64,000 nucleotides of DNA. Source: Panopea generosa. Lineage: Eukaryota; Mollusca; Bivalvia; Adapedonta; Hiatellidae. The notes under the pieces are model-generated. The model saw only the letters and a list, made by a program, of their open reading frames with translations. It was not told the DNA's origin and made no database searches. The DNA is taken from NCBI GenBank assembly GCA_029582155.1, contig CM055912.1, positions 3,048,191 to 3,112,190 on the forward strand. The letters run 5' to 3'. The translations under genes were made by a program, and so were the position numbers. Positions 1-64,000 of the stretch are shown piece by piece (position 1 is the stretch's first letter; every line of letters starts with the position of its first letter).

Positions 1-115
1 ACCACACATTACCACCACACATCACACATTGCCATCACACATTGCCACCACACATCATATATTGCCATCACACATTGCCATCACACATTGCCATCACACA
101 TTGCCATCATACATT
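1..115. repeat. 13-bp minisatellite at left edge
   Basis: Degenerate tandem copies of CACATTGCCATCA with CACCACACATC variants run from the first base to about 115. The array is cut by the window edge, so its true length is unknown. Confidence 0.85.
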
Positions 116-257
116 GTTGCTTGGAAGCCTGAATGTTCTCCAATGTATCGAATATGCATGACATTTTGGGCTTACTATTCATGCTATCAAAAACAATGAA
201 AATGTCGACTGCTATATAGAAGAGACTACATGTGATTTTTTTTTTAAATATACACAA

Positions 258-556
258 AACAATGGTGGCCTAGTGGTAGATCTTCCGAACTTTTATACAA
301 ATGATTGTCGGTTCCGTTCAACCCCTTGTGGCGTTATACCAAGTACTAGACAACTGGTACTATAAGCTTCCTTGTTTGATGCTCAGCAATTGGAGGATAG
401 TTCTAGGTATGGTGAAATGTGACTGGGTGGGGTATCATACCATGTGTCTGCACCATGATGCACCTGTGTAGCAGTGCTCAGATTACTGTCTCAAGCAGAC
501 ACTGTCCTGATATGACTGAACAATTGTTGAAAATGATACTAAAATAATAATAGTAT
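258..556 (+). mobile_element. SINE B copy, forward and unexpanded
   Basis: A tRNA-like head (TGGCCTAGTGG at about 267 matches the Pol III A box TRGYNNANNNG) is followed by a weak B-box-like stretch near 310, a body, and a 3' end containing GATATGACTGAACAATTGTTG. I recall this type of 3' end from bivalve SINEs. The body segment 381-452 (GCTCAGCAATTGGAGGATAG to CATGTGTCTGC) is the single-copy counterpart, in opposite orientation, of the 87-bp array unit at 56336-57000. The segment from about 415 to 500 corresponds to the 69-bp unit at 18697-19556. No target-site duplication was identified. Named SINE B only for this report. Confidence 0.65.
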
Positions 557-974
557 TAAATTTACATTTGATGACAACTTTTGCTTTTTTTAATAAATTA
601 CAGTTAAATTATGAATAGAAGTCAAGTTTATTATCCCTCCTCCACACCTCCTAAAAATTTTGTATGTCCACTAAGTCTTATACCCTTGCATGTTTGAGTA
701 GCTACCATGCAGTCGTATAGACAACTTATGTTCAGAGAGGACAGATATTATGAAAAGAACATTTCTTATTTACCTTGTTATAAGTAACAAGTTCGGGATA
801 AACGAAGTGTTTGATATTCCTTATAACCAGTAATTGTTGACAGAGGCAGGGAGACATTGGCAGTGTGTTAAACTTTAGTTACGCTTTGACGTTGAGAACT
901 GAGATTACCCGTCTTGAGATTGGGATCATTTGTAATGTTTCTTCTAGTAATTCTGGAATTCCATCTATTTACAG
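557..974. other. Presumed intron upstream of zinc-finger exon 1
   Basis: No gene or repeat is recognised. The segment ends in the 3' splice site CTATTTACAG at 965-974. If exon 1 is an alternative terminal exon, this is the end of a long intron whose donor lies left of the window. Confidence 0.5.
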
Positions 975-1216
975 ATGAAGAATTTACTGGGCACAACGCA
1001 CTAACTGCAAATGATCGGCCTCCCACAGTGAAAAAAATGGCTTGTCACCTCTGTTCAAAGCTGATCTCGTATAACAACATGCGTAAACACCTAAACATTC
1101 ACACTGGTGTGAGGAAACATAAGTGCAACATTTGCGACAAAGCATTCTCTCAAGGGCCTGATTTGAGACGTCATCTAGTTGGGGTGCACAAAACATTGGA
1201 TTATGATGCCAACTAA
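975..1216 (+). CDS. C2H2 zinc-finger terminal exon 1 (two fingers, own stop)
   Basis: Probable 3'-terminal coding exon of a sequence-specific DNA-binding protein acting in the nucleus. It begins after the acceptor AG at 973-974; the first codon is split (one base upstream, AT here), giving D-E-E-F. The reading frame ends at TAA 1214-1216, about 81 residues. Finger 1 (CHLC...HLNIH) is C-X2-C-X11-H-X3-H, one residue shorter than the usual X12 spacing. A TGVRKHK linker, resembling TGEKPY, joins finger 2 (CNIC...HLVGVH), C-X2-C-X12-H-X4-H, whose helix reads QGPDLRR. A short acidic tail follows. The same architecture and phase recur at 4123-4349 and 7590-7837, so the three are probably alternatively spliced last exons of one gene, as known for lola-type BTB zinc-finger genes; no BTB domain lies in the window. 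The frame is open back to about 914, but the good acceptor and the phase match favour 975. Confidence 0.8.
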
Positions 1217-1415
1217 TCCCTGATTGGATGGCTTATGTTGAACATTATGTCATCTTACCGGTCATTGGATACTTGATTGGACTTTAATGGCAACTGGCCT
1301 CTGATTGGCTGGTTTATGTTGAATATGTTAACTTACCCGTGATTGGTTACTTGCTTTGGACTTTGATGTCAAATACTCTGTCATTGGTTTGTTTATGCTG
1401 GAACTAGATATTGGT
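1217..1415 (+). repeat. About 80-bp degenerate repeat rich in ATTGG, presumed 3' UTR
   Basis: Immediately after the stop of exon 1, a unit of about 80 bp containing CTGATTGG, a GG.TTATGTTGAA segment, a TTACC..TGATTGG/TCATTGG segment and GGACTTTRATG is repeated about 2.4 times with drift. ATTGG, the inverse of CCAAT, occurs many times. It would form the start of the 3' UTR of this isoform. Confidence 0.6.
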
Positions 1416-1478
1416 TACACTACATTCACTGAAGAACAATAGATATATCCAGCAAATTAACATTTACAGAACACTAGT

Positions 1479-1540
1479 ATTAAATATTACGTTCTTGATT
1501 TAAAGTGTATTTATACAGATATTCACCGTTTACAAATAAA
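1479..1540 (+). terminator. Candidate polyadenylation signals for the exon 1 isoform
   Basis: ATTAAA at 1479-1484 and AATAAA at 1535-1540 lie 260-325 bases downstream of the stop codon, a plausible distance for the poly(A) signal of a terminal exon. A T-rich stretch follows at 1549-1555. Only the hexamers are seen. Confidence 0.35.
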
Positions 1541-2267
1541 CTTGTACATTTTTTGCACAATTGACCATTAACTGAATGCCAAAATGAATATAATTCCGCC
1601 TACTAGCCACGTGACTGTTTGTCCAAGTAATTAAAATGAAGTGTTTACTTAAACATAGTTAACCTGTTCAAGGAAAATGGTGGAGTAGCAATAAATATCG
1701 ATTGCTGATTGGAATATCACTTTGTTAATTATGCAATTGTTTAATCCAGCTTGTTTATAATTTTGCTGCGATAAAAATCCATTTTTACCATTGAACCTCT
1801 TGATTGCCCTGGCTCTGCTAATTCAACAAAACATCGGAAAATCTTCTACATTCCATCTCATTCCATCTCATTTAAAGTTTGTCTTTTTTTAAAAAAAACT
1901 GAAGAGCTATTCTCGTGACCGTGGCGTTGTTGTTAATGATCCACCGTTGTTGTTAATGATCCACCGGTTAAAGTTTTATGGTTTTTTTTCTGTTTCTGAA
2001 TAAACTATATATGTTATTGTGACTTAATTTTATAAACAATTTCATATTATGTTATACTAACAACTTATAAATTTATAAAAATGTAGCTTAGTTAACTAAC
2101 TTTTGACTCTGTAGCCTCTAAAACCTTAGATTTAAGTTTATATTAAACAAGTAACATCTCTGACCTTAACCTACTTAATATACATTAATCAAGAGAGCGT
2201 CTGCATCACTTGTCAAATTCTTCTTGCTGAATGCTGGGAGGGTAATTTGACAATTTTCATGTTTACG
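1541..2267. other. Presumed intron, short direct repeats only
   Basis: AT-rich sequence without recognised genes. It contains a 10-bp direct repeat CATTCCATCT near 1851-1870 and a perfect 20-bp tandem duplication (CGTTGTTGTTAATGATCCAC) at 1925-1944 and 1945-1964. Confidence 0.5.
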
Positions 2268-2660
2268 TTTTAGCTCACCTGACCGAAGGTTAACAGGTGA
2301 GCTTTTATGATTGCATTGTGTCTGTTGTCTGTCGTCAGTAACTTTTACTTTAAGCAACTTCTTTCTTGAAGCCACTTGACAAATTTCCAACAAATTTAGT
2401 GTGAATAACTCTTTTATGAAAGTTGCGTTTAAATCATTACCATGGGGTCAACATTGCCACCACCCCAGGTGCTCATTCCTTTATTAACTAACAATCTTTT
2501 CAAAAGCTACAAGGTCTAGGGCCTTGATATTTTGCATGTAGTATCACCTAATGATTTATTCTCAGATTTGTGCAAGACACGACACTAGGATAAAAATTTA
2601 CCGTATTTTAGGGGCTTAGCAGTTTAATATAGGAACATTTTTTATTGCTCATTTTCAGGA
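2268..2660. mobile_element. Dispersed bivalve-type repeat with AGCTCACCTG hairpin
   Basis: Begins with a perfect 10-bp inverted repeat, AGCTCACCTG (2272-2281) and CAGGTGAGCT (2294-2303), then TTTTATGATTGC..GTGTCTGTTGTCTGTCGTC, a CAACTTCTTTCTTGAAGCCAC block and CAAATTTAGTGTGAATAACTC. I recall this order of motifs from a repeat family widespread in bivalve genomes. No protein is encoded. Mechanism of spread and exact ends are unknown. Confidence 0.55.
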
Positions 2661-3857
2661 ACAAACCAGGTAAATTTGTCGGTATGTGGTATAAATTATC
2701 CCTATGAGGTTTCAAGTTCAAGTTAAGTGATACGGCTCACCAAGTCCGAGTTTATTAAATGAATTATTTTAATTCTACTTTAATATTGAGATATAGGCAT
2801 TGTTTACTCACAACACTTGTGATTTAGTCGTTTATCCGTAAAGGCCCAGCAAGGGGTGGGTGCAAAAATGTGATAAAAATGTGAATTTCAATCTTCCTCT
2901 GAAGAATTAATGAATTCTCAAATATACCCTCTCTTTAACCCCTTCCCATTTCTCTCGGTCTTTACGGAAATACCCACTGTTTCACGATTGTGTTAATATC
3001 CTTAAGGGACCAGCTAAGGTCCAGGAAATGAATTTTTGAACCAGCCAGACTGGAGTAGACAGAGTGATTGTCCCTCGTTGATTGATACACGCTGGATTTT
3101 GGATTGCAAACATGGCCATAACCCCACATTCGGATTACATCAGAGTTAGCGTTAGCCCTATTGTGACCTTGAAATATGATTGAGTTGCAATCTGATCACC
3201 TCGGTCTTTGTGTATTATACGGAGGATACGGAAATACACGATGTTTCACGATTGGATTGAGGTGATGAACCTGACTAGGGTTAGAAGAGTTATTGCCCTT
3301 TGGTGAATGGAAATTGAAAATGCAGATTTTTGTTTTGTAACACATACATTTATTTTTGGCTGATCTTGATAAAAAGTAATGTTATAAAAGCAAGGTAAAA
3401 TATTTAACGGCACTGTCGGAGTGTATTTTGAATGTATAACTTTAAAATAGTATTTCTACTACACAAACGAAATGAGATTTTTTTAATTGAAATGCTTAAT
3501 ATATAAATTACAGGTGCACATTGTGTATGTACAATATGCACGCTATTTATTTTCCCACTAAAACTGCATCGGGGGCTTTACAGAATTAATGAGGACACGG
3601 GTATGAACTATGTGTTGAGCAACCGCGCGAAACAAGACAACAATGAAAAGAAAACAAATAACCACCCCGTCCCTAAAACAATAACAACACCCCCACACAA
3701 AAACAACAACAAAACAAACAACAACTCACAGGTTAAAATAAAATCTAAACACCGTCCATTTCAGGGATTAGCTAAACAATCTTATGCCAGTCTGTGATTA
3801 TGCGTGCACAGGCGGTGAGGTTAAGAACATTTTATTGATTTGTTGCTTCTCGCAAGG
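2661..3857. other. Presumed intron with a diverged internal repeat
   Basis: No gene recognised. The motif ACGGAAATACMCRMTGTTTCACGATTG appears twice (about 2964-2990 and 3229-3253), suggesting a diverged dispersed repeat. An A/C-rich low-complexity tract (AACAACAACAAAACAAAC) occupies about 3630-3730. Confidence 0.45.
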
Positions 3858-4010
3858 GTTTTCTGTTGCCGAGTGTCCTATGACGTCGTCTAAAGATCAC
3901 TTACTAGTACCTCTCACCGCTAAGGTCGAAGGTTCGAGTCCCACTCGCTCCACAATCTTCTTTATGTGAGAAAGTTAACTAGTTATTTGTGGTTCTACTC
4001 CGATTCATTA
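3858..4010 (+). mobile_element. tRNA-derived SINE fragment (third family, SINE C)
   Basis: Contains AGATCACTTACTAGTACCTC and then GGTTCGAGTCC at about 3930-3940, a perfect Pol III B box, followed by CACTCGCTCCAC and a TTTATGTGAGAAAGTTAACT segment with GTGGTTCTAC. The motif order resembles a very common bivalve tRNA-SINE that I recall. The 5' (A-box) part is degenerate or missing. Confidence 0.5.
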
Positions 4011-4122
4011 TGAGGTTTCCTACCGATATGCCATGCATAATCTGGAATGTGTTGAAAATGGCGTTTATGCTTCTTGCACAGTTTTAGGTAGCCCTAATTC
4101 TGGATTTCGTGTCTCTTTACAG

Positions 4123-4349
4123 ATCCAGCAATACCTGGTCAGTTTCCAACGAATAAAACACCGTCGCGTAAGAAAATTCCTTGCAAGTTGTGTTCGCGAC
4201 TGATATCCAGCGCAAACATGCACAAACACTTAATTATCCACTCAGGAGTAAGGAACTTTAAATGTGAAATCTGCTGTAGGACCTTCTCCCAGGGACCAAA
4301 CTTAAGGCGGCATATAGTCTCAGCGCACGGACTGGCGGGTTTCTTGTAG
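4123..4349 (+). CDS. C2H2 zinc-finger terminal exon 2 (two fingers, own stop)
   Basis: Second paralogous cassette. It lies behind a strong 3' splice site (GTGTCTCTTTACAG, AG at 4121-4122). One base comes from the upstream exon, then AT, CCA and so on, giving D-P-A-I-P; the frame stays open to TAG 4347-4349, about 75 residues. It has no early ATG, so it reads only as an internal or terminal exon. Residues: basic stretch TPSRKKIP, finger 1 CKLC...HLIIH (C-X2-C-X11-H-X3-H), linker SGVRNFK, finger 2 CEIC...HIVSAH (C-X2-C-X12-H-X4-H), helix QGPNLRR. Finger 2 differs from exon 1 at helix position 3 (N instead of D), a DNA-contacting position in classical fingers. Same strand and phase as the cassettes at 975 and 7590. 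No obvious AATAAA follows closely. Confidence 0.8.
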
Positions 4350-4703
4350 GTATTACGAGGCCGTCAGGAACGGGAACATACTTGGAAGGGTAGTTGCATA
4401 TTTGCTGTCATTAATCATGTGTACTTTTATTTCGAGCTACCTTTTTCCTGTGATTTTAATGGCATCATATAATACAGATATATTGTAAACATGGTCAAAT
4501 ATCAAGTTGAATTTTTAAATATATTTTACTAGGACACTGTTAGTTTTATGGAAAAAAACCACTTAATTATTTTTGTATATGAAATTTCAGATAGTAAAAC
4601 GTACTTGGATACGGTTATGTATTCAATGTGTAGATAAAGGTTTGCTGATTTAGAAAGTTATGTATATAATATCCGTATTTGTTTAATCCAGATCAGGTGA
4701 AAA
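4350..4703. other. Downstream of zinc-finger exon 2
   Basis: AT-rich, no gene or repeat recognised. It would be 3' UTR or intron depending on which terminal exon is used. Confidence 0.4.
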
Positions 4704-4806
4704 CTAGAGGTGTGTAACAAATGTTCACGGCAGATAAAACTATAGGTGTGTAACAAATGTTCACGGCAGATAAAACTATAGGTGTGTAACAAATGTTCAC
4801 GGCAGA
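4704..4806. repeat. 36-bp tandem repeat, 3 copies
   Basis: Units at 4704-4739, 4740-4775 and 4776-4806 (last partial) share GGTGTGTAACAAATGTTCAC followed by GGCAGA. They are nearly identical, suggesting recent duplication. Confidence 0.9.
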
Positions 4807-5079
4807 AAATCTGCCTTTTTTCAATCACCAAAGGTCAACAATCCAGGTTCAACTACCCGTATACATTCTCGACGTTACTAACATTGGGTTGAAAGTAATG
4901 GAAGAAAGAAAAAAAAGAAACATTACTTCCAGGTGTCCAGGATGTCATGTTTGTTTTTCTTGAATCTATTTTAGCTTGATTGCGAAGTAAACTCGGAGCT
5001 TTCGTAAATCGGTCTCGAGTCCGTCTCTTTGTAGAACCAGTACAGGACAATATTTATAATGTGTCAGCTGATCGATCTT

Positions 5080-5290
5080 ATATTAGTTTTAAACTTATTT
5101 ATTTTACATCGATTTAAAACAAGTTCTTACAATTAAGACAAATTACGCTCAGAATCTTCCTGGGTAGAACCAACTAAACATGCGGATAAAGTTTGTTGCT
5201 CAAGGACACTGTCCATAGTCGTGGTGGAGGATGGAACCCACGATCCCCAATCTTTGGTCCAATGTTCTACCACTGGACTATGCACTCCAC
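5080..5290 (-). mobile_element. SINE A copy, reverse and unexpanded
   Basis: Read on the minus strand from 5290: GTGGAGTGCA, A box TAGTCCAGTGG (5270-5280 reversed), a B-box-like GGGTTCCATCC (about 5229-5239), GTGTCCTTGAGCAA, GTTGGTTCTACCCAGGAAGA, then a TTAAATCGATGTAAAATAAA tail and TAAGTTTAAAACTAATAT. This order matches the copies at 48503, 52150 and 57521. It is a near-complete reference for the element whose head is amplified at 14056-17494 and whose body is amplified at 36721-43240; both segments are single here. Confidence 0.75.
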
Positions 5291-5559
5291 ATGTCAACAC
5301 CTGGCTGAATCGCTAAGTACCATCACACACCAACACAAATACACATGTTCCCATGAGCACATGCACACGCGCGCGCGCACACACATTTTCATATGGAACT
5401 CTATAATCCCTGGTGCAAATAATATTAAAGAATTAAACTTTATTTTACACAACAAGTCAATCTAACCGATACAGTGGTAGATAAAAATTCTCAATATTTC
5501 TATAACGAATATAATATCTTTGCTATATAATTGTCATAACATATTCATGAATATCTATT
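5291..5559. other. Intron segment with CA/CG microsatellite
   Basis: No gene recognised. Alternating purine-pyrimidine ACACGCGCGCGCGCACACACA lies around 5364-5384. Confidence 0.5.
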
Positions 5560-5790
5560 GCTGAAACTCTGCAGTTCTGCATGTATCATGGTTCTATGTT
5601 CATTCTGTATATTCATTTGTTGCTGTATTTTTTTAATCTGTATGTTAATTTGTTGTTTTTGTACATGTAGAGTGAACCTTGAATCTTCCTTCCTGTTGGC
5701 GTCGAATAACCTATAATGTGTAGGTACGCCGTAAAACCCTATTCATTCATTCATTCATTCATTCATTCATTCATTCATTCATTCATTTAT
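5560..5790 (+). mobile_element. Retroposon-like element D, copy 1, with (ATTC)n tail
   Basis: Contains AACTCTGCAGTTCTGCATGT, GAGTGAACCTTGAATCTTCC, GTCGAATAACCTATAATGTG and GGTACGCCGTAAAACCCT, ending in a (ATTC)n microsatellite at 5741-5787. A 3' microsatellite tail is typical of some LINE- and SINE-type retroposons. A second copy, split by an insertion, lies at 6147-7460. Confidence 0.6.
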
Positions 5791-6146
5791 CATTTATTCA
5801 TTTATAAATATCTTGGAAATGCAATGACTTTAATTAATTGTATGACTGTATGTTTGTTTAGTATTTGAATGTATTTGTTATAATCATGATTTGCTTTGTT
5901 GATGGCCTGAATGGAGAACAGTTATTGTAATTAATTAAGTTACCGCCGTTGAGTAAAGAATTGTTTATTATTTTCATATATTATCTTCTGAATGGGTGCC
6001 TTATTCATTTTATGTTCATTATTGTGGTTAAATTTCCGACCACTATGTGGTTCCAGGGAGCCATATGAGTGATGGCAAGAATAGGATCACTGTAGCTAAT
6101 GCATGTCGTAAGAAGCGACAACTTGAGTAATACTATATAATTTGCT
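5791..6146. other. Presumed intron, nothing recognised
   Basis: AT-rich with no gene, RNA or clear repeat found on either strand. Confidence 0.4.
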
Positions 6147-6213
6147 AAAACTCTGCCTTTCTGCAGGTATCAAGGTTCTAGGTTCATTCTGCATATGCAT
6201 TTGTTGATTTTTA
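6147..6213 (+). mobile_element. Element D copy 2, 5' part (interrupted)
   Basis: AACTCTGCCTTTCTGCAGGT to GCATATGCATTTGTTGA aligns with the start of element D copy 1 at 5560. The match stops at TTTTTA (6208-6213) and resumes at TTTTTA 7327-7332, so the element is split by the repeat at 6214-7326. Confidence 0.6.
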
Positions 6214-7326
6214 GGGTGGCATATAGTAATCACAGCGTCCGTCCGTCTTTCCGTCTGGTATTTTTTGTCCGGCCTGTAACTTTGTCATGCATAGATGTAT
6301 TATGTTAATACTTGCTACAAATGATCAACATAACATGAGATTTGTCGTGAGTAAGACCCACACCGTACCTCAAAGGTCAAGGTCACACTTTGAGTTTGTT
6401 TGACAACACTTTGAGTCTTTGTGAGATTTCGTGTCCAGCCTGTAACTTTGTCATGCAAACATGGATTTTATAAATACTTGCAACAAATGATGAATATAAC
6501 ATGATGACGTGTCGCACGTAACACCCAGACTTCCACTTCAAAGGTCAAGGTCACAATTTAACTTTATTTGACAACACTTTCAGTATGCTGGAGATTTTGT
6601 GTCCGGTCTGTAACTTTGTCACCTATGGATAAAATTAAAAAAAAACACATGTTTCAATTCATCAGCATGACATGACGACATTTCGCACATAACGCACAAG
6701 ACCCAGAACCTTTCCTTAAAGGTCAAGGTCACACTTTCAATTTGTTTGATATTTTGTATCTGGTCTTTAACTTGGCTCATTTTATCAAGATGACATGACG
6801 AGGTGTCACACGTAAAACCCAGACCCTTACTTAAGGCCAAGGTCTCACTTTGAGTTTGTTCATCAACACTTTGAGTTTGTTTGAGATTTAAAGTCCAGTC
6901 TGTAACTTTATCATACATGGATGGATTTCAAAAACACTTCACTCAATTTATCAATTGATCAACATGGCATGACAAAGGGTCGCTTTAAGACCTAGAACCT
7001 TACATCAAAGGTCAATGTCACACTTTCAGTTTGTTTGATATTTGTTTTAGGGATTTTTGATGTAGGGATTTTAAAATAGCTTGATACAAGTGATCAACAT
7101 GTCATGATGGTGTGTCATCTGCATTTACCTGTAGAAATACCCAGACCTTTACATTAGATGCCATGGTCAAGGTTAAACAAAGGTCAATGTCACACTTTAA
7201 TGTAAAAAATAAAAAAAATTGCATTCTAGTCTAAAACGTCAGTCCATGACTCTTAAATATTTATGGATACATCGCTACCTATTATAAAATATATCGTTAT
7301 TTTTACAGACCCAGTAACATTTCTTG
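6214..7326. mobile_element. Nested bivalve-type repeat with about 165-bp internal units
   Basis: Begins GGTGGCATATAGTAATCACAG and GTCCGTCCGTC. About five diverged units of roughly 165-180 bp follow, each with GTCCRGYCTGTAACTTTGTC, a GAYCAACATRACATGA segment and AAAGGTCAAGGTCACACTTT. No coding capacity. It is flanked by direct TTTTTA (6208-6213 and 7327-7332), a plausible target-site duplication, and sits between two halves of element D. The family resembles a repeat common in bivalves. Confidence 0.6.
6374..6731 (+). promoter_or_regulatory. Three AGGTCA-AGGTCA (DR0) sites within the repeat
   Basis: Perfect direct repeats of the nuclear-receptor half-site with no spacer occur at 6374-6385, 6542-6553 and 6720-6731. 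Each contains TCAAGGTCA, the extended half-site known for ERR/SF-1-type receptors. Diverged versions are near 6836, 7008 and 7165. The motif is an inherent part of the repeat; regulatory activity is not shown. Confidence 0.4.
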
Positions 7327-7460
7327 TTTTTATCTGCATTCTAATTTGTTTTTTTTACATGTTGAGTGAACCTTGAATCGTCCTTCCTGTTTGCGTCGAA
7401 TAACCTACAATGTGTTGGTACAGCGTAAACCCCTTCATTCATTTATTTATTCATTATTAT
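7327..7460 (+). mobile_element. Element D copy 2, 3' part
   Basis: GTTTTTATCTGCATTCTAAT, GAGTGAACCTTGAATCGTCC, GTCGAATAACCTACAATGTG and GGTACAGCGTAAACCCC, then a degenerate ATTC/ATTT tail, correspond to 5626-5790 of copy 1. Confidence 0.6.
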
Positions 7461-7561
7461 TATAACTATTTATTTCCTTTAATTGTAGGCCTGAAGCAGA
7501 AGAAATGCATTGAGAAGGTCGAGTGCCACCTGTGTTTCAAGTCATACCGATGATGAACATG
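7461..7561 (+). pseudogene. Truncated duplicate of the start of zinc-finger exon 3, with acceptor
   Basis: A 101-bp tandem duplication has copied the intron end plus the first 73 bases of exon 3. The copy has its own acceptor AG at 7487-7488 and then encodes LKQKKCIEKVECHLCFKS before a one-base deletion shifts the frame into TGA TGA. It stops inside finger 1 before any histidine ligand. Splicing to this acceptor would give a protein truncated within finger 1. Sequence is still close to exon 3, so the event looks fairly recent. Confidence 0.75.
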
Positions 7562-7589
7562 TTTAATTATTTATTTCCTATAATTCTAG

Positions 7590-7837
7590 GCCCTAAGCAG
7601 ACGAAATGCATTGAGAAGGTGCAGTGCAGCCTGTGTTTCAAGTCCATATCCAAGATGAACATGAAGAAGCATATGCGGATTCACGCGGGTGTCCGACCGT
7701 ACGTCTGCTTGGTGTGCAACAAGGCGTTCTCTCAGAGGCCGAACCTAAAGGCCCATGAACTGACTCATTTAAACAAGTCAACTCTGTACGGAAATATCAG
7801 TGTCGTAGATGAAGTCAAACACAACTTTGGAGTTTAA
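7590..7837 (+). CDS. C2H2 zinc-finger terminal exon 3 (two fingers, own stop)
   Basis: Third paralogous cassette. The acceptor AG is at 7588-7589 after TATTTCCTATAATTC; the first codon is split with one upstream base (then GC, CCT, AAG), as in the other two. The stop is TAA 7835-7837, about 82 residues from the exon. Finger 1 CSLC...HMRIH is again C-X2-C-X11-H-X3-H, linker AGVRPYV, finger 2 CLVC...HELTH is C-X2-C-X12-H-X3-H with helix QRPNLKA. Compared with exons 1 and 2, the second finger has X3 rather than X4 between histidines and alanine at helix position 6. Finger 1 keeps helix residues S, N and K at -1, 3 and 6 in all three exons, so difference in specificity should come mainly from finger 2. 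The open frame extends upstream to 7523, but that portion is the duplicated acceptor region, not exon. Confidence 0.8.
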
Positions 7838-8260
7838 CTATTGTTTGGTACAAAGAAGAATTGAACATTTAGTGTGGTTGAGACATTTTCTTTATTGAAA
7901 GCGGTGCCCAGCAAATTAGTCATTGTTTTGTACCGTATGTTTGAGTCGGGTAATAGAGCAACAGTGATGTCTATTTTGTACACCTGCATGTACTAATGAC
8001 TACAGTGGATTTATCAAACCCAATCGCATTATCTCGGCAGCACTGTTTTGTAGTAAGATGTATACGAGGCTATACTTATAGTCTATCCCAGTTCCTGATG
8101 TCTGTCTAATCAGGTCTGTCAAACCCAAATGAAAAACAACTTGTGGGACTTAGAATTTTACATAGGGATACTATATGAAAATAGAAAATTCTAAATTTTT
8201 CATCCATTTTGGCAAAATTATTCAAATTGACTTCTGAAGCATCATTTGGTCTTATGAAAT
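7838..8260. other. Presumed 3' UTR and downstream of exon 3
   Basis: No gene or clear repeat. The first close AATAAA I see is far downstream at 8944-8949, too distant to assign firmly. Confidence 0.35.
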
Positions 8261-8600
8261 AAGATGAACGACTACATCAAAGGTCAAGGTCACGTACTGG
8301 ACTTAAGGTCATGGACGCTGTGTATTTCCATATACTGTATTGTTGCTCGTGTCCAACCCGTCACTTTAAAATGCATAACTTTGATCAATATATTGGAGAC
8401 TTTGTATTGCATGCCAAACATAATTGACTTCTATAATACTGGATCATGGAATTTGGTGTTATTTGCATGGCGACCGTTTTCATTATGTATCGGCTAGTCT
8501 CCATAGACTGTTTTGTAAAACATTTGTATTTGAACGTTCATCTAGCTTCTAACTGATATTGATTTTTTTTCACATTGTATAAAATTGCTATTCACGTCTA
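8261..8600. mobile_element. Diverged dispersed repeat carrying another DR0 motif
   Basis: CATCAAAGGTCAAGGTCACG (AGGTCA repeated at 8281-8286 and 8287-8292) plus GGACTTAAGGTCATGG resemble the internal units of 6214-7326. The remainder is diverged and its limits are uncertain. Confidence 0.4.
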
Positions 8601-8984
8601 AAAATTGAACATTTTGCTAATTTTTTTATTTACTAAAACTTTTTTTTTTACTATTTGATATATGGATACTGGGTCACAAGACATGCATCTTTTACTGGGA
8701 TGCCCAAACTGAATTCCAAGAAAGTAAGAACTCTAATTCCTTTTCCTGCAGCGTTCAATGCGTCGCTTACTATGCAGATTTTCATGTAGTGTAAAATTTT
8801 ATGGAGGAACAAATTAAATATTTAAAAAAATCGCACGAACATAAACAAGAACCTAATACGAAGTTTGTCATTGGCGTAATAAGAAATATTTTATTCTAAA
8901 CTTGTATATACAACTGAAACTGTCGTATACATCGTATCATTGAAATAAAATGTTGCTTGACCGTTTGAGGCGTTTTTTTACTAC
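8601..8984. other. Intergenic or UTR, nothing recognised
   Basis: AT-rich with homopolymer T runs. AATAAA at 8944-8949 could be a distal poly(A) signal for the exon 3 isoform. Confidence 0.35.
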
Positions 8985-9300
8985 TTAAAAGGTCATCTGA
9001 GCCAAAGTTCACGATGAGCTATAATGGTGATCATTTTGCGTCCGTCCGTCCGTCCTTCCTTTGTCGTAAATATTTGTTCCGAACGACTTTCTGGTACAAA
9101 CTGCGTCTACCCTAATTTGAAGAAGCAATTGGGGATTCCAATTTTTTTCAGTACACACAGATTTATTTTCTACACAGGTGAGTTTGCATAAATATGGAAT
9201 ATCCAGTTTAAGGTAAATGTGTGCCAACCAGAGAACAGAGCATTCAAAGGCATAGCCACCACGACAGTTTAAAGTCATTGCAAACTGTAACACCACTTAA
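8985..9300. mobile_element. Dispersed bivalve-type repeat (GATGAGCTATAATGGTGATC)
   Basis: AGGTCATCTGAGCCAAAGTT, GATGAGCTATAATGGTGATC and (GTCC)n at 9040-9056 match a dispersed repeat type I recall from bivalves; it is non-coding. The frame open on the minus strand at 9009-9296 is an incidental reading of it. Confidence 0.45.
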
Positions 9301-9423
9301 CTGGTTCCAAAGATATGTCAAGGAAGGGAGTGAAACGACTTGTTACAAAAAATAAAGTTGATGCATGCGTTGCCTCCCTTCAGTATACCGAGTAACATGT
9401 ACGCAATCGGAGCATTGTGGAGG

Positions 9424-10377
9424 TTGGGCTTACAGTTCTATGTAAGCTGTGTTGGGCTTACTTTTCTATGTAAGCTGTGTTGGGCTTACATTTCTATGTA
9501 AGCTGTGTTGGGCTTACAGTTCTATGTAAGCTGTGTTGGGCTTACATTTCTATGTAAGCTGTGTTGGGCTTACATTTCTATGTAAGCTGTGTTGGGCTTA
9601 CATTTCTATGTAAGCTGTGTTGGGCTTACAGTTCTATGTAAGCTGTGTTGGGCTTACATTTCTATGTAAGCTGTGTTGGGCTTACAGTTCTATGTAAGCT
9701 GTGTTGGGCTTACAGTTCTATGTAAGCTGTGTTGGGCTTACATTTCTATGTAAGCTGTGTTGGGCTTACAGTTCTATGTAAGCTGTGTTGGGCTTACAGT
9801 TCTATGTAAGCTGTGTTGGGCTTACATTTCTATGTAAGCTGTGTTGGGCTTACATTTCTATGTAAGCTGTGTTGGGCTTACAGTTCTATGTAAGCTGTGT
9901 TGGGCTTACATTTCTATGTAAGCTGTGTTGGGCTTACAGTTCTATGTAAGCTGTGTTGGGCTTACATTTCTATGTAAGCTGTGTTGGGCTTACAGTTCTA
10001 TGTAAGCTGTGTTGGGATTACAGTTCTATGTAAGCTGTGTTGAGCTTACATTTCTATGTAAGCTGTGTTGGGCTTACATTTCTATGTAAGCTGTGTTGGG
10101 ATTACAGTTCTATGTAAGCTGTGTTGGGCTTACATTTCTATGTAAGCTGTGTTGGGATTACAGTTCTATGTAAGCTGTGTTGGGCTTACATTTCTATGTA
10201 AGCTGTGTTGGGATTACAGTTCTATGTAAGCTGTGTTGGGCTTACATTTCTATGTAAGCTGTGTTGGGCTTACATTTCTATGTAAGCTGTGTTGGGATTA
10301 CAGTTCTATGTAAGCTGTGTTGGGCTTACATTTCTATGTAAGCTGTGTTGGGCTTACATTTCTATGTAAGCTGTGTT
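9424..10377. repeat. 28-bp minisatellite, 34 copies, hairpin in every unit
   Basis: Each unit contains GCTTACATTTCTATGTAAGC or a close variant followed by TGTGTTGG. The quoted segment is an inverted repeat with 8-bp arms and a TTCT loop. Three main variants occur: T (8-bp stem), G (GCTTACAGTTC, 7-bp stem) and A (GATTACAGTTC, about 5-bp stem). The A variant is confined to units 22-32, where it mostly alternates with T. Unit length is constant. No coding sense. Confidence 0.95.
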
Positions 10378-11149
10378 TGTTAGCTTATATATTGCATGTT
10401 ATAATTTGTTTTTTGTCTAGTAAAACTATAAAGAAAAGCACAACTTAAATTATATTAATACTCAAAGTAATAAAATAACTTAAAGGGCTTAAATAAATTT
10501 TCATACGCCTGCATGAAAATGACGCTAAATATTTAATCGATCAATATTTGATTTAATTTGATTGATATAATTGCATCATTGTTTATTTTATGCAACACTT
10601 TTAAAAGTGACATAACACAATGTCCACGACACCGTTTTATTGTTTGATTGCTACGCCTCCTATTGGGTGATATATTTGTGTTGCTTCGACAAGCTTCCAT
10701 TATCAAATATACAACATGTTCTATGATTGACGTTTCATGCAACTAATTTTCTATTTTACAGAATAATTATGCATCTTTGTTACACGCACATTATTAACTA
10801 GTCTTACACAGTCACACATGCCCGAACTTTCATTCTTCCTCGATGAAATCTTTTTAACTGCTCTTAGTACTTTTGTAGGCGATATGCCGCATATAATTGT
10901 TTCGGAAGTAAATCTTTGTTTATAGGCGATCCGGGCTTTATGCCAAATGAATGTCAGCGTGATTATGCATCAAGGCTTACATAATCTCTTGACTACTTTT
11001 TATTCGTCGAATTTCATTTTTTTCCATACTGAATAAGCAAATGTATTGTTATGGCAACTTACAGCAAACGTTAGATGAAACTCTAAGCAATGTGATATTG
11101 CGCCATGTAACACTTTCGTGGCACCTATGAAATATCAACTGCTCTGAAA
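10378..11149. other. No gene recognised
   Basis: AT-rich single-copy-looking DNA. No RNA gene, repeat or convincing frame on either strand. Confidence 0.4.
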
Positions 11150-11520
11150 AAACAAACCTCCGTGGGTATGCCGTTATTTACATACATACATAGCGATCGT
11201 GTCACACCAGTATTTACAGGTTTCATATTACTTAAGAAATAAATAACTACAATGAATACAAAACACGACTGCCATTGTTGAACAATACCACGTGTGCACA
11301 TTTCTGTGTTTTACTGATGATATAAGCGATGTATCCACGTGTGCACATTTTCTGCGTTTTACTGATGATATAAGCGATGTATCCACGTGTGCACATTTCT
11401 GCGTTTTACTGATGATATAAGCGATGTATCGCCGAAAATAATGCTGCCATTTGGCAGCGTTGTTACTTATGCAACAAAAATTATCGAGGTATAAACCATA
11501 CAGCGCTCTCATAACCACTG
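11150..11520. mobile_element. Dispersed element E, copy 1, with an internal 47-bp triplication
   Basis: CAATACCACGTGTGCACATTT, GATATAAGCGATGTAT, TCGCCGAAAATAATG and TATAAACCATACAGCGCTCTC align in order with 21119-21270, where the segment is single. Here CCACGTGTGCAC to GATGTAT is present three times (starts 11288, 11335, 11383; spacing 47 and 48). Each copy has an E-box CACGTG. Ends of the element are not defined. Confidence 0.55.
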
Positions 11521-12436
11521 CATTTTGTTATTATAGGACATATCTATTACTTTGGGGAAAGGATTAACAGTTCATAATGTAGTTCTGACCCATTCATACG
11601 TACCCCTTGTTCTTCTTCGTTTTTTTTGTGTAAACACAGAATGTGAAAATGCTTCTCTTTACAATATTCCCGATGTTTGGGATATTACATAAGATTTTAT
11701 ATTCATATCGTTTTGGTTAGAAATAAAACGGTTGCTCTTTGTATTTACTGACATATTTATGTCTATATGTGCTAGAGTAACCGTTTCTTACATATTGTTT
11801 TAACACGTGACCTGCTCTATGGCGCTTCCTCGTTATTACCTACTGACATTTTGTGGGACAGCAAATATAAAGTTAGTTTATACTTGGGCAAGTTCATCAT
11901 TACAGTATACACAATGAATGAAACATTTTTGTTATGAGAGATTAATGTATGTCAATGATTAAAGTGTGTGAGTGGGGAAGTGGTTAGTAACTGATTGTTG
12001 AAATGTTTTAGTGACTTTATAGTTATCGAATGCGCAGTCGTACCAATGCATGATCTATAGACATCTCACCCGGCACGTACTGTTCCCGATCACTGAGCAC
12101 ATTACCAGTCTACTGTTTTGTTTTCATAGATATTCATCTATTGATCTTAATATGCAATGGAAAAACAGAGTGAAATAGATTTCTTTTTCACTATTTCAAA
12201 TTGTTTAATGACACCTCATTTCTGGATGTCTAGCCCTTGTCATGTCTTGTAGTGCGTCACTACGCATTTTCAAACCGGCTCATCTTCATTCACTAATTAC
12301 AAAGGAACACACGGCAACAGTGCTTAATTATCGAATGACTTGTTAACACAGTTTGGTTCAATGCTATTGAGTGATTTTGTAAAATTAGATTTTTAAACAT
12401 TCAAACTATCAGATTGTATTATTCTAATTTATCTAC
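11521..12436. other. No gene recognised
   Basis: AT-rich, no structural RNA, repeat or plausible coding exon found. Confidence 0.4.
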
Positions 12437-12835
12437 ACGATACACAAACCACATAAAACCTGCAGGGAACCGTCGATCTACATGAAACACAAACCACATA
12501 CAACCTGCAGGGAACCGTCGATCTACGCGAACCACAAACCACACACAACCTGCAGGGAACCGTCGATCTACGCGAAACACAAACCACATACAACCTGCAG
12601 GGAACCGTCGATCTACGCGAAACACAAACCACATACAACCTTTAGGGAACCGTCGATCTACGCGAAACACAAACCACATACAACCTGCAGGGAACCGTCG
12701 ATCTACGCGAAACACAAACCACATACAACCTGCAGGGAACCATCGATCTACGCGAAACACAAACCACATACAACCTGCAGAGAACCGTCGATCTACGCGA
12801 AACACAAATCAACATACAACCTGCAGGGAACCGTG
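12437..12835. repeat. 45-bp minisatellite, about 9 copies
   Basis: Unit contains AAACCACATACAACCTGCAG, GGAACCGTCGATCTACGCGA. Because 45 is divisible by 3, frames stay open on both strands (KHKPHTTCREPSIYA on plus, a related repeat on minus), but there is no gene context. Confidence 0.95.
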
Positions 12836-13782
12836 GAGGAAACATGCTTCAATTTGTGTAACTAAGACACGACTTTGTGTTGGCTTCTATTTATGTAACT
12901 AACTATTTTATTTTCAAAAACCTAATTTTGACTTAAACGTAAAGAAATACGACCGATGAATTCATACTAGCGCAAAATGGTTGAAACAAACTTGTAGGTA
13001 AATATCAGTACGCAGTATGTGGCACATCGCTAGACAAAACGTTTCGAACATTTAAAAATCATATAGGTGTAAGCCCACCATTGAGTTTTGTTCTTTATTC
13101 TATAGAATATAAAATAGTTTTGCACGATTGCCATTCATAGAGAGATCCAAATGAAAAAAAGTAGTTTCATTGTTTTTCAACCTCTGCACTACCAAAACAT
13201 GATTTCGCTCAGTGTGTATACTGCTGACAAAGTGATGTATTCATACCCTAATATCCAAGCATCATTTTCTTTTCTAAATTCACAATTTAAACATAAAAAT
13301 GCTTTCAAAATGTTCAAAATACATCAATAATGCCATTCAAGTAATAAAAGAGTATAAAACAAGAAAAATGCATTTTAAAGATGAAAAAACAATGATTATT
13401 TATAACCTCCATTATGCGACAACACCACGGAAGCATTTTCTGTTTCCATGGTGGTACTTAACCTATATTCTCCCAAATGGAAATTCTCATACAGTTAACG
13501 GTATAATATGTAAATAGTGAGACAAAACATGCAGTTGATAACGTTAAATGTAGTTTTGTAAAGCTGCATTTACTTCAAGGACGTAAAATGGCATTTCATT
13601 GTGAAACTGTCTGATATTCAAATTAGTTGAAATAAAACGCTCTATTAGTCTGTGCAAATATATTTATAATGAAAGGCGGAACTAATCTCGTCTTTATTGC
13701 TGCCGCGAACACCCACTTACGGAATAATGATCAGGTTTATACGGTGGCTCAGTAGGGCTATCGCGGCATACATATATAATTA
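12836..13782. other. No gene recognised
   Basis: AT-rich. A 72-residue open frame at 13299-13517 shows no recognisable motif and is not called a gene. Confidence 0.4.
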
Positions 13783-13985
13783 AGTCGAAACAGCGAAATA
13801 ACGAAACTACGATGGTAAAAAGTCGACACAACGGTGGTGAAAAAGCCGAAACAAGTATCTACGATAGTGAACATCTTTTCACCATCGTAGTTTCGTTGTT
13901 TCGACTTTTCACCGTCGTTGTGTCGACTTTTCACCAGCGTAGTTTCGTTGTTTCGACTTTTCATCATTTCGAGTTAATTTATGAA
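13783..13985. mobile_element. Foldback element (imperfect palindrome, MITE-like)
   Basis: The left arm (AAGTCGAAACAGCGAAATAA, CGAAACTACGATGGTAAAAA, GTCGACACAACGGTGGTGAA) is mirrored on the right (TTTCACCATCGTAGTTTCGT, TTCGACTTTTCACCGTCGTT, GTGTCGACTTTTCACC). Arms of about 90 bp could pair with mismatches. Non-coding. I recall similar sequences as dispersed foldback elements in molluscs. Confidence 0.6.
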
Positions 13986-14055
13986 ATATGCCGCGAGTGC
14001 CGCAACTGGAAACCGTAAGTTTATACTAGTTTAGAATGTGATTTATTTGCTTATT

Positions 14056-17000
14056 CGTGGAATGCGTGGTCAAGTGGTAGAGCATGAACGGAGGGTGTCG
14101 GAGCGCGTGGTCCAGTGGTAGAGCATGAATGGAGGGTCTTGGAGCGCGTGGTCCAGTGGTAGAGCATGAACGGAGGGTCGTTGAACGCGTGGTCCAGTGG
14201 TAGAGCATGAACGGAGGGTCGTGGAGTGCGTGGCCCAGTGGTAGAGCATGAACGGAGGGTCGTGGAGTGCGTGGCCCAGTGGTAGAGAATGAACGGAGGG
14301 TCGTAGATTGCGTGGCCTAGTGGTAGAGCATGAACGGAGGGTCTTGGAGCGCGTGGTCCAGTGGTAGAGCATGAACGGAGGGCCGTGTAGTGCGTGGTCC
14401 AGTGGTAGAGCATGAACGGAGGGTCTTGGAGCGCGTTGTCCAGTGGCAGAGCATAAACGGAGGGTCGTGAAGCGCGTGGTAAGTGGTAGAGCATGCACGG
14501 AGGGTCGTTGAGCGCGTGGTCCAGTGGTAGAGTATGAACGGAGGGTTATGGGGCGCAAGGTCCAGTGGTAGCGCATAAACGGAGGGTCGTGGACCAGTGG
14601 ACCAGTGGTAGAGCATGAACGGAGGGTTATGGAGTGCGTGGCCCAGCAGTAGAGCATGAACGGAGGGTCGTGGAGTGCGTGGCCCAGCGGTAGAGCATGA
14701 ACGGAGGGTCGTGGAGTGCGTGGCCCAGCGGTAGAGCATGAACGGAGGGTCGTGAAACGCGTGGTCAGGTGGTAGAGCATGAACGGAGGGTCATGGAGCG
14801 CGTGGTCCGGTGGAATAGTATGAACGGAGGGTCGTGGAGCGCGTGATCCAGTGGTAGAGCATGAACGGAGGGTCGTGGAGCGCGATGGTCGTGGAGTGCG
14901 TTGTCAAGTGGTAGAGCATGAACGGAGGGTCGTGGAGCGCGTAGTCCAGTGGTAGAGCATGAACGGAGGGTCGTGGAACGCGTGGCCCAGTAGTACAGCA
15001 TGAACGGAGGGTCGTGGAGCGTGTGGTCAAGTGGTACAGCATGAACGAAGGGTCATGGAGCGCGTGGCCCAGTGGTAGAGCATGAACGGAGGGTCGTAGA
15101 TTGCGTGGCCCTGTGTTAGAGCAGGAACGGAGTGTCGTGGAATGCGTGGTCCAATGATAAAGCATGAACGGAGGGTCGTGGAATGTGTGGTCCAATGATA
15201 GAGCATAAACGGAGGGTCGTGGAGCGCGTGGCCCAGTGGATGAGTATGAATTAAGAATCGTGGAACGCGTAGTCCAATGGTGGAGCGTGGAATGCGCGGT
15301 CCAGTGGTAGAGCATGAACGGAGGGTCATGGAGCTCGTGGTCAAGTGGTAGAGCATGAACGGAGGGTCATGGAGCTCGTGGTCAAGTGGTAGAGCATGAA
15401 CGGAGGGTCGTGGAGTGCGTGGTCTAGTGGTAGATCAAGAACGGAGGGTCATGGAGTGCTGGTAGAACATGAACGGAGCGTCATGGAGCTCTTGGTCAAG
15501 TGGTAGAGCATGAACGGAGGGTCGTGGAGTGCGTGGTCTAGTGGTAGAGCAAGAACGGAGGATCATGGAGTGCGTGGCCCAGTGGTAGAGCATTAACAGA
15601 GGGTCATGGAGTGCTTGGCCCAGTGGAAGAGCATGAACGGAGGGTCATGGAGTGCGTGGCCCAGCGGTAGAGCATGAACAGAGGGTCTCGGAGCGCGTGG
15701 CCCAGTGGAAGAACATGAACGGAGGGTCGTGGAGTGCGTGTCCCAACGGTAGAGCCTGAACAGAGGGTCTCGGAGCGCGTGGCCCAGTGGTAGAGCCTGA
15801 ACGGAGGGTCATGGAGCGCGTGGCCCAGTGGTAGAACATGAACGGAGGGTCATGGAGTGCGTGGCCCAGTGGTATAGCATGAACGGAGGGTCGTGGAGCG
15901 CGTGGCCCAGTGGTATAGCATGAACGGATGGTCGTGGAGCGCGTGGCCCAGTGGTATAGCATGAACGGAGGGTCGTGATGCGCGTGGCCCAGTGGTAGAA
16001 CATGAACGGAGGGTCATGGAGTGCGTGGCCCAGTGGAAGAGCAAGAACGAAAGGTCATGGAGCGCGTGGCCCAGTGGTAGAACATGAACGGAGGGTCATG
16101 GAGTGCGTGGCCCAGTGGTAGAGCATGAACGGAGGGTCGTGGAGCGCGTGGCCAAGTGGTAGAGCATGAACAGAGGGTCTCGGAGCGCGTGGCCCAGTGG
16201 TAGAACATGAACGGAGGGTCGTGGAGTGCGTGGCCCAGTGGTAGAGCATGAACGGAGGGTCGTGGAGTGCGTGGCCCAGTGGTAGAGCATGAACAGAGGG
16301 TCGTGGAGCACGTGGCCCAGTGGTAGAACATGGACGGAGGGTCGTGGAGCGCGTGGTCCAATGGTAGATTATGAACGGAGGGTCGCGGAGTGCGAGGGTC
16401 GTTGAGTGCGTTGTCCAGTGGTAGAGCATGAACGGAGGGTCATGGAGTGCGTGGCCCAGCCGTAGAGCATGAACAGAGGGTCATGGAGCGCGTGGCCCAG
16501 TGGTAGAGCATGAACGGAGGGTCATGGAGTTCGTGGCCCAGCGGTAGAGCATGAACGGAGGGTCGTGGAGCGCGTGGCCCAGTGGTAGAACATGAACGGA
16601 GGGTCGTGGAGCGCGTGGTCCAATGATAGATTATGAACGGAGGGTCGCGGAGTGCGATGGGCGTGGAGTGCGTTGTCCAGTGTAAGAGCATGAACGGAGG
16701 ATCCTAGAGCGCGTGGTTTTGTGGTAGAGCATGAACGGAGAGTCGTGGAACGCGTGGTCCAGCGGAAGAGCATGAACGGAGGGTCGTGGAGCGCGTGGTC
16801 CATTGGTAGAGCATGAACGGAGGGTCTTGGAACGCGTGGTCCGGTAGTGGAGTATGAACGGAGGGTCATGGAATGCATGGTCCAGTGGTAGAGTATGAAC
16901 GGAGAGTTGTGGAAAGCGTGGTCAAGTGGTAGAGCATGAACGGAAGGTCGTGGAACGCGTGGTCCGGTGTTGGAGCATGAACGGAAGTCGTTGAATGTGT

Positions 17001-17483
17001 TGTCCACCGGTAGAGCATGAACGGAGGGTCGTGGAGTGCGTGGCCCAGTGGTAGAGCATGAACAGAGGGTCTTGGAGCGCGTGGTCCAGTGGTAGAGCAT
17101 GAACGGAGGGTCGTGTAAAGCGTGGTCCGGTGTTTGAGCATGAACGGAGGGTCGTGGAACGCATGGTCCAGTGGTAGAGCATGAACGGAGAATTATGGAA
17201 AGCGTGATCCAATGGTAGAGCATGAATGGAGGGTCGTGGAACGCGTGGTGTGGTGGTGGAGCATGAACGGAGGGTCGTGGAATGCGTGGTCAAGTGCTAG
17301 AGAATTAATGGAGAGTTGTGGAATGCGTGGTACTGTGGTAGAGCATGAACAGAAGTCGTGGAATGTGTTGTCCACCGGTAGAGCATGAACAGAGATTCGT
17401 GGAACGCATGGTCCAGTGGTAGAGCATGAACGGAGGGTCGTGGAGTGCATGGTCCTGTGGTGGAGCATGAATGGAGGATCGTG
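14056..17483 (+). repeat. 41-bp satellite grown from the tRNA head of SINE A, about 80 copies
   Basis: Units read GTGGAGCGCGTGGCCCAGTG then GTAGAGCATGAACGGAGGGTC with point changes and occasional deletions. TGGYCCAGTGG in each is a match to the Pol III A box. The last unit runs directly into a B box (17484-17494) and SINE A body sequence, and the unit aligns with the heads of the SINE A copies at 5290 (minus), 48503 and 57521. As 41 is not a multiple of 3, reading continues through all three phases, giving long chimeric open frames on the minus strand (for example 14070-14780 and 16522-17223) with a 41-residue period. I treat these as non-genic. Confidence 0.93.
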
Positions 17484-17553
17484 GGTTCGATTCCTCGTTA
17501 CAATACACATTTTCTGCATATGCTTTGTATTGGTTATACCCAGGAAGACTTCG
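17484..17553 (+). mobile_element. SINE A remainder at the end of the 41-bp array: B box and body
   Basis: GGTTCGATTCC at 17484-17494 is a perfect B box. It is followed by TTTTCTGCATATGCTTTGTA, TTGGTTATACCCAGGAAGAC and TTCGACTCG, matching the body of other SINE A copies; the CACGGTTATGTGTGGTG segment is missing and the 3' tail is lost. Confidence 0.75.
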
Positions 17554-18619
17554 ACTCGTTTATATAGTTTGTTTTTGTCATCTTTTCCTAAATTTAAACT
17601 AAACTATTCGTGTTGTCCGGTGACAAAATGGACACAACAGCTTTGTTTGCGACTTCTCGGTAATAACGTTTGTTTCTGATTTAAGAGAAATCGCCGAGGT
17701 AGTCCGAGTTTTTGTTTTAACCAATCAACAACTTTATCCGAATCTCAGTACAATTGTTTGCAAAAGGAATTGTCAGAACCATATTAGACATATCATATGG
17801 AAAATAATGCATTTACTTGACCAAATATTATGTTTTGTTTTCTGTTAATCATAAGTATAAGAACTATTTTATCGACTTTTTATCTTTATACTAAGAATAT
17901 ATTTTAAACTATTATCCTGTGAATCATATGAAAATGATTTGAAAGTTTACTCGAATTAGAATTAATTAAATACACGTTGTGTTGATATTGCATTTTATTA
18001 CACCAGTCTTCAGTCAAACATAAAACGTCAATCTTGATTATAAAGTGAACAGTTTTGATTAATAAAAGAAGAATTTTGACATTAAAATCGCACGAGCCTT
18101 GCAATCCGTATAGATAAACGTGTAATAAACAGACAAATTAAACCGTTGTACCCAGACTTAATACACACTAATTATCTTTTGTTAAGTTAAATACGTGAAT
18201 AATTATTGTAGAACAATTGCTTTCGGAAATGAAAATATTGCGTTCGCTAATTCTCAATCGCCACACAAACGATATCGTGGATTGTTTAGAAACTAAAATT
18301 CTATGAAATCATCTTTAGAATCTGTTCCGTTGCGCTTAATGTTGCACTATGACAAAAAACAAGTTAAAATATGTAATATACAGGGACGATCTTACACGCT
18401 CCTGACATACAGAACATGCAGGGAATGAATCCTAAAATGTTACAGACTGAAAAACATTATATTTGCTGATATTAATATGATATAAAAATACAGAAGTCAA
18501 AATATAACTACTTTTTTAAACTATTCAACATACACAAAACATTAAAAATAGGTAAAAAATCATACTGTATAATACACTCATTTCAAATAAAAACATATTA
18601 CCAAACCGTTGATATCTAA
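17554..18619. other. No gene recognised
   Basis: AT-rich. No coding, RNA or repeat signal beyond simple A/T runs. Confidence 0.4.
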
Positions 18620-18696
18620 TAAATGACTATCATGGATTGTTGTTGTTGTTGTATGGTGTAAAGTGTCACTTTTAACACTATTTCAGTTACATTGCG
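18620..18696 (-). mobile_element. SINE B 3' end flanking its 69-bp array
   Basis: TTGTTGTTGTTGTATGGTGT, GTGTCACTTTTAACACTATT and TCAGTTACATTGCGACGGTG are the reverse complement of the SINE B 3' end seen at about 509-556 (TGACTGAACAATTGTTGAAA). It runs without a gap into the 69-bp array. Confidence 0.65.
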
Positions 18697-19556
18697 ACGG
18701 TGCCTAGTGGAGCGCTGCCGCTGTTGCAGACACATGTTATGATACCCCAGTCACATTATACTGACACGGTGCCTACTGGAGCGCTGCCGCTGTTGCAGAC
18801 ATATGGTATGATACCCCAGTCACATTATACTGACACGGTGCCTACTGGAGCGCTGCCGCTGTTGCAGAAACATGGTATGATACCCCGGTCACATTATACT
18901 GACACGGTGCCTACTGGAGCGCTGCCGCTGTTGCAGACACATGATATGATACCCAGGTCACATTATACTGACAATGTGCCTACTGGAGCGATGCCGCTGT
19001 TGCAGATACATGGTAAGATACCCCAGTTACATTATACTGACACGGTGCCTACTTGAGCCTTGCCGCTGTTGCAGACACATGGTATTATACCCTGGTCACA
19101 TTATACTGACACCGGGCCTACTGGAGCGCTGCCGCTGTTGCAGACACATGTTATGCTACCCCAGTCACATTATACTGACACGGTGCCTACTGGAGCGCTG
19201 CCGCTGTTTCAGACACATGGTATGATAACCCGGTCACATTATACTGACACGGTGCCTACTTGAGCGCTGCCGCTGTTGCAGACACATGTTATGATACCCC
19301 GGTCACATTATACTGACACGGTGCCTACTGGAGCGCTGCCGCTGTTGCAGACACATGGTATGATACCCCAGTCACATTATACTGACACGGGCCTACTGGA
19401 GCGCTGCCGCTGTTGCAGACACTTGGTATGATACCCCGGTCACATTATACTGACACCGGGACTACCGGAGCGCTGCCGCTGTTGCAGACACATGGTATGA
19501 TACCCCGGTCACATTATACTGACACGGTGCCTACTTGAGCACTGCCGCTGTTGCAG
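18697..19556 (-). repeat. 69-bp satellite grown from SINE B body, about 12 copies
   Basis: Unit contains CGGTGCCTACTGGAGCGCTG, CCGCTGTTGCAGACACATGG, TATGATACCCCAGTCACATT and ATACTGACA. Its reverse complement overlaps the SINE B body at about 415-500 (GTGACTGG, GGTATCATACCATGTGTCTG). Unit length divisible by 3 keeps a frame open (18700-19056), but stops appear in later copies. It is bounded on the left by the SINE B 3' end and on the right by the 37-bp array. Confidence 0.9.
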
Positions 19557-19970
19557 TATCACTGTATACCATACGGAGATATTGAACTGCGGGTATCACT
19601 ATATACCATACGGAGATATTGAACTGCGGGTATTACTGTATATCAAACGGAGATTTTGAGCTGCGGATATCACTGTATACCATACGGAGATATTGAACTG
19701 CGGGTATCACTGTATACCATACGGAGATATTGAACTGCGGGTATCACTATATACCATACGGAGATATTGAACTGCGGGTATCACTGTATACCATTGGGAG
19801 ATATTGAACTGCGGGTATCACTGTATACCATACGGAGATTTTGAACTGCGGGCATTACTATAAACCATACGGAGAAATTGAACTGCAGGTATTACTATAT
19901 ACCATACGGAGATGTTGAACTGTATATATTACTATATATACCATATGGAGATATTGAACTGTAGGTATTA
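19557..19970. repeat. 37-bp minisatellite, about 11 copies
   Basis: Unit TATCACTGTATACCATACGG then AGATATTGAACTGCGGG; copies drift toward the right end. It begins at the very base where the 69-bp array stops. Confidence 0.93.
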
Positions 19971-20559
19971 TTATATGATTTTTCATATTTATGACAGTTT
20001 TAACGAAGTTTTTGAAATAAAAGAAGTGGTGTCGAGCATATATAAACAAATAATTGATAAAAACATAGTTAAATATTACAAATTGCGATATTATTTAGTT
20101 AATCATACAGATAGTAAGGGATTTTTCTTGCTCAATTGTTATAAATGAGCAGAAATATGCAACAACAGATACACTTTAGCAGTATTTAGGCACCGTTGAA
20201 CCTTTAAGATCTTTCCTCAGATGTAATATTATACAGGAGTATACAATTCTTACTCAGGTTACATATACACATAGCACCTTGATGGTCTGGTGGGGGTCCA
20301 ACAGTCAGTGTGTTATTTCTGTAAAAGAATATACGTTACGGTAATGGTAGCGGGGAAATGGTCCGCAAATTAAAGAATGCAGAGTTATGAATGTTGTTTA
20401 CCATTTGTTACATAATGAGACAGAATATATAACAACAATTACATAATATAACAACAATTACATGACAATTATAACAAGACAAACTAAACGTATAATAATT
20501 GATGCATCTTAATTTCCCATAGCTGTTAAGGCTCAAATGAACCTTAGAGTGAGAAAATA
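19971..20559. other. No gene recognised
   Basis: AT-rich. A short ACAACAATTACATAATATA-type duplication lies near 20430-20465. No coding exon. Confidence 0.4.
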
Positions 20560-20564
20560 TTCAA

Positions 20565-20620
20565 GGGGGTTTCGGGGGCATGCCCCCCCCCCCCCCCCCC
20601 CCCTCACCCCCGAATTTTTT
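20565..20620. repeat. G/C-tract palindrome with C21 run
   Basis: GGGGGTTTCGGGGGCATGCC is followed by about 21 C (20583-20603) and TCACCCCCG. GGGGGCATGCCCCC at 20574-20587 is a perfect palindrome. Could form a hairpin, or i-motif on this strand and G-quadruplex on the other. Part of a dispersed repeat by appearance. Confidence 0.7.
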
Positions 20621-20796
20621 TTTGATTCCTAGATCGTCTGTGGTGTGTTCTAGGGTGTTTGCTACAACAGTTTCATTTTCATTAAATTTGTATGATTTTG
20701 GTGTAATAAATTTACAGTAATTTAGCTACAGCAACGCTGTGATGTGATGCAGACGCCGCCATGATGTTTACATTGACACCGGGTAACGATTATTAT

Positions 20797-20821
20797 GTGT
20801 TAGTATATTATATACTAACAC
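20797..20821. repeat. Perfect 12-bp inverted repeat with 1-bp centre
   Basis: GTGTTAGTATAT, T, ATATACTAACAC. It could be the terminus or hairpin of a small element; nothing else identifies it. Confidence 0.7.
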
Positions 20822-20879
20822 CGGTTCCGGTAGCTAACAGTAGGTCAGACACAACTAATACACTAACCAATTTTTTTAC

Positions 20880-21275
20880 CGTTTTATTCATAAAACCATA
20901 GTATTTATTTTCGTGAACTTTGTTTTAAGTGAAATGCGTGAGGAATTACATAGTCAGCGTGAGACCGAGATTTCATTACAAAAATCGTGGGACTCACGGC
21001 GAAACCGTGAAACTTGACAGGTATGAATTTTCCAATGTAAGTCTCTGTGTCGATTTGGTTGTTATGGAAAATATTCACGATACATCAGTTGTTTTGCAAG
21101 TTTCGTATTCTGTACAATACAACGCAACACACGGTTGGCGTCTTATCAATACCACGTGTGCATATTTCCGTTGTTTTGAATATGATATAGACGATATATT
21201 CTTCTCGCCGGAAATTATGAGACCACTGGGATGAGATTACAAAGACATAAACATTACCGCTCTCCCATTATGTTT
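20880..21275. mobile_element. Dispersed element E, copy 2 (single-copy core)
   Basis: Aligned in order with 11150-11520, including CAATACCACGTGTGCATATTT and CATTACCGCTCTC. A 101-residue open frame (20929-21234) overlaps it. I recognise no domain in that frame, and the homologous copy at 11.2 kb does not preserve it, so it is not called a gene. Confidence 0.5.
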
Positions 21276-21312
21276 GGATTTTCTTATTACAAAAGTATTT
21301 ATTGTTTTGTTA

Positions 21313-22364
21313 CCAAGGTTAGTAGTTTGTTACGAGAAATGAACCGTTCATAGCCATCACTGGTTGTAATTCCTGGTTAAATACATAGACAACAAGGTTA
21401 GTAGTTTGTTACGGGGTAATGAACCGTTCATAGCCATCACTGGTTGCACTTCCTGGTTAAATACACGGACAACAGGGTTAGTAGTTTGTTACGGAGTAAT
21501 GAACCGTTCATAGCCATCACTGGTTGCACTTCCTGGTTAAATACGTAGACAACAGAGTTAGTAGTTTGTTACGGAGTAATGAAACGTTCATAGCCATCTC
21601 TGGTTGCACTTCCTGGTTAAATACACGGACAACAGGGTTAGTAGTTTGTTACGGAGTAATGAACCGTTCATAGCCATCACTGGTTGCACTTCCTGGTTGA
21701 ATACGTAGACAACAGGGTTAGTAGTTTGTTACGGAGTAATGAACCGTTCATAGTCATCACTGGTTGCACTTCCTGGTTAAATACGCGGACAACAGGGTTA
21801 GTAGTTTGTTACGGAGAAATGAACCGTACATAGCCATCACTGGTTGCACTTCCTGGTTAAATACACAGACAACAGGGTGAGTAGTTTGTTACTGAGCAAT
21901 GGACCGTTCATAGCCATCACTGGTTGTACTTCCTGATTAATTACATAGACAACAGGGTTAGTAGTTTGTTACGGAGTAATGAACCGTTCATAGCCATCAC
22001 TGGTTGTACTTCCTGGTTAAATACGCGGACAACAGGGTTAGTAGTTTGTTACGGAGTATGAACCGTTCATAGCCATCACTGGTTGCACTTCCTGGTTAAA
22101 TACACGGACAACAGGGTAAGTAGTTTGTTACGGAGAAATGAACCGTTCATAGCCATCACTGGTTGCACTTCCTGGTTAAATACACGGACAACAGGGTTAG
22201 TAGTTTGTTACGGAGTAATGAACCGTTCATAGCCATCACTGGTTGCACGTCCTGGTTACATACATAGACAACAGGGTTAGTAGTTTGTTACGGAGTAATG
22301 AACCGTTCATAGCCGTCACTGGTTGCACTTCCTGGTAAAATACATAGACAACAAGGTGAGTAGT
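21313..22364. repeat. 80-bp minisatellite, about 13 copies
   Basis: Unit contains GGTTAGTAGTTTGTTACGGA, GTAATGAACCGTTCATAGCC, ATCACTGGTTGCACTTCCTG and GTTAAATACACGGACAACAG. GAACCGTTC is a short palindrome in each unit. It runs straight into the next array. Confidence 0.95.
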
Positions 22365-24478
22365 TTGTTAGGTTTGAAGTGCATGATAGGCCGCTAGATG
22401 CTGCTGTCATAATGATAAACTGTTACAAGGTACGAAGTGCATGATAGGCCGCTAGATGCTGCTGTCATAATGATAAACTGTTACAAGGTACGAAGTGCAT
22501 GATAGGCCGCTAGATTCTGCTGTCATAATGATAAACTGTTACAAGGTTCGAAGTGTATGATAGGCCGCTAGATACTGCTGTCATAATGAAAAACTGTTAC
22601 AAGGTTCGAAGTGTATGAAAGGCCGCTAGATACTGCTGTCAAAATGAAAACTGTTACAAGGTACGAAGTGCATGATAGTCCGCTAGATTCTGCTGTCATA
22701 ATGATAAACTGTTACATGGTACGAAGTGCATGATAGGCCGCTAGATACTGCTGTCATAATAATAAACTGTTACAAGGTTCGAAGTGCATGATAGGCCGCT
22801 AGATACTGCTGTCATAATGATAAACTGTTACAAGGTACGAAGTGCATGATAGGCCGCTAGATACTGCTGTCATAATGAAAAACCTGTTACAAGGTTCGAA
22901 GTGCATGATAGGCCGCTAGATACTGCTGTCATAATGATAAACTGTTACAAGGTTCGAAGTGCATGATAGGCCGCTAGATTCTGCTGTCATAATGACAAAC
23001 TATTACAAGGTACGAAGTGCATGATAGGCCGCTAGATACTGCTGTCATAATGATAAACTGTTACAAGGTACGAAGTGCATGATAGGCCGCTAGATACTGC
23101 TGTCATAATGATAAACTGTTACAAGGTACGATGTGCATGATAGGCCGCTAGATACTGCTGTCATAATGAAACAACTATTACAAGGTTCGAAGTGCATGAT
23201 AGGCCTCTAGATACTGCTGTCATAATGATAAACTGTTACAAGGTACGAAGTGCATGATAGGCCGCTAGATACTGCTGTCATAATGATAAACTGTTACATG
23301 GTACGAAGTGCATGATAGGCCGCTAGATACTGCTGTCATAATGAAAAACTGTTACAAGGTTCGAAGTCCATGATAGGCCGCTAGATACTGCTGTCATAAT
23401 GAAAAACTGTTACAAGGTTCGAAGTGCATGATAGGCCGCTAGATACTGCTGTCATAATGAAAAACTGTTACAAGGTACGAAGTGTATGATAGGCCGCTAG
23501 ATATTGATGTCATAATGATAAACTGTTACAAGGTACGAAGTGCATGATAGGCCGCTAGATACTGCTGTCATAATGATAAACTGTTACAAGGTTCGAAGTG
23601 CATGATAGGCCGCTAGATACTGCTGTCATAATGAAAAACTGTTACAAGGTACGAAGTGTATGATAAGCCGCTAGATACTGATGTCATAATGATAAACTGT
23701 TACAAGGTTCGAAGTGCATGATAGGCCGCTAGATACTGCTGTCATAATGAAAAACTGTTACAAGGTACGAAGTGTATGATAGGCCGCTAGATAATGATGT
23801 CATAATGATAAACTGTTACAAGGTACGAAGTGCATGATAGGCCGCTAGATACTGCTGTCATAATGAAAAACTGTTACAAGGTTCGAAGTGCATGATAGCC
23901 CGCTAGATACTGCTGTCATAATGAAAAACTGTTACAAGGTACGAAGTGCATGATAGGCCGCTAGATACTGCTGTCATAATGATAAACTGTTACAAGGTAC
24001 GAAGTGCATGATAGGCCGCTAGATACTGCTGTCATAATGAAAAACTGTTACAAGATTCGAAGTGCATGATAGGCCGCTAGATACTGCTGTCATAATGATA
24101 AACTGTTACATGGTACGAAGTGCATGATAGGCCGCTAGATACTGCTGTCATAATGAAAAACTGTTACAAGGTTCGAAGTGCATGATTGGCCGCTAGATAC
24201 TGCTGTCATAATGATAAACTGTTACAAGGTTCGAAGTGCATGATAGGCCGCTAGATACTGCTGTCATAATGAAAAACTGTTACAAGGTTCGAAGTGCATG
24301 ATAGGCCGATATATACTGCTGTCATAATGATAAACTGTTACAAGGTACGAAGTGCATGGTAGGCCGATAGATACTGCTGTCATAATGATAAACTGTTACA
24401 AGGTTCGAAGTGCATGATAGGCCGCTAGATACTGCTGTCATAATGATAAACTGTTACAAGGTTCGAAGTGCATGACAG
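22365..24478. repeat. 58-bp minisatellite, about 36 copies
   Basis: Unit contains GGTACGAAGTGCATGATAGG, CCGCTAGATACTGCTGTCAT and AATGATAAACTGTTACAA. Two-state variation recurs at GGTACGAAG/GGTTCGAAG and AATGATAAAC/AATGAAAAAC. The junction with the 80-bp array shares TGTTA. Confidence 0.95.
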
Positions 24479-26636
24479 GCCTGTGTAACGAGAACACTTT
24501 AACAATCAGAAACATACACAGTTTAGTTATTTTTCTAGTTTATTTGATCAATTTAGTGCTCTATGTTTAAGATGAATATAACTCAAATTAAATATTAAAT
24601 ACAAACAAAATACGATATACGTAAAACGACGAGTTAAACATAAATGTAAACAACATCAAAATAACCAAAAAACATATATAAGTTTTGAGAGAAATGTTAT
24701 GCCACACATATTATGTAAAAATTGTGTCAGCATTTTATTGTTATATAATTTATTTTCTTTGACACTCGCAGATTACAAACAATTTTTGTGTTATAATTTT
24801 AAGCGATTTAGATTTATTTGATATTTGAAAATGGTTTGCACATGATGGTGTTAAATAACTAACAATCAAAGCATATTTGATTGAATCTAAATACACACAA
24901 TTCAAGACTGATTATGGATTAAATATATCTAAAGAATAAGTTTGCAATTTTCATCTTGCATGAATGTTAACACATTTTATTCTGGTGTTTTCTTAAAGCA
25001 TTTTAATGTATTTTTGTTGATTAACGTCTCGTAGACTAATTCGTGTCAAAACATGTTACATTTTTACAACATATATCATTCTTTAAATAATTGCAAGAGA
25101 CGGTGGATTTGTATAAGTGTTTGTTTTGACAGGTGTCGCTTTGTTGCATAATGTATATTTCCTGAACTAGTATATGTACATCAAAGGCTTTCGATTTAGC
25201 ACCTTTTGTTATAACAATGATTGGTATTTAAGATAATCTATATTTTATCAGATAATTTGATTAGTCAAAATAAATGTTATATTATGTTTGGCTTTAAAAC
25301 GAGACAGTTAGTTTTGAGAGTTTTAGGAAGAGAGAAGTCATATTAGAAGCAAGTTAAAAAAGTGGTTTTCCACAGTGGTTACAGATATCGGATTTCCGAA
25401 GAAACAATTTATACATGTGTGCTAAATTTACGTTGATTGTGAATAACTTAATTAACCGTTTTGTCTGGTTATACCGACATAGATAAATAAATATTGGTTC
25501 TCCAATGGTCAAAAATTGATTACCCTTATTATATTTAAAAGGAACGAAACTAGAAGTTGGACTTGCGTGTATTTATTTCACCTATTCACCCATATCAAAT
25601 AAATAGACTAAAACATTACAGCGTAACAGAAATACTCGGCCACGATTTTCGCCTTGTATTATAACTTTTATAAGAGAGATAATAAATGTTTGATACAATA
25701 AAATAACGGATTGCTTAAACATTACAGCGATATACACTCAAGAGATATGAACACGTCACATATTTAGCACGTGTGTATAATGTAAATATCTCTATTCTAC
25801 AGTAATTATCGTCTTTTGATTTTATTGGTTGTTTACTTGAGATGTTACCGTATAATTTGATTCAACATTCGTTGGTGTCATTTTTTCATTTCTGAGTAAG
25901 TTCCCACTAAACCCTGTGATACGTTTTCATATCTCTTCCTGTGTTGTGTGACCCTTGCTTGTATTTTGTTTTCATTGTTGCTAATATTTCAGCTCCTTTG
26001 AGATCATGGTGCGCTACGATGTGCAACAGAAAATAGACTACTTCTCTAGTCGGTGTTAGAGGGGGTTCGTGGTGTTCAATTTCTCACTATCTCTTATCTA
26101 CCAACTCAATAAAACACAATAAAACCGAGCCTCCCATTGTCTTGTCTAGACTGTGTTCTGCTCTTCCAGCTGATCTCTTTATGATATATTAGTATTTGCG
26201 TCACTTCGTCTGCCACACACGTGACTTGTTATCGATACAGACGTAAGCTCATTGTAATAACTGGTATAGAGGGAGATAAACGCTTCATAGTTATATTCAC
26301 CTCTGCTGCAGACATGTTTTTAATTTGTAACGAAAGTGTACACCCAGTGTTTGTCCACCGTGTCCTATTGTAGCCTTTACGACTTTAGAAGATTTTGACA
26401 TTATCTGCAAGTAACTGTATTGTATGGCGTTGGGTGCTGCTTTTAGAAACACTATATGTCTGCTGTACTAATCTTATCAGCACTATTGAATATACATCAC
26501 GAATAGATTGCCAAGCTACAAGCAGCAAAGAAGTCAAATTGAATACTATTGAACTCTATGAATCCATAAAGAAAGTTTTTTAAAGTAGTTTTTTCCTAGC
26601 GGAAATGTATCCGCTGATAAACAAGCACAATGACTG
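24479..26636. other. Long AT-rich stretch without genes
   Basis: No convincing exon, RNA gene or array in about 2.1 kb. A 62-residue open frame at 26395-26583 has no recognised motif. Confidence 0.4.
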
Positions 26637-26690
26637 GCGGTGGGTGTGGGTGGGTGTGGGTGTGGAGGGGGGGGGGGGGGGGGGGGGGGG
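26637..26690. repeat. G-rich tract: (GGGTGT)n and G24
   Basis: GGTGGGTGTGGGTGGGTGTG is followed by about 24 G (26667-26690). Strong G-quadruplex potential on the plus strand. The homopolymer length may be unreliable from sequencing. Confidence 0.85.
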
Positions 26691-26810
26691 TTGACCATAT
26701 TTGTTGTTTAAAGACAATGCAGTGATATCCCTAAATGTTTTATAACATGAAGCCATTACATGCTCTAAAATACTCATCTATCAAAACCCAATTAAAGTCA
26801 CTTTTTAACA

Positions 26811-26910
26811 CCAGTGATGTAATATTGCAGTATATGCTGTGCCACAGTGATGTAATATTGCAGTATATGCTGTGCCACAGTGATGTAATATTGCAGTATT
26901 TGCCATGCCA
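26811..26910. repeat. 33-bp tandem repeat, 3 copies
   Basis: CAGTGATGTAATATTGCAGT then ATATGCTGTGCCA, three copies, the last diverged. Unrelated in sequence to the 33-bp array at the right edge. Confidence 0.9.
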
Positions 26911-27352
26911 GTTTTTGCTCTGCTCATCTGCAGCAAGAGATCACAGTTCCTGTGAACCATTTTGAAAATATTACGAACCAAATTACATAGGACTCTTTTG
27001 TAGCACAAGACTTGTGATACCGTCACTAAAACACGTACAACTGTGTAATGAGACGCTTTCCGTTTCTTTCGCTTGTTTTGTTTTCCGTTAATCAATTATT
27101 AACAATGTGACCAGGCGCCAAATTCATAACACAAGCTATTATAAAATTATGCCAACTTTAGACATAACAGAGATGATGTCATTCTCACTTTTACCGGGTT
27201 ATAATGCGAGCATAAAAGTGATAATTATAATACGCAGAACATTTATTAAAATTGGCATGATTTTGTCAACACCGTGTGTCGACATCTCCTTTGTTATGCA
27301 GAATATACAGCAACCTATTTTCCCGGAAAGTAAACTTACACTGAGAATACTC
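26911..27352. other. No gene recognised
   Basis: AT-rich; an open frame on each strand overlaps here (27107-27460 plus, 27199-27387 minus), neither with a recognisable domain. Confidence 0.4.
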
Positions 27353-27843
27353 AGAAACACGTATAACATGTTATATAACGTGACCATAAATCACACGAAT
27401 ACCATGTTATATAACGCAGAAACATGTATGACATGTAATATAACACAAAAACACGTATAACATTTTATATAACGTGACCATGAATCACACGTATAACATG
27501 TTATATAATGCAGAAACACGTATAACATGTTATATAACGTGACCATGAATCACACGTATAACATGTTATGTAACATGACTATAAATCAAACGTATACCAT
27601 GTTATATAACGCAGAAACATGTATTACATGTTATATAACACAGAACTACGTTTAACATGTTATATAACGTGGCCATAAATCACACGTATAACACGTTATA
27701 TAACGCAGAAACACGTATAACATGTTATATAACGTGACCATGAATCACACGTATAACATGTTATGTAACATGACCATAAATCAAACGTATACCATGTTAT
27801 ATAACGCAGAAACACGTATAACATGTTATATAACGCAGAAATT
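27353..27843. repeat. 29/36-bp alternating minisatellite of overlapping palindromes
   Basis: Two related sub-units alternate: GCAGAAACACG plus core (29 bp) and GTGACCATRAATCACACG plus core (36 bp), often as a 65-bp dimer. The core TATAACATGTTATATAAC holds the palindromes ATAACATGTTAT and GTTATATAAC overlapping each other. About 14 cores in total. Confidence 0.85.
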
Positions 27844-28539
27844 CATAGTTATGTCTATTATATGATTAAATACTAGAATGAAACATTTGTTCTACGGTGC
27901 TTATATTCAATCTACATTTGACTATTGGTCAACTGTTTGGTACTGGTACGATTTTAAATACTAATATGATACTTAATGCGGCTAGACTGAGTGCGGCATA
28001 TAAAGCTCCCTACATTGAACTTTTTAAAAACACTGATTCTCAATCTTTTCTGACAGATATATCTTTCAAAATCTGACAACTGAATAAAAGAAAAAAATGT
28101 TACTTTTAAATATGTGTGCAAAGAATTTGGAATTGCTTACTATCTTTCTTATGGAAGATTTTACATTTTTTGCCATTGCTAACATAGATGTGGATTTAGC
28201 AGGTATCTGCTCTTCATTATTTATATGTCAAAATAATCTTGTCATTATCAATTTTAATTTTATATTATATTATTATTACTAGTAGTTGTTGTTGTACTAC
28301 TATTCATTGATCTATAGGGGGACTCGAGCAGCTGACCTTTTGTTTTATAGTAAATACTGCTAGAGTCATTATAAATGTTTTTCAGTTGTTAAAAATTTAA
28401 AATACCCGTTTTGTCTAATGATGCGGTCTATTTTGCCAGAAGACTAGCCAAGGAACGGACTAAAAAAGGTTGCAGATTAAAAGTATGCTCCGTTCAAATA
28501 CTTTTTTTTAAATAAAATGTTTGCCTTGTATTTGCGGAA
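27844..28539. other. No gene recognised
   Basis: AT-rich. A 61-residue frame at 28097-28282 has no motif. Confidence 0.4.
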
Positions 28540-28760
28540 GGACAATCGACTTATCAATTTCAGGGCTCATTGCACCAATGAAACTGGACGCTATATATAA
28601 CGGATGGAGTTATACCTCACTTTCTACATTCATCCTTGTCTTATCTTTCTAAAATATCACAAATATTACGTACAATAAGTCGGTTATTAATCCATCATTA
28701 TCAGACTTAACATCAAGCAGTTTTATTTTGACTAACCTTTTAAACAATCTCATGTAATTA
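28540..28760 (+). pseudogene. Decayed LINE ORF2 C-terminal fragment (tentative)
   Basis: One frame reads INFRAHCTNETGRYI, resembling the FR..H...IETGRY block near the C-terminus of non-LTR retrotransposon ORF2 proteins. Another frame about 110 bases on reads NPSLSDLTSSSFILTNLLNN, resembling the last helix of the same proteins. Frames are shifted and stops intervene; the zinc-knuckle block between is missing. Weak, by-eye similarity only. Confidence 0.3.
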
Positions 28761-28904
28761 TAACAAATACGGATTCATTTCTTGGCGTGTTTATTCCGCA
28801 TAATCTCTTTATGCTGTTTTTGTCTGATCTTTTACATTGATTACTTAAAATTTGTAAGCGTTCAAGACAGAAATATGTCAGTAACATGAACACAACACTT
28901 AAAC

Positions 28905-28976
28905 GCGGCGGTAGTGTAATGGATAGAGCGTTGGGAGCTAACACCAGAGGTCGCGGGTTCAATTCCTATTTCGACC
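28905..28976 (+). mobile_element. tRNA-like SINE head with perfect A and B boxes
   Basis: A box TAGTGTAATGG at 28912-28922 and B box GGTTCAATTCC at 28956-28966, 33 bases apart, in a 72-base tRNA-sized unit. The acceptor ends (GCGGCGG and TTCGACC) do not pair, so it is a tRNA-derived repeat head or tRNA pseudogene rather than a working tRNA. Confidence 0.6.
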
Positions 28977-31741
28977 TGATACTGTAACCGGGGGATGTAT
29001 AAGCGTTGGGCATCTTTCATGTTGCTGGTGTTTTGTTGTTAATGCAATACTTAAAGTCCAATATATTGCAATATATTGTAGAAAATCCTTGCACCAGTTA
29101 ATAGTGTAATATGTCACATCCCTTTTTATTTTCTTCGTAACGTAAATCAAAAAGTTCTGAAATTTAAAATATAATTTCGATTAATTCCATCTTTTGCATC
29201 TTGTCCCAGACATGCCTACAAATAAACTCTCGATATCTTAATCCGCGCGCAAGCGTTTCACGTGGTATTAGAAAACGACGTGATAAACGTAACCAACTGA
29301 AGTGCAGAAACTGGGCACATGATCAAGTAAACATCCGGGCATGTGAGCAAGAAACCCTAATCAAACGAAGAAGCAAACTGTATGAATTTGTTATCGAAAT
29401 TTAGTCAAAGGGTGACATTGCGTCATAAATATGCCAGGCCATCAAATAATTAGTCAATGTGCGAAAACCAATTCATAACGAAGTGATAGCAATTTGAATC
29501 GGATGAATGTACCAGTAAGATATAAAAAAGCTAACTTTTATATGAATTAAAACAATATGTTTTACAATCATGATTACCATGCTTCCCAAAAATATAAAAA
29601 AATAACACACAAAACTAAAAAAATAGCTCTAAAAAATTAAGAAATATTTATATTAACCATATTTGTAGTCATATATGGTCGAATAAATATTAAAGCAAAT
29701 AATGTGTTGTCGTCTTTTAAAAAATCTTTCCCATAATTTCAAATCATTTTTTCTTTCTAGAAAACTATAGAGTATATATAACAAGGATCGTTATATTTTT
29801 TATCACGACAAATTTGAAATTATGGAAAAGTTTTTTAATACATGACAGCATATTATTTGTCTTTTTTTTTTATATAAAATAAATTGTATATATGCTAGTT
29901 TATGTCTTACAAATATTTTAAATAATTTACGAATTGTTTCATAAAATGTGTCACGTGATAATACATAATATTGTATGTAATGAGACACATTATATGTTTA
30001 AGTTACAAATACGGAAATCTTGAATCTTGAACCTTTGCTATTTCTTCGACCATTTAAGACAATAAAAATGGTTAATATAAACATGTCAACCATTTATAAG
30101 AAACATGGCCTTTCCTAAAAAGAAACAAAATTAAGAGTCTGCAGCTTTTCTGGGGTAATTCAATTTGATATTTAGATTATCATGTATTTTTTATTTCTTA
30201 ATGATAATGAGACGTTTTTTTATCCATATAAATAAACAAAATTTAAAATATTTAAACCGTTTTTTCCCGATACTTCCATTAAATGCAGCAGTGATGCTCT
30301 TTACCACATATCGAACCTACCCATAGTTAACAATGTTGACATAGACGTTACATAACTGTTGTTTTGATTTACACCTTTGAATGAGAGATAACGAAAACAC
30401 AACTTATTAGCAGACACGTTTATTAGTGCCAAGGCCAAATTCAAAATGTAATGGTATACATAAATCAAAGTGAACGAACACGTAATTGGTAAAGTATAAT
30501 CATTAAGGCAATTTCAAGTGCCTGCCAAAACATGAACTAAATTGTATTGACATTACGTAACTAGAACTTAAAGTGCAGCAAAATAAATTAATTCTATTTT
30601 TGCAGGTCATCATTTAAGAATTGAAAGTGCTGCAGTAGCTATATCGGTGTTCAGATCCATCACAACTTTGCACGCGCCAAGGTCGGTAGCTGTCTGAACA
30701 CGTGGACTAAGGACTCCATTACAGTTATTTGCTAACCTACCAAGTAGTTGATGTTTATACTCATGGTAATTGTACACAATTATGGCAATTACACAAATCA
30801 TGGCAAGTTTTACATGCGTATTGTAATTGTATATCTATAGCATGAACATTTTTACATTATTTAAAGGTAAGTGAACTCATTCATGTTAACATTTATATAT
30901 TGATGATATTTGAACACATTTGGTAAGTTCTACAACTATGTTTATTTTGTATGATAATGATAACTGAGCACACTTATGATAATTTTATAAAGTCTGCATA
31001 CATCCTTGGTACACACTCTTGATTATTGCATATAATGATACACATGATAATTTCACCCTATTTTAACACTGCTTTAGTATATCAAAGGTTTGTTCAGATC
31101 CAATTGACCCTTCTGAACTATACGGTGGATATTTTCATTAAGTCGAAACTCCAATGATTATTGGGATTCACCTCGATAAACTCTTTATTCATAACCCGAT
31201 GCTCTCGTGACCTTAAATTTAGTAGAATTATTGTTCGATTACTTATTGAGCTTATTACAAAGGTGGAATTGTCATCATTATCCCAGGAAACATGTCAAAG
31301 CCTGATTGATGAGCTCTGATATCGTGTGTACACGGGTGTTATATTGAAGAAAATATAACCCCATTAAATGTTTCTCGGTACGTGCCTATATTTTTACAAA
31401 TGTATATTGACCTAAATACTGACTATGTTTTGTCCTAGCAATTTACAAAACACAAGACAGTTCTTAACTGGATTTTGATTGCACAAAAAGAAATGTACAG
31501 ATCAGATGTTACAAACAGTCTGGAAAACAAAAACACATGTTTAGATATTTATTTTTTATATTAAAACAAAACAATATATATATTTGCACACAATATATAA
31601 AAGGATCAGAACGAAAGATTAGATTTTATAGAGTTTTTATCTTTGAAGAACTTACACACCCAATAACACCATTTACAACGTGGAATTTAAAAGCGAAGAA
31701 GTAGTTAGATGATATCGATTCTTTACCAAGAGACAATCAAT
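28977..31741. other. Long AT-rich stretch without a supported gene
   Basis: Open frames at 29201-29404 (plus) and 30610-30801 (minus) are slightly richer in GC than the surroundings but show no domain I can name. The minus-strand one ends in TDLGACKVVMDLNTDIATAA and could be an exon or fossil coding fragment. No arrays. Confidence 0.35.
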
Positions 31742-31831
31742 TACACCTACGAACGCACTCAGGTGATGTTTTCGTGCTTCGTGGACGCAATGAAAGCATT
31801 CGACCGAACCTTTATCTATGTCATTCTCTAG
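31742..31831 (+). pseudogene. Reverse transcriptase fragment of a non-LTR retrotransposon (fossil)
   Basis: The frame reads VMFSCFVDAMKAFDRT (31763-31810), matching the V-F-x-C-F-(V/L)-D-x-x-K-A-F-D-R pattern of the first catalytic-aspartate motif of LINE reverse transcriptases (D within FVDAMKAFD). It ends at TAG 31829-31831, and I find no adjacent YxDD motif. Likely a short decayed remnant. Confidence 0.5.
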
Positions 31832-33539
31832 TTACTATATCATCTAAGAATACGTGGCTTAACAACATTATGTGGCCCCTCAATTGTAAGGACATTTGCC
31901 AACTCGCTTCCAAATCCAGCAGGGAAGACAAAGACGACTTTGGTTACCGTGTCTGTTTACCATTCTGATAAACTCCTGCATATGCTGGGAGCTTCAAACC
32001 ATCGACTTAAATTCAACAATGTGCCACTTTATAAGACACTTTTTTACTGATTATTGGTGAACTGTTTTAACCGCTGAATACATCATATGGACTTAGACTA
32101 GGAACCAGGGGGTCAAAATGGTAGTACCCGAAAGTAGTTCCATAGAAAATTGACAGTGGTCGTTCAAGATGGTGTGAGTGTGAAAATGCACTTGACAGGT
32201 ACTATTGCAATATGAAATTGTGAAGGGAATATATTTTCCCAGAGCATGGTGCAGAATTGAGTGGACTGGTAGCTATAACACACAGATGGGACTATTTCTT
32301 AGACGGTAAGAATTTTGCATAATTTTGCTGATTTGAATGTATGTGAAATAGGGACACCTACTTTCGCTTTGAGTAAAATTGTGAAATTGGAAGCAGTTAA
32401 TGCCCATGTTTTTAACTATTTTTTTGTGTTCTGCTTGAATTGAATATGAATTCTGGAAATTATCATGGAGTTTGGAGCACAATTGTAAGTGTGACAGTCT
32501 ACTGTGCTAATATTACGGTCTATGTGAAATTAATGGTGGGCCAGCTTCATATACAGTCGCAGATGTGTTGATATCAATATAGTTGTTTTAACCACTGCAG
32601 TTCCAGTATATACCGTCGTGTTGAGACCAATATACTTGTCAGTGGCAGTACTCAATTCTAAATAAATGCGTCGACATCAACCACAATTTCCGGCCGTTTA
32701 AAGATAAAACTAGAAAATTTCAACACATGTTGTCCATTATTGACTAAGTCGTTAGGAGAAGACATATGCCCTTAATTGTTACGGTTTATTTTACAAAAGT
32801 AACAGACCTTAAACATACAATGTATATACGTGCCGGTATTCCGCTGTAAGAACCAAGCTCTCCCTGCTTGTGTCACATAGCAATGCGATTCGTCAGTTGC
32901 TTCAGCTAAAATTGAATGACGTCATATATTGGTTAGCGTTACAGTTCTATGGAAAGGTGTTAAGCAAACCTGATTCGTGAGACATTATCAGTCCATCTGT
33001 TCTCTAACATGCTACATCCGCAGTAAAACATAGTTCAATCTACAATTAACAATCGGAAACCTTTAAGGAAAATGAGAAAAGCTCAATTTGGTTCAAGGAA
33101 ACAAAGTGTGTTTTAAGGTGAACATGTAACTGTCTGTTATTTATATCAGTGTAAGGAACGGAAATAAAACGGCGTTAAATTGTATGATGGCAGTCTGTAC
33201 AAACAGGTTTATTATGAGAGGCGAAATAAATCTGGCGTTTATTACAATCGAAAACTCCCATTTTCTGAATTATAATCAGGTTAAGACAAGTTAAGTTTTG
33301 TTATGTTCTGTACTTGATCGGTTTTACAAATTGCTTTGCTCATTTTTATTTAAAACATTTTAATTCCAGACAATTTTATTATTTGCACCTTGAATATCTT
33401 TTGCTTTTTGGTGGCATCAGGGAAACTACATTAAAGTTTGAATACATTTCTCAATTTACATAAAAATATAACCGTACAAGTGTTCAAATTACTTGATAAA
33501 TGATATAAGGACACAGTCAACCAAAGTATAGTCTTTTAA
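31832..33539. other. No gene recognised
   Basis: AT-rich. No repeat array or exon recognised on either strand. Confidence 0.4.
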
Positions 33540-33735
33540 CCACCAACGAAAAAGCAGGGAAGTCTATGCCTGTCCCACAATAAATAGCAATTGAACGCTT
33601 ACTAAACTGTGACGTCATTCAAACTTTCAGTTGAAGCAACTGACCAATGAACGTGCTCAAATACAGCTTTCCCAACATTGCTATTAAATGGAGCCTATCG
33701 GAAGAGCTGAGTCCGTACCACAGACTAAACAATGC
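33540..33735 (-). mobile_element. Dispersed repeat F, copy 1 (reverse)
   Basis: Reverse complement aligns in order with 53370-53590: blocks TTGGGAAAG, TTTGAGCACGTTCATTGGTC and GGGACAGGCATAGACTTCC. Both copies keep the block order over about 200 bp. No coding content. Confidence 0.65.
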
Positions 33736-33776
33736 AGCATGGACATAGTTAACAAACAGAATAATTACAAAGTACA

Positions 33777-33779
<3 letters not shown>

Positions 33780-33818
<39 letters not shown>
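33780..33818. repeat. (CA)n microsatellite
   Basis: About 19 uninterrupted CA dinucleotides. It generates a valine-cysteine-repeat reading on the minus strand that is not a gene. Confidence 0.97.
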
Positions 33819-33822
<4 letters not shown>

Positions 33823-35164
33823 GAAGAAGAGGACAGCAAGCACGTGTGTATCGTGCCAAACACATAAATATCCAAGTATATAAATATGTAATAAGGAAGA
33901 TTACTTTACGAAATAATGCATTTGATGCACCTCGTCGATTATCCTAATTAGTCTGATAGCGAAAGATTACGGAAATTGCTGAGTATGTACGATTGGCACG
34001 GATATGAGGCAATCTGTTTCCAGGAGAAGGAGTGCATAACAGATTCACAAAACATTGGTTTATACAGAATAAAATGCGTTATTAGATTTCATTTAAATGG
34101 AGTTAAACACCATTCTCAAACTATAACATATTATATATATTGCAGTTTTATTGGTGGTAGAAGACCTCATGCCTATGAGCCTGATATCCGTATAGGGGCC
34201 ATAACTCTGGCAGTAATAATTGACAGTCCAACGTTTTATTTGAGATGACTGCTGCAAAAATTGGTGAAGATTAAATGAAACACGCAAATGCTATAGTGCT
34301 ATAATTTTGGTCACATATTGATCATAACTCTGACATTGTTATCAGTTCTTATAGCAAGTTTACCAACGAATGTACGGCGGGGGAAGAACGGGCGACGACC
34401 ACTGTTAGAAAAGCTATTATTCACCTACATAAACCGGAATAGTTACTGTCTACATAATTTACTACTTGAAATACATAAATCCATACAATTTACAATGTTA
34501 ACCTTATAATGAAGAGTTTAAAGTTAAAAAAACGCACACAAACAGAAATAAAAATCCATCAAAAATATTCTCATTGATCCGCAAACACCAGTTCTTATAT
34601 ATTAACAATAAGAAACACCAAAAGTGTAAACTATTGACGGAGAAGAACATACATATATCACGAATATATATTTGTTCATTTATAGATAAATCACTTGGAT
34701 AGCAGGGTTAAGTGTAGTATATAAAAAACAATTGCCAACCATGACGCATGGATGAGGCAAAACATATATCTAATATTGTGGAATTTATTGCAGCGTGTGC
34801 TGCAGTTGGATATATTCTATGGATATGACATTTCGAAACTTGAAAAGAATAAATCATGTAAAAATAAGTGTATGTGAAAGGTTAGATAAACTTCAGTAAG
34901 CTGGCAATTATAAGATCTGCATGCTCTTTTGCATTCATTTAGATAATGTAAACTTTGTAACTAGAATGTCATTGAGTCAGAATACCATTTTTGCTGTGTT
35001 GTATTAAATACAAGGCTATTCGAACTAAATATTTAAGCCGCATAGCTTGGCTAAAACTCAATATATTTACATGTATCCTGAAATTAATTTATACAAGAAA
35101 CTCATGTTATAAGAAAATACCATTGAAAGTATGATTGTTTCGAAAGAATAATAGTCATGTAATG
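33819..35164. other. No gene recognised
   Basis: AT-rich; short open frames at 33976-34248 and 34318-34509 have no recognisable domain. Confidence 0.4.
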
Positions 35165-35295
35165 TATATTTAAATGGGTTATGCATGCAAAGTATTGTTT
35201 ATTACAATATGTATTGTCTTTGTCATATTATTTTGTAAAACCTTGTAAAGGGTCGAAGGCAAACTTTGCCGATTGCTGAATAAACTTGATTGATC
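35165..35295 (+). mobile_element. Possible LINE 3' end
   Basis: TTGTAAAACCTTGTAAAGGG, a GGTCGAAGGCAAACTTTGCC block and the terminus GAATAAACTTGATTGATC resemble the 3' UTR ends of invertebrate non-LTR retrotransposons. No ORF2 remnant was identified just upstream. Confidence 0.3.
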
Positions 35296-35559
35296 AGAAG
35301 TAAGAGTGAACTATGCGAGCCTATAGTTTATCATGCATGTGGAATTTAAAACACTTACGGACTGAAAAACTTGGTTCCGCAAGTTGTTTCATCGGGAGTC
35401 GTTTTTTGTTATTTAGTCACTCGGATTGTTGTAAAATTAAAAAAAAAAAAAATGGCGTGTTTTAAAACATCTCTTATGGAGTTAAAAAGTTTTAGATAAG
35501 ATCATTTATAATAGTTATCTCACATCCATGCTCGATCTTCCGCGATATTCCTTTTCAAT

Positions 35560-35615
35560 AAATGTATCTACGCTAGGCTGATATCAATAAATGTATCTAC
35601 GCGGCTGATATCAAA
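35560..35615. repeat. About 31-bp direct duplication
   Basis: AATAAATGTATCTACGC followed by a GGCTGATATCA segment occurs twice (about 35559 and 35587), differing by a 3-bp insertion (TAG). Confidence 0.75.
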
Positions 35616-35646
35616 CGAATGTTTTTTATTTACAAGAAATACAATT

Positions 35647-35835
35647 TTGGATTTTTTATTATTGTATTTGTCTACACTAAGAAGAAGCAAAAGAAATGAT
35701 ACACAACAACTGTTATCAGGCTTCCTGGAATGGGTAGCACAACGTGACTATGATTTAACATGTAGACCTGGTCGAATATTTGTTATCCGTGCATTCATTA
35801 TTGTTGAAGAAACAGGCGATGAGTATCTGCTGTAA
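35647..35835 (+). pseudogene. Possible Ty3/gypsy RNase H fragment (fossil)
   Basis: The frame contains FLEWVAQRDYDLTCRPGR, resembling the W-x5-(Y/F)-D-x4-RPG block just before the ADALSR motif at the end of gypsy-type RNase H domains. ADALSR itself is absent and the frame ends soon after, so only a scrap could remain. By-eye similarity only. Confidence 0.3.
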
Positions 35836-35935
35836 AAGTGATATAGTTTTACAATTTACCAAAAAATGACCAAAACCGACAACTTAATATTGAAATAAAC
35901 ATGCCTGAAAATAAAACTTGTCTAATTAACGACAC

Positions 35936-36010
35936 TGGATCGATGGTGCAGTAGATAGGACGTTGCCCTTTTATGATAGGGTTGCGAGTTCGATTTCCAG
36001 ATTGACCCTA
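35936..36010 (+). mobile_element. tRNA-like SINE head
   Basis: TGGTGCAGTAG at 35944-35954 matches the A box; AGTTCGATTTCC at 35987-35998 is a near B box. tRNA-sized unit with no pairing acceptor stem. Confidence 0.5.
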
Positions 36011-36604
36011 CGGCCTCTAAAAAACCCAGTAAGGACTTACTTAGGAAGCAGGCTCCAAAGAACGCTTCATCTAAATTCTGAGCTTACTTCGTAATTGCGT
36101 AATATATATATATTAGTATACTTGGTAATTAACCAAAGACAGAGAAAACTCGGAATGACGTCATGTGTTTTTGATTTGAAAACAAAAGATGCAATAGACA
36201 AATAAACATTCGTGGCTTGTAGTACGTGTTTCTTTAAATATTAACATGTAAGCATAACTTAATTTAAACGACTCATATTCCATACACCTTTGTATAATTA
36301 TGAATACTTAAGTCATTGCTATAATCTGGTTTACAGTATTTCTTATTACATACGTAATTCAAAGTAGAGGTATGTAGAGTAAATAACTAATTGCTGGCAT
36401 ATGTCTCTCATTTGCAATTTTCGTATTTTGTGTTAACATTGGGGCAGAATGGCCATGATATTTGTTTTCTAATATCTGCAATGAAACGTTTCTGCGAAGT
36501 ATGCTTCTGATTGGTTGTGTTTCACAAAAAATAAAATATTTTTGTGTTTTTGAATGCGTTGGTTCTGTTGGAAAAAGAACATTTTGTAACGTATTGATAT
36601 ACTA
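36011..36604. other. No gene recognised
   Basis: AT-rich, containing a short TA repeat near 36105-36115. The open frame starting at 36462 runs into the SINE A head and is not a gene. Confidence 0.4.
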
Positions 36605-36720
36605 TAGAGAAGTGGTTAGTGGTAAAGCATTGGTACGAAAACTGCGGCGTTGTGGGTTCATTCCTCTGTCACGGTTATGTGTGGTGTCATTGAGAAAAGC
36701 ATTAATTCTGCATATGCTTA
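36605..36720 (+). mobile_element. SINE A 5' part flanking the 25-bp array
   Basis: A degraded A box (TGGTTAGTGGTAAAGC) and B box (GGTTCATTCC at 36655-36664), then CTGTCACGGTTATGTGTGGT, GTCATTGAG and CTGCATATGCTTA. The same order is found in the other SINE A copies. The next base starts the 25-bp array. Confidence 0.8.
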
Positions 36721-39700
36721 GTACTGGCTCTACTCTGGAAGATTAGTACTGGCTCTACCCTGGAAGATTAGTACTGGCTCCACCCTGGAAGATTAGTACT
36801 GGCTCCACCCCGGAAGATTAGTACTGGCTCCACCCCGGAAGATTAGTACTGGCTCCACCCCGGAAGATTAGTACTGGCTCCACCCCGGAAGATTAGTACT
36901 GGCTCCACCCCGGAAGATTAGTACTGGCTCCACCCTGGAAGATAAGCACTGGCTCCACCCCGGAAGATTAGTACTGGCTCCACCCCGGAAGATTAGTACT
37001 GGATCCACCCAGGAAGATTAGTACTGGCTCCACCCCGGAAGATTAGTACTGGCTCCACCCTGGAAGATTAGTACTGGCTCCACCCCGGAAGATTAGTACT
37101 GGCTCCACCCCGGAAGATTAGTACTGGCTCCACCCAGGAAGATTAGTACTGGCTCCACCCCGGAAGATTAGTACTGGCTCCACCCCGGAAGATTAGTACT
37201 GGCTCTACCCTGGAAGATTAGTACTTGCTCCACCCTGGAAGATTAGTACTGGCTCCACCCTGGAAGATTAGTGCTGGCTCTAAAATGGAAGATTAGTACT
37301 GGCTCGAAAATGGAAGATTAGTACTGGCTCCACCTTGGAAGATTAGTACAGGCTCCACCCTGGAAGATTAGTGCTGGCTCTAAAATGGAAGATTAGTACT
37401 GGCTCCACCCTGGAAGATTAGTACAGGCTCCACCCTGGAGATTAGTGCTGGCTCTAAAATGGAAGATTAGTACTGGCTCCACCCAGGAAGATTAGTACTG
37501 GCTCCACCCTGGAAGATTAGTACCGGCTCCACCCTGGAAGATTAGTACTGGCTCCACCCTGGAAGATTAGTACTGGCTCCACCCTGGAAGATTAGTACAG
37601 GCTCCACCCTGGAAGATTAGTGCTGGCTCTAAAATGGAAGATTAGTACTGGCTCCACCCTGGAAGATTAGTACTGGCTCCACCCTGGAAGATTAGTACAG
37701 GCTCCACCCTGGAAGATTAGTGCTGGCTCTAAAATGGAAGATTAGTACTGGCTCCATCCTGGAAGATTAGTACTGGCTCCACCCTGGAAGATTAGTACTG
37801 GCTCTACCCTGGAAGATTAGTACTGGCTCTACCCTGGAAGATTAGTACTGGCTCCACCCTGGAAGATTAGTACTGGCTCTACTCTGGAAGATTAGTACTG
37901 GCTCTACCCTGGAAGATTAGTACTGGCTCTACCCTGGAAGATTAGTACTGGCTCTACCCTGGAAGATTAGTACTTGCTCCACCCTGGAAGATTAGTACTG
38001 GCTCCACCCTGGAAGATTAGTACTGGCTCCACCCTGGAAGATTAGTACTGGCTCCACCCTGGAAGATTAGTACAGACTCCACCCTGGAAGATTAGTGCTG
38101 GCTCTAAAATAGAAGATTAGTACTGGCTCGACCCTGGAAGATTAGTACAGGCTCCACCCTGGAAGATTAGTACAGGCTCCACCCTGGAAGATTAGTGCTG
38201 GCTCTAAAATGGAAGATTAGTACTGGCTCCACCCTGGAAGATTAGTACTGGCTCTACCCTTGAAGATTAGTACTGGCTCCACCCTGGAAGATTAGTACAG
38301 GCTCCACCATGGAAGATAAGTACTGGCTCCACCCTGCAAGATTAGTACTGGCTCCACCCTGGAAGATTAGTACAGGCTCCACCCTGGAAGATTAGTGCTG
38401 GCTCTAAAATGGAAGATTAGTACTGGCTCCACCCTGGAAGATTAGTACTGGCTCCACCCTGGAAGATTAGTACTGGCTCTACCCTGGAAGATTAGTACTG
38501 GCTCCACCCTGGAAGATTAGTACTGGCTCTACTCTGGAAGATTAGTACTGGCTCTACCCTGGAAGATTAGTACTTGCTCCACCCTGGAAGATGAGTACTG
38601 GCTCCACCCTGGAAGATTAGCACTGGCTCCACCCTGGAAGATTAGTACTGGCTCCACCCTGGAAGATTAGTACAGACTCCACCCTGGAAGATTAGTGCTG
38701 GCTCTAAAATGGAAGATTAGTACTGGCTCCACCCTGGAAGATTAGTACAGGCTCCACCCTGGAAGATTAGTAAAGGCTCCACCCTGGAAAATTAGTGCTG
38801 GCTCTAAAATGGAAGATTAGTACTGGCTCCATCCTGGAAGATTAGTACTGGCTCTACCCTGGAAGATTAGTACTGGCTCCACCCTGGAAGATTAGTACTG
38901 GCTCCATCCTGGAAGATTAGTTCTGGCTCTACTCTGGAAGATTAGTACTGGCTCTACCCTGGAAGATTAGTACTGGATCCACCCTGGAAGATTAGTACTG
39001 GCTCCACCCTGGAAGATTAGTACTGGCTCCACCCTGGAAGATTAGTACTGGCTCCACCCTGGAAGATTAGTACTGGCTCCACCCTGGAAGATTAGTACAG
39101 GCTCCACCCTGGAAGATTAGTGCTGGCTCTATCCTGGAAGATTAGGACTGGCTCTACACTGGAAGATTAGTACTGGCTCTACCCTGGAAGATTAGTACTT
39201 GCTCTACCCTGGAAGATTAGTACTGGCTCTACCCTAGAAGATTAGTACTGGCTCCACCCTGGAAGATTAGTACTGGCTCTAAAATGGAAGATTAGGACTG
39301 GCTCTACACTGGAAGATTAGTACTTGCTCTACCCTGGAAGATTAGTACTGGCTCTACCCTGGAAGATTAGTACTGGCTCCACCCTGGAAGATTAGTACTG
39401 GCTCTAAAATGGAAGATTAGTACTGGCTCCACCCTGGAAGATTAGTACTGGCTCCACCCTGGAAGATTAGTACTGGCTCCACCCTGGAAGATTAGTACTG
39501 GCACTTAAATGGAAGATTAGTACTGGCTCTACCCTGGAAGATTAGGACTGGCTCTACACTGGAAGATAAGTACTTGCTCTACCTTGGAAGATTAGTACTG
39601 GCTCTACCCTGGAAGATTAGTACTGGCTCTACCCTGGAAGATTAGTACTGGCTCCACCCTGGAAGATTAGTATTGGCTCTAAAATGGAAGATTAGTACTG

Positions 39701-42700
39701 GCTCCACCCTGGAAGATTAGTACTGGCTCCACCCTGGAAGATTAGTACTGGCTCCACCCTGGAAGATTAGTACTGGCACTTAAATGGAAGATTAGTACTG
39801 GCTCTACCCTGGAAGATTAGGACTGGCTCTACACTGGAAGATTAGTACTGGCTCTACTCTGGAAGATTAGTACTGGCTCTACCCTGGAAGATTAGTACTG
39901 GCTCTACCCTGGAAGATTAGTACTGGCTCTACCCTGGAAGATTAGTACTTGCTCCACCCTGGAAGATTAGTACTGGCTCTACCCTGGAAGATTAGTACTG
40001 GCTCCACCCTGGAAGATTAGTACTGGCTCCACCCTGGAAGATTAGTACAGACTCCACCCTGGAAGATTAGTGCTGGCTCTAAAATAGAAGATTAGTACTG
40101 GCTCGACCCTGGAAGATTAGTACAGGCTCCACCCTGCAAGATTAGTACAGGCTCCACCCTGGAAGATTAGTGCTGGCTCTAAAATGGAAGATTAGTACTG
40201 GCTCCACCCTGGAAGATTAGTACTGGCTCTACCCTGGAAGATTAGTACTGGCTCCACCCTGGAAGATTAGTACAGGCTCCACCCTGGAAGATAAGTACTG
40301 GCTCCACCCTGTAAGATTAGTACTGGCTCCACCCTGGAAGATTAGTACAGGCTCCACCCTGGAAGATTAGTGCTGGCTCTAAAATGGAAGATTAGTACTG
40401 GCTCCACCCTGGAAGATTAGTACTGGCTCCACCCTGGAAGATTAGTACTGGCTCTACCCTGGAAGATTAGTACTGGCTCCACCCTGGAAGATTAGTACTG
40501 GCTCTACTCTGGCAGATTAGTACTGGCTCTACCCTGGAAGATTAGTACTTGCTCCACCCTGGAAGATGAGTGCTGGCTCTAAAATAGAAGATTAGTACTG
40601 GCTCGACCCTGGAAGATTAGTACAGGCTCCACCCTGGAAGATTAGTACAGACTCCACCCTGGAAGATTAGTGCTGGCTCTAAAATGGAAGATTAGTACTG
40701 GCTCCACCCTGGAAGATTAGTACAGGCTCCATCCTGGAAGATTAGTACAGGCTCCACCCTGAAAAATTAGTGCTGGCTCTAAAATGGAAGATTAGTACTG
40801 GCTCCATCCTGGAAGATTAGTACTGGCTCTACCCTGGAAGATTAGTACTGGCTCTACCCTGGAAGATTAGTACTGGCTCCATCCTGGAAGATTAGTACTG
40901 GCTCTACTCTGGAAGATTAGTACTGTCTCTACCCTGGAAGATTAGAACTGGCTCCACCCTGGAAGATTAGTACTTGCTCCACCCTGGAAGATTAGTACTG
41001 GCTCCACCATGGAAGATTAGTACTGGCTCCACCATGGAAGATTAGTACTGGCTCCACCCTGGAAGATTAGTACAGGCTCCACCCTGGAAGATTAGGACTG
41101 GCTCTACACTGGAAGATTAGTACTGGCTCTACCCTGGAAGATTAGTACTTGCTCTACCCTGGAAGATTAGTACTGGCTCTACCCTAGAAGATTAGTACTG
41201 GCTCCACCCTGGAAGATTAGTACTGGCTCTAAAATGGAAGATTAGGACTGGCTCTACACTGGAAGATTAGTACTTGCTCTACCCTGGAAGATTAGTACTG
41301 GCTCTACCCTGGAAGATTAGTACTGGCTCCACCCTGGAAGATTAGTACTGGCTCTAAAATGGAAGATTAGTACTGGCTCCACCCTGGAAGATTAGTACTG
41401 GCTCCACCCTGGAAGATTAGTACTGGCTCCACCCTGGAAGATTAGTACTGGCTCCACCCTGGAAGATTAGTACTGGCACTTAAATGGAAGATTAGTACTG
41501 GCTCTACCCTGGAAGATTAGGAATGGCTCTACACTGGAAGATTAGTACTTGCTCTACCCTGGAAAATTAGTACTGGCTCTACCCTGGAAGATTAGTACTG
41601 GCTCTACCCTGGAAGATTAGTACTGGCTCCACCCTGGAAGATTAGTATTGGCTCTAAAATGGAAGATTAGTACTGGCTCCACCCTGGAAGATTAGTACTG
41701 GCTCCACCCTGGAAGATTAGTACTGGCTCCACCCTGGAAGATTAGTACTGGCACTTAAATGGAAGATTAGTACTGGCTCCACCCTGGAAGATTAGTACTG
41801 GCACTTAAATGGAAGATTAGTACTGGCTCCACCCTGGAAGATTAGTACTGGCTCCACCCTGGAAGATTAGTACTGGCTCCACCCTGGAAGATTAGTACTG
41901 GCACTTAAATGGAAGATTAGTACTGGCTCCACCCTGGAAGATTAGTACTGGCACTTAAATGGAAGATTAGTACTGGCTCTACCCTGGAAGATTAGGAATG
42001 GCTCTACACTGGAAGATTAGTACTTGCTCTACCCTGGAAAATTAGTACTGGCTCTACCCTGGAAGATTAGTACTGGCTCTACCCTGGAAGATTAGTACTG
42101 GCTCCACCCTGGAAGATTAGTATTGGCTCTAAAATGGAAGATTAGTACTGGCTCCACCCTGGAAGATTAGTACTGGCTCCACCCTGGAAGATTAGTACTG
42201 GCTCCACCCTGGAAGATTAGTACTGGCACTTAAATGGAAGATTAGTACTGGCTCTACCCTGGAAGATTAGGACTGGCTCTACACTGGAAGATTAGTACTG
42301 GCTCTACCCTGGAAGATTAGTACTTGCTCTACCCTGGAAGATTAGTACTGGCTCTACCCTGGAAGATTAGTACTGGCTCGACCCTGGAAGATTAGTACTG
42401 GCTCTAAAATGGAAGATTAGTACTGGCTCCACCCTGGAAGATTAGTACTGGCTCCACCCTGGAAGATTAGTACTGGCACTTAAATGGAAGATTAGTACTG
42501 GCTCTACCCTGGAAGATTAGTACTGGCTCTAACCTGGAAGATTAGTACTTGCTCTACCCTGGAAAATTTGTACTGGCTCCACCCTGGAAGATTAGTACTG
42601 GCTCCACCCTGGAAGATTAGTACTGGCTCTAAAATGGAAGATTAGTACTGGCTCCACCCTGGAAGATTAGTACTGGCTCTAAAATGGAAGATTAGTACTG

Positions 42701-43240
42701 GCTCCACCCTGGAAGATTAGTACTGGCTCCACCCTGGAAGATTAGTACTGGCTCTACCCTGGAAGATTAGTACTGGCTCTACCATGGAAGATTAGTACTG
42801 GCTCTAAAATGGAAGATTAGTACTGGCTCCACCCTGGAAGATTAGTACTGGCTCCACCCTGGAAGATTAGTACTGGATCCACCCTGGAAGATTAGTACTG
42901 GCTCCACCCTGGAAGATTAGTACTGGCTCTACCCTGGAAGATTAGTGCTGGCTCTAAAATGGAAGAGTAGTACTGGCTCTACCCTAGAAGATTAGTACTT
43001 GCTCTACCCTGGAAGATTAGTACTGGCTGCACCTGGAAGATTAGTACTGGATCTACTCTGGAAGATAAGTACTGGCTCTACCCTGGAAGATTAGTACTGG
43101 CTCTACCCTGGAAGATTAGTACTGGCTGCACCCTGGAAGATTAGTACTGGATCTACTCTGGAAGATAAGTACTGGCTCTACCCTGGAAAATTAGTACTGG
43201 CTGCACCCTGGAAGATTAGTACTGGCTCCACCTTGGAAAA
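36721..43240 (+). repeat. 25-bp satellite grown from SINE A body, about 260 copies
   Basis: Unit GTACTGGCTCCACCCTGGAA plus GATTA, with recurring variants (CTACCC, CTAAAAT, CACTTAAAT, GTACAGG, GTGCTGG). The left flank is SINE A up to GCATATGCTTA, the right flank resumes with ACTTCGAGTG, CACTTGTTTCGCAATC and the AAAATAAATAAG tail, so the array replaces one GTACTGGTTCTACCCAGGAA-type segment inside a single SINE. Long-range copies lie exactly 1,975 bp (79 units) apart over 38.1-41.8 kb. No open frame persists because 25 is not a multiple of 3 and GATTAG gives stops. Confidence 0.95.
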
Positions 43241-43296
43241 CTTCGAGTGTTGCATGCACTTGTTTCGCAATCAATGAAAAATAAATAAGATTTAAC
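43241..43296 (+). mobile_element. SINE A 3' part after the 25-bp array
   Basis: CTTCGAGTGTTGCATGCACT, TGTTTCGCAATCAATGAAAA and ATAAATAAGATTTAAC match the 3' ends of SINE A at 48650-48700, 52640-52680 and 57660-57700. Confidence 0.8.
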
Positions 43297-43589
43297 ATAA
43301 TTTAAACACTATAACGGTACGTACGTTAGTAAGAGTTCCAGTCCATTATAAAATGTGCTATAACTTCAATTTGGTGTCGTTATTTAATACGCAATGGGAT
43401 TCAGAGAAGTTAAGATTTTTTAGTTGAAAAAAATGTCAGCTTTAGATGTGTAACGAAACCTGCAACTGAACATTAAGACAGGAGATAACCTCACGGAAAG
43501 TGATTATGCTCCCATTATAAAACGTGACGTGCAAATAAAAATTGTCTACCAGACTATCCTCCAGTCAATACGGCTCCAATGACATGTGA
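43297..43589. other. No gene recognised
   Basis: AT-rich spacer between SINE A and the SINE B copy. Confidence 0.4.
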
Positions 43590-43745
43590 AAGTTGTTGTT
43601 GCTGTTGTTGTATTGTGTTTAGCGTCGCTTTCGACACTTTTTCAGTCATATCATGACGGTGCCTACCAACAGTAGTCTAGGCGCTGTCACACTGGGAATA
43701 TCATGCCGCAGTCACGTGCGGTACAACAGAAGAATTATTTAGTGG
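43590..43745 (-). mobile_element. SINE B copy, reverse and unexpanded
   Basis: Reverse complement gives GTGACTGCGGCATGATATTC, then GGTAGGCACCGTCATGATAT, GACTGAAAAAGTGTCGAAAG, CGACGCTAAACACAATACAA. This is the same element whose copy at 18620 carries the 69-bp array; here the GGTGCCTACC segment is single. Confidence 0.65.
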
Positions 43746-46700
43746 TGTTGTAGATCTAGTAAGGTAAACATTAAAATATCAGGTAAAATCAACATTGAAA
43801 GGTAGCAGTTTTACTTCAACTTTTAACTTTAACTACGCTAATTTACTCAGATGATTCCGCAGCAATACGATGCATAATTGGTAAAGTGCCATATATGATA
43901 GATAGGCCCATCGCCATGGCATGTGTATACAGGCAGCAGGGACGCTTCTTCGAAACTTCAGGAACTTTCCGACGTTACAATTGTTTGTCAAGAACGTCGC
44001 CACATCGCTTCGCGATCGCGTATATTGTTCATGAAATAGTGTGTAACCTTTTACCTACTGCTGGTTGTGTACATTCATTCAAAATATATTAAACTACCTC
44101 ATGTTCAAATGGAGCATATCGCTGAAAAATATCACGAAATTCCTGTATATATTTGATCACCCCATGTTTTAATATATATTTACGTTCTATACAAATGTAA
44201 CTGTTTGATTTTATCAAATCTCGGTTGCGCATAATTCTCTTTCGCTAGGTCAATATTCTTGGATGCTAATTCACAACTCTGAGATGAACTCAAAGATAAC
44301 CTTATTTCGAATAATGTTCACCAGTGATATGAGAAAATAAATTGAATTTACAGACATCTGTTAGACTGTCGATTGCAATCAGCAAGACTGAAATTAGAAG
44401 TTGTTGAGCCATCAATTTACTTTAAAACTATCTAACCAAACTATCACGATTGGTATTTACATCTGAAGTATCGGCTTAATGTCTCACTGCGAGCTTCAGG
44501 TCGAGAAGCCCTCGTGACATTTTGACACAGTCAATGTGCCTAAAGTAGGCTATACTACATGTGATATATTACATTATATCTCTTTTCATATTCAACGAAC
44601 GTAATACGAATATGAATAATACAACTAATAATGCGAAATAATACAGATACCCACCCCTCTAAAAAAGTATTAATTATATTATATCTGGGGGTCACCCGTT
44701 ATCACTTGTTTTGCTCCTTTATTCACAGGACATGCTCGATATGACGAAGCAATAGTGTCGGCCAAAAAGTACCTGTCAGTGGTTGGCTTCGAGCTACTTG
44801 CGTCTTTTTCAATCATAGCCAGCTGGAGCTCTTCCCTGCAGCTTTGGGGATTCTTTCGACTACCAGCTTCTTTTGAAGTCCTGACATACCGATGTATTGG
44901 AGCAATTTCCTTAGGGACGGAGATACAAAGCCACGTGTCCCTATAGCTTCACACTAGTCAACCCTTTTCTTTTCATTGTTGGACAAGATCGTCATGTAGG
45001 GATGTATGCAGTTTGTTTTGAAAAAAATAATTCTGAATAATAATTTAAAACATATTAGGGAGTCGTAAATATAAAAATACGTGGAATCGCCACCATGGGA
45101 TTGTGAAAGGGGCTCCATAATTTCTACAGATATCCTCTACAACCCCCATGCTGTGTAACGTTACTGAACTAAAGCTTCACGCACTCTGTCCAATGGATTG
45201 TTAAAAAATTACCGACGGACGGGATTCCGAACAAGCTGCGTAACTCTCCGTTGTCTGCCGAGGTTTTATTTTATCGGAGACGCCAAATAACAAACAACCG
45301 TTCTCAATAGTGCACGTTATAAAGATTTTTGCGTACTTTCTCTGTGGTGATTTGTTAGATAAAAAGAAAAAAACTTGGATAATTAATCGCCAACCTTATG
45401 CGACAAATCCACGGAATTACAAAATTAATACCAATTAAAGAATTGATATTATGTTCGTATAAGTTATTCATACAGCAACCAACATGTTGCATAACGGTCA
45501 TCAAGTTCATACATTTATTCATAACACGTATATTCAATGTGCTGTTTAATAATGCATTACTTGATTGGAGTTACACGTGGTAACAGCTTACTTCAAAGGA
45601 ATTTTAAAAACAAGGTTTATAATAGCGGTAAATGACCCTCCAGGCAGTCACTGTACGACTGCTACTGTTCCGCGGCGGATGATTCATCAGGACAAATGGT
45701 TCTTATTATTAGTATGTGCTTAGAATAATCAAAACAAAAATGTATGAATGTAGACAGATTCATCGAGATGCCGAACCTGATGTTACGCATTTATTAGGAT
45801 AATTGCCGATTGGAATATAATGAAGTTTTGCCTCACGTCTCACTATACTATTGAATATCGTTATATTTGTATATATATATGCGGTCACACTGGTAGAAAA
45901 ATACATTCAGTGCACAGTATCTCCTTTTAAACGTTTTTTGACAATTTCATGTACTCAAAATATTTGATGGACAAGGGGTACCAGGATAGTTTGTCTTTTC
46001 ACTACAGAATTTATCTAATAAAGATATATTTAAAATCTTTAGAATTCGATACCTTCCGAATTACATTAATCTTCGTCTCTTACCAAAAATAATATTATAC
46101 ACAATCTTAAATATGACACAACCTTGCTGAATTAAATGATACAATGCAGTTTGGAATATTTTGTCTCTGTTTGAGCAAGCGATTTGGGGAATTGTTTAGG
46201 TATTGCTATATGTATTTTAAATGAGGTATTGATACTTATATTCCTGATTGAGATTGCTCTTTTGCATTTTGCTGGTTACTACACATCAGGGGCAGATAAC
46301 GAGATGCAAATACTGCAGTTTCGTCTATGCTGTTCAGAACATGTCCAAAAATGTTTAATACTATTATTATGCGAATTCGTGTCGTATTTAAATAACTTAA
46401 ATCACTTTTCATTTTTTTAAGTTTCTAAAGCATATTAGAACCAATACTTAACAATATGTTATAAAATTTTATTAAGTTTATTTTAAATTAGTTTATATTC
46501 GTCATGATAACAACAAAATAAAATTGTAAATAATCTTCCAAACATGTTCACAATTTATATGTCATGGAGAAGAACTCTATAAGATTTATCTTCTGTTCTA
46601 ATCCTTATTTATACTTATACTGATTTATATATATGTAAATTTGAATAAATAAATATGTTTAAACCAAATACTGGAACTTAATCAAACTAAAACAGACTAA

Positions 46701-48502
46701 AAAAACCCCGAACATTTAAAATAAGGGTCATGCCAGTTATTGTGACCTTGATAATATATATTTTGACCTAGGCCGCACATTAATTGCATAAAACAGACAC
46801 AATATGTAAGCATAATGATACACGTACGTAAACTTGTACTCAGAGTAGGCGTGGAGTGCACTCCTAAATACATTACCATAATATACTCAAGTAACCATTA
46901 CTAAGCATGTTAAAAAGATATACAATTGTCATTTGTGTAATTAAGTTATGCGTTTTTCTTAAATATAGACCTAAACTTCAAAGTAGAGTAACTTGCACAT
47001 GTTTCTCATTGTAACGCCAAAATTGCGTTAAATTGTTTGTAACTCTTCTCATACGAAACAACGTTTTATCAACATACGTGCAACTAAACGCTCGTGCGTG
47101 CGTGTATGTGTGTTCATGTTCCAATCCAAGAAATGAAGTAATTATAAAACCAAAGCAATACACAAGACACACACTTTTGCTATCTCGGAATCAATTTGTG
47201 TGTATGAATAAACATAATAAAATCTTGTGTAATATCACAGTTAATGTTGTCAGTTACATTTCATCCTCAAATATTGAAAATAAAACCACGTGCTAATAGT
47301 TCACAATTTTGTATGAGCATATACCTACGATGTGTGTTAAAACACATGGACTTTTTCAATAATACTTAAAATTTCATATACTAGTAGTGTTATATGTATC
47401 AGAACACATAACCCATTTGGCTTTGTTGGCAAGTTTAGGAAGTATTGATAAAGTCCACGTATTTTTACAACACATTTCGTACAAAAACGATTATTACATG
47501 TATATTTTCTATCGCTGCTGCTACGTCGAGCTGTTCGGTATCAATACGAAATTTGGCAATTACACTCAGGGAATAATATTTTTATGACAATTTGTATCCA
47601 TGTACAGAAATATGCAAAAAGTCAATGTATTTTGAACACAACTCGCACACGCGTAAACTATGTTTACACTCCCAGGTGGGCGTTTATACCGTTGTCCGGT
47701 TGTCAGTTTGCCTCTGTGTTTGTTTATATCTACAAAACGCGTTGTTTGTTTGATTGTTGTTCAGTTGTTGTTGTTGTTTCCCTTGACCGTCTGCCGTTGG
47801 ATATGTGTATAATTGTAACTAAGTCAAACAATTTCCATTAAAATAGATTTGTTTTGTTTAAAATATATATTTTTTATCAAGCACACTTTCCGCAGATGTC
47901 CACACCTGCGTTTGTTTGCTGTTTCTTGCTGTTTTAAACAAAAATAAAACCCTCCACAAATAATGATAAATATAAATCATGTCAGTGTCCGAAAGTCTAT
48001 CGATTCGAAAAAAATAACCACACACCATGGCTCGTGGCTAATTTTGTTCTCTATCTCACTTGGTTCAATTTAGACTATCACTAACAATGTGTTCTCTATA
48101 TTAAAACGTGCATGAATATTGAATATGAAGCTTCAAGACTTGGTTTAAGCTTAATACGTTACACATTGATACGATATAAGTTTTGTATTTAATTAATGTA
48201 TGTCATCGTATCGCTTTTATGTACTACGCCCTGGCAATAAGAACAGTAAACCATTGGAACTTGCGCTTTATCTATTATTTTTGTTTTACTTTGCAGATTT
48301 ACTGGCTGTATTCTGGCATATAAAATGAGCCATATGATCTATTGTCATTGTTTATTTTTAAAGGGACACACGCTTATGTTAAAAGTACTATTAACATCAC
48401 AACTATATTTAGAGTTATCAACGTATAAGTTATAAGTTATACTAAAATGACGATATTTTTTATCCAAGGTTTAGTAATTAGAAATTAATATGTAACACTA
48501 TG
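43746..48502. other. Long AT-rich stretch without a supported gene
   Basis: About 4.7 kb with no array and no exon I can defend. Open frames at 43886-44092, 44755-44946 (after a possible acceptor TTCACAG at 44723-44729), 46184-46420, 47033-47296, 47387-47587 and 47584-47841 show no recognisable domain. The 46.5-46.7 kb part ending in GAATAAATAAATATG could be a retroposon 3' end. Confidence 0.35.
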
Positions 48503-48717
48503 TGGCGGAGCGTATGATCCAGTGGTAGAGCACCGAGGGTTTGGGTTAGATCCCCCCCCCCCCCACGGCTATGTGTGGTGCCATTCAGCAAGGCACTTTC
48601 CCGCATGTGAGCAGTACTGGTTGCACATAGGAAAACATCGAGGATGATTTGTATAAGTTGTAATATCTTGTTTCACAATCGAAGTAAAATAAATAAGTTA
48701 AAACTAATATTTTAATA
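48503..48717 (+). mobile_element. SINE A copy, forward and unexpanded
   Basis: GGCGGAGCGTATGATCCAGT, GGTAGAGC (A box with one mismatch), a C-rich slipped B-box region at 48552-48564, ACGGCTATGTGTGGTGCCAT, AGCAGTACTGGTTGCACATA and the tail TTTCACAATCGAAGTAAAAT, AAATAAGTTAAAACTAATAT. Head and body segments are each present once. Confidence 0.8.
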
Positions 48718-49214
48718 AAAGTTATTTGTATTTTTTTTTATAAAACCAGTGACCTAATTACATGCAATAAAGGTCACTCATGAAATTCTTGACGTCGTTA
48801 TTTTTAAATATGTGTAAATTTTCTTTTAAAATTTAAATTGATTTTTCCATGATATTTTTTAGAATGTCAATTCGATAAAAGCTGATGAAAATGTAAATGT
48901 TTTCTACATTATTTTGTCCTATATGACGATATACAAAGGTTAAGTTCCTTTCTAAAACAGAAACAAATTTAAAATTGTACCAAAATACTGAGATGTTATA
49001 AATATTTTTTTCAACGTGTAGATATATACTTTCCAGAAATTGTTTTAACTGAAAATTGACAAATATTGCCATTTGCTCCTTTAAATAAAGTTTTATGTGA
49101 CTATTTATCGAACGTGCATACAATGATCTTTGTTACATTTGCATCCTACCTTTAAGTATATTTTTATGGATTCAATAAAATGATTTTAGTATGAGCATTA
49201 ATGAAATGTATCGC
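48718..49214. other. No gene recognised
   Basis: AT-rich; the minus-strand frame at 48833-49123 is rich in I, F, N and K codons and shows no domain. Confidence 0.4.
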
Positions 49215-49360
49215 TATATACCGGTATTAAAAAGCAGACGATAAAATACCAGTATTAACAAAGCAGACGAAAATATACTGATACTAAGTCTGAGAACAAA
49301 GCAGACGATAATATACTGGTATTAAATCTGAGAACAAATCAAACGATAACTTACTGTTAT
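49215..49360. repeat. Degenerate 30-45-bp tandem repeat
   Basis: Four or five copies of AAAGCAGACGATAATATACT plus GGTATTAA-like sequence, with AAATCTGAGAAC insertions. Confidence 0.65.
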
Positions 49361-49884
49361 TATTTTTACAGTGCTATAAATATATATTATATATGTTTGC
49401 AGGATAACGTATGTTTATGATGCAGCTAGTGACATAGTGTTACACCCATGCAAATTTGACATAAACCACAAAGCCATGGTATAATGAGTAAAATTATTCA
49501 TGATATAAATATATTGTGTTAAATATGTATGTTAACGCTGTGAATTATACGGGTTCCTTTAATTAAACATGTATTTATTTATATACTTATAATTGATTTA
49601 TTTTATTACTATAATTTATAGAGATAATAAATAACGTCTCTTGGAACTTGCATCAACACTTTTCCACAAAATTTGACACACATTGGATGCATCCTAAAAA
49701 ATGAAGAACATTTCCATTTTAATGTTAATATTAATTTCAAAATACTAAAGTAAATATAAATACTTTCCATTAACCTTTGTCTCGAATTCTACCAAACACA
49801 CCATACACAAAACATAAACAAATACAGTATTGAATTATTCAAATTGCTTTTTTTTTCAAATTTAATTTGTTTAGTATTCAAAAC
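49361..49884. other. No gene recognised
   Basis: AT-rich without coding or repeat structure. Confidence 0.4.
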
Positions 49885-50120
49885 AGCAATTATATCATGT
49901 GTGTGATTCTAAGGTGTTTAGTACCCCCTCTAAATAATTCCGGGGGCTAGCAATAACAGTTTTCATTTGACCTCTTTCTTACCATCATTCTGAAAAACTG
50001 AAGAATTTAAACCAGAAATTATATCGTGTGTGTGATTCTAAGGTCTTTAACACCCCTTCTAAATATTTCCAGGGCTAGCAATAACAGTTTTCATTTGACC
50101 TCTTTTTATCTTCATTCTGG
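49885..50120. repeat. 129-bp tandem duplication
   Basis: GTGTGTGATTCTAAGGT, GGCTAGCAATAACAGTTTTC and ATTTGACCTCTTT occur twice at a spacing of 129 bp with moderate divergence. Confidence 0.8.
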
Positions 50121-50409
50121 AAAACAGAAAACGGTCTTCGTTAAATGTGCATTCAGGAAAGATGCAGTGTGGTTTTCAACGCACGAATTAAAGACATTTT
50201 ACGATTTTTGCCAACCAATGTACGTGCGTACTGTAAACATAACGGTATGGAAATACTTACTCCAAGTAGTGCCATCTGAAAAACAATTATAATCCTATTT
50301 CTGAAAAACCAGTGAATTCACTCTTTCTTGAACACATGAATGCAAATTCTTAAATATATAATTATGGATAATTTTTTGGATTTGTTTTCAGGCATGCAAC
50401 CAGAATAAG

Positions 50410-50700
50410 ATGAAATGTGTGCTACATGTTTTGTCATACAATGTGTACCGATCAAATGCAAAATATGATGTCTTTCAACCGTTTACAGGAGTTTTGCAAC
50501 TTTTTAAAAAAGACCGACATACATATCGATTTGTTTTAAAGTTCATACTTGAATCATTTACAGAAAACGAAATAAGCAAATATTTAGAGGTAGAGGACAG
50601 GCCGTTGGATACGGCCAATTAGAAAACCATTTGACGAACGAAAGTGCAGACTATGTAATAAATTCGATGATGAATATCATTGAATGTGTGCTATAATCCG
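50410..50700 (+). pseudogene. Decayed LINE ORF2 C-terminal fragment with zinc-knuckle remnant
   Basis: A frame ending ENEISKYLEVE shifts by one base into GRWIRPIRKPFDERKCRLCN followed by KFDDEYH and a stop. This resembles the block (I)E(T)GRW...ERKC.LC....DE.HF near the C-terminus of non-LTR ORF2 proteins, including the C-X2-C and H of the terminal zinc knuckle; the following C lies past an in-frame TGA. Two lesions make it a fossil. By-eye similarity. Confidence 0.5.
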
Positions 50701-50861
50701 ATCAAATTCTACGAAATGTGACAAAATCGCTATTTAAATTATACTAGTAAACTTGAAACGAAATTCCCATTCTAAAAATAAACATCACTTAAATACTGCT
50801 AGACGACTTTTGGACACTTTCTAAGATGAAACAATGTTTACTATGTGCAAACCTGCATAAC

Positions 50862-50985
50862 GGATCAAACTGAAATCAAAATGAAATCACGTGACTCATT
50901 TAAAATCCAAATTAGTAAATCCCTTTTCAATATATTATTTTGGCATATTTAGTAGATATTTTTTTGGCAATACGGGGTCAGTGAA
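50862..50985 (+). mobile_element. Dispersed repeat G, copy 1
   Basis: ATCAAAATGAAATCACGTGA, CCCTTTTCAATATATTATTT and TGGCAATACGG match the reverse complement of 54195-54315 block by block. Confidence 0.65.
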
Positions 50986-52149
50986 TATATATAGGCATAA
51001 TATATTGGGAAAAAATGTTTTTAGCCAATTTAAAAAATGTGAAAAATCTTGATAAATTTTCCTTAAGCAGTAACGTTTTTATTCTATTCTGGGTATGTAA
51101 ATTTAGATAAATATATATCCATGTATTCAAACTTGGCAAGATAATAAATTGAAAATGGATTTCCTAATTTAACTTTCTACGCAACCAGGATACAATATTA
51201 TAGTTTCCACAGTCTGTTATTTCACGGTCATTTGGTTTAATCTTAATTGCGACTTGAACCGTTATTGCTTTAAAAATTGCAAATAAATCGGCCAGTTTAC
51301 TTCATGCCGTCACATGTCAACAATCACACGACGTCACACGACGTCACACGACGTCACGGCTTCCAATACAAATCGAAGTAATTTATATATTCGGAAAGTC
51401 AAAAAGCAGTTCGGTAGTTTACGCACAAGAGTCGAGTCATTCGGAAACACCGACAGATCGACCGAAAGTGATATTACACTTGGGGATATATAAAAACATA
51501 TGTCATGGATTTATTGCACTGCGCCACCGTTAATTGTTTATCCTTTGGTATCGTTGAACTTGCTAAATATGGTTCGAAAACAGACAACTGCTTAAGCCTG
51601 TGCCTACACTGATTAATTGATTATCTGAATTACCAAAATAGCAGTCTCGTTTTTAATCCGTTCATTAGGAGTGAAAATATATGAACGACTCTCACGCCCC
51701 CTAGATGCATTGGCTTTATCGTTTTTCTGTGTTCGTGTAAATCTGAAAGAGTTATATACAAGCTTCCGAAGAACCAAAAATCACCACAAAATTGAATTCA
51801 AGGTCGGGGTGGTGTCAAGTCTTTTCTAGGGAAGTATATGTTAAAAAAGTTCACATACTTTATGATGTTTCGTGACAATGTGCAATACCTGTAGTAATGT
51901 CGTGTTTAGGTTTGCGTGTTAAATATACTTCTGCGCATAAATATCGTCTGCTATTTGATGATAAGAATAGTTTTCTAAATATGGTAAGATACCTAACGCG
52001 TGATCTCCAGAGTAATACAAACAAATATCATCCGGAAGGTTTATATAAAAACCTGGAACAGAACCAGACGATGACAGATTATCTTGATAGAAATAACCAA
52101 GTATGCACGTGGAGTTGATACACGCGCCATATAAAGCTGGATAAAAAGG
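50986..52149. other. AT-rich stretch with a 10-bp CRE-like triplicate
   Basis: No gene recognised. At 51327-51357 ACACGACGTC is repeated three times; CGACGTCAC resembles a CREB/ATF half-site cluster. A 73-residue frame at 51897-52118 has no domain. Confidence 0.4.
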
Positions 52150-52690
52150 AGCGCTTGGTCAAGTTCAAGGACTTCGGACGCAAAAAGGAGGGTCGTGGGT
52201 TTGATCCTCTGCCACGGCCATTAGTTTAATAATATTTTATTGCAAGATTCATTATATAATACACAGGTATATAAAAAGTGACATAATAATCATGAAAAAG
52301 GCAATTGGGTTGGACTATAAGTTCTTCCAACATTAGTTACAGTCCTTCCAACAGCGTTACATGTTACGTTTATTAAACTAAAATGGCGGGGGAAAACAAA
52401 CAAACAAACAAACAAACAAACAAACAAACAAACAAACAAATACTTCAAATTGTAGAAAGCGAAAAAGAGAAAAAAAAAGAATATGAGAAAAATACCATCA
52501 TCACTACCCCTGCCGTCCCTGCCTGGCTGCTACCCTTGCCACCCCTGCCCATAACCTGTCACGGTTATGTGTGGTGTCCTTAAGCAAGACACGTTGTTTG
52601 AGTATGTTTAGTTCTGGTTCTACCTAGGAAGACTTTGAGTGTGACGTCACTGGCTTCACAATCGAAGTAAAATTAAAAAAATGTTAAACA
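52150..52690 (+). mobile_element. SINE A copy split by an insertion
   Basis: The head (GGAGCGCTTGGTCAAG, AAGGAGGGTCGTGGGTTTGA, TCCTCTGCCACGG) ends near 52226. SINE A resumes at about 52556 with CTGTCACGGTTATGTGTGGT, then CTGGTTCTACCTAGGAAGAC and TTCACAATCGAAGTAAAATT. About 330 bp lie between, flanked by CCACGG/TCACGG, a possible target duplication. Confidence 0.7.
52227..52555. other. About 330-bp insertion in SINE A, with (CAAA)n
   Basis: Unclassified sequence beginning TTAGTTTAATAATATTTTAT and containing a (CAAA)n microsatellite at 52395-52441 and a C-rich CCCTGCC segment at 52508-52550. No coding potential. Confidence 0.5.
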
Positions 52691-53369
52691 AATCAAGTTT
52701 TATAATTTACATGTTTTATTCAATAACACACAAGACCGAATTGTCTATCAGTACACATAGAATATAATCAATTTAAATAAATACCTAATTGTCAATGGCA
52801 TCAATACAGCAAGGTAGTTCAAGATAATATTTCCAACATTACACATATTGTTACTCATTTAGATAAATTATAAAACTTAGTAATATTATTAAAAGTTCTT
52901 TATACACTACTTGCTTAATGTAAAACAATTCAACATTTCACAAATTATCATCTTCTAAGGAGTTGCAAAGTTGACATTTTCGTTCAGATATAGACGTTTT
53001 TCTAGTTTGTGTCATCTACCATTTGCCTATTTCGAGTCGATGTGACAATACTAATATATACATGATGTACTTGAGAAAAGAGAGTTCAAAACACATTTAA
53101 ATATTTATATAAACAGATATATTGGTGAAGTTTAAAATGTTAAAAATATAATAATTGCATATGACTAAGGTTAACGTGTAAAATACACTACTATGTTGGT
53201 GGGTTCAGTCCCAAAACAAGGTTGTGTCATAACGCATGGTGTAAAATAAATAAGAGTAAAACAAGCAACATGAATACAGGAATCTAGCAATATTTTTGAT
53301 AATTATTATAAGTATTGATGTTGATATAATTCTGTTACTATACAGTTATATGTGAAGAATAGAGGAAAA
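52691..53369. other. No gene recognised
   Basis: AT-rich. At 53196-53260 GGTTCAGTCCC and AAAATAAATAAG could be a truncated SINE A, but too little remains to call. Confidence 0.4.
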
Positions 53370-53590
53370 GCTTCGAATTGTTTGTAGAACGGAACCAGCT
53401 CTCCCGATTAAGTTCGTTAAAAGTTGGGAAAGCCCCATTTGAGCACGTTGATTGGTCAGTTTTGTTAAAAATAACGTTGGGAAAACCCCATTTGAGCACA
53501 TTGATTTGTTCTCTTGCTATGCATTGCGGGACAGACATAGAAGTCTCTGCTTTTTCATTTAGGGTTAATAGATCTGATAGGAAGCACGTC
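53370..53590 (+). mobile_element. Dispersed repeat F, copy 2, with 53-bp internal duplication
   Basis: Aligns with the reverse complement of 33540-33735. TTGGGAAARCCCCATTTGAG CACRTTGAT appears at 53424 and 53477 (53 bp apart), whereas copy 1 has it once. Confidence 0.65.
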
Positions 53591-54194
53591 TTGTCGAATC
53601 TCAACTTACCCGGGATAGTTTATGCCATTGTGCAAAATGTGTTTATTTGTGTATGTTTAATATTGACTCAACCCAGAAAGAACCAAACGCTATTTGTTTT
53701 TGCAATTGATTCAAACTTAATTTTGCTTTTAAACTGATACGATTTACGTTTTACAATTGAGTGTGTTTCTTTCGAAACGGGATGAACACTATTTTGTTTG
53801 ATAAGGTTTAAGTTTCTCTGAAATATCATTGTATTATTGTCCCTCGACATTTGCCTATTTTGTACACTATGTTTTAAAGCCAGTCTTTGTTCAAATTTAT
53901 TACTTTGATTATTTTCAAACAAGAAATCGGGGATTGTTTATGTTAATTTGAACATAAACAGACGATGAAAATAGCTTTGTGGAGAGATATGAAAGAGAAA
54001 AGTAATAAAACATAAACTTAAAATTATGTTTATAAGAACAGATTATTAAGCTGCATGATAAGAAATAAGACATCTAAACATTGCATTAATTGCCTGTCTA
54101 GATTGTGCTCAAGAGCTATTACAGATAGGGGAAACAATAGACAGAATGCGTAATGTAATTAAAAGATTTCCTATAAATCTCTCCTAGATGCAGA
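53591..54194. other. No gene recognised
   Basis: AT-rich; overlapping open frames on both strands near 53668-53922 have no domain. Confidence 0.4.
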
Positions 54195-54315
54195 CTTAGC
54201 CGGTATTGCCATAATGATTGATATAAAGATGCCAAAACAGTATATTGAAAAGGGATATCCAAACCTGGAACATATCAAATGAGTCACGCGATTTCATTTT
54301 GATTTTGATTTTATC
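54195..54315 (-). mobile_element. Dispersed repeat G, copy 2 (reverse)
   Basis: Reverse complement contains AAATGAAATCGCGTGACTCA, CCCTTTTCAATATACTGTTT and TGGCAATACCGG, matching 50862-50985. Confidence 0.65.
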
Positions 54316-56335
54316 TGTTAAATTTGAATTGGCCACACATTGCTATAATAGTTTAAGTAAAATAGTGAAAGCATTTGTCTGATTTTTACCGATAACTGAA
54401 CTATTATAGGACAATAAAGACATGTTTTTGATTTTCAGCGTGGTTCATTTAACATGAACATTTTTGTTTTGAAAATGCGTGAAACTCATGCATGGGAACT
54501 TATCTTCCTGTAAACTGCCTTCTGTTTTATCAACTGTTTTAAAGTTCGTGTTTCTTGCTATACGATTGTAACCGGTTTGTGATAAATATTTAAATCAATC
54601 ACAATAAAAAATTACTGTCAAACCTGTTTTTAGCAGCTACCCGAGGGAATTAGCAAAAATAACTAAAACTATAAAAATATGACTGTTAAAAACAGTTTGG
54701 TGCTTAATAGATGTGATTTTCAACACCTATTTGATCGTAGCGAAGTTTCGATATAGGAAATAATATCAAAACATGTTATTGATTAACTCCTGACTGCAGC
54801 TAGTATATAAAAACAACATAAGCCTTCCGAGCGAAGTGAGGTATCCCCCATCGACCCAAAATTGATTTAAATTTAACAGTTTCGATATTTTGAGCACGAA
54901 TCACGCTGGTTTCGACCACGAGTAGTTTATACGGAGGCTGTGTCCGCTATTTTATATTGACTATAGTGCAAACAACTTTATATAACAAATACATATTGTT
55001 AGTATTTCAATTGTAAACCTTTACACAGCAAACAAAATTAATGCTCATTTGGTATTACATATTTATGACAGTTGAATGATTCTATATATAAATGTTTACA
55101 AGCAGCTGTTGCTTAAGAAATGCGTTCTACTTCTTCTAACGTTAAGCGTTTTTATTTTAAAACAATTTACATTTATATCCGTATTACCAAACAGGCCAAG
55201 ATTCATGGCATAATCCAGTTATTGTAACTTGCCGATCCAGTCCATCGAAACACTATATACTAATCAATTCAGCTGTAATGTAACTACTATCCTTAGCAAT
55301 CGAGTTTTTCACGTCCTCTGCGCTAAATCGCCCTCTAATTAATTAAATGCCATGTCTTGCGGTGGCTGTGTTAAACCCCCTAACTATTCATATAGCGATC
55401 ACTTGTTACAGTACTCATTTTACTAAAATTAGAAACAGAAACGCCTTTGTTCGTCATTTTTGTTTATTCGTTTAACCAAATGACATGCTATCGTTTTGTA
55501 AACTGTCATAATGATTGGCTCATCAATCAGAAATAGCATATATTTCATACAACTGGAAAAAAGGAATTTCAGAATGTAGCACATTATTTTATGACCGATA
55601 AAAAGGAAACTATTGTGTACTATGGTTAACAATGATATATTGATAAATGGAGAGTGTCAGGGTCATGTGATGCTATTCAATGTTGTGTTGTGACGTTTAA
55701 CTGGTAGTCAATTAATGGCGAGATACAAGGGTAGTATTTCCATGCTATCTTAGTTAATTTTATTGTCTTCCGAGACAGTATATTATTATTTCAATTTGCA
55801 AAATTACCAAACAATTTACTAAACATTTTGGTATGTAGTATGACGATAAAGTAGATGCCTATTGAGTTATTAGCTAGAAAAACCTTTTCAGTTAATTGAA
55901 AAAAAACGACTATTAAAATATTCTATTGAGAGAAACAATAATGTTAACAACCGCGATCAGGTATAACAAGTCGATTTTATAAAAAGATGTCTTAAATGTA
56001 ATATTTGTTAATTGAAACACGCATAAAGGAAGGCGGTTCCATACCCAATTTTAAACATTTGGTAACTTTTACAGCTCATAAATGCAGTCGTTAAAATTGT
56101 GCTTATGCTGAATGGTTTGCTGTTGCTGTATGGTATTTAAATAACTGCAGCAACAACAACAACACCAATCAAAAACAACATCAAACAACAACATCAATGG
56201 CCTTTAAACAACAACAACAAATAATATATTTGCCATATCGACAAATTTGATCCAAAACAAACATCGATTCATTTAATGGAACCATTGTTTATAATAAATC
56301 CTACCAATAATACTAAATCACCAAAGTTCATACCG
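54316..56335. other. No gene recognised; CAA-rich tract near the end
   Basis: About 2 kb of AT-rich DNA. CAGCAACAACAACAACACC and further CAACAACAA runs occupy 56148-56220. TTGCTGTTGCTGTATGGTAT at 56119 may be a remnant of the SINE B 3' end next to the 87-bp array. Confidence 0.4.
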
Positions 56336-57000
56336 TATGTACATGGTATGTTACACCATCCTGTCACATTGTACCGACATACCTAGACATATCCTCTAAA
56401 TGCTGAGCGCAGACACATGGTATGGTATCCCGCCCTGTCACATTATACTGATACCGGGGCTGACCAGACCTTGAAATATCCTCTAAATGCTGAGCGCAGA
56501 CACATGGTATGGTATCCCACCCTGTCACATTATACTGATACCGGGGCTGACCAGACCTTGAAATATCCCCTAAATGCTTAGTGCAGACTCATGGTATGGT
56601 ATCCCACCCTGTCACATTATACTGATACCGGGGCTGACCAGACCTTGAAATATCCTCTAAATGCTGAGCGCAGACACATGGTATGGTATCCCACCCTGTC
56701 ACATTATACTGATACCGGGGCTGACCAGACATTGAAATTTCCCCTAAATGCTAAGTGCAGACTCATGGTATGGTATCCCACCCAGTCACATTATACTGAC
56801 ACCGGGTTGACCAGACCTTGAAATATCCCCTAAATGCTAAGTGCAGACTCATGGTATGATACCCCACCTAGTCATATTATACTGACACCGGGGCGACCAG
56901 ACCTACAAATATTCTCTAAATGTTGAGCGCAGAAGACACCTGGCATGATACCCCATCCAGTCACATTATACTGACACCGGGCCGACCAGACCTAGAAATG
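56336..57000 (-). repeat. 87-bp satellite grown from SINE B body, about 7-8 copies
   Basis: Unit contains AGACACATGGTATGGTATCC, CACCCTGTCACATTATACTG, ATACCGGGGCTGACCAGACC and TTGAAATATCCTCTAAATGC TGAGCGC. Its reverse complement aligns with SINE B 381-452 (GCTCAGCAATTGGAGGATAG to CATGTGTCTGC), overlapping the segment amplified in the 69-bp array. Unit length divisible by 3 gives incidental open frames. Confidence 0.9.
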
Positions 57001-57520
57001 GACAAACAAAGTCACGTGGTCAGTGGTTGGAAGGATTGTCATTCTCGCGTCAGGTCAATTGAGTTTAAATCGGAGAAAACTGCCGGCCATGGGATGGCAT
57101 TGATATGCGCAAAGATGTTCTTGCATTTTGAATGCTTTAGTACAATAATTTATGATGCTAATTTATTTAACAGGATTTTGGTTTGACTGAAAAAGATAAA
57201 TAAATTTGAACAGTAATAAACCACCCTCCATACGTATACGTACACGTGTTTGTACATAACACATGATAAAACATGTGCTGTTTTATTATAAATGGATAAT
57301 AAATATTATTGCTGTTCCACACCGACATTAACTGCCACCATTTTACATAATAATAATTATCTAAACCGATAAAAACGGATTCTTCTTCTTGGCACGTGAC
57401 CACATTTAGCAATGAATTTGGAGTATATAACTATTATCCGTTGATAGAATTTTAACATAAACAATGTAATGTGACTTTTAAGCTATGTAAAACGTAAACA
57501 GCGGGATCCGACAATAATAT
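57001..57520. other. No gene recognised
   Basis: AT-rich spacer; short open frames only. Confidence 0.4.
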
Positions 57521-57715
57521 TGTGGAGCGCATGGTCAAGTGGTAGAGCATGTCTAGATTGGAGGGTTGTTGGTTCGATACTCCGACGCGGTTTTATATGG
57601 TGTCCTTGAGCAACCCCTTTCCGTTACTGTTTAGTACTGGTCTACGCGAGTGATGAGTATAAAGTGTCATAACGTGTTTCACGATCGAAGTAAAATTAAA
57701 TAAATTAAAACTAAT
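57521..57715 (+). mobile_element. SINE A copy, forward and unexpanded
   Basis: GTGGAGCGCATGGTCAAGTG has a perfect A box (TGGTCAAGTGG, 57532-57542); GGTTCGATACTCC from 57571 is a B box with a small insertion. Then GTGTCCTTGAGCAA, GTTTAGTACTGGTCTACGCG and the tail TTTCACGATCGAAGTAAAAT, TAAATAAATTAAAACTAATA. The head is closest to the 41-bp array unit. Confidence 0.85.
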
Positions 57716-57840
57716 ATTGTAACACAGAACAGAAATAATTAGATTTTTATGCAAAACTAACACAGGTAACTTGTATTGTATAACTGCTATTGAAATTAAA
57801 TTTATGCATGATTACACATAAAATAATTTACGCCAAACAA

Positions 57841-60800
57841 CATAACAATTATGGCCATGCACATATATTATTACATAACAATTACGACCATGCGCATGTA
57901 GTATTCCATAACAAATATGGCCATGAGCATGTAGTATTACATAATAATTATAGCCATGTGCATGTTGTATTACATAACAATTATAGCTATGCGCATGTAG
58001 TATTATATAACAATTACGGCCATGCGCATGAAGTATTACATAACAGTTATGGCCATGCGCATGTAGTATTACATAAAAGTTATGGCAATGCGCATGAAGT
58101 ATTACATAACAGTTATGGCCATGCGCATGTAGTATTACATAATAGTTATGGCCATGCACATGAAGTATTACATAACAGTTATGGCCATGCGCATGAAGTA
58201 TTACATAACAATTATGGCCATGCGCATGTAGTATAACATACCAATTACGGCCATGCGAATGAAGTATTACATAACAATTACGGCATGCGAATGTAGTATT
58301 AAATAACAATTATAGCCATGCGCATGTAGTATTACATTACAATTACGGCCATGCACATGAAGTATTACATAAAAATTATAGCCATGTGCATGTAGTATTA
58401 CATAACAATTATAGCGATGCGCATGTAGTATTACATAACAATTACGGCCATGCGCATGAAGTATTACATAACAATTATGGCAATGCGCATGCAGTATTAC
58501 ATAACAATTATGGCCATGCGCATGCAGTATTACATAACAATTACGGCCATGCCAATGAAGTATTACATAACAATTATAGCCATGCGCATGCAGTATTACA
58601 TAACAATTACGGCCATGCCAATGAAGTATTACATAACAATTATGGCCATGCGCATGTAGTATAACATACCAATTACGGCCATGCGAATGAAGTATTACAT
58701 AACAATTACGGCATGCGAATGTAGTATTACATAACAATTATAGCCATGCGCATGTAGTATTACATAACAATTACGGCCATGCGCATGAAGTATTACATAA
58801 CAATTATGGCAATGCGCATGTAGTATAACATACCAATTATAGCCATGCGCATGTAGTATTACATAACAATTATGGCCATGCGCATGTAGTATAACATACC
58901 AATTATAGCCATGCGCATGTAGTATTACATAACAATTATAGCCATGCGCATGTAGAATTACATAATAAATATGGCCATGCGCATGTAGTATTACATAACA
59001 ATTATAGCCATGTGCAAGTAGTATTACATAACAATTATAGCTATGCGCATGAAGTATTATATAACAATTACGGCCATGTGCATGAAGTATTACATAACAG
59101 TTATGGTCATGCGCATGTAGTATTACATAACAGTTATGGCAATGCGCATGAAGTATTACATAACAGTTATGGTCATGCGCATGTAGTATTACATAACAAT
59201 TATAGCCATGCGCATGTAGTATTACATAACAAATATGGCCATGCGCATGTAGTATTACATAACAATTATAGCTATGCGCATGAAGTATTATATAACAATT
59301 ACGGCCATGTGCATGAAGTATTACATAACAGTTATGGTCATGCGCATGTAGTATTACATAACAGTTATGGCAATGCGCATGAAGTATTACATAACAGTTA
59401 TGGCCATGCGCATGTAATATTACATAACAAATATGGCCATGCGCATGTAGTATTACATAACAGTTATGGCAATGCGCATGCAGTATTACATAACAATTAT
59501 GGCCATGCGCATGCAGTATTACATAACAATTACAGCCATGCCAATGAAGTATTACATAACAATTATAGCCATGCGCATGCAGTATTACATAACAATTACG
59601 GCCATGCAGATGTAGTATTACATAACAATTATGGCCATGCGCATGCAGTATTACATAACAATTACGGCCATGCGGATGTAGTATTACATAACAATTATAG
59701 CGTTGCGCATGAAGTATTACATAACAATTATAGCCATGCGCATGTAGTATTACATAACAATTACGGCCATGAGCATGAAGTATTACATAACCGTTATAGC
59801 GATGCGCATGTAGTATTACATAACAATTACGGTCATGCGCATGAAGTATTACATAACAATTATAGCGATGCACATGTAGTATTGCACTACAATTATGGCC
59901 ATGCGCATGTAGTATTACATAACAATAACGGCCATGCGCATGTAGTATAACACAACAATTACGGCCATACGCTTGTAGTATAACATAACAATTATAGCGA
60001 TGCGCATGTAGTATTACATAACAATTACGGCCATGTGCATGTAGTATAACATAACAATTATGGCGATGCGCATGTAGTATTACATAACAATTACGGCCAT
60101 GTGCATGTAGTATTACATAACAATTACGGCCATGTGCATGTAGTATAACACAACAATTACGGCCATGCGCTTGTAGTATAACATAACAATTATAGCGATG
60201 CGCATGCAGTATTACATAACAATTACGGCCATGTGCATGTAGTATTACATAACAATTACGGCCATGTGCATGCAGTATGACATAACAAGTATAGCGATGC
60301 GCATGTAGTATTACATAACAATCACGGCCATGCGCATGTAGTATTACATAGCAATTACGGCCATGCGCATGTAGTATAACATAACAATTATGGCGATGCG
60401 CATGTACTTTGACATAACAATTACGGCCATGTGCATGTAGTATAACATAACAATTATAGCGATGCGCATGTTATATTACATAACAATTATAACGATGCGC
60501 ATGTAGTATTACATAACAATTATAGCGATGCGCATGTTATATTACATAACAATTATAGCGATGCGCATGCAGTATGACATAACAATTACGGCCATGCGCA
60601 TGTAGTATTACATAACAATTACGGCCATGCGCATGTAGTATTACATAACAATTACGGCCATGCGCATGTAGTATTACATAACAATCACGGCCATGCGCAT
60701 GTAGTATTACATAACAATTATGGCGATGCGCATGTAGTATTACATAACAATTACGGCCATGCGCATGTAGTATTACATAACAATTACGGCCATGCGCATG

Positions 60801-63800
60801 TAGTATTACATAGCAATTACGGCCATGCGCATGTAGTATTACATAACAATTATAACGATGCGCTTGTAGTATTACATAACAAGTACGGCCATGTGCATGT
60901 AGTATAACATAACAATTACGGCCATGCGCATGTAGTATAACATATCAATTATAGCGATACGCATGTAGTATTACATAACAATTATAACGATGCGCATGTA
61001 GTATTACATAACAATTACGGCCATGCGCATGTAGTATAACATAACAATTACAGCCATGTGCATGTAGTATTACATAACAATTATAGCGATGCGCATGTAG
61101 TATTACATAACAATTATAACGATGCGCATGTAGTATTACATAACAATTATAGCGATGCGCATGTTATATTACATAACAATTATAGCGATGCGCATGCAGT
61201 ATGACATAACAATTACGGCCATGCGCATGTAGTATTACATAACAATTACGGCCATGCGCATGTAGTATTACATAACAATTACGGCCATGCGCATGTAGTA
61301 TTACATAACAATCACGGCCATGCGCATGTAGTATTACATAACAATTATGGCGATGCGCATGTAGTATTACATAACAATTACGGCCATGCGCATGTAGTAT
61401 TACATAACAATTACGGCCATGCGCATGTAGTATTACATAACAATTACGGCCATGCGCATGTAGTATTACATAACAATCACGGCCATGTGCATGTAGTATA
61501 ACATAACAATTATGGCGATGCGCATGCAGTATGACATAACAATTATAGCGATGCGCATGTAGTATTACATAACAATTACGGCCATGCGAATGTAGTATAA
61601 CATAACAATTACAGCCATGTGCATGTAGTATAACATAACAATTACATCCATGTGCATGTAGTATTACATAGCAATTATAACGATGCGCATGTAGTATTAC
61701 ATAGCAATTATAACGATGCGCATGTAGTATTACATAACAATTATGGCCATGCGCATGCAGTATTACATAACAATTACGGCCATGCGCATGAAGTATTACA
61801 TAACAATTATAGCCATGTGCATGTTGTATTACATAACAATTACGGCCATGCGCATGAAGTATTACATAACAATTATAGCCATGTGCATGTAGTATTACAT
61901 AACAATTATAGCGATGCGCATGTAGTATTACATAACAATTATAGCCATGCGCATGCAGTATTACTTAACAATTATAGCCATGTGCATGTAGTATTACATA
62001 ACAATTATAGCCATGTGCATGTAGTATTACATAACAATTATAGCCATGTGCATGTAGTATTACATAGCAATTATAACGATGCGCATGTAGTATTACATAG
62101 CAATTATAACGATGCGCATGTAGTATTACATAACAATTATAGCCATGCGCATGCAGTATTACATAACAATTACGGCCATGCGCATGAAGTATTACATAAC
62201 AATTATAGCCATGTGCATGTTGTATTACATAACAATTACGGCCATGCGCATGAAGTATTACATAACAATTATAGCCATGTGCATGTAGTATTACATAACA
62301 ATTACGGCCATGCGCATGAAGTATTACATAACAATTATAGCCATGTGCATGAAGTATTACATAACAATTTTAACGATGCGCATGTAGTATTACATAACAA
62401 TTATAGCGATGCGCATGTAGTTTTACATAACAATTACGGCCATGCGCATGCAGTATTACTTAACAATTACGGCCATGCGCATGAAGTATTACATAACAAT
62501 TATAGCCATGTGCATGTTGTATTACATAACAATTACGGCCATGCACATGAAGTATTACATAACAATTATAGCCATGTGCATGTAGTATTACATAACAATT
62601 ACGGCCATGCGCATGAAGTATTACATAACAATTATAGCCATGTGCATGTTGTATTACATAACAATTACGGCCATGCGCATGAAGTATTACATAACAATTA
62701 TAGCCATGTGCATGTAGTATTACATAACAATTATAGCGATGCGCATGTAGTATTACATAACAATTATGGCCATGCGCATGCAGTATTACTTAACAATTAC
62801 GGCCATGCGCATGAAGTATTACATAACAATTATAGCCATGTGCATGTTGTATTACATAACAATTACGGCCATGCGCATGAAGTATTACATAACAATTATA
62901 GCCATGTGCATGTAGTATTACATAACAATTATAGCGATGCGCATGTAGTTTTACATAACAATTATAGCCATGTGCATGTAGTATTACATAACAATTATAG
63001 CGATGCGCATGTAGTATTACATAACAATTATAGCCATGTGCATGTAGTTTTACATAACAATTATAGCCATGTGCATGTAGTATTACATAACAATTATAGC
63101 CATGTGCATGTAGTATTACATAACAATTACGGCCATGCGCATGAAGTATTACATAACAATTATAGCCATGTGCATGTAGTATTACATAACAATTATAGCG
63201 ATGCGCATGTAGTTTTACATAACAATTATAGCCATGTGCATGTAGTATTACATAACAATTATAGCGATGCGCATGTAGTATTACATAACAATTATAGCCA
63301 TGTGCATGTAGTTTTACATAACAATTATAGCCATGTGCATGTAGTTTTACATAACAATTATAGCCATGTGCATGTAGTATAACATAACAATTATAGCGAT
63401 GCGCATGTAGTATAACATAACAATTATAGCGATGCGCATGTAGTATTACATAACAATTATGGCCATGCGCATGCAGTATTACTTAACAATTACGGCCATG
63501 CGCATGAAGTATTACATAACAATTATAGCCATGTGCATGTTGTATTACATAACAATTACGGCCATGCGCATGAAGTATTACATAACAATTATAGCCATGT
63601 GCATGTAGTATTACATAACACTTATAACCTTGCGCATGAAGTATTATATAACAATTATAGCCATACGCATGTAGTATTACCTAACAATTATGGCCATGCA
63701 AATGTAGTATTACATAACAATTATGGACGTGCACATGTAGTATTACATAACAATTATGGACATGCAATTGTAGTATTACATTACAATTATGGACGTGCAC

Positions 63801-64000
63801 ATGTAGTATTACATAACAACTATGGAAATGCACATGTAGTATTACATAGCAATTATGGACATGCACATGTAGTATTACATAACAACTATGGACATACACA
63901 TGCAGTATTACATAACAATTATGGCCGTGCACATGTAGTATTACATAACAACTATGGACATGCACATGTAGTATTACATAACAATTATGGCCGTGCACAT
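57841..64000. repeat. 33-bp satellite, about 187 copies, runs off the right edge
   Basis: Unit TACATAACAATTATGGCCAT plus GCGCATGTAGTAT. Each standard unit holds CATGCGCATG, a perfect 10-bp palindrome of alternating pyrimidine and purine. Variants give blocks: GTGCATG in alternation with GCGCATGAAG (66-bp dimers) at 61.8-63.6 kb, and a GTGCACATG variant in the last 300 bp. Longer copies recur at exact multiples of 33 (231, 330, 396, 627 and 693 bp). Divisibility by 3 keeps frames open on both strands, for example 61652-63382 on plus (11-residue repeat VLHNNYSHVHV) and 58695-59873 on minus (ILHAHGHNCYV). There is no signal peptide or flanking exon, so I do not call a protein. Confidence 0.96.

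Follow-up and report, generated by a model that had tools for sequence, protein, structure and literature searches.

Two minisatellite arrays in a repeat-rich region probably arose inside separate copies of one tRNA-derived SINE

How two large tandem arrays with units of different length came to lie within copies of one SINE family is the question raised by the 64-kb stretch of DNA analyzed here (the window), ∼38% of which is tandem array. A first-pass annotation had placed this family, designated SINE A, at six places, with its head amplified as a 41-bp unit at one and its body as a 25-bp unit at another. The same six loci were recovered with a profile built from single copies, and no further SINE A was found outside arrays among the profile matches listed (to an E value of ∼0.002). 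Full-length, unexpanded copies were located at positions 5080 to 5297 (reverse strand) and 48497 to 48714 (forward strand), both by profile match and alignment to the consensus, and at 57514 to 57721 (forward strand; profile match and TRF), with a 33-bp array starting ∼120 bp downstream of the last, while a split copy on the forward strand (profile match; 52142 to 52709) consists of two parts, 52142 to 52221 and 52549 to 52709, interrupted by ∼327 bp of other sequence (52222 to 52548). These single copies are old, sharing 74 to 78% pairwise identity and 77 to 86% identity with the consensus. Candidate target-site duplications at the six loci did not exceed 6 to 7 bp when exact, or 9 bp when one mismatch was allowed, with none at two of the six, in an uncontrolled comparison.

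The SINE A consensus, derived from 28 loci elsewhere in the genome, contains an A box (TGGTCCAGTGG) at position 11 and a B box (GGTTCGATCC) at position 54; judged from these motifs, SINE A is a tRNA-derived SINE with both boxes in a tRNA-like head. In addition, GTGTCCTTGAGCAAGACACTT in its body may represent a V domain, resembling that of the V-SINE superfamily (RUDI-like). Neither ARAGORN nor Rfam (gathering threshold) reported a tRNA in the window, and Pfam analysis of 10 open frames in the window returned only zinc-finger families above the cut-off. Of 1562 candidates from a first genome-wide pass, 40 were scored; all 40 matched SINE A and were spread over many contigs, and 38 of them lay beyond both the window and its duplicate. 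Some of the other matches occurred as pairs with similar scores on one contig. None of the 28 loci sampled elsewhere, a sample biased to intact copies, overlapped an array of TRF score ≥150, and array growth is thus not a general property of SINE A.

The 41-bp array (14055 to 17484, forward strand; TRF and consensus alignment) extends over 3.4 kb, comprising 83.1 copies by TRF and 81 unit anchors by anchored parsing. Mean identity to the unit consensus was 0.906 for the 71 units of exactly 41 bp, 64 of which were distinct. Alignment to positions 1 to 54 of the SINE A consensus gave 44 matches at 45 aligned bases and one 9-bp gap, the unit being the SINE A head with the A box, without the B box, and without 9 bp of the anticodon region. 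When compared with four single SINE A copies, using 200 unit shuffles per comparison, the unit scored 25 to 50 against null maxima of 19 to 24, exceeding all shuffles in 4 of 4 cases. A SINE A remnant (17440 to 17574, forward strand; profile match at 17439 to 17554) is continuous with the last unit. It retains the B box (GGTTCGATTCC) along with some body sequence, but the 3' tail and a large part of the central region are missing (consensus 1 to 167, with 34 gap positions). Moreover, the amplified segment is flanked by a direct repeat, GTGG in the consensus and TCGTGG at the array locus; direct repeats of at least 4 bp flank 2.1% of the 6,980 possible consensus segments of 20 to 59 bp. Block repeats within this array did not go beyond those of shuffles (82 bp versus a maximum of 92).

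The 25-bp array (36718 to 43238, forward strand; TRF and consensus alignment) is 6.5 kb long, with 260.9 copies by TRF and 261 unit anchors by anchored parsing, and its unit matched 22 of the 25 bases at positions 117 to 141 of the SINE A consensus, exceeding all 200 shuffles for two of the four single copies. Among 258 units of exactly 25 bp, 52 were distinct, and mean identity to the unit consensus was 0.936; exact repeats within the array reached 370 and 345 bp, above the maximum of 218 bp seen in 100 unit-order shuffles. The SINE A head and central body lie 5' of the array (36605 to 36717, forward strand; profile match at 36617 to 36744), and the 3' part and tail lie directly 3' of it (43213 to 43300, forward strand; profile match at 43212 to 43300). 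At the junction joining consensus position 141 to 117, there was no perfect microhomology. The claim that adjoining SINE sequence is still attached thus stands for both arrays, with the reservations that the SINE remnant after the 41-bp array is limited to the B box and a portion of the body and that the head preceding the 25-bp array has diverged (76% in the consensus comparison).

These consensus matches (44/45 apart from the 9-bp deletion, and 22/25) indicate that the arrays come from SINE A and not the reverse. The converse reading, that the SINE copies derive from the arrays, had been named at the outset as one that would overturn the idea, and it fails, since SINE A copies in which each of the two segments occurs once are found on many contigs.

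A second copy of the region was found 635 kb away, at C19:2.41-2.47 Mb, differing by 1.88% substitutions over 38,604 of 39,859 nonarray bases. Both copies contain the same arrays with the same edges, and therefore both births predate the split of the region copies. Array lengths are mostly different: 261 units in the window versus 24 plus 61 in the second copy for the 25-bp array, and 83 versus ∼68 units for the 41-bp array. The two arrays were seen at two C19 places, near 2.4 and 3.1 Mb of 42.2 Mb, where all of the matches listed from 281 genome-wide matches to the 25-bp pattern were located. A 28-bp array unrelated to SINEs has 34 units in one region copy and ∼2 in the other, presenting an expanded and a nearly unexpanded state. 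Growing arrays generally obscure how a satellite began. In the present case, the parent elements survive alongside sister copies without expansion and a duplicate of the region with other array lengths, so that a first duplication can be separated from later growth.

We consider it very probable that the arrays are SINE-derived minisatellites, born inside SINE A copies and enlarged in place. In old insertions of this dispersed, tRNA-headed SINE, array formation would have begun with a single short tandem duplication within each element. The duplication in the head copy would have brought the beginning of the SINE next to the bases immediately preceding the B box, by way of a short direct repeat, and that in the body copy may have linked position 141 to 117 without a perfect repeat. 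Each duplication would then have grown where it lay through slippage and unequal exchange, with the remaining SINE sequence persisting beside it, and array lengths would have continued to change once the region had been duplicated or had separated into two haplotypes. A direct-repeat trigger is, however, weakly founded, since the initiation mechanisms postulated so far cover, according to the available part of the human survey, only 6% of human transposable element-derived tandem repeats (PMC3389668). No function for the arrays is indicated.

Three other origins were weighed against this one. Assembly artefacts in the array lengths or in the second regional copy might be invoked, given that 1.88% divergence and a 635-kb offset could reflect a retained second haplotype and that some other SINE A matches are likewise paired by score on one contig; this is very unlikely, considering that the units are diverse (52 distinct among 258, and 64 among 71) and that the SINE edges are common to both copies, and a retained haplotype would in any case leave the SINE origin intact. 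Slightly less credible still is an origin of the arrays at other sites, followed by insertion into SINE copies or capture beside them. Molluscan satellites have been linked to mobile elements, according to the accessible portion of one report (PMC5139131), but each array lies in register at its own SINE segment with neighboring SINE bases attached, and the 25-bp pattern occurs, among the matches listed of 281, at the two C19 places alone. Least credible of all is a single event, that is, one composite block or one duplicated array. Both arrays do share one chromosome segment and are both repeated at C19:2.41-2.47 Mb, but they occupy different SINE copies 22 kb apart and differ in segment, unit, and flanks, and the second locus reflects copying of the entire region rather than a third birth; separate births from different segments of one family, as first proposed, thus hold. 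Searches of viral contigs with the 41-bp and 25-bp motifs, one motif from the SINE A centre, and the motif of SINE B (a second family, described below) gave no match, and bacterial and archaeal genomes, searched with the SINE B motif only, contained none. One viral contig matching an 18-base SINE A centre motif was judged a chance match (SINE A profile, 9.8 bits over 31 bases, with an E value of 0.0008 for the contig; SINE B, none).

A second SINE-like family, SINE B, gave rise to two further arrays. Its sole long copy found in the window (251 to 559, forward strand) contains a tRNA-like A box (TGGCCTAGTGG) and a B-box-like motif (GGTTCCGTTCAAC), both recognized by eye, and an unexpanded 3' fragment was identified by sequence comparison at 43617 to 43720 (reverse strand). 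According to TRF and shuffle comparison, a 69-bp array of 12.5 units (18697 to 19556, reverse strand) derives from the SINE B body, and its left edge continues into SINE B 3' sequence (18660 to 18696). By the same methods, an 87-bp array (56330 to 56999, reverse strand; 7.1 units at 56381 to 56999) derives from an overlapping body segment and has a SINE-like edge unit only (56330 to 56409), which is closer to plain SINE B. For the 37-bp array adjoining the 69-bp array (19556 to 19976; shuffle comparison), a SINE B origin is suggestive, its score being reached by 38 of 1000 shuffles against the adjacent segment and by 263 of 1000 against the whole SINE B. The 33-, 58-, 28-, 45-, and 65-bp units had no support as SINE B products, and none is claimed for the 80-bp unit (6/1000 shuffles in one of many comparisons).

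Whether SINEs attract array birth is a separate matter. With ∼38% of the window in arrays, array birth is common locally, and it is quite conceivable, at somewhat short of even chances, that the placement is coincidental, with arrays forming randomly in a repeat-prone region where SINEs are common targets. Such a coincidence denies a SINE preference and is compatible with SINE-derived minisatellites. It agrees with the local enrichment, which is weak when only SINE A is counted (at least 2 of 11 arrays, P = 0.038), and none of six further arrays near the second regional copy matched SINE A or B beyond shuffles (lowest tail fractions of 0.02 to 0.03, in 10 comparisons each). Against it, when SINE B is counted, 4 of the 11 large arrays fall in 4.6% of the collapsed sequence (P = 0.0013), but this value is post hoc because SINE B was noticed through its arrays, and the set of 11 leaves out arrays below ∼400 bp. 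That SINE copies are preferred minisatellite birthplaces in this genome is doubtful, even though 4 of 10 SINE copies in the window have produced arrays, involving two families and no fewer than three distinct segments; if they are, paired region copies such as those with 34 and ∼2 units of the 28-bp array could show satellite birth stepwise. No other large array exceeded its own null as a SINE A product, the 45-bp unit tying the null maximum (18) against one copy. Among the 11 array units, the 28-bp unit (z = −7.7) and the 65-bp unit (z = −5.6) alone folded strongly as DNA, the 33-bp (z = −2.4) and 41-bp (z = −2.2) units folded mildly, and the 25-, 69-, and 87-bp units folded no better than shuffles; hairpins therefore do not explain segment choice, and we rejected them as a general cause.

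Alu-derived minisatellites were reportedly already treated by Jurka and Gentles in 2006. Xenopus satellite 1 and salamander Hy/Pol III have longer units and occupy many loci. According to a table in a review (PMC9659126), both are tandem families from the tRNA-related region of a SINE, and the 41-bp head array resembles them in this respect. The closest parallels, judged from the available parts of the reports cited in this paragraph, are the SINE-derived satellites (sSats) that Vassetzky et al. (2023; PMC10702118) described from squamate reptiles. In these, part of a tRNA-related SINE is repeated in tandem up to 1000 times, the final, longer unit passing into the remainder of the element; several SINE families are involved, and in Gekko japonicus three variants derive from different sections of one SINE. 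Likewise, in all four arrays here (41, 25, 69, and 87 bp), the unit is homologous to part of a SINE and repeated at least four times (83.1, 260.9, 12.5, and 7.1 units), the terminal unit runs into remaining SINE in both SINE A arrays and the 69-bp array, the 87-bp array having a SINE-like edge unit only, and more than one family and different sections of one SINE are again represented. Unlike squamate sSats, the SINE A units are 25 and 41 bp (versus 67 to 215 nt), four arrays of two families lie within 64 kb, and one array is still bordered by SINE sequence at either end, a minority arrangement in squamates. The same source judges the earlier SINE-satellite examples that it analyzes to be inconclusive and leaves uncertain whether sSats are restricted to squamates; if the present genome is not from a squamate, it answers that question (PMC10702118).

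The two births had been called unusual. Considering the 38% array content, the SINE B parallel, the P value of 0.038 for SINE A alone, and the squamate, Alu, and limpet precedents, the SINE A arrays are instead a clear new instance, and a good example, of a known process, and at 3.4 and 6.5 kb, they are better described as local minisatellites than as the giant satellites first supposed. In the limpet Patella caerulea, PcH-sat likewise contains a SINE segment; it derives from a different SINE (Nin-SINE), has a 179-bp pericentromeric unit making up ∼10% of the genome, and is not described as an array within a single SINE copy in the available part of that report (PMC11121367). Alu-derived minisatellites can arise from any Alu region, with short direct repeats proposed as the trigger (Ahmed and Liang 2012), and average ∼2.3 to 2.4 units in the cases described there, compared with 81 to 261 in the SINE A arrays (PMC3389668).

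When the SINE A copy at window positions 57514-57721 was searched against the 1.47-Gb assembly (39 contigs, with the window at C19:3048191-3112190), 40 of 40 scored candidates (the best 40 of 1562 first-look candidates) matched on many contigs, and 38 of the 40 lay outside the query copy and its duplicate. SINE A, putatively a V-SINE, is a real dispersed family of this presumably molluscan genome. Its consensus, carrying the boxes TGGTCCAGTGG and GGTTCGATCC, was built from 28 of the 38 outside matches (loci L042 to L069). Three pairs of these loci, each pair on a single contig and with the same or nearly the same score, are possible duplicates, so the 28 should not be counted as independent copies. 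The SINE A pieces in the window were 76 to 90% identical to this consensus, and a profile built from single SINE copies recovered all six loci of the first-pass annotation, with none further outside the arrays among the matches listed (to an E value of ∼0.002). No tandem repeat with a TRF score of at least 150 overlapped SINE A in the 28 loci sampled elsewhere, a count (0/28) not usable as a rate because the sample consists of the best-matching, and hence intact, copies. One SINE A copy in the window was divided by an insertion (52222-52548) with similar junction bases (CTGCCACGG and CTGTCACGG) and an internal AAAC microsatellite, and a copy outside the window, at C19:2409827-2410209 (locus L032), was broken by a ∼187-bp element that matched at least 38 other places at 87 to 94% (best 40 of 5000 candidates scored).

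Two of the SINE A copies in the window hold tandem arrays, called by TRF as 83.1 copies of a 41-bp unit (14055-17484) and 260.9 copies of a 25-bp unit (36718-43238). Mapped to the consensus from loci elsewhere in the genome, the 41-bp unit corresponded to positions 1-54 minus 9 bp (44 of 45 aligned bases identical) and the 25-bp unit to positions 117-141 (22 of 25 identical). The final 41-bp unit continues into GGTTCGATTCC, the B box, and then into part of the SINE A body, and the 25-bp array is flanked by the SINE A head and centre on its 5′ side and by the tail on its 3′ side. Considering that the SINE copies, segments, and flanks all differ, the two duplications were separate events, which bears out the proposal in the first-pass annotation that two arrays had been born from different parts of one SINE within 30 kb. 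A 1.5-unit 25-bp pattern (≤3 mismatches) gave 281 genome matches, all on one strand, and every place among the matches listed fell at two C19 sites, the window and the second copy of its region described below. For the 41-bp query (best 40 of 776 candidates scored), matches confined to its two-unit part likewise occurred only at these two C19 sites, and three matches on contigs C1 and C2 spanned part of the unit, the B box, and the body, as expected of single SINE copies.

A second family, the tRNA-headed SINE B (251-559), has expanded into arrays in the same way as SINE A. The units of a 69-bp array (18697-19556) and an 87-bp array (56381-56999) matched SINE B in reverse complement, with 0 of 1000 unit shuffles reaching the score in either case; the SINE B 3′ sequence carries on from the left edge of the former, and in the latter the leftmost unit is nearer to plain SINE B. 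A SINE B origin of the 37-bp array adjoining the 69-bp array is only suggestive; these two abut directly (18697-19976), as do an 80-bp and a 58-bp array (21317-24481). Four of the 10 SINE copies in the window (six A, four B) gave rise to arrays, accounting for 4 of the 11 listed arrays of ∼400 bp or longer. With the 11 arrays collapsed, the placement test gave a P value of 0.0013 for at least 4 of 11, a post hoc value given that the arrays were what drew attention to SINE B, and SINE A alone gave a P value of 0.038 for at least 2 of 11. Another six arrays, which lie close to the second regional copy and were left out of this test, showed no match to SINE A or SINE B beyond shuffles (0/6). Tandem arrays (20 counted) occupy 24,592 bp, or 38% of the window, and thus array birth is common here whatever its seed.

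The second copy (C19:2413128-2472667) is near-collinear with most of window 3-62163, lies ∼635 kb upstream, and reaches left at least to C19:2409499 (96%). Outside arrays, 726 substitutions were found in 38,604 aligned bases (1.88%; a first count limited to 20,414 bases gave 1.53%), and the second copy could have arisen by duplication or represent the other haplotype retained in the assembly. Among the matches listed, pairs of SINE A matches with like scores also occurred on single contigs (C5, C11, and C19), and together with the second copy they hint either that haplotypes were retained or that local duplications are numerous. The four SINE-born arrays all occur in both copies, and comparison shows that array length has changed in three of them: 83 units in the window versus ∼68 in the second copy for the 41-bp array, 261 versus 24 plus 61 in two neighbouring pieces for the 25-bp array, and 12.5 versus 14.5 for the 69-bp array, with 7.1 in both for the 87-bp array. 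The edges of the 25-bp array agree between copies, as does the 41-bp array at its 5′ end; at its 3′ end, the second copy has lost the B box. The 25-bp locus itself is doubled there (C19:2450004-2454750), with ∼2.6 kb between the pieces, part of which resembles pogo/Tigger elements. A 28-bp hairpin-forming array (∼34 units at window 9423-10377 versus ∼2 at C19:2422718-2422776) represents a clear expansion or contraction, and a 53-bp array has 12 units at C19:2443701-2444355 versus ∼1 at window ∼30741-30806. C2H2 zinc-finger open frames were observed at window 896-1216 and 7463-7837, the latter overlapping a 101-bp tandem duplication with three units in the second copy.

These results show that the arrays originated inside SINE copies and then grew in place. 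Exact block repeats of 370 and 345 bp were found in the 25-bp array versus a maximum of 218 bp in 100 unit-order shuffles, with no gradient of unit likeness between neighbouring and distant units. In the 41-bp array, unit likeness fell from 0.871 at lag 1 to 0.835 at lag 30, with no block-repeat excess (82 versus a 92-bp maximum in unit-order shuffles). The first step would have been an initial duplication of a SINE segment. For the head array, the duplicated segment has a direct repeat at its two ends, GTGG in the consensus and TCGTGG at the 41-bp locus, which fits the short-direct-repeat model of PMC6947457 and PMC3389668; the latter states that postulated mechanisms account for only 6% of human cases. 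Flanking direct repeats of at least 4 bp occur for 2.1% of 6,980 possible consensus segments. No perfect repeat was found in the consensus at the 25-bp junction.

The SINE A and SINE B arrays are a new, well-preserved instance of an already known kind of SINE-derived tandem repeat. A survey of 56 squamate genomes (PMC10702118) describes SINE-derived satellites whose terminal unit carries on into the SINE; in Gekko japonicus, separate sections of a single SINE gave rise to three variants. Human tandem repeats are reported from any Alu region, with a mean of ∼2.3 to 2.4 units (PMC3389668), a limpet satellite is derived from Nin-SINE (PMC11121367), and older cases are covered in reviews (PMC9659126, PMC6947457). 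Compared with these known SINE-derived tandem repeats, the short units, the presence of SINE sequence at either end of one array, and the occurrence of four arrays in 64 kb are distinctive here.
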